DNA from: Siphonodentalium dalli
Taxonomy: Eukaryota > Mollusca > Scaphopoda > Gadilida > Siphonodentaliidae
Length of the DNA: 64,000 nt
NCBI GenBank assembly: GCA_032622095.1
Contig: CP136069.1
Location: 128,383,123 to 128,447,122 of the forward strand
Direction of reading: 5' to 3'
In this document: in pieces, positions 1-64,000 of the stretch
Layout of the letters: each line of letters starts with the position of its first letter
How positions within the stretch are numbered: position 1 is the first letter of the stretch
Made by a program: the position numbers and the translations under genes
The notes under the pieces: model-generated
The model's database searches: none
The model's input: only the letters and a program-made list of their open reading frames with translations
Told to the model about the DNA's origin: nothing

Positions 1-485
1 ACATCATTTCTTTTAAACTTAAAATGATTAGCCAGTATATAGCACCAGAACAGAGGAGCACATGGACATATCTTTAAAACATATGTATCTTCATGAAGAT
101 ATGATAAACTAGATTGATTGATTGATTGTTTGATTGATACATCTCTATGTAAAACACAATTGTCGTCTTTTATTTTTTCGAACTAATATGGGTATGATAT
201 TCATGTTTCATGCTATAACGTCTGAAGTATACGCAGTTGTAAATAAATAAATACTTCTTTATTGGTGGGACGGGTTAAACGCGATAAACAAAATGATAAT
301 CGCTCCGACCTGACAAGGTGAGCCACTACTTATATTCCATGTGTAAGAATAATGTTTTGCAATGCCGTTTGGATATACAATTTATGAGAATACGTTTGAG
401 AACAAGAGTATTCTCTATTCCCACCAAATATCCACATAGGGTTTCACATCACTTTAACCTGTGCAACACCGGGTAACCCTGCTAG
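1..485 (+). mobile_element. Non-autonomous Helitron-like element, 5' end outside window
   Basis: The first 485 bases are repeated, diverged, at 22026-22556: shared blocks include the GATTAGCCAG/AATTAGCCAG stretch, the CTTCATG(A/G)AGATATGATAA stretch and the TTCTCTRTTCCCACCAAAT stretch. The 3' end has a small hairpin around CACCGGGTAACCC and then CTAG followed by T, the arrangement expected of Helitron 3' ends and shared with the elements at 46593-48076 and 55882-56823. No Rep/helicase coding is present. A short GATT microsatellite (about 113-135) lies inside. The 5' terminus is not in the window, so the class is inferred from the 3' end only. Confidence 0.45.
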
Positions 486-1056
486 TATACACTATTTACA
501 AATGATAGCATGTGGTTTGTTCCGAAAATTTCAACATACACATGAAAACAGCAAAATACATGTACATAACTAAAACAAACAATCAACACAACACATACAC
601 GCATTACATAACATAAAAAAAGCACGGATGAGTGTCTGGTAGTGACTAGAGTGTCATTACCGTTCAATTTTGCCAACTATAATGGACGGAAGGTGTCTCT
701 CGGGCAATTACGGTACAACATGGTCAATATACGCTATATTGCTGTTAAAAAACTGAATTCTGTTTATATCTATTCTATATATACGTTTTATACCGTCAAT
801 GTTCGGTTTTGAGCATAGTTGTAAATATCTACATTTGCTTTCACCACATGGTCAACGGCAATGTCCGCGAACTCCACTAACTTGAACCGTGCCAAGGGGC
901 GTGACTTGTGTGACTGTCAATGACTATTTGTTATACAGAAGAGTGTTTTTATATTTCTCAATTATCGATATTTATCTGATTTTTCATCTGTTTAAAAGTA
1001 GTTTCTTCGTCTATATTCCGAAACTTTGTTTAATGGCAGTTAATGGAATCGCGACT
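486..1056. other. Intergenic, no supported feature
   Basis: AT-rich sequence with only short open frames of random character on both strands. No splice-consistent exon, RNA gene or repeat was recognised. Confidence 0.5.
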
Positions 1057-1182
1057 GTTCGATATACCCAGTCGCTCGTCCGTTAATCGGTTAATCCAGT
1101 TCGATATACCCAATCGCTAGTGCTTTAATCTGTTAATCCTACTCGATATACCCAGTCGCTCGTCCGTTAATTGGTTAATCCT
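1057..1182. repeat. Minisatellite, 42-bp unit x 3
   Basis: Three tandem copies start at 1057, 1099 and 1141, each beginning with TTCGATATACCCARTCGCT or a close variant and ending in TTAATCC. Copies 1 and 3 are more alike than either is to copy 2. Confidence 0.85.
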
Positions 1183-1356
1183 GACAAAATAAATGGTACT
1201 TTACCATGCACAAATCTCAACGTGGCAAGATTATTTAAAGGGGGACTCTACCCTAAATCCGGCCATTTATGGGATCATCTCCTTTTTATACTCGACAGCA
1301 TATATGCAACAAATGAATGAATTTGAGCCAGGAATGTGTGCAATATACACCATGTG

Positions 1357-1742
1357 CTCTGTGAACAATGGTTAGTTCAATATACACCATGTGCTATGTG
1401 AACAATGGTTAGTTCAATATACACCATGTGCTCTGTGAACAATGGTTAGTTCAAAAATACACTCGAATTCTCTGTGAACAAGGGTTAGTTCAAAAATACA
1501 ATCGAATGCTCTGTGAACAATGGTTAGTTCAAAAATACACTCGAATGCTCTGTGAACAAGGGTTAGTTCAAAATACACTCGAATGATCTGTGAACAATGG
1601 TTAGTTCAATATACACTCGCATGCTCTGTGAACAATGGTTAGTTCAAAAATACACTCGAATGCTCTGTGAACAATGGTTAGTTCAATATACACTCGCATG
1701 CTCTGTGAACAATGGTTAGTTCAAAAATACACTCGCATGCCC
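1357..1742. repeat. Minisatellite, 37-39-bp unit x 10
   Basis: Ten tandem units of the form CTCTGTGAACAATGG + TTAGTTCAAAAATACACTCGAATG. Variants (AAGGG for AATGG, TATACACC for AAATACACTC, CGCATG for CGAATG) alternate along the array, suggesting a higher-order order in the last units. It yields a spurious open frame but no credible protein. Confidence 0.9.
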
Positions 1743-2984
1743 TACGAACGATGCAAACTAACAAATATTGTACATCATTCGAAAGCAAAGCATACATGTG
1801 CTCTTCACGAATATTGCAACATTTAAACCCTATTTTTGAGAATCAGCCAGGTGCTATTTGCCGATTCCTTGACATTCCTTGCCAATTATACACATAATCC
1901 GAATTAACTCTCCCAAATTACTATTTCTTTCGCTTAGGGGGTGGGGTAAAAGATATTCGATTCGAGTCGAGGAGCCCACCCATCAAAGCTCAGAGTGATC
2001 AGATATCAAGTTTTGAATCTTTCACCGCCGGTGCTTTTTGGCGGCCTGGAAAAAAGTCAACGAGCCGACGGCCTCCGATCGAATTGCTGCTGAAGATGAT
2101 AATTCTAAAATTAAGTGACTGGGTGTTAGATATGGCCAAATTTCGTTGAACAAAATGTTGATAAATAACAGGTTTTGGACAATTGTATACTATAGTTGAC
2201 TGTGGTTAGCATTATTTGGGGGAGGGGGCAACTAATCGATTTTGATAACTGAAGCGGCATTTCAAAACATGTTGTTGTTGCTGTTGTTGTTGGAATCTGA
2301 TGATATGGTGACCATTGAATCGGAGTGAGTACCCCCTTAAATGTTGCAATATTCATGAAGAGGAGATGATATGCATGCTTTCGAATGATGTATAATAATT
2401 ATGTATTGTTTTATTGCGTAACACGTGAGAAAATTAAGTTTATATATATGTTCCTGTTCATCTTACCCGGAATAGTCAAAGTCTTGTTAGTTCGGAAGCT
2501 GTTCCTGTTCCTGGTTCCGTTCTTGTTACTCGAAATAGTCAATCCCCATTTTTAGGCCACCGAACTTTCGCATTCTGGTGAACTATAAAATGTGACGTTG
2601 CGACAGGGAGGTTTGTGACACCGCCCCCAACTTTGAACAACATTTTCAACACTTGGAATATCGTGCCTTCTACACCATCAGTTGGAAATTTCAGACAAAT
2701 GTTGGTCCAATTGTTCTTATATTAGAAACATCGATGATCGCGGTGCCAACAGCTTGTCGTGATCCATGTACATGTATGCGACTATCGTTTAAACATTGTC
2801 CTATACACGACGGGCATCCATCTAGAATCAGGTAGTTTAGGCACCACAAACCACCCAATATCACCGGATATTATACTATATAAAAAACAATATGTTAAAC
2901 ATGTAATACCCTCACAGGCTAGACCTCCGTATCTCGTCAATTGAATTAACAGACGTACGGCCTAGCTCGTCTGATATGGGAAAC
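1743..2984. other. Intergenic, no supported feature
   Basis: Holds a short GTT/GCT microsatellite near 2270-2292 and several short random open frames. No exon with splice sites in a conserved frame was found here. The exons that should precede copy 1 of the host gene (compare 38286-38461) were looked for and not found. Confidence 0.45.
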
Positions 2985-3694
2985 ATAGACACAAATTTAA
3001 GTTCCCAGATGATGATGTGCAGTTGTGCACCCATTGGGCATCTCGATTATGCATGCATTGTGTCGTCTGCCAATTTGGGGATATATACATGAATAGAAAC
3101 TAAACTATAAAAGAGAAATTTTCTTAAAAAAAATTAAAAACATGTTTATTTGATAATAAGAATACTTTACAGACAAAATGTGAGGCCCAAGCAGAATATG
3201 AGGTCTCCACTGCAGATGATGAATTTAGTTGAATACGGGGTAGCATCACTAAATTCACCCTTTGTGGACCTCATTCTGCAAATGTCCAGCACCATATTTT
3301 GAGGCCCGAATGACACATGTGCTACAAAGGGACAAATTTCTGGAGCAATTTTGAAAATAAACAGCAGGGTGGGTGGGTTCATGATGGGTGGAAAATTTCA
3401 GAATAACCGAAGCCCAACATTCTTTTGACGGGGAAGTTGTGTGATAATGTCAGAGTTATTTATTCTGAGACTCGTCCTTAAATGGTTGCTAAAATATGTT
3501 GCATATAAGCTGTTAATTGTGTTAACGAGATACCGCGGTAAGCGTATATTACAGCCCATTTCTGCCTAATCTATATGTTTCTATGTAGTGTCGTATCGGG
3601 TGGCTTTTTCCGTCAGATGCATGTTTTCATAAAATCAGACGTTATAAGTTACAAGTGCATGTAACTGCACCCATTTGTTGTTGACCATTGACAG

Positions 3695-6187
3695 ATACGA
3701 GTGGAACTGCTGCTTGATGGACGGGTGGTGGTTTACTTACTGTTCGATGTGACTGGATCTGGGTTTACTTCGTGGTTCACGCCAGAGAGACTCATCGAAG
3801 CCAGCTGGCCGACATTACCACTGCCGACATACGCGTTGTTTTTAATTGACAAAGCGGCTTGGGGGTGAGTATAGATTCACCACCCATTATCACAAGTGCA
3901 TGACGCAAAATGTGTCATAGCAAAAGTACCTATATATAAGACAAGGCTTCTAACTCCCGAAATGTAGAATGTCCATATATTCTCAAAACTGTAGTCAGAA
4001 ATGGAGCAATAAACGAAACATAAAAATTATAATGAAATAGTCATATTCCTTGAGTAATTCCCTATCATGCACAGCTATCGACAGTGGAGATATATTCCAT
4101 GGAAACATCAGACACCACTGGAGAGCGGACACAAAAAAGTGGTCGAACAAGACTCAAGACTCCACATGTCCGGTCACGCAACAGGCCATAATGGCAATAC
4201 TATTTTAACATTGAATATAAGGAAACAGCCGCTAAATTCCTGTAACATTTTCCTTTATTTTGATATTATGGACGAATCACGTACAATCGGAGACTGGCGA
4301 AAGAATGTGGTTGAACAAGACTCGGTCCGGTCGCGGCAATAAGACCGGGCATAGTCGTGTTCAAACAATTTTTGTGAACGTTCTCTGATGGTTTCTGGGA
4401 AGATATCCATATATCAAAATATATGGAATTGTTATAGAATTACGATTATTCTGCCATTATCATTTGTTTTATATCTGTTACTGCATTTCTGTCCACATTT
4501 TGGGACATGTGGAAATTCTCAATTCGAAGAGTTAAGAACCTTATAGGTACTTTAAATATGTGTCGAATTCGTGATGACATATAAAGCATAATTAATATCA
4601 AGAATGATTTTGTTTTTGCCAGACGATTTTTCTACATTCTGGAAGCCTTAGGAGGATGCACGGGTGATCAGACATACCTCATCATCAGCCAACAAGCGAC
4701 AGCCGCAGATTGCCCATATCATGTAGACGCCGTATACCCTCAATTCATCTATTCACTACTGGATACAAGCGCAAACTTTGCAGTGGGTAAGTCATTCCAT
4801 CGCGTGTAACATTTATGTATGAAAGACCCGAAATGTCAGGTCCCAGATCGATATAGCACGATTGGTGTGCCTTGTTTGAGCCAATTTCGCCTTGTGCTAT
4901 TTGATAAACTGTATGCAGGGTTCTAAGTCTCAATTTACAACAACATACTTATTTTAATCTAAAGGTCCACTTAATTATCGAGTCAACGATTATTTGTTAT
5001 AGTACCTTGATATACTGTTTTAATAACAATCTATGCCATAACATATTAAAATACTATAATTCATCAATATTAAAAACATCTGTGCCTCAAAAGATGCCCA
5101 TAGAGAAATAGAAAACAGCTGAAATCGCAGAAATATTTCCCCCGTTATGGCTCCCAGAATTCAAAAGATTTCAAACTAAAAATGTATTTTCAATGGAATG
5201 GGAATAATTATACCTTTGAGATATAGAGTTATTTCCCCATCCATTGAAAATAATACACTTTGCACTACAATCCAGATGAAAATTAAGCACAAAAACACGT
5301 CGGTAACTCAACAAATACAACATGTTCACAGTTTATTACACCGAATAAGTTGATAATACAATGTTTTGGAGCTTCCTCTTTCAAATGGTATATTATATGG
5401 CATATATGTTATATACGTGAGCTGGGGTTCGAAAATTAAGTGGGCCTTTAACATTACTATTCATTGCTATTGGCTGTTGTTTCACCGATAATACTATTAT
5501 AACCAACTGTGGCGTATACATTTGACAAAATAATTAATACAATTTTGTTATTGAAAGGTTCGTGAAAATATATTTTATTCCTCATTCGTACCTATGATAT
5601 ATAGAGATTGGTTGGACGTGAAGCGCCCTTGATGATCGAAACATCGAGTGATCTTCTCCTTCACCCAATACGTATATAGAATTACATATGTATTCCAATT
5701 ATATATATTGTATAACATTGAACAAATATATTTGGCAGTAAGCGGATGATTATTGAAAATTGTTAATTATTGAAGTTATTGCGATAATTGTTGCTGTCCA
5801 TTTAAAACCTAGAAATTATATAATATAACTCATATTGATTTCTTATATGGGCTGAAAATGCCATAGCAGCAAAGATAGTCTCTTTCAGATATCATTTCTT
5901 TGTCAAAACACGTCATTTAATACACCGAATAATAATGTTAAAACGTTATTATCTGAAAATCCCTACCAATGAATGAACGGGAATGCGAAAGGTATTCCTC
6001 TGTCTGTCACCTACCTGTGATAGCAGACCACTACAACACATGAATAGTACACCATTGTGGAATAATTATGTTTTAGAACAGAATGGGATAATTCTTTCAG
6101 CAAATAAGATTTAGCCATGGCGAATATTTTTAACTTTCAGACGCAGAAATGGGTCGAGCCGATCGTCTGGTGATTTCTGCGGAATGA
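3695..6187 (+). CDS. Host gene copy 1, 3' exons: uncharacterised extracellular-type domain, intact reading frame
   Basis: Three exons: 3695-3864 (phase 0 in, 2 out), 4623-4786 (2 in, 1 out) and 6141-6187 (1 in, TGA at 6185). Each has AG acceptors and GTGAGT/GTAAGT donors, and the phases join without a stop. The joined stretch encodes about 126 residues: a strand-rich part with VVVYLLFDVTGSGFTSWF and PERLIEASWPTLPLP, then RFFYILEALGGCTGDQTYLI, two more Cys-bearing segments (DCPYHVD, YPQFIYS), and a C-terminus DAEMGRADRLVISAE. From memory this pattern (G-GxxSWF, GGC..D..(W/Y)L, C....., P.FLYS, D.G.AD) matches an uncharacterised family of secreted-looking invertebrate proteins. No function is known to me. 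Earlier exons, including any signal peptide, are not in the window. Frame conservation against copy 2 supports this as the functional-frame copy. Confidence 0.7.
4958..5447 (+). mobile_element. TTAA-flanked MITE, copy 1 (490 bp)
   Basis: Ends are inverted: AGGTCCACTTAATTATCGA at the left and its counterpart TTCGAAAATTAAGTGGGCCT at the right, flanked by TTAA (4954-4957 and 5448-5451). The interior (ACAGCTGAAATC, CCCCCGTTATGGCTCCCAGAA) is found inverted at 57417-57760. The paralogous intron near 48480 lacks it, having a single TTTAAC at the matching point. TTAA target sites are typical of piggyBac and Kolobok. No coding capacity. Confidence 0.75.
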
Positions 6188-6450
6188 ATGCAAAGAAGAC
6201 GAAGGAAGCATAGACAAGTTGAGCGGCTGGCTGGTGCATCTATCCTGTATTTGTGTGACGTTTTGTTTTTAATTGAATGGACGGATGTGGCGATTTAGTT
6301 TTGTTAATTAGAATTACTGACTACATATATACGTTCAATTGGCCGATTCCTTCTTCGACATTTCCTTCCAATTCCTTGTGACGTGTTATTCATTCGAATG
6401 TTAGTGAAATGTGTGTGTCCCATGTACCACAGTTGCGATAGCATAAACGT

Positions 6451-6648
6451 CATATAACTTAGTCGCGGCCATGTTGGATCCATCCAGCCCCGTTTAGTGT
6501 TACAGATCAAATTTCTGGACCAGCATTCCATATATATGGAATTCATGAATATCTAAAAGCTCCATATATGGAATTCTCACATAACTTTGACCTGTAGCAG
6601 ACGGAAAGGGGCTGCATGTATCCAATATGGCCGCAACAAAGTTATATG
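6451..6648. mobile_element. Foldback MITE, copy 1 (198 bp)
   Basis: Begins CATATAACTTAGTCGCGGCC and ends with the imperfect complement GGCCGCAACAAAGTTATATG. The inner parts (CTCCATATATGGAATTC) also fold. The same family is at 60919-61180. Copy 2 of the duplicon (58080-58100) lacks it. No coding. Confidence 0.75.
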
Positions 6649-6834
6649 GTCGTCCTTACTGTGGTGCAGTTTGATGACGAGTATCCCCCATTATACTGTG
6701 GCATAGTTAAGTATGTTGTTTGATGCACAAGGAGTCTTCCTGCATGGACTCATCAACCCGTTACGTATCGCTGACTGTTGATCTCTACTCTCGCCTGTAT
6801 ATAACGTGCTCAGTCTGCCTGCACCCATTTTTAA

Positions 6835-7200
6835 AAACACATTTCGGGGGACAAAAGGGAGACTCCCATCTTGAGTTCACCACGAAGATCCATATGTAGT
6901 TTGGTGACGATTGGATGAGAAATGTGACCTGCAAGATGTGATAATGATTTAGTCATACAAAGAGTAAAATCCAATATGGCCGCTGGAAAAAAAGGTAGGC
7001 ACCCATCAAGAGGCCACACCGATGATTTATATGAAGTGTGTTGATGATCGGATGAGAGATACGCTCTGTATGGTGTTCTATTATAAAGGATTTAGTGATG
7101 CAAAGAGTAAAATCCAAAATGGCTGCCGGTGGCCATGTTTTTTAATCGAAAATCGTTCAAATTTGACAGCTCCCATCAAGAGGTGATCCTAGACCCATAT
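6835..7200. repeat. Diverged tandem repeat, about 139-bp unit
   Basis: Two diverged copies share the order GGATGAGARAT ... GATTTAGT ... CAAAGAGTAAAATCCAA ... ATGGC(C/T)GC. The AAAGAGTAAAATCC block starts about 139 bases apart (near 6960 and 7099). A third partial unit may lie at 7150-7200. Confidence 0.6.
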
Positions 7201-7540
7201 ACCGATTATTGTTAAAATCTGTTTGCTTTAACAACTTTATGTTATATTTTAATATGGTTTTTTGAATAGTCTATTTTTATTTGAAGAGTTTACATTTATT
7301 TGAAGAATCTATTATTGTGTTATGTTTTCATTTATATCAGGTTGAATAAATGATTTTTAACGGAACTATCTGAGCCTTTCCATGTCAATGTGTATTGATA
7401 GGTCCTTGATGAAAACATTTAGCAAGCTGACCTTTTTATTACCCATTGGTGTCATCTCTCATTATTAACTGATGGTGAACTCAACCCCATACTAAGAGTT
7501 AAATTCATACCTATTACATAATAGAATCATTCTTAAAATC

Positions 7541-7760
7541 TATATACGAGCGCCTGCGACACATAAGATGCTATGGTGGCGGGATGGGGTTGTGGGTGGG
7601 TACTACCTATATACGAGCGCCTGTGGCGCATACGATACTATGGGTGGCGGGATGGGATGATGGGTGGGTACTACCTATATACGAGCGCCTGTGGCGCATA
7701 AGATACTATGGGTGGCGGGGTGGGGTGGTGTGTGGGTACTACCTATATACGAGCGCCTGC
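7541..7760. repeat. Minisatellite, 67-68-bp unit x 3.2
   Basis: Units start at TATATACGAGCGCCTG at 7541, 7608, 7676 and 7744. Each contains GGCGCATAAGATACTATGGG and a G-rich half (GGTGGCGGGRTGGG). The last partial unit runs straight into the LINE at 7757. Confidence 0.9.
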
Positions 7761-9836
7761 GGTCAGCTGATCAAATTATTAACGAATATATCAAAGCCTC
7801 AGAAGATACAATGATAAGCATCTACGTACGTTTCTTCAATCTATTCCTAAAGACTGGGTTATTCCCAAAAGACTGGGCACTAGGATGAATACAACCCATA
7901 TACAAAGGGTCTGGAGATACAAATGAACCCGGATCTTACAGAGGTATCACACTTTTAAGCTGTTTTGCGAAACTGTTTACCTCCATTCTGAACAACAGGT
8001 TGACTTCCTTTGCAGATGATAATGAATCGATAAGTAAAGCACACATGGGATTCCGGAAGGGTCATTCCACTGTAGATAATATATTCATATTACATGCCTT
8101 AATAAATATATACATCAAGAGCGGTCGAAAACTATATTGCACATTCATTGACTTCCGCAAAGCATTCGATACGGTGTGGAGAGATGCACTGTGGCGCAAG
8201 CTTATATAATCAGATATAAATGGTAAAATACTACGAGTTATACGGAGCTTGTACACGAATATTAAGCTATGTGTGCAAAATAATAATGGTCAGTCAGGTT
8301 TCTTCATAAGCCAGGTAGGTTTATTTCAAGGAGAGACAATATCACCCCTTTTATTCTCTTTTTCGTAAATGATTTACAATGTTTTTTGAACGATTGTGCT
8401 ATTTTAAACCTGAATTTTTAAGATGAGAAATATTGTGAACATATTGGATGTTTTATTAGCATATTATCTTTGTTATATGCCGACGATACGGTTATCTTGT
8501 CAGATTCTGAGGAAAATATGCACCGTGCTCTTTTAGTCTTTGCTGACTACGCCGAGGCATGGAAACTTGAAGTGAATACTCTCAAGACCAAACTCATTAT
8601 ATTTACGAACAAATTACCAATAAATATTCCCATATTTATATACAGAGGGCAAGAAATAAAATTTGTAAAGGAATTTAAATACCTTGGTATCAAGTTCTTC
8701 TACAATGGGAGATTTTGCCAATCTCTTAAAGATACCACAATTACCACAACGAAAGCAATGTACGGTCTACTGAATCGAACTCGAAAACTGAGGTTACCTT
8801 TAGATATTTATTCAAGTTATTCGATGCTATGGTTATGCCTATTATGTTATATGGAAGTGAAGTTTGGTGCTTTGAAAAAGTTCAAATCCTCGAGACGCTC
8901 CATTTGAAATTTTGTAAAATAGTTACCTCAATGAAATCTAGTACGCCTAACTACATGGCTTATGCCGAACTTGATAGCTATCCTATATTGATTGAAATAA
9001 AATACAGGACACTATCATACTGGTCAAAGCTAGTTTCACACGAAGGATCGGAGCTAGCCAAGAATATATTTCTTTTACTTAGATATATAAATGAGAGGGA
9101 TACAAACATGCAAAATAAGATGAATTGGGTATGTTTTGTAGAAGGAATTCAACATGACCTACACATGGAACATGTGTGGACAAACCAATCAGCGCTGAGC
9201 AAAGCAGAGTTGAAAAACATAAAATCGCTACTGATTAAGCAGTATGAGCGCAACCTCTTTGACAACCTGAATGCTTCTACTTCACCGCGTGCCATATTTT
9301 ACGGAGCCATAAAGCAGTCCATGAAAATGTGTAGCTACTTAGTTTATTTGCCATCTCTTTTGTCTAACTACCTATTGAAAATCAGAACATCTAATAATAA
9401 ATTACCAGTAGAAAAAAATAGATTGACAAAAGAAACCACAAATTCCGCAGACAATTTAATGTGTGTTTTATGTGAAAACAGCCCTTGCGACGTATATCAC
9501 TTTATGATCCTATGTCAAAAGTTACAAGATTTACTCGAAATCCACATTCCCAAATATTACTGGGAGAACCCTAACAGAAATAAATTTCATCGTTTGCTCT
9601 CAATTGAATATTTGAGCCTTCTTAAAAAAGTTAGCATATTTATAAAACTATCTTTAAAAAGGATACCACGTTAATGTAAATTGCATCATGGATTACAATA
9701 TAATTTTTTGTGTATGTATTTGTATTGTTATGACTTATATGTTATGGGTGCCTTGTGTATAGTATGTATATATATATGTTATTGCATGTTCCAACTTAAC
9801 TGTTGGCTTTGCAAATAAACAATCAATCAATCAAAC
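7757..9836 (+). mobile_element. Degenerate non-LTR retrotransposon (CR1-like), 5'-truncated, dead
   Basis: Reverse-transcriptase region in broken frames. It starts at the segment equivalent to CGxDxIxNEYIKAS (about 7770), then GFRKGHSTVDNIFILHAL (8048-8101), motif A FIDFRKAFDTVW (8146-8180), motif C LLYADDTVILSDS (8469-8508), and a C-terminal half (8829-9674) with a Cys/His knuckle CVLCENSPCDVYHFMILC near 9460-9515. In-frame stops at 7888 and 8206 and frameshifts near 7766, 8340-8460 and 8830 make it non-functional. The 3' end is AAATAAACAATCAATCAATC, a CAAT-type short-tandem tail. It shares architecture with the LINE at 48600-52240. The clade is by motif impression only. Confidence 0.85.
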
Positions 9837-10239
9837 ACTCAATCAGCATCCTAGATAGCCCTGTGTTCACACGCAATAGTCTAGGCTGTGCTGGGGGGTG
9901 ATCGTCGCACATCGGGGGAATTTATGCGACCATCATTTTCTTATGGGAAAATTACTCTAGTTTTCGAATTCAGAGGGCGCCGAGCCGAGATAGGTGACAA
10001 AATATAACTTTTCACTATGTTTCATAGGGTACCCTACCTAAAAAATGACATATTTTCAAAGGTTAACAGGCATTAGCCAACTGGTTAACAGGGCAGCAAC
10101 ATCGGAAAGATTGTAAACATATTTGCAAAATATGGAACGAATATAGACACTTAATCAGATTCAACATCATTTTCCTGCTTTCCTTCTGATTTCGTGACGT
10201 CATGGTAAAATATGTAGCGTGACGCGTCAAAACTTCATG
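9837..10239. other. Intergenic, no supported feature
   Basis: No open frame or repeat of note. It follows the LINE tail directly. Confidence 0.5.
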
Positions 10240-11010
10240 GCGATTCAGACAAAGTGTTGTGCGTCAACTCTGTGCAAAGATAGCATATCTGTCGAATTCT
10301 TCCAAGTTATATATTTTTGGAAATGGAAGGGTACCCCCTATATAATGATGTTCATACTTACATTATATCTTTCCAAGTATTGATATTATAGACAAAAACT
10401 TAACCCTCCCCCCAATTTCACAAATAACCACATATATGTGTCCATGCAGTTTGTGTACATCAAATAAATTGACAATGCACAGTTTACCTTTTCATATTGT
10501 GTAGAATCGTACGGCGACACTGATAATGTAAAACATCGTTCAAATCCTAGATTAGGAAGGTAATATAAAATCCAAGATGGCGTCCAAGATGGCCGCCAAT
10601 TTTTATATTGACACTCTATACACCAGATGTATGGTAACCGGACTAGATCATCAACTCATGCAAATATAGCATATCTGTCGAATTTTTCCAAGTTAAATAT
10701 TTTAGCAAATGGAAGGGTATTGCCTACAAATTGATGTTCCTATCTTTATTATATATCTCCAAATGGTAAACTAATCGAGAAAAGCTTAACCCTCACCCCA
10801 ATTTCACAAATATCCACTTAAATGCACCCATGCAGATTGTTTCCAATTAAATATCGACAATGCACATTTTGTAGTGTCATATAAGGCAGAACCATCCGAG
10901 GACATGGAGAATCTAAGATTCCGTTCAAATCCTAGATTATGAAGGTAATAAAATCCAAGATGGCGTCCAAGATGGCTGCCAAGTTTAATATCGGCACTCT
11001 GTGCACACTG
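10240..11010. repeat. Tandem duplication, 386-bp unit x 2
   Basis: TAGCATATCTGTCGAATT occurs at 10281 and 10667 (386 bases apart), and the two units stay collinear through CTTAACCCTC.CCCCAATTTC and AAATCCAAGATGGCGTCC. The two copies have drifted. A third trace, ACCAAAATGGCCGCC, follows near 11123. Confidence 0.85.
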
Positions 11011-13050
11011 AGTGTGCACTGTGCACACTGAGTGTGCACACCGGTTGTAACTGATCTTTATTTCATAGATGCTGTATTGTAATATGTATAAGTCAACTAG
11101 TTACGTAAAACCAATGATGGAGACCAAAATGGCCGCCATAAAACTAAAAAAAAATCCGATAAAATTACCTGCTTCCGAGTTGCAATGTTATGTCATCTGC
11201 ATGTTATGAGTTTTGTAGCTTATTCGTTCGTGCATATATGTCTGTTGATAATGTGATCAGAATCCAATAAAACTGTTGGCATTGAGAAATTAAATGCTCA
11301 TTTTATTTCTCAAAATCGACATGCAATGCCAAATTGCCACAATGGGATAGTGTTTCAACCTGACATCCATTTTGTGGTATACAAGTCAACGTTCTGCTTG
11401 GTGATGAAACTGCTGACTCAATAACCAATGTAGGTGTCCACGGTAATGACTCATTAGACCCGCTTACACAAACCGTCAAGCAATAACAACCAATTTAGAA
11501 TCCTGATAAATGCGGGTATGCAAAGAATGGACAATTTATTTTATATATCTCATCAATGTTGTCAATGCGTACTGGGGTAATTTATTTTCACGTTCATTTG
11601 AGTGATATTCTATGGAAATAACCGAAACAAATCTCAAACAAATCTGACAAAATACGTATCTGTGTCGTTATATTCTCGCTATGGTCCCATCAGACGTGGA
11701 TTTATGCTTATTTACTTAAGCAGTTCATTTGAGTATTTGCTTATCTGTACTTAATTATATGCCGCTTGATATGCGTGGTTGCAGGTGTATTAATTATTTT
11801 ATTGAATACACATTGACGACCAATAGTATAATTATTGTCCTGCTAATGTACTATAGATCTTGTATGTCTGAGTAGTGGCTGATGCCTTCGGCGAGTTATA
11901 TATATGCATTCGCTTCCATATTATTTTATATCTTCCCGGATGTCCAGAATTCGCGTTGCTATCACAATATATTTAAACACATTATATGTATTCAGTATTT
12001 AACTTCATACAAGGCATTGGTCATTTTAAATAATATCAAGTTACTTGGAACTTACCCCAAGAATGTTGCACAGAACCAACTTTCAGGTTTGGTTGGAACA
12101 GGTAGAATATTATCAAAACTGACCCCTCATTTGTAAATACTAATGCTTTAAACGATAACGGTAAGTGTGAGGCCGTGGTATTGATTGTGCTAAGTCCCAT
12201 GAAATTTGGATCCATGAAAGTTGGTCTCACACTGTAGGTATCACACGACTCTCCGTCACACGTACCCAACTATGATAATCACGTACAGTACTCGAATGGG
12301 ATAAAACTATATCATCCAATTTATATATCAGTATGGAGCAATCTCGGCAATTAACCAAAGATGAAAAGTACAAGGATTAGAAAGCCACACAGTTAGAAGA
12401 CGTGCTCAAAATGTCATATACTCAGTTGCTCAGCATTAAGATGATGCTTGTCATACTAAATGTGTCCCTTTCACTGATGCTGATCCATTTCAAGCAACGG
12501 GATGGCAACTCGTTGGTCACATGTTATCAGCCATAGCCGCGGAATTAGTTTTTAATCAAAATAGAGTATAACCGCTACAGGTAGGACATTCTCAAGAAAT
12601 ATAGTAGCCGTGGAGTACTTTTAACACAAACAATAATTAGCAGCTCCTTTGCACGATCGCCAATTTTCTGCAATGGAACAACCTACGTATCTGATATATG
12701 TCAAATATTCATGATTGTGGTAATTGTCCCCAGGATACATTTTACGATATGCGTGAACCAATTATATGTATCTGACCGAAAGCATATATGCAAGCATGCG
12801 ATTATCACAAATATCAGATAATGTACATATGTGTGGTAGTTATTGCGTGCATTCATCTAAGTAAACGTCCCAGAATCCTTATTTTAGCTTAATATTGAGG
12901 AATTTGAAGCCGTAATGGGTCGGTATATTTTGAGTAATACAAGGCGTTGTCCGTGAATATGGTACAGGACTGGCACAAACACTCCACTATAGTCTTGCTA
13001 TTCTTCTTCGTGTCTGTCTGTCTGTGTTCTATATAACTTTATGTGGGGAC
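11011..13050. other. Intergenic, no supported gene
   Basis: Contains an 18-bp tandem TGTGCACACTGAG motif near 11002-11041 and otherwise unstructured AT-rich sequence. No frame with splice support or recognisable protein was found. Confidence 0.45.
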
Positions 13051-13352
13051 ATCTAGATGGCACCAAAGGAGTCTAACAGTTGTAACTTTTTACGAGGAAG
13101 ATATAATGGTTGGGGTTAACATTTTCTAAAGTGACACTTTTTGGTGTCAGTGCAGAAAAGTAGGAGTGCAGTACACATGAATTTTTTTTGTCGCCGTCTT
13201 TCACCAAACTTATACATAATAAAATCCATGATATGGCGCTGTTCGAGTAGGGGTGCACGGATGAGAGAGGGCCACCAAATTGATAACAACTAAACAATTT
13301 TTAGCGCCGATTTCCACCAATTAACACATATTCTTCTCCGTGATTCGATGAT
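13051..13352. repeat. Minisatellite flank, left of foldback element
   Basis: Contains the blocks GATGGCACCAAAG, TTTCACCAAACTTATACATAA, GGCCACCAAATTGATA and GCCGATTTCCACCAATTAAC. These recur in the same orientation, at a spacing of about 140 bp, at 18606-19015 on the other side of the foldback element, so the two stretches look like one array split by an insertion. Confidence 0.65.
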
Positions 13353-15151
13353 TCTAATAATCACCCAGTGTACGTGGTATCGCCAAAACCGAGGGTATCG
13401 CCAAAACCGAGAATATGGGAAAGTCATTTTCACGTATATGATATGGGGATATGTTTGTTTCTCATCGTAATAAAGACATCGAGCATCGTATGTGTATGTC
13501 TGCATGAAGCAGGAGTATTTATCCACTAGTTTTCATTTAGTTTTCCCAGATCAGACCATTAATTTTTTGGCGAATTTTTTCAATGGTGTTTTTGCTTTTG
13601 CTCACTCAAATTTTCGAGAACATCCATTCACTAGTATAGTTCCTGGACTCCCACGTTTCCAAAACAAATGCCGGTATATAGTTGAATCTGTCAATGAAGC
13701 ATACGATTTGACAGAATTAAAAAACATTCTCAATATCCGCGCGATATGAAGGGACCACTGTCGGTCCAGATAGATGCGAACGGCACAGATGAAGATGCGC
13801 CAAACGCCGAGTTTCTGTGCAGTAAATATGCGTATTACTTAAGGAGTTCTGATGAGTTTTCGAGTGTTTTTATGTGTATCTGAGACTGATAAATTGGACT
13901 GCGAATGTCATCTGAAATATGAATCCATAACATATTCGAAATATTGTGTGCATATATATATTATGAATGTGTTTCAATTGAAATTAATTGAACATTCATC
14001 TCAGCATTCAGATTTGCGATCTCAAGAACGTGAATGAATGATAACGCGATAACTTGATCACACGCACGTGAATGCTGCCGTTTCGCATGCATGCAGCGAA
14101 TCGGTTATTCGTTTAGTATTAACATGCTTGGAGTTTGTATATAGACCACACATGCCAGACGACACGCTACGGCGTATCAACGATTTGTCATAATCATGTT
14201 TATTTTACATACTTTAAATTATGACTCGTTCCCACTCGAGTAGACCGTTACGCGACAATGAAACCGAATCATCTTATTGAATATACATATATATATCGTA
14301 TTGCTCCAAATTATGCAATTCTGGCTTTTTTGAGAGTCATCAGATAAAATTGTAACGATTCTATGTTAACACACTAAACATCCGAAAATATATGTACACA
14401 TACAACAAAGTTACTGATATTTATAATAAACACTTCACTGTGGAACATGTGTATACTGCCATGATTGTTATGTGCACATGTAAATTGCACTATAGTTTAT
14501 AACTTTTCTAATTTAGCCATAGGACCACATATTTAGTGGGCATAATATTTACACAAGACTTCATTATGTTATCGTATAGGTTGCATATACTGTAATTGAT
14601 ATGTATGTTTAACCGAAATGAATCTTATCTCCGTCCTGAGTTTGGTTTATGGTTCTGACCAAAATTGTTATGGATGTTCAGCGTCAAGTCGCATCTGACT
14701 TTCCCTAACGCTTCGTCTATGGGCACAATTTCCAATGGCGCATCTGATTCAGACATGGTATTTCATAATACTAAATTCGTGATGCCACAAAATATCCGCG
14801 CAACACACAAGGGACCGGACGAATTGACTGATTAAGGGATCAATTATAATTTTATTATGATTTTATGCGGACTGGCTGTTTTTGCTTTGTTCACAGACAG
14901 AGATAATTGTTGTGATTATAGCTCCACTCGTGCAAATTTCACGAGGCCCGATGATGAGTATAACGTGTCATTCATCATAAATTTATTTGTCTTCGGGGAG
15001 AGTATTTGTTTTGTTGGGGCGGAGTCTTAACCTCTGTCAAACCATTCAACAGAGAAAAATGGACACCATAGCACATGGTGGCGGTCAGACGAGCAATGTC
15101 CAATGATAATTCTTATACAAAACATCACAGGAAAAAAGATAAATATTTATA

Positions 15152-17304
15152 CACTGTAAATCCATGTGTTAACTATTTGAACACGAAAAATGTAACAGAT
15201 AATTAACACATTAATGTGTTCAAATTTATAACACATGCGTTAAAAACATTAACACTGGTGTTAAATTTTTTAACACATAATGGCATTCAAAATTACTTAC
15301 ACTAGCGTTCAATTTTTTAACGCCAGTGTTCAAAACTTTAACGCTAATGTTCAAAATAGTTAACACTGGTGTTAAAAATAGTTTAACACAAACATGTGTT
15401 CTGAACACATGTAACAGATAATTAACACATTTTGGTGTTAAGAACCCCACATTTTAACACTGGTGTTAGAATAGGATCACACTGATGTTAACTCTTAAGA
15501 ACACCAGTGTTACATTTTGATAACATCAGTGTTAAAATAAGATACCCATTGTTCTTTCGCTAGAATGATTGACAAAAGATGAATTGTCCTGAATGAATTT
15601 TAATCAAAACAGATTATTTAAACATTAAACCAATCCAAATACATGTATGTATATGATACATAGCATTAAGAACATAACATTTCTTCAACGAATTTAAAAT
15701 AGTCCGAGAATTGTTTTCCTTTGAGGATAATACATGTATGTGACCACTACTCACAATGTCTATAGTGTCTGAACATAGTCCCCAAAATTCTCACTACCAA
15801 CACCAGAAACAGGAATATCCACTTTTGTGAGTACAAAATTCACATATTTTTGGGGTAGAGGATCCACGTGTAGTTACTGGAAACATTGATGAAGTCGCAC
15901 ACGTATATCCGCCATGCTATCACACAGTAACGTCCAGATGCACAGAATAATACCGACACAACCCATGCACTTTTTTTTATATATATCTGCTTTGATTGAA
16001 TAAACACTGTTTCCGATAGAGGTAGAATTTTAGCTAAACGGTCGTAATAGTTCCTGCTTCCAGTGTATCCAGTATGTGCATTATTCACATGTACAGCTTT
16101 TGACATTCAGCGTGTGAGGTTACATTTCATCCAACCATGTATTACAGCTTGATTTTTCTGTAAAATGTGAATCTCCGATCACTTCCGACGCATGCATATG
16201 AGCCCTGTCACGGCGCGTTTGATTTTGCACCGTTCAGAAGATTCCTGTCGATAGTTTTTCATATTCTTTCTGGTTCGATCGAGCATATGTCTGAAAAAGA
16301 GATTAAACAATTGTTAATAAAATTGAAATACGCTGTATATGGCCAGATGCTTGCAGAGTTATAAGGAATTACCGAACACAGCCCGTTATAGTATTTGTGG
16401 ACAATACAACGTGTATCCTCAAATAAAGGCGTCGATGACGGCCTATATATATGTCTTTAATATAATTAATTAATTTACCATAATATATAAAGAACATGTA
16501 TATATCGATACGCGGTTAATTGAATGTATAAATGTGTGTAGCAATTGTAAAATTATAAACTGATGAAATAAAATTGATATACTTTGATAACAACAAAACT
16601 GACCTCATATATGTTTATTTATCTGGCAGGACTGCAGTGATCAATTCCATTTTAACAAAGTCCGTCTTTCTATAACCACTGTGTGGTCATGGCATGTTGT
16701 ATAGCGATAACACTCCACATCTGGTAATACATCCACATCCTTAGCTATCTGGGTATATTACATAATGTATTCCCTGCTGGTACCATTCGAAACATCTTCT
16801 ACGACCTTGGAAGTCAAATTTAATTGACGTAGAGCATTGGCCGCGGGCTAATTGCTATGTATACAGTCTAACGGAATGTCCATCTTAAATTTAATCCAGT
16901 AAAACAAAACGCCTGCGTTATATGATTTGAACACGTGAATTAACGCCAGTGTTAAAAGAGTATCGTCCGTGTTTCCAAAACACGAAAAGGCGTATTAAAT
17001 GCGTTAAATATACACATATATGTCTTTCAAATAACTAAACAATTGGAAATTGACATGTCTTACGTGGTGGGATGTATCTTAATGACACATTATGGTTGCC
17101 AATTTTATATGCTGGTAACATTGTTTAACGCGACATGGCGTTAATTAGAGAAAGCAAACAATTTAGTTAACGCTGGTGTTAAGATTGGCCAAGTATTTTG
17201 TTGCGATGTAACACTGGTATTAATTATTATAACACTTAGCGTGATAAATTTTAACGCCAATAAGGTTGAACACGTTCAGATATTTAACACATGGTTTTAC
17301 AGTG
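15152..17304. mobile_element. Nested CACTG-ended TIR element with TTAACAC arrays (2.15 kb)
   Basis: Begins CACTGTAAATCCATGTGTTA and ends with the complement of CACTGTAAAACCATGTGTTA. Inside each end (15168-15540 and 16930-17290) is a dense array of short palindromic units of the type TTAACACTGGTGTTAA, in loose spacing. The middle (15545-16925) has no recognisable transposase. Terminal CACTG would fit EnSpm/CACTA-type elements, but TA bases flank both ends and the target duplication cannot be defined. It lies inside the spacer of the foldback element. Confidence 0.65.
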
Positions 17305-17432
17305 TACGTGCTCTATCCGCGAACATACTAGGCTACATCCGAAGACCACATGTTCTGTCTTTTAGTCGGCTAATTCATCCACTCGGTTATAAGGATGTGA
17401 CAGTGGTGTGTTGGTGTAACATAACACTTCCC

Positions 17433-17456
17433 CATATATATATATATATATATATA
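17433..17456. repeat. (TA)n microsatellite
   Basis: An uninterrupted run of TA inside the spacer of the foldback element. Confidence 0.95.
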
Positions 17457-18605
17457 GCTTCATCTGAGGAAGATACGTTATTTATCAAAACCGCATGGTC
17501 TGGTTTGAGTTTGTTTAAACATGGTGTTATAGGTTGGTAAGCTGACTACATGTGCTACATAGACACAATACAGAGGCCCATCGACATCCAGATAAGAAGG
17601 CACACACGTGTGCCACACATAGCACATTGTGATGATACATGTACGGATGTTTAAGGTTAACATAGAATCGTTACAATATTATCTGATGACTCTTAAAAAG
17701 CCAGAATTGCATAATTTGGAGCAATACGATATATGCATATTCGATAAGATGATTCGGTTTCATTGTCGTATGGATACGCCGTAGCGTGTCGTCCGGCATG
17801 TGTGGTCTATATACAAACTCCAAGCATGTTAAAACTAAACGAATATCCGATTAGGTGCATGCATGCAAACGGCAGCATTCACGTGCGTGTGATCAAGGCA
17901 TCGCGCTATCATTCATTCACGTTCTTGAGATCGCAAATCTGAATGCTGAGATGGATGTTCAATTAATTTCAATTGAAACACATTCATAATATATATGCAC
18001 ACAATATTTCGAATATGTTATGGATTCATATTTCAGATGACATTCGCAGTCCAATTGATCAGTCTCAGATACACATAAAAACACTCAACAGAACTCCTTA
18101 AGAATACGCATATTTACTGCCAAGAAACTCGGCGTTTGGTCGCATCTTCATCTGTGCCGTTCGCATCTTTCTGGGCCGACAGTGGTCCCTTCATATCGCG
18201 CGGATATTGAGAGCGACAAGTATTTTTTAAATTCTGTCAAATCGTATGCTTCATTGACAGATTCAATTATATACCGGCATTTGTTTTGGAAGCGTGGGAG
18301 TCCAGGAACTATACTAGTGAATGGATGTTCTCGAAAATTTGAGTGAGCAAAAGCAAAAACACCATTGAAAAAAATCGCCAAAAAAAATTAATGGTCTGAT
18401 CTTGGAAAACTAAATGACAACTAGTGGATAAATACTCCTGCTTCGTGTGGACATACACATACGATGCTCGGTGTCTGTATTACGATGAGAAACAAACATA
18501 TCCCCATATCATATACGTGAAAATGACTTTCCCATATTCTCGGTTTTGGCGATACCCTCGGTTTTGGCGATACCACGTACATGGGGGTGATAATCGTGTG
18601 ATTTA

Positions 18606-19015
18606 AAGACGCCAAATTGGTGCCGTTTGGGTGATAGATCGTGGGGGGGGGGGCTAAATTGATACGAATTTGTTTAGTTGCCGATTACCACCGTGTAAAC
18701 GTATACATAATCATCTCCAGGCGTCTAAAGGACGTGGTTTAAATGTGTCAAAAGTGGCGCCGTTCTAGTCATGAATGGGGAGGGGAGGGGCACAAAGCTA
18801 ATACAAATATGTTTGGCAACCAATTTCCACCAAATTCATTACACTTTCTTCGCCAGTGATACACGAGGATTCAAATTAGGTGGGTTAAAGACGCCACATT
18901 TGGTGCCGTTTTGGGTCAGGTGTGGAGAGAGGTGGGGCACCAACATTGATAAGAATGTTTTAGTGGCCGATATCCACCAAAATTATATATAAGCATCTCC
19001 ATAATTTGTTTTATA
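18606..19015. repeat. Minisatellite flank, right of foldback element, about 140-bp unit
   Basis: Three diverged units containing (T)TAAAGACGCCA, GGTGCCGTTTTGGGT, GGGGCACCAA, and a CCGAT.TCCACCAAA block followed by CATCTCC. The same blocks in the same orientation stand left of the foldback element. Confidence 0.7.
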
Positions 19016-22000
19016 AGGAGCTCTTGGGTTCAAATTTCACAACCTCGACAAAATATAGGTAATCAGCAAGCAAAACAAGCCGTGAGATACATAGAAGAAA
19101 TCATTAAACAGATACACAGAAGAAATCATGCAATTAAAAGTATATTTATCATTTTACAGAGATACATAATTTATATTCTTTCAAAATGAGGGACATGGAA
19201 CCGTCAGAGGACGGCATGTTAGAATGGCTCATGTATTACAACACGCTTGAGTCTGTCCCATTCAAGATATTTTCCACACAAAAAAATACAATTTGTTAAG
19301 AAAGATGGAAATGTATAGAATGCGCTGTTAAAAAATAGTGGTCACAGCGTGCAGTCAATTATAGTTTTCTTCGAAGATCGAAAAAACACAGCCAGTAGCA
19401 CAATGTCGTCGGGTATATTCGAAGACCTCGTAAAACGGGGTTTGGCGCGAAAACACTATTTTGCGGATTCGGAATCTGCGTGCTCGATTATATCGGGTAG
19501 AGTCTTATCGGGGCTGAATTCCAACTAGAAGCAGATTTTTTGGCATGTGACTAAATTTCGTATTTTTCATTGGACAGTTTTGTAAATTCAGAAAAGACGG
19601 AAAACTTTATACGAGGTTTGGGTTTTTGCGGAATACGACATATAATACTCGCCAAAAATGTGCAGTTTAATTCCATTTCATCTAATTCGAACGATGTTAT
19701 ATAGTGTTTAATATGCTCCATAATAGATTTTACTCAAATCAATCCTCAAGTAAAATGGCTACTAAGAAACAAACTGTCGCATATCAATATTTATTAAAGG
19801 TTTCGCACGTCATGTGTAGTAACTATCATATTATTACCAATTTGCCTACCACTTTACAGTTTGTGCTCATTTGTACCTGAGAATGAGGATGTTAAATTGC
19901 CGAATGCTCGTGCAATATAAAGATTATATATGTCGTAAAATGTGCTACAATTAACATACCGTTCCCTGTAGTATATTAGATGTATAGTACATATTACATT
20001 ACATTATAGTATACACCTATATATAGTGGCGTATACTCAATGGGCGCCATGGTAATCACAGTCGCTCTTATATTGCTATATCAAACGATCTAATTTGTTG
20101 GCTGTCAGCCTGACAATGCACCCCTGTGTCCGTGTGTACATGCCTATTTCCGTCTGACTGTCTGGCTGCCCATGAACCCTCTCGCCGAGTACTCTACCCG
20201 TTAATCGGGCCGTCGATCAATCAATACATCCACCCACCCACTCACCCACCCATGTGCATATGCATTATTTTATTAAATACACAAGTTGACTACACTACCA
20301 GACAGATAATGTAACCAATATAACAATATTCTAGTCATTTCATAAAGTAACTGATATATATGGCGCAGCATTTTACTAATCAAATGTTGGATAATGCTGT
20401 AAAATTTAATATTCCTTGTAGCAAATTTTTACCCATTATATTGTTGATGAACTAGAGTATATATATTTTCAATCCTATGTAATTTCAAAATTTCTTTCTG
20501 ATGAGTTAACATTTCAAAATGAAAGTATTTTGACATGAAAGTAGTTATACATAGTCGGCGAAAATTGGGAATATTATAAAGGTGGCATGGTGCACCAGCC
20601 ACCACTGGCCACTGCAGATGAGGAAAATAGGTCCATACAAACCTTAATTAGTGCCACAAGGCATGGTATGTTTATCAATTCATCTATATATGGTTATCAG
20701 TGTAAAAGGGGTGTACTTGATGTCTGCTCAAACGTGGGCAGTGCAGCTGTGACCATTGTTCGGGGCACTCTTTGTGAAAGAGACTACGAGACTACGACAG
20801 TAGAATCTACCGAGACTATCTTGCCAGTTTACTAGGAAGGCTAATCATTTCAACTTTCTTAAAACCATATAAAAATTCCTGGCATAGAAACACCACTTCG
20901 GAATGCCACGTTGTTTACGCTGGCCCCAACCAAGGCAAGTTAAAATGAGTGGAAATTCCATCCGAAATGCAAGGACGGACGTTAGTACAACATACTCCAG
21001 ATGAAGGCAACTGGTTCAAATTACCCTTACCTGTTCGAAAATAGGTTTGCTAAAGCTCAGCAACGCTACGTTGCTGAAATCAAATCCACCATTTTCGGTC
21101 TACCCAGCTACGGGGCCCAATTTAGCAACTGAGAACGGTGTGCCATGAGCATAGTACGACACGCCTGTTTGTGATAAGTTTCAAATGATATGTGGCTATG
21201 GTTCTCGTAGTTCACTTCAAGTTAGCTTTGAAATACCATAAAACTGTCTCAAATTTGCCCAAATTATGGTACATGTACTTAGACATAGTTGAATACCAGC
21301 TATGTGTGCAACACAGCTAACAGCTAACATATGTGTTGCATACCCAGCTATACGTATACATGTAGTATACTACAGTACGATTGCAAACGTATATTAGTTA
21401 ATTATCCATGGTGAGGTGTCATGTGTGTATGGCTATAAGCCATTGAAAGTAGGGCACACATGTAATGTACATCAGGTAAACGGTAAAAAAATATTTATCA
21501 AATATGCATCACGATAGGTTACTTTATGTTATTTTAATCTCTGACATTTCTCCACACGACGAAGGAACAAAACAACACACATTTAACTACCATTCAATAA
21601 TTTATAACCGATTGTCACTAATTTTGACGGCCACTATAAGCGTAAAGTACAAATCGATAATTCAGCTATATCTCGTATACTTGGCAAAACGTCGTATAAA
21701 TTCACAACGAAAATTATCACAAGAAAAAAAGTAATTATGTGCATATTACAATCATGAACGGGGGGTCTGACTGTGTGCACATACATGTAGTCTAACAACT
21801 TTCATTTCCCAACAATTACCGCCACAGTGAACGAGTTATTCAGTTTTTTGCATCTCCTGGAAAATCTGATTTTGGGCGGGAAGGTCGGTTTTACGAGGAT
21901 ATAAACGACGACATAACTTTTCAGGATACTCCAATAATGTCAGCTGACAAGACTCATATCCTAACATAAACAACTTAAAGTCTCACTCTGTGTCAGGCAC

Positions 22001-22025
22001 ATGTATAGCTAATAACTATATAGAT
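19016..22025. other. Intergenic, no supported gene
   Basis: About 3 kb with no recognisable exon. A perfect 9-bp-stem hairpin, TCAGCAACG-CTA-CGTTGCTGA, is at about 21057-21077. Short frames such as 20587-20835 have no protein-like features. Confidence 0.45.
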
Positions 22026-22556
22026 TATTTTTTTTAAACTGAGAATAATTAGCCAGCATAGCACCATGAACAGGCCGGGGAGCAGCTGGACATTTCTTTA
22101 AAGCATCTGTATCTTCATGGAGATATGATAACCCAAGTGTTCTCAAAATCTTAGTCCAACCCACTAGATGGAAATATATATCTCAATGTAAAACCCAATT
22201 TTCGTTTTTTATTTCTGTGAACTAATGTGTTTATGATGTTCTTATTTTGATCCCAATAAAAAATATTTAAAACAAACAAACAAACGTCAGTTCCAACCGT
22301 CGACTATACGATTTAAAATAAATGATAGCGTCTCAAGGACGCGCAGGTGGGAAGAATTAATCGCGATAAATAAAATGACAACCACTCCGACAACGTGAGC
22401 CATTACTTATAATCCATGGATAAAAATGACGTTTTGTGATGCCATTTGGATATGCATTTATGAGAACACTTTGGGCAAGAGTATTCTCTGTTCCCACCAA
22501 ATGTCCACAGCAGATGGGATTGCATCACTTTAAACTGGGCAACGCCGGGTACCCTC
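22026..22556 (+). mobile_element. Non-autonomous Helitron-like element, second copy
   Basis: Collinear with 1-485 over its whole length and ending GGGCAACGCCGGGTACCC, which is the hairpin part of the shared 3' end. The final CTAG has been lost here (the sequence continues TCGTGTC). No coding. Confidence 0.5.
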
Positions 22557-22738
22557 GTGTCTCTTATATATGCGAGCCCCCCCCTATGGTAGAATGCATT
22601 GGCACAGGTATTTCTAAAAAAAATTCAGGAAGCTCTAGTCATGGAAGGGTTAATAAATGAAATGTAAATAACAGACACCAAATGTAAATTTATAGACGCG
22701 AAATGTAAATAATATGCCAAATGTTGTTATTGTAAACA

Positions 22739-25070
22739 CCTGCGGTCAGATGCTCGTAGCCCGTTTATATATAACCATGGGTATATGCGAGAAATGCACA
22801 ATGAAAACACACTCCACAGTTTGGATCGATAAGCCTTGCCATGTGTATTTTGATGTTGCGTTTTTTGACAATCGGTCTTCCGTATCCTTTCTACAACACA
22901 ATTATCGTCTTACTTGCAGCATGAAGTTACCGTGTGATCGCCACGGAAGCGTTTTCATTCAGAGTATGGATATATTGCCGCCGGTTCAATGTATTCTCGG
23001 ATAGAAAACAAATACGCCTGTGTCGAAAGCAGAAAACTAAGTCGCGAGGGGCACCCCCTGGTTGAGTCTGGGATATTTGGCACTCGTTACTTGGCTAGAG
23101 TGGTTTTGGTTGGGGTGGTCTCCACCTTGGAATTTCCAACTGTACCCCATCCCATTGAACCCCACCAAACTCACAAGTTTGCGTAATTCAATTTGCATAC
23201 CCCCACCTCGGTGCTTTGATTTTTCCCAAATGTTCTCTCACAGACTACTATATTGTAGCCTATTCTAAATGGACCAGTAGTAGTGTGGCCACTGGCCATG
23301 CAAGGGGTTGAAAAGGATGGTTTGGCACAGTATGGGATTAACAAATCCTAACATATAGTGGTATAACGCCAGACAAATTTACACCCCGATTTATTTTTTC
23401 TTAAATTAATTAGCAAGTAACTACTGGCAAGGCATATCACACACGGGCGGCCGATGGTTAGACCCGATGTGAGAACATTTTGAAAATCTGAACATGAACA
23501 TTTGACAATCCTAGCATCTAGACTTGTCTCAAGCTGTCCAATTCGGGGATTTTTTTTAACCTGACACTCACCCTTAGGTTTGTAAATTGCCAGCTGATGG
23601 CCATTTCAGTCCAGAATTTAGCAAATGAAAGGGAAATATGCAAATGTTGGTCTAAACACAACAAATTCGTCATTAAGTAATTGTTGGAAAATCAAGCTAT
23701 ACGAGAAAAGTTTCAACCTAATTTTGGTGCGAATTTTCCAATTAAAGTTGCATTAGGTTTGACTACAGTTTGGGGGGTAAGACCCCTGCATAGCCACCCC
23801 TGTCGACACGTCCCTGCTTGACACCCCATGCTAAGAGCGCGGTCTTGCATTCACTGAAGACGAGAAATCATCGATACTAAACTACGGGGAGGAGTCAGGG
23901 GGCTACATCCCCTCCCTGCCGGGGAGGGATAGTCACCCCCGTCAGTGAGATCTGCAATTGTCAACCCGGTAGCTAAAGCCCACTCCTGTCAGGGAATCGT
24001 ATAGCCCCTGTGTCGGTAATATCCTGGCGCAACCCCTGTTTGAAATCATGCAGAAATTTTAATGGAGAAGACCACATATGGAGCAGAAATCGTGGGAAAT
24101 GAGCTATCATAACCACAAAACTACACTAAAGACATCCCAATAAATAAATAAAATGGATGAAGTCGCATAGAGTATATATCGTATCGTTCTGTTGGCCTCT
24201 CTATATCATATAAACACCTTTTCTAGAAACCCTTAAATATATGGGCGGCGTTGGCGGTGGGTATGCTGTTAAAATATTCACCTCCGTCAAAAACCGCCAT
24301 AAACAGGTAGAATAGTAAAATCTAGACAGACTTTGTTCTTATACCAATCAGAAATATGTATGTTATCATCAAATGTTTTTCCTTTGTTAAGTAAACAAAA
24401 GCAAAAAACGTTACGTTTCCTGGCTTTTGTTTAGATCCGGATATGATAAACATAAAGAGCGTTATTTGTCACTGTTTTCCTGATATGGAAATAATAAAGA
24501 GCGTTTATATCATTTGTGTGTGATTAACCAATATAATTGCGTTGTGTTATGTAAACAGAAGCAACACTTCTGTTACACGAGCATTCTCTTGTTTACGTAC
24601 ACCACCGTACGTCTTGACGACAACATACTATTTACGCGCTGATTATGTTTGGCATATGAACAAAACTATATATATATTAATATTCCTTCTATTGATGGCG
24701 ATTTGAACAAATATGAACATTTCTGCAAGGAACGCCACCCGTGCCTTTAAACCAACTCGACGTGCGATTTCCCTGCGCTCCTGTTGCGCAAATTCTGGTA
24801 TAAAAAGTGCGTCTATTTCAGACAATGTGCAAACGGTAAATATGACCAGACAAGACATATAAACCGCTAATCTCATTACCAATCTAACAACACCAGTCGA
24901 ACATGATTACCTTTCAAGGCAATAACACCGGGCACCAGGTTATGGCCAACCGCAGACACACACATCATGGATAAATAAACGGTCAAAAGAACGGCGTTTT
25001 TTTTTGTACGGTTATATCTAGCATATACCCATGGTTATATATAAACGGGCTACGAGCATCTGACCGCTGG
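22739..25070. other. Region bracketed by a 50-bp, 49/50-identical inverted repeat
   Basis: 22739-22788 reads CCTGCGGTCAGATGCTCGTA... to GTATATGC. 25021-25070 is its exact reverse complement apart from one base (T/A at the third position). The arms are much better conserved than any other inverted repeat in the window. No target-site duplication is evident (flanks GTAAACA and TCTATTTTT). The interior of about 2.2 kb has no recognisable transposase. It includes the signal-peptide-like frame at 24643-24882 and an unrecognised Cys-bearing frame at 22714-23004. It could be a young TIR element or an inversion scar. Confidence 0.6.
24643..24882 (-). CDS. Small ORF with signal-peptide-like N-terminus, unrecognised
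   Basis: A 79-residue frame. The N-terminus, MVMRLAVYMSCLVIFTVC followed by TLSEIDA, has a basic start, a hydrophobic core and a small-residue cleavage site, so it looks like a signal peptide. The mature part is short, charged and probably helical (QQERREIARRVGLKARVAFL). No Cys pattern or known domain was recognised. It could be exon 1 of a spliced gene whose further exons lie at lower coordinates, a small secreted peptide, or chance. A sequence resembling a splice donor (AAAGGTAATC) lies just upstream at about 24909-24918 (minus strand). It sits near the right arm of the inverted repeat. No homologue is claimed. Confidence 0.3.
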   Translation of the reverse strand: MVMRLAVYMSCLVIFTVCTLSEIDALFIPEFAQQERREIARRVGLKARVAFLAEMFIFVQIAINRRNINIYIVLFICQT

Positions 25071-26160
25071 TCTATTTTTAGCTTTTTTCATCGGCGTCAA
25101 TATTTATAGCTTGCATGTCCGCCGAGTCAGTAGTCGTTTTACCACACCCATATCGTATACAAGAAAACCATAGTCAGAAGTGGTAACGCGCTCAAGATCA
25201 TATATTATATACCCATGATTGTAATTATAGAATATAATATATATTGGTTTCGCGAATGACCAACTCAGGATTCCGTTAAAATAACAATAACAACCAGCAC
25301 CTAATTAACGAACCGACCAGAACCCCCAGTGGGCTGCAGAACGAAAAATTTCTATAAAAATATAAGACTTACAAATTAGCTTTTTCATTTCTTTTATTTG
25401 TAATTGGCATAGCTTATAACAAACCAAAAATCAGCATTATTGCCATAATGTTAACGACAATAAACGAAATTGAAATTCCCAACTACACATTTTACCGGAC
25501 TCGGCCTCCGGTTCGCAGTTCGACTTTTAATCCTCCCAAAAAATTCCCAAGTTCTATAAATAAAACCCCCATGCGCACAGCTGAAACAAGAATCTCTACA
25601 TTAGTATACACGCGGCGCGCGTAATAAAAATGAATTCGTAGTTCGCATGTGTAGGTTAATCGGTCTCTAGATGTATAAAAACAATCCCTTCGGTTGAATG
25701 AATACATTTATGTTGTGCATTAGATGCTTAACTTCATTTTAATATCAAGTTTGCCTGTGGGCTTATCTTTATCGCAATAAAAATACAATTCTACAGCTGT
25801 TCCGCAGCCTTGATTTCGAAAATTTTATGGTAGGTCAGTCGTCGGCCGAATAATGAAACTTCTGGTGTCCGGTCAGTCGCGGGGTTAATATATTTGCCTA
25901 GGGCAAATATCGGCCTTTCGTTAGACAAAAAAACTAGCCCTCTACATGCCATATTCCTCGATATATCGTCCGTCCAAAGCAATTTCAAATTATGTTGTCT
26001 TTCTTTTTAGCATTCCATCCCATTCCGCAGATTGATATGTCCCCAGAGCTCGAAATAGCGCTTTTCATCCTATATCAGCATTACACAGTACAATAAATTA
26101 TTAGCACACATTGAATTACTGGTTATGGGATGTTTTAACAAGACGTCGGATCACTGGTAA
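25071..26160. other. Intergenic, no supported gene
   Basis: Short open frames at 25492-25707 and 25791-25988 on the minus strand show no domain, signal peptide or splice logic. Otherwise AT-rich. Confidence 0.4.
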
Positions 26161-26449
26161 TTGAGGACACCTCCACCCGATTATGTTTACGACAATGCAG
26201 GTCATTTTCGCGGGGGTTTCTCTGGTTTCGCGGTTGCCGAATCTGACAACTGCAATGAAATCCGTCGGACTCAGCCGCGTCCCATCACTCGATGGACTAC
26301 TGAGGCCGGGTGCCTGCGAGACTCAGACATACAGGGGAGCAGCCACATCTCACCATATATGTATCATATGCTCAAGACGATGCACGATGCACGATGAACG
26401 GATTTATGTCATTCATATACGTTGTAGAATCTAAAACCTGTCACTTCTA
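26161..26449 (+). pseudogene. Possible broken exon of a PAN/apple-like secreted protein
   Basis: A GC-richer island. From ATG at 26183 one frame reads MFTTMQVIFAGVSLVSRL, a plausible signal-peptide start. Near 26360 the protein-like signal moves to another frame, which reads DDARC, then MSFIYV, then SKTCHFYD before TGA. A Cys pair around an F-x-Y core followed by KTC is reminiscent of the second half of PAN/apple domains (from memory). The ACGATGC repeat at 26378-26396 is a likely place for the frameshift. The call is weak: the pattern is short and could be coincidence. Confidence 0.25.
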
Positions 26450-26886
26450 CGACTGACCGCTATAGTTGGATCAAACCAGACCGATTTGATTGTGGGACAA
26501 AGCTTCGCTTACACAATTATACGTACTGCTGATGGTAAGTGATATATATGTCCATATCTGTTTCCGACAGAACTTGTGGTTTCGATTGTCACCCGGATTT
26601 GTTTCGGTTGACTATTACATGTTCGTAGACACGCTCGGTCGTCCGTCCGTGTTGTCTGAATCATAACTTTATTAATATTAATCAGCATACCGGGCCATGA
26701 GATTTGGAATGGACGTAGTCGATATCTTCGTATGTGCAGGTCAAGTTCGAATTTTTACGAAAGCTATGGCCTTTTTTCGACAGAGAAATCAAACTTTTTG
26801 GGTTGTCGGACTGACAACTTGATTCAACATAATTTCTTGATATTTGGTATGTGGTTCACATTTGAGAAGCCGCAGGTCAAGGTCGA

Positions 26887-28079
26887 CGACTTAGTAACTG
26901 GGGTGATTACATGCCAATGTAATCTATTACGATTACAATTACTTTTGATTTACATGATTACGATTACGATTACTGATTACATTTTTTCCAATGTAATCGA
27001 TTACGATTACAATTGCTTTAGTAAATGTAATCGATTACTTTTTGATTACATATGATTACAATTGTTAGTTTCCAACCATTTTGATCGCATAGGAATAAAT
27101 AATGAAATAATTCAAATTAATATATCAAATTTGATTGAATAAAGACATCACTGCATAACATGGAAACAAGAAACGACTGAAACAATAGAAAGATGCAAGC
27201 AATAAACATATAAACTTTTTTACATTTACATGTATTGGAAAGGTTTCATCATGAAGTTATGCACCAACTTATTGGGAAAACATTATGTTTTATGTGTATT
27301 TATTTATGTAAATATATTTTAATATATTTTTAATTTTCTTACATGCATTCAAACTAACGCATAATATTTATGAAAATATCACCAGAAACAATTATAAATT
27401 ATTTGCATGTTCTGTTAGATTCAATACCCAACACGATGAAGATAACACTAAGATTTATTGGATGATCATCCGTTGTTAATCCTGATGAGGATTGGCTTAA
27501 CTCCATGAGTGCAGTAAATAACAAACCAGCTAATTAGGTCTACCGATGTATACTGCTTTATTCTGTTAATTAGCCCTATTGTACCAGTGTGACTCTACAG
27601 CAGTCTGCAGCAGTCCCAATTCAATTTAATCCTAATTGAAGTTGGCTAGCCTATTTATTCATATTATAACATTTCATTGTCTGTATCACAAGTGTATTGC
27701 CATTCATGCTGTATTCAACAATGGTGTGTTGTTATCTGTGTCCACTGCCAGAATGTGTATACACACTGTACCACTAACATAACACATGACAAAATTGTAC
27801 TAACTTTCTAATATGTTGTGTGTATCTTTGCACACTCCACAGTACCACAGTATGAGACTGTGAGTATCCAATAGCCATCCATATGGATAATTTGGTAAAA
27901 GTAATCAAAAAGTAATCAAAATTTAATCATGATTACAGGTACATTTGAAAGTAATCGATTACGATTACATGTAATCAAGAAATGTCATGATTACTGATTA
28001 CAGACGATTACTCCAAATTTTGTAATCGATTACTTTGATTACGATTACTGATTACGATTACCCCAACCCTGCGAGTTAC
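26887..28079. mobile_element. hAT-like MITE with GATTAC/GTAATC arrays (1.18 kb)
   Basis: The right end read inward is CAGGGTTGGGGTAATCGTAA, a hAT-style terminus. The left end, TAACTGGGGTGATTAC (from 26895), is a decayed version. Both ends continue into arrays of GATTAC/GTAATCGATTAC units (26895-27062 and 27895-28071). Candidate 8-bp target duplications CGACTTAG (26887-26894) and CGAGTTAC (28072-28079) match at 6 of 8 positions. The middle of about 830 bp is AT-rich without coding. The open frame at 26732-27055 is an artefact of the array. Confidence 0.7.
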
Positions 28080-28229
28080 GCCCCCTTTTCAACTCAGAAA
28101 TAAATAATTGTGGATGAACCGGGTGATAACTTGCACAATGTTTAACAGAATGTTATGATATTTGGTAAATTGTTTTTCTTATGCGGAAGGTATGTATTTA
28201 TATATGGACAAATTTGATCACCAGAACTG

Positions 28230-28410
28230 ATAAGAAATTACTCTAGATTTTTTCCCTGATGTCATAAAATGAAATTTCATTGGAACCACGATACATCACA
28301 CACCCCATGATACCCCACCCACCCCCTAATATTTATCATGCGGCTTTACTCTAGATTTCGCCAATTTTGTCAAGAAAAGAAACCTCATTAGAACCACCAT
28401 AACACCACGC
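28230..28410. repeat. Diverged tandem repeat, about 113-bp unit
   Basis: TTACTCTAGATTT, (T/A)GAAA(T/C)..CATT(G/A)GAACCAC and a C-rich tail occur twice in order. The units are well diverged. Confidence 0.45.
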
Positions 28411-28479
28411 CACAATTTCCATTGAAAGTGCACAGCTACTCCCACCCCTCCCCCAACGCGCGCATGCGTAACGTATTTT

Positions 28480-28564
28480 ATGTATTACCATGTTCTGTAT
28501 TATATAGCTTCAACATCATAACATTCATGACAACATAAGCTAATAAAATCGTATCGTATCGTAA
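28480..28564 (+). mobile_element. LINE 3'-UTR remnant with (ATCGT)n tail
   Basis: ACATTCATGACAACATAAG, then TAATAAAATCGTATCGTATCG: a poly(A)-signal-like hexamer followed by a short tandem tail, as at the ends of the other LINEs. The ACATTCATG block also occurs in the 3' region at 30920 and 31100. Confidence 0.5.
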
Positions 28565-28565
28565 C

Positions 28566-29350
28566 ATGCACGTGGACATTAGCAGCGTCATTTTATATGA
28601 CGGTAATGTCTCCGAAGAGTTTCGTCCGATCCATCCTTGCGAATTCTGTGGAAGGGTTCACCCTAATCCCCTATCAAACTGGACAGTCTGGAAACTTCTC
28701 CATGGAAACGCTTACATGTCGAAATATCTCGAAAACTTAGTACTGCTTCTCAACAGGACAAATTATGCCAACAATTTAGTGTGTCATCTCTGCAACGAAG
28801 TGTACTCGAACGAAATCGACCACGCCCTGTTCGTATGCTTTTCTCCAGCCGCTCTCATCATCAGAAACTCTTTTTGTGAAGGGATTATCTCTCGTTTCGG
28901 CATACCCGAATATTTTTACCTTACGTCGTTAGCCAAAGATGACTTGGTAGCAACCCTCCTCGGAAGTTCTCTGGAAACCCTAACAGAACACATATCCCAC
29001 TGCCTCAATGAACTAGTACTATATTCTGCGTACGTTCCTGTACGTTCTCAGCACAATGATCAGGAATGGCGTACAGCAACCCGTGTCACGTCCATTGTAA
29101 TTATCTGCTCAACACGTGACGCATGTTGTAACGACTAAATTTCATATCTATTGGACAAATCGGATTGTCCTGCAACAAAAGCTGTAGTGAACATTCAAGT
29201 GCATATATGCTTCACTCTCGTTGTTTCCAACACCTCTCCATACTTGTAAATAACGGCCCACCACACTGACCAGGGGAGCCCACTTTAATCCAACTGTAAT
29301 TATATGTCATGTATATCGATCTCTCCTATACTTGGAGGTAATAAAGATAT
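28566..29350 (+). mobile_element. LINE fragment, C-terminal ORF part and 3' tail
   Basis: A 190-residue open frame (28566-29138) with PCEFCGRVHPNPLSNWTVWK, LVLLLNRTNYANNLVCHLC and DHALFVC, that is, a Cys/His knuckle of the type at the C-terminus of CR1-like LINEs. The frame is then lost. CTTGGAGGTAATAAAGATAT at 29330-29350 matches the 3' tail of the next fragment. The upstream RT is missing, so this is a strongly 5'-truncated copy lying head-to-tail before the next one. Confidence 0.7.
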
Positions 29351-31175
29351 CCCTTGCATTGTGCCGCACCAACGACAGCCGATGATATAGCCATCCTCGC
29401 TCTTACCAAACAAGGGCTGGATAATCTCATAAATATATGCTATGACTACAGCGTTCGGTGGAGATTCGGATTTTCCTGTACAAAAAGCAAGATTATCATC
29501 TTCAATGAACCCATACACGTACATGAACGTCACTACAGACACTGGCGGCTCGGATCTGACAAGGATTGCCTTCACCTTGATTTGCTTCAGGACAAATGTT
29601 CCAGCAGTTCATCACACTCTTCTGATGTGCCAACAAAACTTCGAAAAATGTTTTTCTCTACGATTGGCAACGATTCTCTCAAATGTGCTACTCCCCTGAC
29701 TATGGGCCATCTCCTGCGAACCGTTGTTTTACCAAAGGCACTATATGGCAATGAAATTATTTCACAGCAATTTCAGTCATCCGCCAATGTGATAGAACGT
29801 TCTCTGCGCACGTGTGTGAAATACGCGCAGAAATTGCCGAAGCGCACAAGTACGTGTCCTGCGCTAGGATTAATAGGTCAACTTCCCGTTCAAAGAGAAG
29901 TGCATATACGGAAATTATGCTTCCTCGGATATTTGATTCACCTTCCCCTTGAACACCAAACTCCACTTGAACTCTTCATTTTCAAAGCACGCCTCTACCA
30001 CCTGTTCCATCGTCCAGTGTCCGGTTCGTCTCTGAAGTATTTCCCTTACTCGAGCAGTATAGTCTTTGGGATCATGTAGATACATTTCTAATCCACGGCG
30101 ATTTCCCCGATCAAAATTCATGGAAGACAATTGTCAAACGTGTCGTGAAGATCACCTACATGTCACAATGGAATCAATCCATGTCCAGTGATTTTCTGTT
30201 GCTACCAAAGTTCTTCGAGACCCTCTCTCTGGGTGGAACATTTGGATGCTTCTTCAGTCTCGCCCGAATGCAGCGGACACATTTTTCAATTTGGCGAAAC
30301 TATTGAACAAAACAACTTTCCAAAATAACCTGACTGCCACCAATGTTACAAAACATACGATAACGGACTCTATCACTTAATGTTCTTGTATAGGTCTTTC
30401 AATTTTACAGCTGAGGAACTGTCTATGTGAGACATTATTAAACCATCACGGCGTTGGCGTGTTCCTCTGCATGGACGCGGTCTATCAAGAGATTACTTTC
30501 TTGCTATAGTACTCGGTTCAGAGGACCCACACTTAACTTCACCCATCCAGAGATGCCACAATTTGATAATTGGTGTAACATCATCGTATTTCGTGGCTAA
30601 ATATAAACAAGCAACATATCTAACATTCACACGATTGGCGTTTTCAACAATAGTGAATTATGCCTCACATCCCCGCGCGTGTTAGATATTCGACTGTGTA
30701 TGTAGCTATCAACGAGCATACGGATGCGATATTCTTAGTTGTACTTATAGGTATAAAACATTTTGTACGATATATGTGTTAGTTATCCATGTATCTCAAT
30801 AACTCAATGTAATCAAGAAACCGCCGCTTCTTTTTTTCTCTTTCATTTCTTTTAATTTTTTTTACTTTCTACGAATATAATATCACATTGGTGTGATTTG
30901 TTCAGCCATATGCTTGTGACATTCATGAGTAGCTGTGTCTCAGTAAAATGATGCTTACTAAATACTCTTGTTGTTGTTGTTGTAATGGTTTATTTTCAGA
31001 CACATACATGGGAAGATTTTTCACTTTTATTTGATTCTTTTCCCGTTATATAATAATATCACGTAGTGGTATAATTTGTTCAACCACATGCATGATTGTG
31101 ACATTCATGCTATCTGTGTTTGTAAATAATGTTGTATATAATATACTCTCCCCAGATGGAGGCAATAAAGAAATA
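29351..31175 (+). mobile_element. LINE fragment, from RT motif C to 3' tail
   Basis: Opens with HCAAPTTADDIAILALTKQG (ADD of RT motif C at about 29378), then the typical YSVRWRFGFS region to 30079. Decayed frames follow: WKTIVKRVVKITYMSQWN at about 30120, a WNIWMLLQSRPNAADTFF segment at about 30236, and a CHQCYKTYDNGLYHLM knuckle at about 30340. The 3' UTR ends GGAGGCAATAAAGAAATATA at about 31151-31175. Homologous to the preceding fragment and to the minus-strand copy at 34493-35766. Not functional. Confidence 0.75.
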
Positions 31176-32251
31176 TACTATAACTGAGACAGTCGTATAA
31201 TCCAGTGGCCAATTATAGGGAGTATGTTGACACCTGTCATGTAGTGATGAAATTCAGTGTTAGCATGTCGTCTTAAATTTAATTTAGCACAGCATCTAAC
31301 ACCCGAATCAGACGTACGTACTATCGAGGCGTCGAATTGAATTATGCCATATATGTGGAATACTGTTCGGGCCAACCTAAAATGGACAAGGGTGATGTCG
31401 GTTGTGGTACCTTGTATGTCTAGGTTTATCGGTCGAGCTATAAATTCACTTCCTTGGTTTATGTTCTGATGTCTCGCGCGAGTTTGGTGATTATATTTAT
31501 CGCAGCCATGCAGTTAGATATGGTAAGTACATGCTATTAGTCGTATTTGACGGTGTTGTGATTGCATAGTTTTTTTTACTTTTGGCTGGGCCACTCTTGA
31601 AGATTTTATTGCGGGAACACAATGCATAATATAACTTCTAACATTGGTGATGAAGTATGTTTCAGTTGGAATATAGACTAAAGGTCATATTGAGAAGTGT
31701 CGGGTGTGTATATAATCCGATTAGTAGATTTTTGGTGGTCCCGCATTTAGAGGCTTTCTGGTGTGGTGACTGAGAAACCTGCAATGATAATATTTTGCCG
31801 TAGCTGTTGTATAATAATTTGAATGATTAGTTGTTTTAGTGGAATTCTGAAGTGGTGCTTTCATGAAACCAATATATTTTCTATTATAATTTATATAGAT
31901 GCCTAATAATATGATCTTGAGGGCGTTACCATTTATGACTATGGTTTTCTTGTAGCACAATGTGTGCATGTTCGAACGTGAGTCAAGAGCACAACGTTTC
32001 TTGGTATTATGTTCAGTGTTATCCATATTACAAAGCAATGCTCCTTTATTGCGATCGTATAATGTACAACGTTCACTTCATTTTTGCTATATTTAACTCA
32101 TCGTGCGTGATGTCGTCATATTTCAAATATTCTATTGAATCACCATCTGCCTTAATATCATTATATGCCAAATCACAGCTACATGTATATATATTCTTAT
32201 TGTTGTGTATAGTATCCACTTCATTTTTGGCAACTGTTGTATTATATACGG

Positions 32252-32284
32252 TACTGTACTGTGCTGTACTGTACTGTACTGTAT
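32252..32284. repeat. (GTACT)n microsatellite
   Basis: About six units of TGTACTGTAC type, with one TGCTG variant. Confidence 0.9.
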
Positions 32285-32392
32285 TTGACTCCTGTCGCAT
32301 GAGGCCGTCATTCAATTTCCTCAAACTTTTCATTGGATCATCATTTGCCTTAATATTATTGTGTGTAAAACCATATATACGTGTAGCTATAC

Positions 32393-32689
32393 GTGGTACA
32401 ATTTAACGATTGTGTCTGTTATACAGTACCCCCAAGACGAAGCAGCCTCATTTCGCTCATATCGGTGGGCCTTTTTTTAAGCGAGAGATCAGCTGGAGAG
32501 ATCGTGACGAATCGCCGGCATTCTTGTTTCCGCCGCCATTTGAAGCGACGGCGATTAACAGCCATTCAGAGAATGGCTGCGAAACGCCGAAAATCTATGA
32601 ACAACGCACGAATTGTTTCACTATCTGCCCGATTGTTCTCCCAGACCACTGATCGATTTTATCCAATTTGTTGTACTGAATCGGGCTAA
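32393..32689 (+). other. GC-richer island with two overlapping ORFs, possible exon
   Basis: Two frames are open together: 32393-32689 (Arg-rich, e.g. RRHSCFRRHLKRRRLTAIQR) and 32410-32652 (HFAHIGGPFFKREISWRDRD then PAFLFPPPF). A good acceptor, TCTGTTATACAG, ends at 32426 and would feed the second frame. GC content and codon look differ from the flanks. No family was recognised and only one frame can be real, if either is. Confidence 0.25.
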
Positions 32690-33254
32690 TGCGTTAGTTT
32701 TTTCATTGAATTAAAACAAACAAGTTAAATTGAGAAAAGAGTTCAATTTAAAAACAAAACCATCAAACATTTAATATGCGCGCTATGATCACAGACCATC
32801 TCCACTATCGTGACATAATTCCGTAACCTTTTGTTTTGCGGAATCTTTGTTCTTTCAGCAGCGTTGATAATACATTTGGCAATCATAGTCCAAACAAAAA
32901 GAGCCAATGACTTACGGATACGGTACATTCATTATGTCGTGGCGATATGTTAGTTATCTGTTATGTGTTGCAGTTGTGTGAACTTACATGTATAACCTAT
33001 ATCTATGTTTTTCGAAAATATTAGACTTCATCTGCTAACATAAACACGCAGACAATATAAATTTAACACAATCGTAAAAAAATTAAGTGCGGTTTGGCAT
33101 ATTTTGATCTTTTAAAAATGATTTTAAAAAGCATTATTTAAAAAAAAGTAAATATAATTCTTGGTTTTGTTTCGTTTTGGTTAAACTACTTGCTCTATTT
33201 TTTTCACAAATACAAATACAAGATATAAAATGAGATCGAACCTAATGCCTAATT

Positions 33255-35766
33255 CATATATCCTTTTATTGCCTCCACTATCGGAGAGTTACATTTAAAT
33301 AACATAGTTACAAACAATTCTAATACAAAAATGACAGTGGAATATATGCACATTTAAGGAATACGGCAACACAAAATAAAGCGAGATTACGCACACAGTT
33401 ACACACACACGGAGTCTCAGGCACATGCAACCACCCAGCCGCGCACAGGCGTACACGTAAACACGTTCAGACACGCCTAGGCTTAGACGATGTTACAGTC
33501 AAACATACACGCGAAAGAGACATACAAACAGACAAGCAGACAGTCACATAAGTATCTAGACAGACATACATGCTGACAGATAAACATGCAGACAGGAAGA
33601 AACACGACTGACAGGCATGCAGATGCAAGCTGACCGACACGTTCTACACATGCAAGTAAGTTTCATCAAAGATATGGGAATCTAAGATTTGACAATAGAG
33701 TCAGACACACGCGCACTCCCTCACCTAGCATTCAGTCGCACACGAACTCACCTACCCTCACACGCACTCTCACACAACCGAATGCACACGTACCCTCATT
33801 TAAAGACCCACACACATGCACACGACCTCACACAGCATCACACACAAAATAGACATCAGTGTATATATATGCAACATTATGTCAAATGAACTCATCAAGG
33901 TGACATCAAACACAAATCCGATCAACTCACATGGAAACCGTTAGACATTGAGCCACTATTATAGACATCAACCCCACTGTCTTTCACGAATAATGTTTCC
34001 TTCAATTAGAATATGTAGTAGCCAAAGATCCGGATTATTGGGGTTAGTTTTCCATCTGTAACTCAATGACTAAGAGTTTCATATCGGACCGTAGATACCG
34101 TCAAAGGAGCAAAAGTGTCAATTGGATAAGAAACTGTACAGTAGCGTTTATTGGACAACAAATTGAGTAAATGTGAAAAGAATTTGCTCACGGAGTCCAA
34201 AGGTGGTAATTACCGCGTGTTATATACGGAAACATCGAAAGCCGGAATCAGGTTGACGCCGAATATTGAAAAATCGACAACCATGGGAAAACCAAAAGTG
34301 CCTGGTCACGAACACGTTGCTGCAAAATTATCATTTTAGATGCAATAACGAGAGGACACCTTTGACTATATGGACAGGCGATGCGATATATTGAATACAA
34401 ATAATATAAAAATGCATAATAATGGTGTGAATAAGTCAAGTAATGCACGATTTGCATAAAAATATCATTAAATCGTTCATTCAGACAACGGCTCAAAGTC
34501 GACAAGGCATTTGAGAGCAAGATTCATATAGCCTCCAAAGTTTTGCTGTATGCAACACAAACGTGCGTGTAAAATCCGCTACTTCATCAGACAAATCAAT
34601 TGGCATGGAACTCAGGAAGACAGCAAGTAATTCGTCCGAGTTTAGAGCCTCAAGCTTTAAATAACAAGGAATACCAAAGTGAGTTATGAAGTCATACCAG
34701 AATGTGTTACGGATACTGTTAAAGGCAGGGCAATACAAGATGACATGCCACACAGGATTGAGATACTCGGATCTACAAAGTTGACAATTCCCCCCATCTT
34801 CGTATGTGGTACGAGAGACGAGTCTTCCTACAGTTAGGACGGAAGCTTTATCTCTATGGTACTTTTTGCAGGCTAACCAAAGAAGCCTCGTCTCTAGGCG
34901 AGGGTGAATTAATTTTAATATCGAAAGAGCGTTGTCTGCGTGAACGTCATATTCCCATTTCATGAGGTGAACAGTGTCAACGTTATCGCGAATCAAACTC
35001 TTCCAAAGAAATTTAGTTGGAAAGTGACCGGTATTCGAGAAGTGCACGAGATGATTGAGTAGATTGTACTTTGACAACATTTGGTGGAAGTTCTCGATAA
35101 GATGACTCTGTTCGCCCAATAAAATGGATTCGTTAAGTCTGAGAATGAATACCCTAGCGGATGTTTTCTCAATACTGGTCCTACATAGCGTAGCAATAAA
35201 TGACAGTTTGCGTCGTTCGATGACGTTGTACAGAGAAGTGATGCAACAAAGGCCCTCTGCAAGTAGGGTGCGAGCTCTTGTGGGTAAACCCTGGATATTC
35301 TTCACGCAACAACGATGTGCTTTCTCGAGCTGTAGTATATTTGACTGTGATAGGTTGAAAAGAAGTTCTGACCCAAAAAGTGCTCTGGGAAGAACGACCG
35401 ATTTATAGATTTTCACGCAGCTGGAATGGGTTATATACCACCAGCATATAACCCGGCATTTGATAACATGAAATATGTGGAGAGCAATTTCTTGCATATG
35501 TTTTCTATGATAGCAGTTTGTTGAGAGAACTTGTGGATTGGGGTGCCCAAATGAGTTACGTGGTCGGATTCTTGAATACGGTGGTCGCATAGATACCATG
35601 AGCGGATAGCACGGTTATAATCTGAGTGGGATTCATTAAATACAATGCAGACAGATTTCGTCGGATTATATTTGAACCTCCATTTTCTGCTGTAGTCGGT
35701 ACAGATGTCACACATAGACTGCAGACCGGGACTAGTAAGTGAAAGGAGAGCCATGTCGTCGGCTCA
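33255..35766 (-). mobile_element. LINE copy (minus), 5'-truncated at RT motif C
   Basis: Read on the minus strand it starts at ADDMALLSLTSPGLQSMCDI (35765 down), continues through YSRKWRFKYNPTKSVCIVFN, shifts frame near 35600-35440, and stays open to 34493 (368 codons). It includes VVLPRALFGSELL, RCCVKNIQGLPTRARTLLAE and a knuckle CQLCRSEYLNPVWHVILYC near 34755. A GGAGGCAATAAAAGGATAT sequence at 33260-33280 (minus) matches the tail of the 29351-31175 copy, so the 3' UTR probably runs to there. The long intact C-terminal frame suggests it is the youngest copy of this family in the window. Confidence 0.8.
33370..33860. repeat. Low-complexity CA-rich and GACA-rich tract
   Basis: A long run of degenerate CACA, ACACG and GACAGACA units with few T runs. 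The open frame at 33689-33889 arises from it. It lies between the presumed 3' tail (33255) and the ORF of the minus-strand LINE. Confidence 0.7.
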
Positions 35767-35859
35767 ATTTAACAACAACACATTTAAAATAAACATTGTT
35801 TAGAATCAAAATATAAAGTTAAAACTGCGTTATGACAACCGTGGGGAAAACTTATACAA

Positions 35860-36680
35860 ATGAACTGCAATAGGCTACCATTTATACCGTATTATATATT
35901 ACTCACTTATTACAACTCATCTAACGTTACCAACCCATGGATTGCAAATGTGCATAAACTGTTAAATGAACTTGGAATGGGGGTATATGGATCAATCACA
36001 CATTATCTAGTCTCGACAGATGTAAGAAGTCGGTCAAGTGTAGGCTGGAAGACCAATTCATTCAAGAATGGAGAGGTACAATGTGTAATTCAAATAAGTA
36101 TGCCTTTTACAGAATTATAAAACACGACTTCACCAAAGAGAAATTCCTCTCTTTCGTGAAAAACGACACCGTCCAAATACTTCTGAAATTTCGTACCCGC
36201 AACAACCACTTACCAATCGAATCTGGTTCATGGATTAACTCAGATTATTCCGATAGACTATGTACTCTATGCGGTACAAATATAGGTGACGAATTCCACG
36301 TAATATTGCAATGCCCGTGTTTAAAAGACCTGCGAGTCAAATATATACACAAATATTATTATTGTCGACCAAATACCATCAAATTAAGTGAACTTTTTAA
36401 CTGTAAACGACATAAAACCTTGAAAAACCTATCTCTTTTCATTAGACGGGTCCTGATTTTATTCAAAAACTCCTGAGGCATACTATATACGTAATACATT
36501 AAAATCCGACATTTGCACAACCATGGGCTGTTCTCAATCAACTGTATTATTATAATATGTGTAATTTTCAACGCGCACCACTTTTGTAATTTGCACAGAA
36601 ATTATATGCACTGTATTCCACCGAGCTCTATTGTGTCATATTTGACGATTTGAGTGAATAAATAATTGAATTGATTGGGT
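35860..36680 (+). mobile_element. LINE 3' fragment with CTLC...DEFHVILQC knuckle
   Basis: An open frame (36081-36476) with YAFYRIIKHDFTKEKFLSF, FRTRNNHLPIESGSW and CTLCGTNIGDEFHVILQC. Upstream, in other frames, ANVHKLLNELGMGVYGS and CRLEDQFIQEWRG extend the similarity back to about 35880. The same layout (IYRIFKHDINFEKYL, LRTANHNLPIETGRW, CPLC) is in the LINE at 51697-52224. The 3' end near 36650-36680 reads GAATAAATAATTGAATTG. Confidence 0.75.
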
Positions 36681-36859
36681 ATCCAGAGTCACCACACATA
36701 CTATATGTTAACCGATAGAAACATGTAACAAGTCTGGGTAAGTATGACGTACATCATATGCGAAATGGCCATTTTTCGACCAGAATGGCAGATTGATATG
36801 TCCAAAGATTTGCACGTAATGACATACTATGATGATTATATAACGTGTTTATGTTTCAG

Positions 36860-36922
36860 TGACACCGAGTACTGTTGGGACAACTACGACAGAATCATCG
36901 ACAACAACAACTACAAATCTGG
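36860..36922 (+). CDS. Candidate Thr-rich linker exon (copy 2 gene)
   Basis: 63 bases between ATGTTTCAG and GTAATG, symmetrical phase 1-1, coding for TPSTVGTTTTESSTTTTTNL with no stop. A Ser/Thr-rich stretch like this suggests an O-glycosylated extracellular linker. It joins the next exon (38286) in frame, creating GAT across the junction. The exon is short and low in complexity, so the call depends on phase fit. Confidence 0.45.
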
Positions 36923-37162
36923 GTAATGCCTTCCGATAACGATTATTTTGTATGTTATTTACTTGTTATTATCCTGTATATGTATCGTGAAATGATTCCA
37001 CACGAAGAACGCTGCGATATTTCCAGTGAACACCCTTGAAATAGGAATTGTCCTGTTTCGGGTTAGTGCTGCTGAAATGTTTTTGTTCTCACTGATTCAA
37101 AGAACAACGCGCGGCATGTCTCGGAGATTTATATATAACATGCTACTGTGCCATATAATCTA

Positions 37163-38208
37163 CTAGCAGGTTAGCCCGCCACTGGCGTGGTTGGTCAGAA
37201 ACATGACATTTAATATTTAATTTGTTTTTGAATTTTTGAATTATTTTTTTTCAATGAGGTAATTGTGCCTTTTTCTGGCGGAAAAATTGACCCGATGAAA
37301 TCCCCCCCCCCTTCCTAGGAACGACAGACAACGCATTCTTTGTTTTTCAATGAGTTAATTCATGGTACCCGTCCTAAACTTCCCCGTTCCTAGGAACGAC
37401 AGACTTTTTAATCAAGAGAAATTATGATACCCGTCCCTATAAAAGAGGTATGATTTTTTTTAACCTGCCCGTGGTCATTGAGCAGCCCCTGACAGAGGTT
37501 GTCCACCCTTACGAGATGGTCAATAGTCCCCGCAAAGAGCGGACAGTCAATTAACCCCGCCGTGAGCCCCATCACCATCGCGACGTAATTTTGTTTGGTA
37601 TCATGTGTTGCGTTCTAAAAACAGGTCGATTACAGTGGATTCGTTCATGACGAAATATGAGTGCGACAGAGAATATTGTTTGATCTAAAACAACTCGCAC
37701 GAATGGCAGTCTAGCTATTCACAAAGAATTGTAAATCAACTGCGTCTGTTCCCGTATATCTCTGTTGAGTTGAATTGTAAATCTAAAACAACTCGAACGA
37801 ATGACAGTCTAGCTATTCACAAAGAATTGTAAATCAACTGCGTCTGTTCCCGTATATCTCTGTTGCGTTGAATTGTAAATCTAAAACAACTCGAACGAAT
37901 GGCAGTCTAGCTATTCACAAAGAATTGTAAATCAACTGCGTCTGTTCCCGTATATCTCTGTTGCGTTGAATTGTAAACAAACGCTCTTTTATAGCGATGC
38001 GTCAAAAACAAACGCTCATTAAATTATCACTTGATTAACCACCGCAGTGCCGTTTTTTGTGACTGAGAGTGGAGAACGGGTGGTCTGAGCTTCTCCAAAA
38101 CGCCGCGACGACGACGCCCGTGAGTTTTTACCCTTAGATGGGAAGTTTGAACTCAATCGAGCCAGCCGTTTTAGAGTCTATAGAGGACACATATATTTAT
38201 ATATATAC
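37163..38208 (-). mobile_element. Non-autonomous Helitron-like element (minus)
   Basis: On the minus strand the 3' end is at 37163: hairpin CCACGCCAGTGGCGGGC, then TAACCTG and CTAG followed by T. The 5' part ends near 38208 in TATATATAAATATATG. The internal text (GGAAAAATTGACCCGATGAAA, TAGATGGGAAGTTTGAACTC) is related to 45225-45560. It contains the 98-bp tandem array and occupies most of the intron between the first two exons of copy 2. Confidence 0.6.
37684..37978. repeat. Minisatellite, 98-bp unit x 3
   Basis: CTAAAACAACTCG(A/C)ACGAATG starts units at about 37685, 37783 and 37881, and each continues through GGCAGTCTAGCTATTCACAA and CTGTTCCCGTATATCTCTGT. The copies are almost identical, so the expansion is recent. 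It lies inside the Helitron-like element. Confidence 0.95.
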
Positions 38209-38285
38209 GGAGTTCTCAAAATATATAGTAGAGAGATAATGATATATATCCCCTCTATCCTTGAACTCTCTCTGTCTCTCTGCAG

Positions 38286-38461
38286 ATGTAGTCAAAGTTA
38301 AAGCGACGCCACTCCTCAGTGTAGCCAATGGTACGGGAGTACACGTCTTAAACTTATGGGAGATGGATTCATTTGTGTGCCAGGGTAGGTGCATTGACGT
38401 ATACAGGAATAATGAAGAACTCAACAGATGGAAAAACATGGGTGTTCCTCCCATGGATAAG
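38286..38461 (+). CDS. Domain N-terminal exon (copy 2 gene)
   Basis: Acceptor TCTCTCTGCAG, donor AAG|GTCAGT, phase 1 in and 0 out, 58 codons without a stop. It encodes SVANGTGVHVLNLWEMDSF, VCQGRC and RWKNMGVPPMDK, and joins directly to the RVELLL... start of the 43183 exon. The LNLWEMDSF..C...C arrangement sits where relatives recalled from memory have a similar LW-D-F / Cys segment. No counterpart to this exon is seen upstream of copy 1 in the window. Confidence 0.6.
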
Positions 38462-38469
38462 GTCAGTTG

Positions 38470-39830
38470 AGTAAAAAAACGATACATACATGTATCTGCA
38501 TCAGTGCTTTAGTCTTGTGATTCACAGACGTTCATCGATGTTGGCCGAGAAATCAGACACCCTCTTCCGTAACGTGGTGAGTAATTGCCCTTATTACTAA
38601 GGCCTTTTGTTCTACATTATTTTTGTTATGATGATTGCTTTATTGAAAAAGACACAAATTAACGTGTAACATGCATAACACATATACAGTATTTGATATA
38701 CAATATGTACACAGTAAATATCGGACCCATTCTCCCTGCAGACGTGTTGTTTGCTTTTTGTTTTCTTTTTTAAAGCGTGTATAATTTTATGACAGTACCC
38801 CGGTATGATTCCTACTCCCCAACTTAGTTTTCTGTTTATAGTAACAGACTCAGTTCGCGCAATCGGATTGCCGCCTGACTGAAGACACTGCCAATCTGAA
38901 ACTATACCTTGTATGGTACTTGTTGCAATATTGGTATATCATTAGACTTATTGTTGAATTTTAATGATCTTACAAATGTCCGAGCAAAGATATCCAATGT
39001 ATTTAAAAGTTTGTCCGTTTAGTTGGCAAGCGGACAGTCCTAATTGTGTAATGCAAGTGAACGTTGTTTGTAACTTCTTTCTCCGTGTTCATCAAAGATA
39101 AACAATTTAACTTCTGAAATTTCGCCAAATTGTCTTTGCTAATGAGGTATTTATAGAAATAATGAAGAGACCTTGTTAGATGTAACTAATAACATATAGT
39201 TATGATCCCCTGTCATCGTCAAAAAATTGCCGTAAATTGTAAAATTCGAGACCGATTAAAAAAATTCACGGCAAATAAAAATGTGACAAAATCAAACACC
39301 AATGTTCGATATAATATAATAAATAATGCATGTCTTGTCGTTGACTATGCTGACTCTTCCAATGGAATGAACGTTGCTTGGGTTAAGCTGGAGACTGCAT
39401 TTATTTAGTGCCGTGATTAGCCAGATGATTTCCGAAGCGGAAAAATTGTGCGAATCGAGTAGACCAGTTGTCGATTAATGACGTTGCAAGCAGCAACGAA
39501 ACGTTACTTTTACGGTACGTCGTAACGTCGATCATATTCCCACTAATGCCAGCTATATGGACAAGAAACGTATGTAGCCATGGTGAAACTTTAGTTACAT
39601 GCTTCCGCTGTGAATAATACAGTGAATCGAGACGAGTGAGTGAGTCACTGATCCACTGAGTTGAGCAGATTCAACTTCAAGGTGGAAAATGAACCGAATC
39701 GAGTACAACTATCAAAAAATGACGTTTTTTGTTTGTGACGTTAATCAGTTATATTCACTAGCTGCCTGGATAAGAAAGACCAGAAAGTTAAAAGAGTAAG
39801 ACTGAATCCAATCCAGAGTAGCTGACATAT
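38470..39830. other. Intron of copy 2, no supported feature
   Basis: AT-rich intron sequence with only short random frames. Confidence 0.4.
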
Positions 39831-39834
39831 CAGA

Positions 39835-40700
39835 GTATGAACTCAGATATCCCGAAAAAAATTACATATATTTCAGTAACACTGAGAATTACAAAAAGTC
39901 ATTTTCCCCTTCAACCATAAAAGCGTGGAATGACATGCCGTCCGTAATAACAGATGCCCCCACAATTTCAGATTTCAAAACTTATCTTAGAATAATTGAC
40001 CCCTTCACTAGACCCCCGGGGTATTTCTACACGGGACGTATGCAATGTAATGTACTTCACGCAAAATTACGGAATTACTGCAGTGACCTAAAGTCTGATA
40101 AATTCCAAAACTACATATCTGACAGTCCGCGTTGCGCATGCGGCAATCAATGCGAAGATGCGTATCATTACCCTTTCATGTGTTCCCTGTACCAATCAGA
40201 CCGAATAGAAATGTATCATTCGCTACACAGAGAAGTACTCGAATTAACACATATGAATGATTTACTTTCTGGCATCCATAAGTTATTAACATAGATATAA
40301 AACAAAATGTGAAATTGTTCAAAATAGTACAACATTTTATTACGGAAACTAAACATTTTGACAAATGATATTAACTTAATTAATAAGTAGGACATAAATA
40401 TGTTTATTGTTGTTTATTGCTTTTTTCGACTTGGTATTTGCTCGGGCATAACAATGTTTTAAATAAGCACAATCGACGTTGGCACCTCCCACCACCTTAC
40501 ATCATCCTTTCCTAACGATCCGCTAAGATCATCCTTCACCAGTCACCATTCTCTCACATTCCACACAGCTGTTACTTATTGTGGCACTTTGTCAATTATG
40601 TAATTTTGTAACAATGTATACCGGAGAGGGGCTCATTAAGTTATGTAACTTGTGCCCCAATCCACTTTGTATTATTACAAATAATATATGTTTAAAGTAA
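39835..40700 (+). mobile_element. L2/CR1-like LINE 3' fragment
   Basis: From about 39838 the translation reads SEYELRYPEKNYIYFSNTEN, then KKSFSPSTIKAWNDMPSVIT, FKTYLR, LRNYCSDLKSDKFQNYISDS, CACGNQCEDAYHYPFMC and a stop at 40292. This is a typical LINE C-terminus. The 3' UTR contains GGAGAGGGGCTCATTAAG and ACTTGTGCCCCAATCCACTT, and ends in TATTACAAATAATATATG near 40690. The 5' side is truncated. It lies in the intron of copy 2. Confidence 0.75.
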
Positions 40701-40869
40701 AGAGACAATTGCAGGTATTGCTCATTTACACATGCCCGTCTTGAGAAATTATTTGATTGTTTGTAACGCGAATGCACGATACACATTAGACGATACGATA
40801 CGCCTAATATCGTTCGATGTTGTATCGCGATACATTGAATTCACGATGAATTGTTACAGCCCTCAGTAT

Positions 40870-41290
40870 AATTGACACAATTTATTTAGTCATACATGAC
40901 TCAATTCTAGTTAAAGGCTACTAAATGTTTAGTTAATTTTATAACCCAATTCCCTTGGGCTACTTTATGTAACCCAATGATTAGTTACATATTGGGTTAA
41001 AATCTGACTAAATATTGGGTTAAGAGTTAACTAATTAATATTGACCCAATTTATTGGGTTACAATTAACTAAAAATGTGTAGGCGGAAAACGATGTAACC
41101 GAATTTAGTTAGTATATATTTAGCCACCAATGTTTAGTCAGAAAATAGTTTAGTTAAGAAATGGCTAAATATTAGTTAGTCAATATTTAGTTACCAATTG
41201 TTTAGTCGGAGGAGCTTTGACCCAATAGTTTAGTTAACAGTTGACTAGAATTTAGTCACGCGTAACAAAACCTTATTTAGAGTGTACATG
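40870..41290. mobile_element. Small TIR element with TAGTTAAC / TGGGTTA arrays
   Basis: The left inner arm CATGACTCAATTCTAGTTAA (about 40895) is mirrored on the right by the complement of CGTGACTAAATTCTAGTCAA (about 41245-41265). Between them is a dense array of TTTAGTTA, AGTTAACTA and ATTGGGTTA units on both strands. Exact ends and target duplication are uncertain. Confidence 0.5.
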
Positions 41291-42477
41291 TACAACAATT
41301 TTGTGATAGCGGTCTGACCGATAATTAGCAACATGGACACACCTAGATTATGTTCATTCGAGTTTGGAGCTATACCTTCGAACTTCAGGCATGTCAGTCA
41401 TGTAATTTCCAACTATGTTTTATTGTGACCGAGCGGCAGGAAGGTTATAACACTTTTTCTCATCCAACAAAATGTCATTAGACATAGTTACCGCATGAAC
41501 CATACCGTCATTCAGTTTAGCGAAAATAAATCTCCGCGATAAATAATTTGTTATAGCATAATAAGAGAAACAATCCAAGAAATAGGGCAACAAATCCATC
41601 GAATTGGCACAGCCAATGAATGAGTTGACAGGGCCGTCCACATGGTATGCATCATCTGTTCTTACCCAATTTCGGTTTTGATGATGCCATGTCTAAGCCG
41701 GATAATAATCCGTTGACTTGTATGATCCCTCGTGCACCACATCCCCACTACTTAACTCTTTGGTATTTTCCTGTACCCTAACGTGTATTATTCAGGAAAA
41801 AATTGCTACCTTTTCGGAATATCAGAGAATAACATATGTCCAAAATCAACTATTTACCAGATTTGGTTGCCATTCAGCAAGTCATCTTGAGTAATTTTGT
41901 CTTAAAACACCTCGATATTACACATTTAAGACAGATCGGAACAATAAACAGATTTGATTCCAATGATAGCTCCATCTTACTTGAAAACAAATGGTCCAAA
42001 CCTGAAATAGGGAATTTTTGCCGATTTTTATGTCAAGTTGGTGAGAGCGAAAATCCAATATTTTTGGTAATGTCAGTGGTTACAATAGTAACAATTAATC
42101 AAGGTGCTTTAGCAATATTAGTATGCAACGTCTAGAATGCATATTGGTCAATTGTGTTCATCAACCACAGCGTGTAAACGGTTGACGGGCATGATGGGCC
42201 AATATCTTCAGTTTTCCATCATTTGGCCGCCATTTTGGCGGTCATTTTGAGTCAACGTGACAATTTCGGTTGCATTGAGTTGGAATATTCATAAGTAACG
42301 GTATGCCTCACTTCATATGAATAGAATCCCAATGTGATTCTTGGTGAAATGTTATACCGCGTTCTGTAAAATCGAATTTGTTTAGGGACCCACAAAATGG
42401 CACGTTTCATTGCTCCAATGATCAGTTAGTTAACATGAAAAATACAAAATGAAATCGAAATTCTCACCAGTTCCAAA
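41291..42477. other. Intron of copy 2, no supported feature
   Basis: The open frame at 41836-42135 is not protein-like. A GGCCGCCATTTTGGCGGTCA palindrome is at 42225-42246. Confidence 0.4.
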
Positions 42478-45017
42478 ATATTAAGTTCCCAGATGATGTT
42501 CAGGTTTACAACCCATTTAATTGGGAATCTCGATTATTCATTGTGTCGGCTGCTAATTTGGAGATATTTATGGAAATTAAACTAAAAAGGAGAGACTTTC
42601 TAAAGAAATTTTAAAATATGTTTATTTGATAATGAAGATTTTTCCTAGAGGAAATGTGAGGCCGAAGTATAATAAGGTCCCCAGTGGGTGCATTTAGTTA
42701 TGCTAGCCCGCTGTATACGGGGTAGCGTCACTAAATTCACAATTTGTGGACCTCATTCTGCAAATGTCCAGCACTATATTTTGAAGACTAAATGACACAC
42801 TCAAGTGCTACAACGGGACAACTTTCTGGAACACTTTTGAAAATAAACCTAGCAGGGTGGGTGGGTCCACAAAGGGTAGTAAATTTCAGAGGAACCGAAG
42901 CCCAACATTCATTGGCGGGGAAGTTGTGTGATAATGTCAGAGTTATTTATTCTGAGACTTGTCCTGAAATGTTTGCTAAAATGTGCTTCCCATAAGATGT
43001 TAATTTTATTAACGAGATACCGCGGGTAAGCGTATATTACAGCCCATATTTGCCTAATATGTATGTTTCTATATAGTGTCATATCGTGTGCCTTTTTCCG
43101 TCAGATGCATCTTTTCATAAAACCAGACGTTGCAAGTTGCAAGTGCATGTAACTGTACCTAGCTGTGGTTGATCATTAACAGATACGGGTGGAGCTGCTG
43201 CTTGGTGGACGGGTGGTGGTTTACTTACTGTTTAATGTGACTGGATCTGGATTTACTTCGTGGTTCACGCCAGAGAGACTCATCGAATCCAGCTGGCCGA
43301 CATTACCACTGCCGACATACGAGTTGTTTTTAATTGACAAATCGGATTGGGGGTGAGTACAGATTCGCTTCCACCACCAGTGACTACCTATAATCGCAAG
43401 TCCCTGACACAAAAGTTTTCATAACACTAAAATCACCTATATATAAGACAAGGTTCCTAACTCCCGAAATGTAGAATAGTCAGAAATGGAACAATAAACG
43501 AAAACAAAACGTAATAATAAAATAGTCATATTCCTTTAATAATTTCCCTTCAACCATGTACAGCTAGCGACAGTGCAGATATATTCCATGGAAGCATCGG
43601 ACACCAATGGAGAGCGGACAAAAAAATGATCGAACAAGACTCCACATGTCCGGTCACGCAGCAGACCATAATGGCAATAATATTATAAAAATGAATATAA
43701 CGATACAGTCGTAAAATTCCTGGAATACTTTCCTTTATTTTGATATTATTTATATTATTTGGATCAACCACGTACATGTGGCCAGCGCTAGTGGAGCTAT
43801 CTACCACGAGACAGTCGGAGATTATCGAAAGAAAGTGGACGAAAATGACTCGGTCCGGAATGCGGCAATGAGAATGGACATAATCTTCTTTGACCAATTA
43901 TGTTCACAGTTCACCGATGGTTTCCATGGTTTCAGGGAAGATATATCCGCTGTCGCTGATTGAACATGTGGTTGATCCATATATCAAAATGTAGGGATTT
44001 GTTATATGAATAGGAATATTGTACCTTTATATTATCTTTCTACTGTATCACTTTTGGCGGACATGTGGACATTCTCAATTGGAAGAGTTAAGAACTTGTC
44101 TAATACATGTAATTTTAGTCTGTTGGCTAATTTTGTGTCAGAGACCTGTGCATATGTGTGCACGTAACTAGTTGTGGTGGCGTATATGACGCATATTGGT
44201 AAATAGTAAATACGAAACTAGGGATTATATGCGTGGTCAAATGCTTTGTATAATATAGGAACGTCCCCTACATAATAACATCCCCTAATTGGTCCACGAA
44301 AATAGTCAGTTATAAAATCGCGTAAGCTGGATGTATTAGTTTAGGAAGAATAGGGAATTTCCCACGCAAACTTTGAAGAATCTAGGGATTTCTCTCGTAA
44401 GGTTTTGACCTTCACTAATTAGCACCGTTCACAGTCGGAATTCGCAGCTAGTCAAACACGGATGCCATGACCAGGTGGTCAGTATGTTCGCGTGCGATGA
44501 CTAACTTCAGAATTGTCGAAAATATGTGTATCTGTTTATGTCTCAGTGAGACATAAGGTATTATAAATGTCTTGTGTGCTTATGTTTGGATTTCTTCTTA
44601 TGTTTGGACATTTGTAAACTTTAAATTATATTTTAATGGAGTATATATATGGACGCCACTTGACAAGTACTGTACATGTAAAGCTTTTGATAAATTTGAT
44701 ATAGTAACTTTGTTAATTGTAAGCGATTATATATCTGGTCGGATTCAACTCTATATAGAAGGTAAGTGATCGATCAGAGTTTAATATTTAACTATAGGAG
44801 TGAGTACTATACTATAGCAGTTATATTCACATGTTAAACAGTATTATAAACCAGCGGATATATCTTCGGTCGTCGGTCGGATAGACATCTCCGTGGTATT
44901 TTATCCAATCAAGTGCATTTGACACATTGTGTCGCTGTAATCGGTAGCAGAGATAACAGATAGCCTTCACAGCCACAGGCCCCTAGAGAAAAATCTAAAA
45001 TACCAATATATAATATA

Positions 45018-45560
45018 CTAGAAGGGTAACCCGACTTCGTCCGGGGACGGACAGGCGCGATTTGACCTTGAATTGATCATTTTGAAGGTCAAGGTCAGGT
45101 CGGGGTCACAATTTGACTGGTCCATGAGACTTCGCGGACAAAAGTTTCCCTAGGTAGCAAGTTTGGACTCAATCGGTAGGGCCGTTTTCAAGTCTATAAC
45201 GGACACACACATACATACATATATATCATTTGTGGGTCACCTCGGGCGGAAAAACTGACCCAATGAAAATCTCCCCCATTCCTAGGAACCCCTAAGTACG
45301 AACACAGACATAAGAATCACACAACACGCTCATGTCTGGACACAGACACGCTCACGTATCAACGACACTGCGGATACGAACGCTATTTAACTATCACTCG
45401 ATTAACCCATGAATTCCCATTGCGGTGGCGGGGGAATGGAGAAGGAGTGCTCTGACGTTATCAGAAGCGGTGTGATGACACTTCATCTGGGATTTTACTC
45501 TTAGATAGCAAGTTTGGGCTCAATCTGTCCGGCAGTTTTCCCGGTCATTGCTAACAGCCA
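45018..45560 (-). mobile_element. Helitron-like fragments (minus)
   Basis: 45018-45021 is CTAG. Read on the minus strand the end is CCGGACGAAGTCGGGTTACC + CTTCTAG, the same 3' hairpin as at 46593-48076. To 45225 it carries TTTGAAGGTCAAGGTCAGGT and GGACTCAATCGGTAGGGCCG. From 45225 to 45560 follows sequence related to 37250-38200 (GGAAAAACTGACCCAATGAA, TTAGATAGCAAGTTTGGGCT). Probably two fragments side by side. Confidence 0.55.
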
Positions 45561-46006
45561 AACAGAAGTCCCAAAATATATATTAGATACCAGTGACAAG
45601 GTTCAAAAGATCGATTTTGGCTCAAACCAAACTAACTGTCAGAACTCTGGTATAATCTATATTGGTAATTTAGTATTTTTACCCAGGGGCCTTTGGATGT
45701 GACGCGGTTGATATGTGAATGAATTTCACGCCCGATGAACAGAACAAGATCCGCAAAGTACCCAAACAGGTGGGGCTATAAAATGTATGTCCACTCTAGT
45801 CATCAAATATATGACATCAAAGTCGAGTATCACCAGCCTTTTTATATCTGAATTACGAATACAATTTAAGACGGGAGAATATGAAACCGATTAAACCAGG
45901 CTAACAGCGAGGTATGAAACGGACTATATATATATCGCATGAGGATTGTCTGAATCGCGCGTGCACGAAACGTGCATGGGACTTGACACCCTCCATCATG
46001 TCCGAT

Positions 46007-46571
46007 ATCTATACTAATAAAACTAAATTATGTTTGTTCGTTTGCATGTCCGCTTTTAGGCGATCAAACGGCTGGACCAACAAAGCTGAAAATTTGTATA
46101 TAGGGGTAATTTGACTCGATGAGACTCCGCACGGGATGTGGTTAACATTTTGCGCACATAGGCGAGCAGAACGCTCTTTATTCATATTTACCATATCAGG
46201 AATAGATCAATACACATGTCACCAGAACAAAAATTAACCCACCCCATTATTACTTAATCCTATAGAGGATTAAGTAATATTGGGGGCGAGGTCAGTTTTT
46301 GTTCTGGGGACCTGAGGATCAATAGTGAACTATCTTTATCGTTAGTCTGTATATCAACGTCACACACCGCCTCGAATAGCATAAGTGAACAGAACGCCCT
46401 TTATCCATACCATATCAGGAATAGACCAACAGCCAACCTAGTGCATCCATGCAGCAGAAAGGAAGACCACCAATGGGGTGTATAGAGAAGGTCTTTGAAA
46501 TTGTGTTAATGTATGTCAAAACGCTTCAATTTGTTTCCAATCTTCATTACCCGAGCAACGCCGAGTACCCC
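46007..46571 (+). mobile_element. Helitron-like element, another family
   Basis: Starts TCTATACTAATAAAACTAAA, then TTTGTTCGTTTGCATGTCCG, then GGCGATCAAACGGCTGGACC...GCTGAAAATTTG, which is a variant of the conserved module in the neighbouring elements. It ends with the hairpin ACCCGAGCAACGCCGAGTAC. The CTAG end is not preserved (CCCCAACTA). It contains a hairpin MITE at 46222-46307, flanked by directly repeated ACCATATCAGGAATAGA blocks. Confidence 0.5.
46222..46307. mobile_element. Hairpin MITE, about 86 bp
   Basis: CCAGAACAAAAATTAACC at one end pairs with the complement in GGTCAGTTTTTGTTCTGG at the other. The centre TACTTAATCCTATAGAGGATTAAGTA is a near-perfect palindrome. Interrupted by a few mismatches. 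Confidence 0.7.
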
Positions 46572-46592
46572 AACTATATAATATGTATATCT

Positions 46593-46613
46593 TCTATTAT
46601 ATATTTTGGGAAA

Positions 46614-46673
<60 letters not shown>

Positions 46674-47159
46674 AGGGTGTGTGTGTGTGTGTGTGTGTCT
46701 GTTCGCGATGGACTCGAAAACGGCTGAGCCGATTTCGATGAAACTTGGTATGTGGGGGTACTTTCGGCCGGGGAGTGGCATGGGCCTATTAATTTGCCGG
46801 TGTGACGTGACCTTGACTTTTAAATCGGGTCATTTCAACGTCAAACGCCACAATATCACGGGATTTCGATGAACATTAGTGTCTAGGGATACTTTCGTAT
46901 GGGGAGTGTCGTAAGCCTATTCGTTTGTCGTGACCTTGACGTGAAATCTGGTCAATTCGATGTCAAATCGCGAATTTTTATGGGATTTCGACGAAATTTG
47001 ATACATACGGTTACTTTTGTCCACTGAGTGTTTTGGACGGGTCAAATCGTGACCCCGACCTGACCTTGACCTTCAAAATGATCAATTCAAGGTCAAATCG
47101 CGCAATTCGCCGAAAAGCAGAGGGGAAACAGCCCGGACGAAGTCGGGTCCACCTGCTAG
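46593..47159 (+). mobile_element. Helitron-like element, tandem member 1
   Basis: 5' TCTATTATATATTTTGGGAA, (GT)n, then TTCGCGATGGACTCGAAAAC and GGCTGAGCCGATTTCGATGA. Repeated TGACCTTGACCTT / TTCAAGGTCAAATCG blocks follow, then the 3' hairpin GCCCGGACGAAGTCGGGTCC, ACCTG and CTAG at 47156-47159. The next element starts at the very next base. No coding. The open frames that look like MDSKTAEPISMKLGMWG are translations of the conserved module. Confidence 0.7.
46616..46698. repeat. (GT)n microsatellite
   Basis: About 27 GT units, interrupted by GAGAGG, then about 11 more. It sits exactly where the neighbouring element has the short CTGTGTGCCTGTCTGTCTG. Confidence 0.95.
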
Positions 47160-48076
47160 TCTATTATATATTTTGGGAAATCTGTGTGCCTGTCTGTCTG
47201 TTCGCGATGGACTCGAGAACGGCCAAGCCGATTTCGATGAAACTTGGTATGTGGGGATTATTTCGGCCGGGGAGTGTAGTAAGCATATTCCTTTGCACGT
47301 GCGACGTGACCTTGACCTTGAAATCGGGTCAATTCAAGGTAAAATCGCGAATTTTGATGGGAATTGGACGAAATTTGATACATAGGGTTACTTTTGTCCA
47401 CTGATTGTTTTCGGCGGGTCAAATCGTGACCACGACCTGACCTTGACCTTCACAATGATCAATTCAAGGTCAAATCGGGTAAAACCGGATGGATTTCGAC
47501 GGGTACTTTTGTCGGGTACTTTTGTCCGGGCAGTGATTTGGACGGGTCAAATCGTGACCCCCCCCACCTGACCTTGACCTTCAAAATGGACAATTCAAGG
47601 TCAAATCGCGCATTTTCAAGGTCGAGCGCCCGAGTATCACGGGATTTCGATGAAAATTAGTGTCTAGGGATACTTTCGTATGGGGAGTGTCGTAAGCATG
47701 TTCATTTGCCCGTGCGACGTGACCTTGACCTTGAAGTCGGGTCAATTCAAGGTCAAATCGCGAATTTTTATGGGATTTCGACGAAATTTGATACATATGG
47801 TTACTTTTGTCCACTGAGTGTTTTGGACGGGTGAAATCGTGACCCCGACCTGACCTTGACTTTCAAAATTATCAATTCGAGGTCAAACCGGGTAAAACCG
47901 GATGGATTTCGACGGGTACTTTTGTCGGGTACTTTTGTCCGGGCAGTGTTTTGGACGGGTCAAATCGTGACCCCACCTGACCTTGACCTTCAAAATGGAC
48001 AATTCAAGGTCAAATCGCGTAATTCGCCGAAAAGCAGAGGGAAAACAGCCCGGACGAAGTCGGGTCCACCAGCTAG
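47160..48076 (+). mobile_element. Helitron-like element, tandem member 2
   Basis: Starts TCTATTATATATTTTGGGAA immediately after the CTAG of the first member and ends at CTAG 48073-48076 after the same hairpin. Longer than the first (917 against 567 bp) because the GGATTTCGACGGGTACTTTT and TTCAAGGTCAAATCG blocks are repeated internally. Its 3' flank resumes duplicon sequence (TCGAATTTGTGATAACATAT). Confidence 0.7.
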
Positions 48077-48599
48077 TACGTATATATATACGAATGTATC
48101 GAATTTGTGATAACATATAAAGCATAATATAATTAAATCAAGAATGACTTTTTTTTCCAGACGATTTTTCTACATTTTGCGAGCCTTCGGGGGATGCGAG
48201 GGTGATCAGACATACCTCATCATCAGTCAGCAGGCGACTGGCGCAGACTGTCCATATCATGTAGATGCGATATACCCTCAATTTCTCTACTCACCACTGG
48301 AAACAAGTGCAAATTTGCAGTGGGTAAGTCATTCTACCGCGTGTGACATTTATCTATGAAAGACCCGAAATGTCAGTCCCAGCTCGAGATAGCACGATTG
48401 GTATGACTTTTTTGAGCCGATTTCGCCTCGTGCTATTTGACAAAAATTATTCAATGTTCTAACAACGTACCAATTCTAATTTAACTTTACTTATTCATTA
48501 TTATTGGCTTTTGTTTCACTGAAAATAATATTATAACCAAAGGTACTCAATTCACAGTTGGAACATTATGTAACTTATATTCCGACGAACATTGTCCCA

Positions 48600-51500
48600 T
48601 TACAACGTAAATTACCCTTCCCATCACTAATCCGACAAACATGATAGTACCGGTACCGCAAACCAATACAAATAGTCAAAAAACTATTAGAAATTGGGAA
48701 GAGGGAAAGTCCAGTGAATTTACACTGAACCTAGATCCAAGTAGCATAAATAATGCAAATCTACTCCTTGATCAGATCGAAAGCGACAAATCTAGGTCCC
48801 CAGATATTAACCATGTGGTGATCATGGTATCAAACTTGCTATTAACTGCAGCTGATAATACCTTTAGCAGACCAGTAAACAAAAAGAGTCGAAGAACACA
48901 CCGCAAATGTCCGCAATAATAAACCATGGTTTACAAAAGCATGCTGGTCTGCAAGAAAAGAGTATAGGAAGGCCGTTGGACACCATAAAAAATCCCCCCG
49001 TGGAGAAATGAAGCAGAATATGCATGACAAAGCAAGTGAATATAAAAGAGAAATGAATAGTGCTATAGGCAAACATAGAGAGAAAGCATCCAAAGAAATA
49101 GCACACATGAAATATAAAAACCCAAAGAAATTCTGGGCCTCTCTAAATAACCGCGTGAAAACCAAGGCACCACCCATTGAAATAGGCAAATTTGAAGACT
49201 ATTACCGAGAGTTGAATAGTGCAGTACATGATAGCAATGACACTGCCACTCAAATGGAGCATTCAGATAGCAATGAATCACTAAATAAACCAATCAGTAC
49301 AGATGATATTAAAAGGACACTGCATGGCTTGAAGAATAATAAAGCCTGTGGACAAGATATGATATTAAATGAATATCTTAAAGCATCATCAGATAAACTG
49401 TTAAACATATATGTTAGAGTATTTAACCATGTACTGAACACTGGATGTATACCAGATGCATGGGGTATAGGGACCATTGTCCCTATTTATAAAAATAAAG
49501 GTGACACAAAGGACACAAAGAACTATAGGCCTATCACAATCCTAAGTTGTTTTGGGAAACTATTCAAAAAAATTCTCTCAAATAGGCTGTATGAATTTCT
49601 AGAAAATAATGACATTCTTCAGGTAAACCAAGCAGGGTTCCGAAAGGATCACTCGACGGTTGATAACTTATTCATATTGCATATCTTAGCAGAATTGACA
49701 AAGAATATAAATTCCAACCTTTACTGTGCCTTTATAGATTTCGAGAAGGCATTCGATAGAGTTTGGAGACATGGCCTGTGGCAGAAACTACTGTCATATT
49801 ATATCAATGGAAATTTCTTCCAGGTCATTAGAAATATGTATCAGAACATAAAATCCTCTGTCAAGACAGGAAATGAACATTCGGCATTCTTCCCATGCCT
49901 ATCAGGAGTTAGGCAGGGCGGGAATCTATCGCCCGTCCTATTTTCTCTATTCCTCAATGACCTAGAGAAGTTTATGATAAACGAGGATATTGTAGGCCTC
50001 AAGAAAATATCAAATCAGATCGAAGAAGAATTGAATACCTATATGAAATTGCTTATAATTTTATATGCGGATGACACGGTGCTTATGGCTGAGACCCCCA
50101 AAAAAATACAAAAAGAACTAGATTCCTTCAGCAAGTATTGTAAGACTTGGAAACTTACAAACAAAGATCTTACTGATGTCCAAGCGTAGTTTACCACGTA
50201 ACACCCATTTCTATTTAAATGGCATTAAACTTGAAGTAGTAAAAAAATTCAACTACTTGGGAATTGAACACACAAAATCTGGTTCGTATTCGGAAGCAAA
50301 ACATATACTTGCAACAAAAGGAACCCATGCAATGTACACCGTGATTAAAAAATCCAGAGTAAATAGCCTCTCAATAGCTAACCAATTTGATCTATTTGAT
50401 GCCCAAGTGCTACCAATATTATTGTATGGCTGTGAGGTCTGGGGTTATGGTGATAACCAGACCCTTGAAAATGTCCACAAAACATTTCTTAAACATATCC
50501 TGAATTTGAAACAATCAACCCCAAATTATATGATTTATGGTGAATCAGGAAGATTCCCATTGGAACTCACAATAAAATTAAGACTTTTGAAATATTGGTC
50601 GAAAATTAAAAACATGCCCAATAAACGATATGGGAAAGTCCTCTATGAGTTATCACTGAAACTTCTAAGTGAAGCAAATGAACGCACCTTTAAGGGCTTT
50701 GTGGACCCAATTTTTCCAAAATTTCCCAAAATTTTATAGAGTCCAAATAAAGGATTCTGTTCATATATATTAGTAATAATAGAAACCATGCCCATTGATG
50801 CAACATTTTGAGAGTATACCTCATGGTGGATTATGTTAGAAATACAAAATGTGAACTTTATTGAGATTTAAAAAATATTTATTTACAGGCAATGGCCCAA
50901 GAAAAACAAAGTCCAAATCTAAGAATCAAATATGGGAATCTGTACTGAACACTGTGATGAATGATGTATTACAAAAAAAATATTATATTTCTTGAGTGTT
51001 CTTTGATAAAATTACTTTGAACCGGTTGTTGACAAATGATATACTAACTTCATAATATGGTTGACTGAGAGGCAGCAGTTAATGGGTCAACCTTTCATGG
51101 CTGATGTCCAGTCTGGTGTGAATGGCTTTTTAACAGTGTCAAACTTCCACATTAGTGATCACCCTGAGTGAGTGGTGACCTACTTACTAGAATTAGTATG
51201 GTGATCTGGTAGGGGTATGAGTGAGGATTAGCATTATATTGCCAACAGAGTCCAGAGCAGTTACAATGGCCAGCTGTTAACCCGTGCCTGCTACCACCCA
51301 CATAGCCAATGTTTAAGCAAGTATATATCATTTGTCAACAACCGGTTCAAAGTAATTTTATCAAAGAACACTCAAGAAATATAATTTTGTAATACATCAT
51401 TCATCACAGTGTTCAGCACATATTCCCATATTTGATTCTTAGATTTGGACTTTGTTTTTCTTGGACCATTGCCTGTAAATTATTTTTTTTTAAATCTCAA

Positions 51501-52240
51501 TAAAGTTCACATTTTGTATTTCTAACATAATCCACCACGAAGTATACTCTCAAAATGTTGCATCAATGGGCATGGTTTCTATTATTACTGATATACATGA
51601 ACAGAATCCTTTATTTGGACTCTATAAAATTTTGGGAAATTTTGGAAAAATTGGGTCCATAAAGCCCTTAAGTGGACAAGAGAAATTAAAGAAATCTTGG
51701 CCAGCTGCGACCAACCCCAGTTATTGACTGCTGATAAATTGCACTGTGCAGACCAATTTTTAGACTGTGTGAAAAGAAGCCTTATCAGGGACTATAAAAT
51801 TAAGTGGGAATCCGAACGCGACACCTCAAGCAGAGGTAAGATATATCGTATATTCAAACACGATATCAATTTTGAAAAATATTTGGATACCCTAGAAAGT
51901 AGAAACAGAACTGAATTCTGTAGACTCAGAACAGCTAATCATAACCTCCCAATTGAAACTGGGAGATGGAATGGGACAAATCATAAAGATAGAAAATGTC
52001 CCCTATGTACACAAAACATGATTGGAGATGAGTTCCATTATTTACTAGAATGTACAAAATATAGACAAATAAGGGAGAAAATCGTCCCAGAAAAATACCG
52101 TGGAAAAGCAAACATTATGATGATGAACAAAATTTTGAATTCACAAACCGCATCAACTCTAAACCAAGTATGCACACTTATGTGGAAGGTTCATACGGAT
52201 CTCTCTAATGTACTACAACTTTGATTTACTTTACATATTC
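48600..52240 (+). mobile_element. CR1-like LINE, near-complete RT, interrupted by a TTAA element
   Basis: 5' piece in frame 48641-48919. A frameshift near 48905 leads into PWFTKACWSARKEYRKAV (from 48925), and then an open frame to 50187. RT landmarks: GLKNNKACGQDMILNEYLKA, IVPIYKNKGDT..NYRPITIL, GFRKDHSTVDNLF, motif A FIDFEKAFDRVW (49735-49770), motif B SGVRQGGNLSPVLFSLFLND, and motif C ILYADDTVLMAE (about 50058-50093). A small deletion with frameshift at about 50157 moves to the 50176-50739 frame (NYLGIEHTKSG, VLPILLYGCEVWG). The TTAA element then interrupts the codons at 50694. The ORF resumes at 51672 and ends at 52222, with knuckle CPLCTQNMIGDEFHYLLEC. The endonuclease is mostly missing. 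Not functional. Confidence 0.85.
50694..51667. mobile_element. TTAA-flanked foldback element, 974 bp, inside the LINE ORF
   Basis: Perfect TTAA on both sides (50690-50693 and 51668-51671). The arms are about 345-350 bp (50694-51043 and 51323-51667), nearly identical inverted copies starting GGGCTTTGTGGACCC / GGGCTTTATGGACCC. The unique centre of about 280 bp has no ORF. Removing the element together with one TTAA puts the LINE codons back in frame across the site. Kolobok- or piggyBac-like by target site. It has no transposase. Confidence 0.9.
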
Positions 52241-52925
52241 CACGTTACTTGACATGGTGCTGGGTTTTAAATAAGTTATTATTACCCCCTCCCCAACCCC
52301 GCTTTTTTCTAAAGTTGAACTTGACATATACCAAATGCATGCAGTGAGATGCACCATGCTATACCATACATGTGCATTATGCATATTATAATCAACATAC
52401 TGCACTATGTGTGATATGGAGTGCTGCATATTCATATGGGTACTACTACTGGAAATTTTATGATATGTACCATCAGCGGATCAACCCTTAATATGGATAG
52501 ATACACATACACCGGGTAGGATTGTTACCGGTATGTATATATGCTTGTGATATCAATTTATATGTATTGAAAATGTGATAAACCGATCACTCATTATTCA
52601 AGTTAATTTAAACTATTGGTGTTAATTAACATTAGTACATTATATAATTATTGTTGATGATGGTGCACCTAACAATAATTATTATGACTGTAAAATAAAC
52701 TCTCAAATCATAATCGAATCGATATCAGCCAGATAGTAAATCGTATTTAATCTAGGTCGCAGACCTACTGACCAACACAGTCACAGTCAAATTGAGTCAA
52801 TACCCAAAAGCAATAACACATTGTGATCGCGAAATCTTGACAGCGATACAGGAGAAATTATATCCAACGGTAATTCCAGCTGCACTCACTGAGTGAATAG
52901 AATCATTATGCCCAATTATATGAAT

Positions 52926-54977
52926 AGTCAAGATTCAAGATTCAAGATTCAATAAGATTTATTTCGTATTCAATATAATTATAATACATATATATCAACA
53001 GGACCCCACAAAAAGTTTAACTTGTAAGGGCAGGGCCCTTATGCTTGTATAATGATACAGTGTTATGTGTACGTATATTGGGTGAATATAGTGCGGGTGC
53101 GTATTTACAATGTGTGTATTATTGTATAGAGATGGGCAAGAAGGGTGGGGCATGGGGTGGGGGGGGGTCGGGTTGTGAGATGGTGATTATAGTCATTTTT
53201 TTAGTTGTTATGCTTTATCTGGTAGCCAATATGATTATCGTGATGTCTTTATGCTGAGACCTGCGCGATCGTCTTGCAATTTTCAATAATGTGGGGAATA
53301 CCAGTATTTAAGGTGATCAATGAAATATGGGTGTGAATACTGCTTGATTTGGTTGAGGAATTGGTTAAGGTTATAGACAAGTTGATTATTTTTGCACTGT
53401 TGTTCAGATGAGTGACAAATAGTAACACATGGAGGAAAAGTGGCATAAATTTGTTTGGCCTGTTCCTCACCGGGAGAGCTGGCCAGGAGAGGGAGGATTA
53501 TACTATGAGAATAAAGAGAAGTTCATTAATTTCTGCCCCCTCTTCTGGACAGTCTCTGTCGTAAGGGACTGCTGGCTGGTATTGCCTTAGTATATATAAT
53601 AGGGGAGAGAATACATACAAACTGGATTGTTATTTGATATTGGGGTGTATTTATTAATGAAATGTGATTTTAGGTACTTATGATATTTGTCACTAGTTTC
53701 TACGCGAAGCTTACAATCACATGGGAGTTCATTCCATAGACATCTGGCTCTGGTTGATATGACACTTCTTGCTTTTTTTGTTCTTCTGAATTCACAATAC
53801 AGATTTGAATTTGCTTTGAACCGGGTATTGTGGTTATGGATATCATGTATATTAGTAAATATTGAAGACAGCGATTTGGGGAGTTTCTTTTGATGGAAAT
53901 CATGTAAAATTTGTATTAGTTGCATGTTTCCAATGTCATTCATCAATAGCAAATTGTGGTCCCTGCATATTTCTGGTATGCTTTTTTTTTGTGTAAGATA
54001 GTGTGGCGATAGCTTTGTTTTGTATTTTTTCAAGATTTTCAAGGTTTTGCTTTGTTGTTGCACTCCATATGGCATTACAATATGTGAGATGTGGGATAAT
54101 CAGTACAGAATAGATTGTTTTCATTGTATCTCTGGGTATGAAATCACTGATTTTTCTCATGACTCCTAAATTTTTTGACAGTGTTTTAGTAATAGATTAC
54201 ACTTGCATATTCCATGATAAATTTTCATCAATAATAATTCCTAGGAATTTAGTGTTTTTAACTCTTTGTATCTGATTTTCATTGATCTTGAGCTCGGGTA
54301 GGACAGTTATTTTTTTGCATAGATCTGTATTCGTAAATATCATGTAATAAGTTTTTTCTAGGTTTAGAGATAGTTTATTAGCAAGAAACCATTTGCTCAT
54401 TGTCTCCATTTCTTTGTTGACTACATCATATGCCTTATTTATATCTTTATTAGAGTAAAATGCATTTGTATCATCAGCAAATAATATTAGATTCAGGTCC
54501 TTACAAATATTTGGAAGATCGTTCATATATATCAGAAAGAGTAGAGGGCCAAGTATAGATCCTTGTGGAACTCCACATATTATGTCTGTTTGTGAAGACA
54601 AGTGGCCTTCATATTGTACAGATTGTTTTCTATTAGTCAAATAGCTTTGGAACCAGTTCAGTGCAACCCCACGACATCCATAGTTTTCAAGTTTATTTAG
54701 CATTATATTATGATTTATTGTATCAAATGCCTTTGATAGATCAAGGAATACCCCAATGGTGTGTTCTCTATTATCTAGGGCTTGGGTAATTTTCTCTAAG
54801 AGATCAGTTAGTGCCAGAATAGTTGAGTGATTCTTTCTGAAGCCATATTGACTTCTGTATAGCATATTGTATTTGGTTAAGTATTTGTTCAGTCGGTTGT
54901 ACATCATTTTTTCTAGGATTTTGGAAAATACAGGTAGCACAGAGACTGGCCTGTAGTATGGCGGACAACAGTTAATT
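52926..54977 (-). mobile_element. L2/CR1-like LINE (minus), 5'-truncated, with (TTGAATC)n tail
   Basis: Minus strand from about 54975 (YYRPVSVLPVFSKILE) to the first stop at 54197. It contains YGFRKNHSTILALTDLLEKI, motif A GVFLDLSKAFDTINHNIML, motif B GVPQGSILGPLLFLIYMNDL and motif C LILFADDTNAFYS. After frameshifts near 54195 and 54060 the C-terminal part continues (IPHLTYCNAIWSATTKQNLE; then HNHNTRFKANSNLYCEFRRT) to about 53590. The 3' UTR runs to 52926, where AATAAATCTTATTGAATCTT is followed by TGAATC repeats. A different LINE family from the CxxC-knuckle copies elsewhere in the window. Confidence 0.85.
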
Positions 54978-55881
54978 AACAGACTGGCATATCATTCACA
55001 CGTGTTTTGTTTGAAGACGATTAACGTAATTAAATACACAATTACCGCTGTACTTCGAACCCAACTCGATTCATGATCCATTTCGGAATTCGCGTAGAAA
55101 AACGTACTGTGAAATTTTCGTACCAAAAAACTAAATTGTTAGTGTAATCTTTAAATCCCCATTGCACCGGAGACATGTATATAGTTTGTGTATATATCTT
55201 CACATCCTTTTGTAAATATCACTCTGTATTTCTCAATATTCATTTGTAATTATGAGAATAAAGCATCAATCAATCCGATCAGACGGTCCGTTACCATCAA
55301 GATACAACAACAACAACATTTCTTTAAACTACGCTTTAGTTGTCAGAATCGATTTATTGCAACAAGATACTGCTAACCACAGTGACTGTCAACTATGGTA
55401 TCAAATTTCCCAAAACTTGTTAGTTATCAACAATTTTTTCAACAAAATATGGCCGTATATTATCACTAAAATATCACGAAATTTGACCGTATTACCACTT
55501 GATTTTAGAGTTATCCATCTCCATCCGCAATTTTGTCCGAGACCCTCCGTTTGACCACGTGTTTCTGGGCCACATATTATTACACATATCGAGAAACAAC
55601 AAACTTCAGAAATCGATATATGATCACTCTGAGCTTTGGTGGGTGGGTTCCTCGACTCGAATCAAATATGTTTTACCCCCGAAGCCAAAGAAATAGTAAT
55701 TTAGGAGTGTCTGATCGGATTGAGTACCTTTAATGCGATAATTGTTGCTGTCCATTTCAAACCTCTAAATTACATAATATAATGTGCATTGGTTGAAAAT
55801 TCAATATCAACATAGAATGTCATAGATATTATCTTTCAGATATCACCTTTATGGGTTATATACGTTATATATGTTATTATA
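54978..55881. other. Intron of copy 2, mostly unannotated
   Basis: 55730-55850 is duplicon sequence matching 5770-5905. The rest (54978-55730) has no recognisable feature beyond a (CAA)n run near 55305-55316. Confidence 0.4.
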
Positions 55882-56309
55882 TCTCATATATATTTTGAAG
55901 ACCTCTGTCTGTATGTATGTTTGTTTGTTTGTTTGTTTGTCTGTCTGTCATTTATACAAATCTACGATTCTCGACCGATCGGGACGAAACTTGGTACGTG
56001 TGTGTAGTTTGACCAGGCGGTGAACGTTGTCGTATTGGCGAGCCCGTGCGGCGCCCGCTTCGCGCATGCGCAGACGAGATCTCGGAAACGGGTGGAGCTA
56101 TCGACTTGAAATTTGCTATGTGAATGTATCTTGCCCCGGATACGAATTTTATCGGGTCGCCGAGCCCGTGCGACGCCAGCAACGCGCATGCGCAGACCAG
56201 ATCTCGGAAACGGGTAGAGCTATCGACTTGAAATCGTCGGGCTGGGTAGAGCTATCGACTTGAAATTTGGTTTTTGAATAGCCCGGACAACGTCGGGCTC
56301 ATCGGCTAG
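55882..56309 (+). mobile_element. Helitron-like element, second family, tandem member 1
   Basis: 5' TCTCATATATATTTTGAAGA, then (TTTG)n and CTGTCTGTC, then ACCGATCGGGACGAAACTTG, repeated GAGATCTCGGAAACGGGT(G/A)GAGCTATCG blocks, and the 3' hairpin AGCCCGGACAACGTCGGGCT, CATCGG and CTAG at 56306-56309. Next member follows without a gap. Confidence 0.7.
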
Positions 56310-56823
56310 TCTCCTATATATTTTGAAGACCTCTGTCTGTATGTTTGTCTGTATGTTTGTCTGTATGTTTGTCATTTATACAAATCTACGATTCACGACC
56401 GATCGGGACCAAACTTGGTACGTGTGTGTAGTTTGACCAGCCGGTGGACGTTGACGTATTGGCGAGCCCGTGCGGCGCCCACTTCGCGCATGCGCAGACG
56501 AGATCTCGGAAACGGGTGGAGCTATCGACTTGAAATTTGGTAAGTGAATGTATCTTGCCCCGGATACGAATTTTATCGGGTCGCCGTCCCCGTGCGACGC
56601 AAGCTTCGCGCATGCGCAGACGAGATCTCGGAAATGGGTCGAGCTATCGACTTGAAATTTGGTATGTGAATGTATCTTGCCCCGGATACGAATATTATCG
56701 GGTCGCCGAGCCCGTGCGACGCCAGCTTCGCGCATGCGCAGACCAGATCTCGGAAACGGGTGGAGCTAGCGACTTGAAATTTGGTTTTTGAATAGCCCGG
56801 ACAACGTCGGGCTCATCGGTTAG
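56310..56823 (+). mobile_element. Helitron-like element, second family, tandem member 2
   Basis: Starts TCTCCTATATATTTTGAAGA directly after the previous CTAG. Carries three GAGATCTCGGAAA blocks where the first member has two, and ends with the same hairpin and TTAG (56820-56823), a one-base variant of CTAG. Confidence 0.7.
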
Positions 56824-57190
56824 TATATTATATATTTTGGTACTTCTGTCTGTATGTGTGTATGTGTCTTATTGACTCGAAAACTGCTCGACCGATCCGA
56901 CTCAAATCTGGTATATATGCCTACTTTGATCCCGAGAACAATCCAATTCACGTGTGACCGTGTCCTTGACCTTGACCTCGCTCATGTTGGCATATTTCTG
57001 GACCTCGACCGATCCGACTCAAATTTGGTATGTAGGCATACTTTGATCCAGGGAACAATATGGACGGGTCCAATTTCACGTGCAACCGTGTCATTGACCT
57101 TGACCTTGATCTCGCTTATATACGCTCATATAGGCATGTTTCTGGACCGATCGAACAATACTTTGTCCAGACGCTGTATATTCTGCCCAA
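56824..57190 (+). mobile_element. Helitron-like element, third family, 3' end unclear
   Basis: Starts TATATTATATATTTTGGTAC right after the preceding TTAG, with TCTGTCTGTATGTGTG, ATTGACTCGAAAACTGCTCG, ACCGATCCGACTCAAAT(C/T)TGGTAT, and TTGACCTTGACCT blocks twice. The terminal hairpin and CTAG are missing, so it is probably 3'-truncated. Confidence 0.5.
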
Positions 57191-57416
57191 ATGAATGCGA
57201 TCACAAAGAAATGTAAATGTAAATATAGAGGGGGCGTAATCAGACAACAGCCAAACAATTTTCAAAGTGGCGCGAAAGTTGAAGGTGACAAATTCCGATC
57301 GCTAGAAAATGTGGTAATTTTCCGGAAGGGTTTATTCGATACCTGAAATAATAGCGGTCGCCCGACCGAGGAATTGTTATCGCTAATAATAACTCATGAA
57401 TTGGAGAATTCTTTAA

Positions 57417-57760
57417 GGCCCACTTAATTTTAGAAAATTCGAATTTAATATAAATATATGCCATATTATTTTCAATGTCAGGGAAATAACTCTATCTAAA
57501 GATATAGAGTTAATCCCCTTCCATTGGAAATATATTTTTAGTTTTAATTCTGTTGCATTCTGGGAGCCATAACGGGGGAAATCTATATCTATGATTTCAG
57601 CTGTCTTCTATTTCTCTATGAGCACCTTCTGAGACACGGACGTTTCAAATGGTGATGAATTATAGTATTTTAATTATATTTTATGGTATAAATTGTTATT
57701 AAAACCGTATGTCAAGGCACTATAAACAAAAAATCGGTGACTCGAAAATTAAATGGGTCT
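57417..57760 (-). mobile_element. TTAA-flanked MITE, copy 2 (344 bp)
   Basis: Inverted relative to 4958-5447. Ends GGCCCACTTAATTTT and AAAATTAAATGGGTCT, flanked by TTAA (57413-57416 and 57761-57764). About 145 bp shorter than the copy at 4958. It stands some 45 bases before the acceptor of the last exon. Copy 1 lacks it at the matching place. Confidence 0.75.
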
Positions 57761-58275
57761 TTAACAAAATAAGATTTAGCCATGGCGAATATTTTTAACT
57801 TTCAGACGCAGAAATGGGTCGAGCCGATCGTCTGGTGATTTCTGCGGAATAAATGCAAAGAAGACGAAGAAAACATGGACAAGTTGAGCGGCTGGCAGAT
57901 GCATCTGCTGTATTTGTGTGATGTTTGTGTTATTAATTGAGTGGACGGTTTTGGTTAAATCGTTTTGTGAATTATAATTATTGACTATATTGGCCGATTA
58001 CTTCTTCGACATTCCCCTGTGACGCGTTATTCATTCGAATGTTAGTGGAATGCTGGTGCCACACGTGCTACATATGCGATGTCATAACAGGTGTGCTGCC
58101 TTACTAGCTGTGGTGCAATTTTGATGACAATTGTCCACCATAGTTACTGTAGTATATAGTTAAGTATGTCGTTCGATGTATGCAGGGGCGTGGCTATAGG
58201 GTCTCCGTTGGGGTGTCCACCTTGTGAAATTGCAACTGCACCCCCGTATCGCTGACTGTTGATCTATAATCTGGC

Positions 58276-59585
58276 CTCATAAGCTCTTTAAAATCACCTC
58301 TTCGGTTAAAAACGTTAAATACAACCGAAATATCCAGTGGCACCTCTTGCTCAGATTTAATACCAATCGCTATCTAATCGTGATCCCCGATTATATATTG
58401 TTTTATATCTAATCATCGGCGTGTTGGCTGCTTCTCTGTGCACGCGTTGTTATATCTTTCATGTTCACATAAAAGTTGACCCGTTTGTTGGAGGCTGTTA
58501 AGCAGCTGAATTCCTGCGAGTATGTCAACTTAGTTCCTAAATATCCGGGATTGTTATACCTTGCTCGTCTTTAAATTCGCGAAGTACTATTTTTCGCTCA
58601 TCTGACGTTGTGCGAATTTAAAACTGAGCGAAAGATAGTATGACTCTGAATTTCGAATATACCACAGGGAAAGCAAGAGAGTTTTGTTGATGAGACCTAC
58701 ATTCCGAAACGTTGGACACTGAATATACAACTACACCACTACATGTTCGCCTATGTTTACATTGTCAACCAATATAAAACAATAAAAGCCATTGCTCAGT
58801 GCCAAGCGACGTATAAATCATGGTAACGTCGACGATGTTGAAATGCTTGTAAGAAATACAAATACTTTAGGTGTCATGTTCATGAAAGTACGTCCCGCTA
58901 TTCACCACTCTGGTGTATTAAACTGCATAAAGCCTAAGTTATGTCATCACAACACACATCCAAGTGTTTGTCTGAAGTCAGTTCCTTCGCGGTTGTGGTT
59001 TTCTGTTTTCGAGTTCATAGATGTCCAGTCCATAGCAGTTTCAATATCAAAATCATTATTTGGAGCATCCGAACATATTGATGATATAGGTATCCACTGT
59101 GGTCGTGTTTAATATACACGGGTATCTTCAGAAACGACTGAGAACTGAAACTGTCATCAGATCCAAGACTTATACTAAAATATTTTTGTCAGCTTTGAAT
59201 TAGCGCGAATTTAAAGTCCGCGAATTCAAATGAACGAAATTTAACACCGATTAACCATTGTTGAATGTATTTAATATATAGAGTGAAAACCGCAGCAATA
59301 CATCAAGACGCAATTGTATAGGAGATAGAGACAAGCGAAACTGCAATGGAGATGAATCACTGTAGAAATGCGAGAGCGAATTGGACATGCGCCTGGACAG
59401 CATGTGAGTCTACAGTACTGGACCCGGAGCTGAATACCATATGGTCTCTCTCGCATAAAGAGCGTTAATTTGTCAGGCCATCCCGGCATGAGGGTCTCGC
59501 TCGTCTGGGGGAAAAAAGCGTTATTTTGTTAGAGCTTTCCTCCTTGCGATCGCTATCACATACATGTACAGACAACTGGTATACA

Positions 59586-59621
<36 letters not shown>

Positions 59622-60918
59622 CATGAAACCCCTATTATTACATTAAACAAGCCATATTTCTTTATATCACGTGTATATATCACTATAGTGACGAATAAGT
59701 GCGTGCGTGTGACGGTGCTTCCCGCAACTTGGCAGCGCCAAGAAATTACCTTACATTGATTAGAAGGGTTAATACTATTTTGATAAGCTGCGCATGACAC
59801 CAAATCTAGACAAGTTAAATTATTGTCCAACTTCATTACGCTAGCCAAAAAAATATACACAAAAACAAAGCGGCAACTATATTTTTCATCGCAATCATGA
59901 GCGCGCAATACTGCCGTATACGGATGTGAAGCGTCTCAGCCAACATGTAAATGAATGCATTTTAAAGCTTCTTTTAACCATTTTATTTTGTTAAAAAGCC
60001 ATAAAGCTCTATTTTTTTCTTCTTCATGCGATATACAAGATCTTCAACTCGTTGTGTTGGCATATAATATTTTATGAAACTCGTTTGATAAATTTGATTC
60101 ACAACTCGTCTGCGACTCGTTGTGAATAAAATTTATTCTCGTTTAACAACATCTTATATCCCAACATAACTCGTTTAGTTGGAGATCCTCCATATATACT
60201 GCTAAGACCGGTTTCACGAACACTGTATTTTCCGAATTGATTCTCTATAGATAGGACACGAAACTTTATATGAACAAACTGAAAGGCATATTAAATATAT
60301 AATATGAGAATATAGAAATCACATATGATAATAACACGAAAAGATAGAAGCGTAATTTGGATCGCGTGTCTTTTGTAGAAAATTGCGAGTTTTGCATTTC
60401 TCACATTTTTTAAGTTACTGATTTTGGTTTTCGTTATAAAAAACGAACATGGTAATATAGTGAATGTGGTTTTAAATATATATACGTTACATTAACATAA
60501 ATTATTCAGAATGGAACCAATCTAGGGCGAGAATAATGATAACATAACTTCCACTTTGATGCTTTTTCGTTTCTGTGGGAACATTTAAAGTACCCCTACC
60601 GCTATACGGAATGTGTCCAGTCTCCGTGTAAATGCTATAATAGAAAGCCTACTTTATGATGACAATTTTCTTTGGTCATATGGCTGAATATAATTGAGAT
60701 TACACCTTAAAGACGTCCAACTCGTACCCCTACCATTAATATTCCACGGCGCTCGTTTTCAAGAAACGATTTTGTCCAACTTGACACTAGATTACAAGAA
60801 ACCGCAGCCGATTTCCAACTTGAACTCTTTGTACCAGTATGTCAAACATGACACTTAGGAGGAAACAAAACAGTCGAAACCAATTCTGTTCTATTTTTTT
60901 CTAGGTACAGAACCACAT
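58276..60918. other. Intergenic, no supported gene
   Basis: The longer frames (58792-59112 +, 59465-59908 -) show no domain, signal peptide or splice-consistent structure. The only clear repeat is the (TA)n listed below. Confidence 0.4.
59587..59619. repeat. (TA)n microsatellite
   Basis: An uninterrupted run of about 16 TA units. Confidence 0.95.
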
Positions 60919-61180
60919 ATAAGCGAGACCACTTAGTCGCAGCCATATTTGAATCATCCAACCCCCGTTCCGCGGTTTAAGTGCTACAGGTCAAAGTTCT
61001 GGAGGTGCATTTTAAATGTTCATGATGCCATGAATATTCAAAAGCTCCATATGTGGCATGATGAATATTCAAAAGTTCCATATATGGAATGCATCTCAAG
61101 AACTTTGACCTGTAGCACTTAAACCGCGGAACAGCGGGTTGGTGAATCCAATGTGACTGCGACACAGTGATCGCACTTAT
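60919..61180. mobile_element. Foldback MITE, copy 2 (262 bp)
   Basis: The left arm (AGTCGCAGCCATATTTGAAT, then CCGCGGTTTAAGTGCTACAG) is mirrored by the right arm (CTGTAGCACTTAAACCGCGG, then ATCCAATGTGACTGCGAC). Related to 6451-6648: shared GTCGC(A/G)GCCAT, GGTCAAAGTTCT / TAACTTTGACCTGTAGCA and CTCCATATATGGAAT. The centre has two GAATATTCAAAAG(C/T)TCCATAT units. Confidence 0.8.
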
Positions 61181-62169
61181 TGACTGGACTATATGGCTAT
61201 GCTGGAGTAACTTGATTCAGAAAGAATATGTAAGAAGAATTTCAACTCTACTACATTTCTCCACTATTGCTCCGTAACGAATGAAACGCTGCCCTTGAAT
61301 ACTTGCTTTGACATATTATCATCATAACCTCTCTAACAAATTGGGATATATTGTCTGTTAACGAGCGTACAGCCCTAATTTGAGTAGACAAAACAAGATG
61401 GCGCAAATGGAAATTCACGACAGGTACATGGTTGAAAATTACACCTTTTTTGTAAGTGTGACGGATTTTTCGAACAGGTTACTGTATATAGGCCGGATGC
61501 TTTAGATTACATCAGAGGACATTTATGAAACATACTTTCAGTGGACAAATTGTCTGCCAGACGGATATAGCTATGAGTTCTGTTGCGTGTGTTTTATTAT
61601 TTTTATTTGGAGATGACAAGGGTATCACTATTTTGATGTTTCTGTTGGATTCAAATGATACGTGTTCCAATTATAATCTCCAAAAGGTGGGAAACCAATC
61701 AGAAACCGTGGAAAGTGGGTCATTGAGCAGTATGTTGACAAACTCATGACTTTTAGAGTAATTTCAGTCAAAATTATAATACAAACTGACGGAGTAAACA
61801 TGCCGGAGTAGACTATTCACATATTCGACGTGTATAGTCTATCGAGCGAACTGTTGTCATTATACTTATAACAGTTATAACTGTACTTACCGGTGTAGTT
61901 TTAACATCATAGCTTTATTCAATATACATACACAGATAAATGGCGTTCATGTTAAATTTCGTATTTATTTTTGTACCTTAGTATTTGTTGTATTTAGATG
62001 ATTTATTTATTTATTTTGACAATATTATAATGAATCTATAATGTACAGAAACTCATACTATATGGATGTAATAATGTTATGCTATAAAGTTATTATGCAA
62101 TGTCGTGTACATTATGTGTTTTTCTTGTAAGAGTTCAGGTTGTACCTAACAGTCAACGTGTAGTGTCGA
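61181..62169. other. Intergenic, no supported gene
   Basis: Short random frames only (e.g. 61525-61749). Confidence 0.45.
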
Positions 62170-62178
62170 GTCCAATAT

Positions 62179-63645
62179 GGGTGTGTCTTTTTACCGGATT
62201 CCGGATTCCGGATCCCGGATTTCGACCCGGATTTCGACCCGGATTTAGGTGTCTTTTAACAGGATTTCGACCCGGATTCGGGTATGAATTTCATGCTTGT
62301 TTTATCACACATTTAACCCATTAAAAGCCGTTTCTGACACGCGGAAACTGGTTAGGAGGTGAGATTAAACCAATATAGGGCTGTTGTGCTCATTCAACCC
62401 GATTAATCGTATTTAAAGGTACATATCGTGCCCGGATCAGCATACTTCTTATTTTTTCATATAGACACGGCGGTTGGATTGATTTTACGTGATCATGATG
62501 GCATTTAAGGGAACACACCAAGTCCGGATCCGAATTAATTATCTCGTAATTATTGATCATAGTTAAAGGTAGATATCATGTCCGGATCCGGTTTTTTTTT
62601 TCTCTCTTTTTTTTTCCATATAAATTATCGTCTTTTTGATATATTAAATGTCACGTGGAACAAAGTTATAAGTTGATTTTGAGTCGTTATACTAGGCTGT
62701 TGGATTGATTTCACGGAATGATTATCGCATTTAAAGGTATACACCATGTGTGGAACCGAATTAATTTCCACGTATTTACTGATAATATTTAAAGGTACAG
62801 ATTATGCCCGGATCCGGATTTTTCTTCTTATAAAGTAATGCTTATTTAATACAATAAATGTAAACTGGGTCGCGTGGAACTAGGTTATAGATGTTGATGT
62901 TTAGATCAGATCATTCCCGGATTCGGATACGAATAGTTCTTTTCTATTTCATATAAATAGTCAAGTATTTAAAACATTAAATGGCAGCTGAGCCACGCGG
63001 AACTCAGTTTATTTGGAAACGGTGAACATGGCGCTTGGGTTGATTTCACGATTGAATGAGCCCATTTACAGACAAACTTTATGCCCGGATCTGGATCCGG
63101 ATTTTATGTGTCTTTTTCTAATTTCGACCCGAACCCTGATCTCAATTTTATATTTATTATAACCCATGTTTAACACATTAAAAGACATTTCAGACCGGCA
63201 AAAATATGGCACAGGTTGTGTTTAACAGTAATATCATTGGGATTGAAATAAATTGACTTGCTTTTGTGAAGATTTTTTGTTCTCCAGCCCACAAAAAAAC
63301 CTGGTGCAGTTTAAATGGTTTATTGGTTTATGATCAATAATTACGAGATAATTAATTCGGATCCGGACATGGTGTGCCGTGTCTATATGAAAAAATAAGA
63401 AGTTTGCTGATCCGGGCACGATATGTACCTTTAAATACGATTAATCGGGTTGAATGAGCACGACAGCCCTATATTGGTTTAATCTCACCTCCTAACCAGT
63501 TTCCGCGTGTCAGAAACGGCTTTTAATGGGTTAAATGTGTGATAAAACATGCATGAAATTCATACCCGAATCCGGGTCGAAATCCGGTAAAAAGACACAT
63601 AAATCCGGGTCGAAATCCGGAATCCGGTAAAAAGAGTTAACACCC
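62179..63645. mobile_element. Mutator-like MITE, 1467 bp, perfect 9-bp target duplication
   Basis: Flanked by GTCCAATAT at 62170-62178 and again at 63646-63654. Ends GGGTGT...ACACCC. TIRs are about 300 bp (62179-62475 against 63377-63645), with CCGGATTTCGACCCGGATTT repeats near the tips. A further inverted segment (about 62510-62560 against 63335-63385) lies inside. The centre holds diverged repeats of a TTTAAAGGTAYAnAtnatG + CCCGGATCCGGAT unit. A 9-bp duplication, a G-starting terminus and long TIRs fit MULEs. No transposase. Confidence 0.85.
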
Positions 63646-63654
63646 GTCCAATAT

Positions 63655-64000
63655 GACTATTCACCACAACCTAGACGAGTACACGAAAACAGATACTGTA
63701 CACAACATTGACATTTTTATTATCCAAATGACGTCCGGAGTCCTGATAATTTTTAATAAAAGTCATGACTCTTTCCCGGATTATTATGTGACGGTCCTTG
63801 CCCAATCGGAATGAGTGTTATTTAAGGGGTGGATATTGATAACGACCCCGCTCGGCGCGCTTGCGCGCCCGAGCTCGGTTGTGTATAGGTAACAGATGGG
63901 CGCGCGTACTTGTGACGTCACACATAAATTACAGTATACCGTGAAGGAGAACTTTTTTAAGGACGACCAGCTGGGCGCAGCCCAGCCGCGCATATGTTGC
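63655..64000. promoter_or_regulatory. GC-rich patch with CRE palindrome and hairpins, possible promoter edge
   Basis: 63851-63873 forms a GC-rich stem (CTCGGCGCGC-TT-GCGCGCCCGAG, one bulge). TGACGTCA (a CREB/ATF consensus) is at 63913-63920. GCTGGGC-GCA-GCCCAGC near 63970-63986 is a perfect 7-bp stem. This CpG-bearing composition contrasts with the AT-rich flank. No gene start is visible before the window ends, so a promoter role is conjecture. Confidence 0.25.

Follow-up and report, generated by a model that had tools for sequence, protein, structure and literature searches.

The 64,000-nucleotide stretch analysed here, which we call the window (C9:128383123-128447122), contains two forward-strand copies of a gene whose three downstream exons, named A, B, and C, can be paired between the copies. 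Positions below are counted from the first base of the window.

3695..3864, + strand: copy 1 exon A; 56 codons plus 2 nt, starting in phase 0; ACAG on the 5' side, GTGAGT on the 3' side
4623..4786, + strand: copy 1 exon B; 164 nt, ending in phase 1; GCCAG on the 5' side, GTAAGT on the 3' side
6141..6187, + strand: copy 1 exon C, the last coding exon; TTTCAG on the 5' side; reads DAEMGRADRLVISAE and a stop, including the G from exon B
43183..43352, + strand: copy 2 exon A; 10/170 differences from copy 1
48161..48323, + strand: copy 2 exon B; 163 nt, 1 base short
between 48313..48314, + strand: derived 1-base deletion in copy 2; base kept in copies 1 and 3
57806..57852, + strand: copy 2 exon C; acceptor intact, frame wrong; old stop TAA at 57850-57852
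57836..57838, + strand: new TGA stop of copy 2 after the frameshift, within the last coding exon, from translation

Exon pairs and the lost base

Base-by-base comparison of copies 1 and 2 confirmed the three exon pairs, and the introns were homologous as well, so that the gene duplication proposed in the initial annotation stands. Exon A has 170 nt in both copies, with 10 differences. Exon B has 164 nt in copy 1 and 163 nt in copy 2; 23 of the 163 aligned bases differ and one base is missing, AAACTTT in copy 1 corresponding to AAATTT in copy 2. Exon C has 47 nt in both copies, and its single difference merely changes the stop codon from TGA to TAA. The splice sites of the three exons are of the GT/AG type in either copy.

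When spliced, copy 1 is open through exon C (TSANFAVDAEMGRADRLVISAE, then the stop), and its reading ends with FAVDAEMGRADRLVISAE. Copy 2, spliced in the same way, ends with LQWTQKWVEPIVW; it reads TSANLQWTQKWVEPIVW up to the stop at 57836-57838, and 18 original residues are thereby swapped for 13 others. The one-base loss in the fourth exon of copy 2 (our exon B, 163 against 164 nt) and the out-of-frame reading of the last coding exon, both noted earlier, are thus reproduced, the latter by spliced translation. The accompanying statement that copy 2 had lost its last exon is not, as exon C and its acceptor are intact and the frame alone is altered.

DNA searches with each exon region against the 2.23-Gb, nine-contig genome found three places each, namely copies 1 and 2 and a third copy; for the exon A region, even the weakest of the three had an E value of 4.2e-108, far past chance. 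Copy 3, a minus-strand locus, occupies C9:128459330-128461706, just past the window edge, and its exons A, B, and C (170, 164, and 47 nt) have GT/AG splice sites and an open frame. It carries AAACTTT as in copy 1. Because copies 1 and 3 both keep the base, the deletion is derived in copy 2, in line with its earlier description as a loss; the polarity is set by the third paralogue, not by an outgroup species. Exon B of copy 3 is rewritten locally without any effect on the frame; the change amounts to two 2-base indels or four substitutions, depending on the alignment. Counting upstream exons, the three paralogues span about 125 kb.

Upstream exons and the X-A-B-C family

Comparison of the three copies revealed that the gene is longer than A-B-C, with a domain exon, X, and Thr-rich mucin-like exons upstream. 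Two of these exons lie in the window, both open and with GT/AG ends.

36860..36922, + strand: copy 2 mucin-like exon, rich in Thr; phase 1-1; TPSTVGTTTTESSTTTTTNL
38286..38461, + strand: copy 2 exon X; two Cys, ending VCQGRCIDVYRNNEELNRWKNMGVPPMDK; from phase 1 to phase 0; splicing to exon A would be in frame

The counterparts of exon X lie outside the window, about 16 kb (copy 1, ahead of the window start) and 21 kb (copy 3) upstream of exon A. Copy 1 has seven short phase 1-1 Thr-rich exons upstream, also outside the window, one of them of the poorest composition; copy 2 has one mucin-like exon upstream of X, and copy 3 had none that passed the threshold applied. Exon X starts at CTGCAG in copies 2 and 3 and at CTGCGG in copy 1, where the acceptor is lost. 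Counted from the lost acceptor point, exon X of copy 1 is three bases shorter. If an AAG located 15 nt farther 3' served instead, the phase would be preserved and the exon, then 158 nt long, would be open. Copy 1 therefore also carries a lesion, possibly bypassed.

No signal-peptide or first exon was found in any of the three copies. ATG exons considered as candidates near copies 2 and 3 did not match each other, and an ATG exon at 31469, which is in phase 0 at its GTAAGT, has a phase unlike that needed by the mucin-like exon. Farther 5', copy 2 may be disrupted or have another structure. A block near 24233-24750 common to the three copies was rejected as an exon; by eye, its matching inverted ends make it transposon-like. 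An apparent inversion beside exon C (4948-5255 against 57464-57773) is, again by eye, better explained as separate insertions of one inverted-ended element. The protein is probably secreted, judging from the mucin-like stretch and the cysteines.

A genome search with the 126-residue A-B-C protein returned 76 places at E values up to 10, 38 of them at 0.01 or better, which sorted into 44 exon A and 32 exon B places. The corresponding search with exon X returned 28 places, 10 of them at 0.01 or better. For 31 of 44 exon A places, an exon B place lay on the same strand no more than 40 kb downstream, and for 3 one lay upstream; exon X places had an exon A downstream within 100 kb in 23 of 28 cases and upstream in 9. 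Clusters inflate all four of these neighbour counts. X-A-B is a repeated, unnamed module of this genome. An alignment of seven family sequences, with the joins in its five paralogue rows placed by eye, contained 19 invariant columns, including W-F, S-W, L-P, and two Cys.

Exon C was sought in seven fetched exon-B loci (L007-L013). One good case emerged: paralogue L010, on C1, has a comparable phase-1 last exon ending GFSERFSIYVK and a stop. L009 and L011 form a weaker candidate pair in which the match may reflect no more than overall DNA similarity, and no exon C was recognised in L007, L008, L012, or L013. The stretches fetched for L005 and L006 had no exon B.

Searches for a known Pfam or PDB family to which X-A-B-C might belong found no convincing match. 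Pfam returned nothing for copies 1 and 3, NCBIfam nothing for A-B-C of copy 1, and the PDB nothing for copy 1. PDB hits for copy 3, the profile, or single members were weak (E value of 0.03 or worse), as were the Pfam hits, each in one of seven members: PIR1-like_C (0.0014), Cass2 (0.12), and Aida_C2 (0.28). The X-A-B-C domain may resemble uncharacterised mollusc proteins. Searches of this genome with the arthropod cuticle domain PF00379 and with the mollusc haemocyanin domain PF14830 returned no match; as all 14 control genomes gave none either, these results do not indicate absence.

Signs of selection on copy 2 and probable exchange between copies

Exon A differs between copies 1 and 2 at 5.9% of positions, compared with 13.8% in flanks and introns (126/913; P = 0.003). 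Exon B shows no such dip (14.1%, against flanks of 7/63 and 18/139). Gap columns between the same copies number 1 of 381 in exons and 118 of 1515 in flanks and introns. The dN/dS values, calculated by the method of Nei and Gojobori for exon A and the part of exon B that precedes the deletion, were 0.29 (copies 1 and 2), 0.34 (1 and 3), and 0.42 (2 and 3), with a dS of 0.24 between copies 1 and 2. The initial annotation had looked to dN/dS on the shared exons; the value of 0.29 for copies 1 and 2 points to constraint, but the test restricted to copy 2 is weaker (P = 0.007-0.067).

That test relies on codon changes unique to one copy across A-B-C, six codons with no single odd copy or with a gap being omitted. 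Copy 2 has 10 silent changes (plus the stop change) and 8 replacing ones, copy 1 has 6 and 2, and copy 3 has 5 and 5. On this count, which omits the six mixed codons, a number of replacing changes as low as that of copy 2 has a probability of 0.007 under neutrality. The silent excess weakens to P = 0.027 if three omitted codons, at which the copy 2 residue is unlike both others, are counted as copy 2 replacements, or if exon X is added, and to P = 0.067 if these three codons, exon X, and the mixed codons of X are all counted. When constrained and free evolution were fitted as a maximum-likelihood mixture, a share of 0.07 of the copy 2 branch fell after loss (one-sided 95% bound, 0.585), and 0 with exon X included (bound, 0.78). 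In exon X, the three copies show 4 silent and 14 replacing single-copy changes, three mixed codons omitted, and thus little constraint among copies; the silent-to-replacing ratio differs from that of the other exons (P = 0.02). The silent excess in copy 2 suggests that this copy was under selection for much of its life, a moderate signal whose strength depends on how codons are counted.

All 44 coding bases of exon C are identical in copies 1 and 2. The probability of zero changes in 44 bases is 0.02 when judged by the near flanks (9/106) and 0.001 when judged by all flanks (40/282); that of at most one change in 47 is 0.08 and 0.007, respectively. On copy 2's own changes, the values for exon C are P = 0.017 and 0.07. 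From the single difference in 47 bases, the initial annotation had concluded that the loss was recent or the tail lately under selection; the near-identity is suggestive in this respect but weak on its own, given P = 0.08 against the near flanks. The silent excess in copy 2 argues in the same sense, subject to the way codons are counted.

The blocks around the three exons tell different stories about the relationships of the copies. Changes specific to copies 1, 2, and 3 number 56, 60, and 63 in block A, 10, 37, and 10 in block B, and 12, 26, and 32 in block C, so that the closest copies are not the same from block to block (chi-square P = 8.5e-5); a 65-base stretch immediately 5' of exon B shows no difference between copies 1 and 3. 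The three copies look mosaic, with exchange between copies as the likely cause. Such exchange may have freshened exon C and could partly explain its near-identity.

Fate of copy 2 and comparison with known systems

We interpret copy 2 as carrying a recent C-terminal frameshift, most likely a young loss-of-function allele, either an early pseudogene or still segregating, and put this reading at roughly 0.57. Copy 2 would be one of three paralogues of a probably secreted family, with a protein plan consisting of a Thr-rich mucin-like stalk, encoded by a varying number of exons, and the X-A-B-C domain at the C-terminus. Selection would have kept it for much of its history, until the late loss of a single base close to the 3' end of exon B, with the splice sites untouched. 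The ribosome would then enter exon C in the wrong frame and replace the last 18 residues with 13.

Nonsense-mediated decay usually spares transcripts whose stop codon is in the last exon, as is also stated in PMC8775493. The TGA of copy 2 lies in the last coding exon, and its mRNA should escape such decay if no further exon follows; on this sequence-based argument the transcript is probably stable because of where the stop lies. The tail probably forms the strand that closes the domain, L010 ending in a like exon, and a protein deprived of that strand would therefore be unstable or altered. The frameshift lies in a coding exon, and inactivation would presumably follow. As an event the lesion is of an ordinary kind, probably a recent loss of function.

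Single-base indels are a common long-read assembly error, and the base may be present in the animal; that the rest of copy 2 looks selected would fit such an assembly or base-calling error. The AAACTTT site, however, is no long homopolymer, and we regard this explanation as quite unlikely. We think it very unlikely that alternative splicing restores the frame through a donor 4 or 19 bases downstream. Among exon lengths of 152-299, GT dinucleotides at 167 and 182 do give an open frame into exon C, but by eye both donors (taa|GTCATT and cgt|GTGACA) fit the consensus more poorly than the adjacent intact tgg|GTAAGT, and both would add residues. No frame-restoring acceptor occurs between 57720 and 57852.

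Alternatively, copy 2 could function with its 13-residue C-terminus, as an Ohno-type frameshift after duplication. The common-frame dN/dS of 0.29, the dS of 0.24 relative to copy 1, and the restriction of the shift to the tail are all features of type-C frameshifted duplicates as described in PMC8872073. The shifted region, however, has no substitutions of its own on which function could be gauged, and the shift appears young, because the original tail is almost intact; we therefore consider a functional new tail unlikely. The fuller version, in which copy 2 is a working gene gaining a new C-terminus by one frameshift unseen by decay surveillance, within an unnamed, expanded, sequence-exchanging family of mucin-stalked extracellular proteins, is distinctly unlikely in our judgment. 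Copy 2 is more probably on its way out than acquiring a new function.

If copy 2 is expressed and common, it would be a duplicate caught where decay and a new tail part ways, and its two siblings that keep the old tail would offer a comparison. Were the new-tail reading true, an Ohno-type frameshift could be seen directly at its first step, the old tail being almost untouched. Otherwise, the deletion would be a routine recent lesion in a clustered family, and the lasting point would be the unnamed X-A-B-C domain family.

The gene can be compared with three known systems. Symmetric phase 1-1 repeat exons can multiply without changing the frame, and secreted mucin-stalk proteins built in this way share with our family the Thr-rich repeat exons (seven, one, and none found in copies 1, 2, and 3); they differ in that our family ends in X-A-B-C, a C-terminal domain for which neither Pfam nor the PDB gave a convincing match. 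Early pseudogenes in tandem or clustered families resemble copy 2 in having one lesion among otherwise open exons with GT/AG sites, whereas a large part of the copy 2 branch bears marks of constraint, and copy 1 is lesioned too.

The closest likeness is with frameshifted duplicates. Guo et al. 2022 (PMC8872073) collected 80 frameshifted duplicate pairs, name NOTCH2NL and ARHGAP11B as examples, and found 51 of 69 single-shift cases to be C-terminal; their cases derive from annotated transcripts, most of them expressed, and the shifted region is shorter in most. Unlike these, copy 2 is known from genomic sequence alone and may represent early decay. In common with the type-C class as it appears there, copies 1 and 2 are a paralogue pair with a frame-shifting indel, the derived member being identified by copy 3; there is a single frameshift in one copy, near the C-terminus, the shifted region is C-terminal and shorter (13 against 18 residues), and the common frame is constrained, with a Ka/Ks below 1 (dN/dS of 0.29 between copies 1 and 2). 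By its sequence features, copy 2 belongs with the frameshifted duplicates.

Exon X and the mucin-like exons

In copy 1, the AG acceptor of exon X (about 7264–7436 in L017, the upstream stretch, in its own numbering; some 16 kb upstream of exon A, which starts at window position 3695) is gone, and CTGCGG is found there. From CTGCGG onward the exon is three bases shorter; an AAG 15 nt downstream of the lost acceptor would preserve its phase. The number of Thr-rich mucin-like exons varies among the copies, and some of those in copy 1 encode the same peptide.

Upstream, in L018 and L017: seven such exons, copy 1, phase 1-1
36860–36922: one such exon, copy 2, phase 1-1

Exon B in copies 1 and 3

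Between copy 1 and copy 3, its minus-strand paralogue just outside the window, exon B (4623–4786) differs at 14 of 164 positions, a higher rate than the 8 of 202 in the flanking introns (P 0.08); nine of the exon changes are replacing. Diversification of exon B between the two copies is possible.

Repeats and the domain family

Read by eye, reverse-transcriptase-like open frames fill a large part of the intron (9.5 kb) that separates exon B from exon C in copy 2. Two long inverted repeats (94–99% complementary over both pairs) are perhaps transposon ends.

48879–52224, plus: reverse-transcriptase-like frames
53587–54991, minus: reverse-transcriptase-like frames
13364–14178/17773–18586: inverted repeat
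62227–62471/63376–63620: inverted repeat
1355–1740: tandem repeat, period 39
37683–37977: tandem repeat, period 98
56463–56793: tandem repeat, period 122

A genome search placed the X-A-B(-C) family at tens of places in S. dalli. It is an unnamed domain family of extracellular type and has no convincing match in Pfam or PDB.
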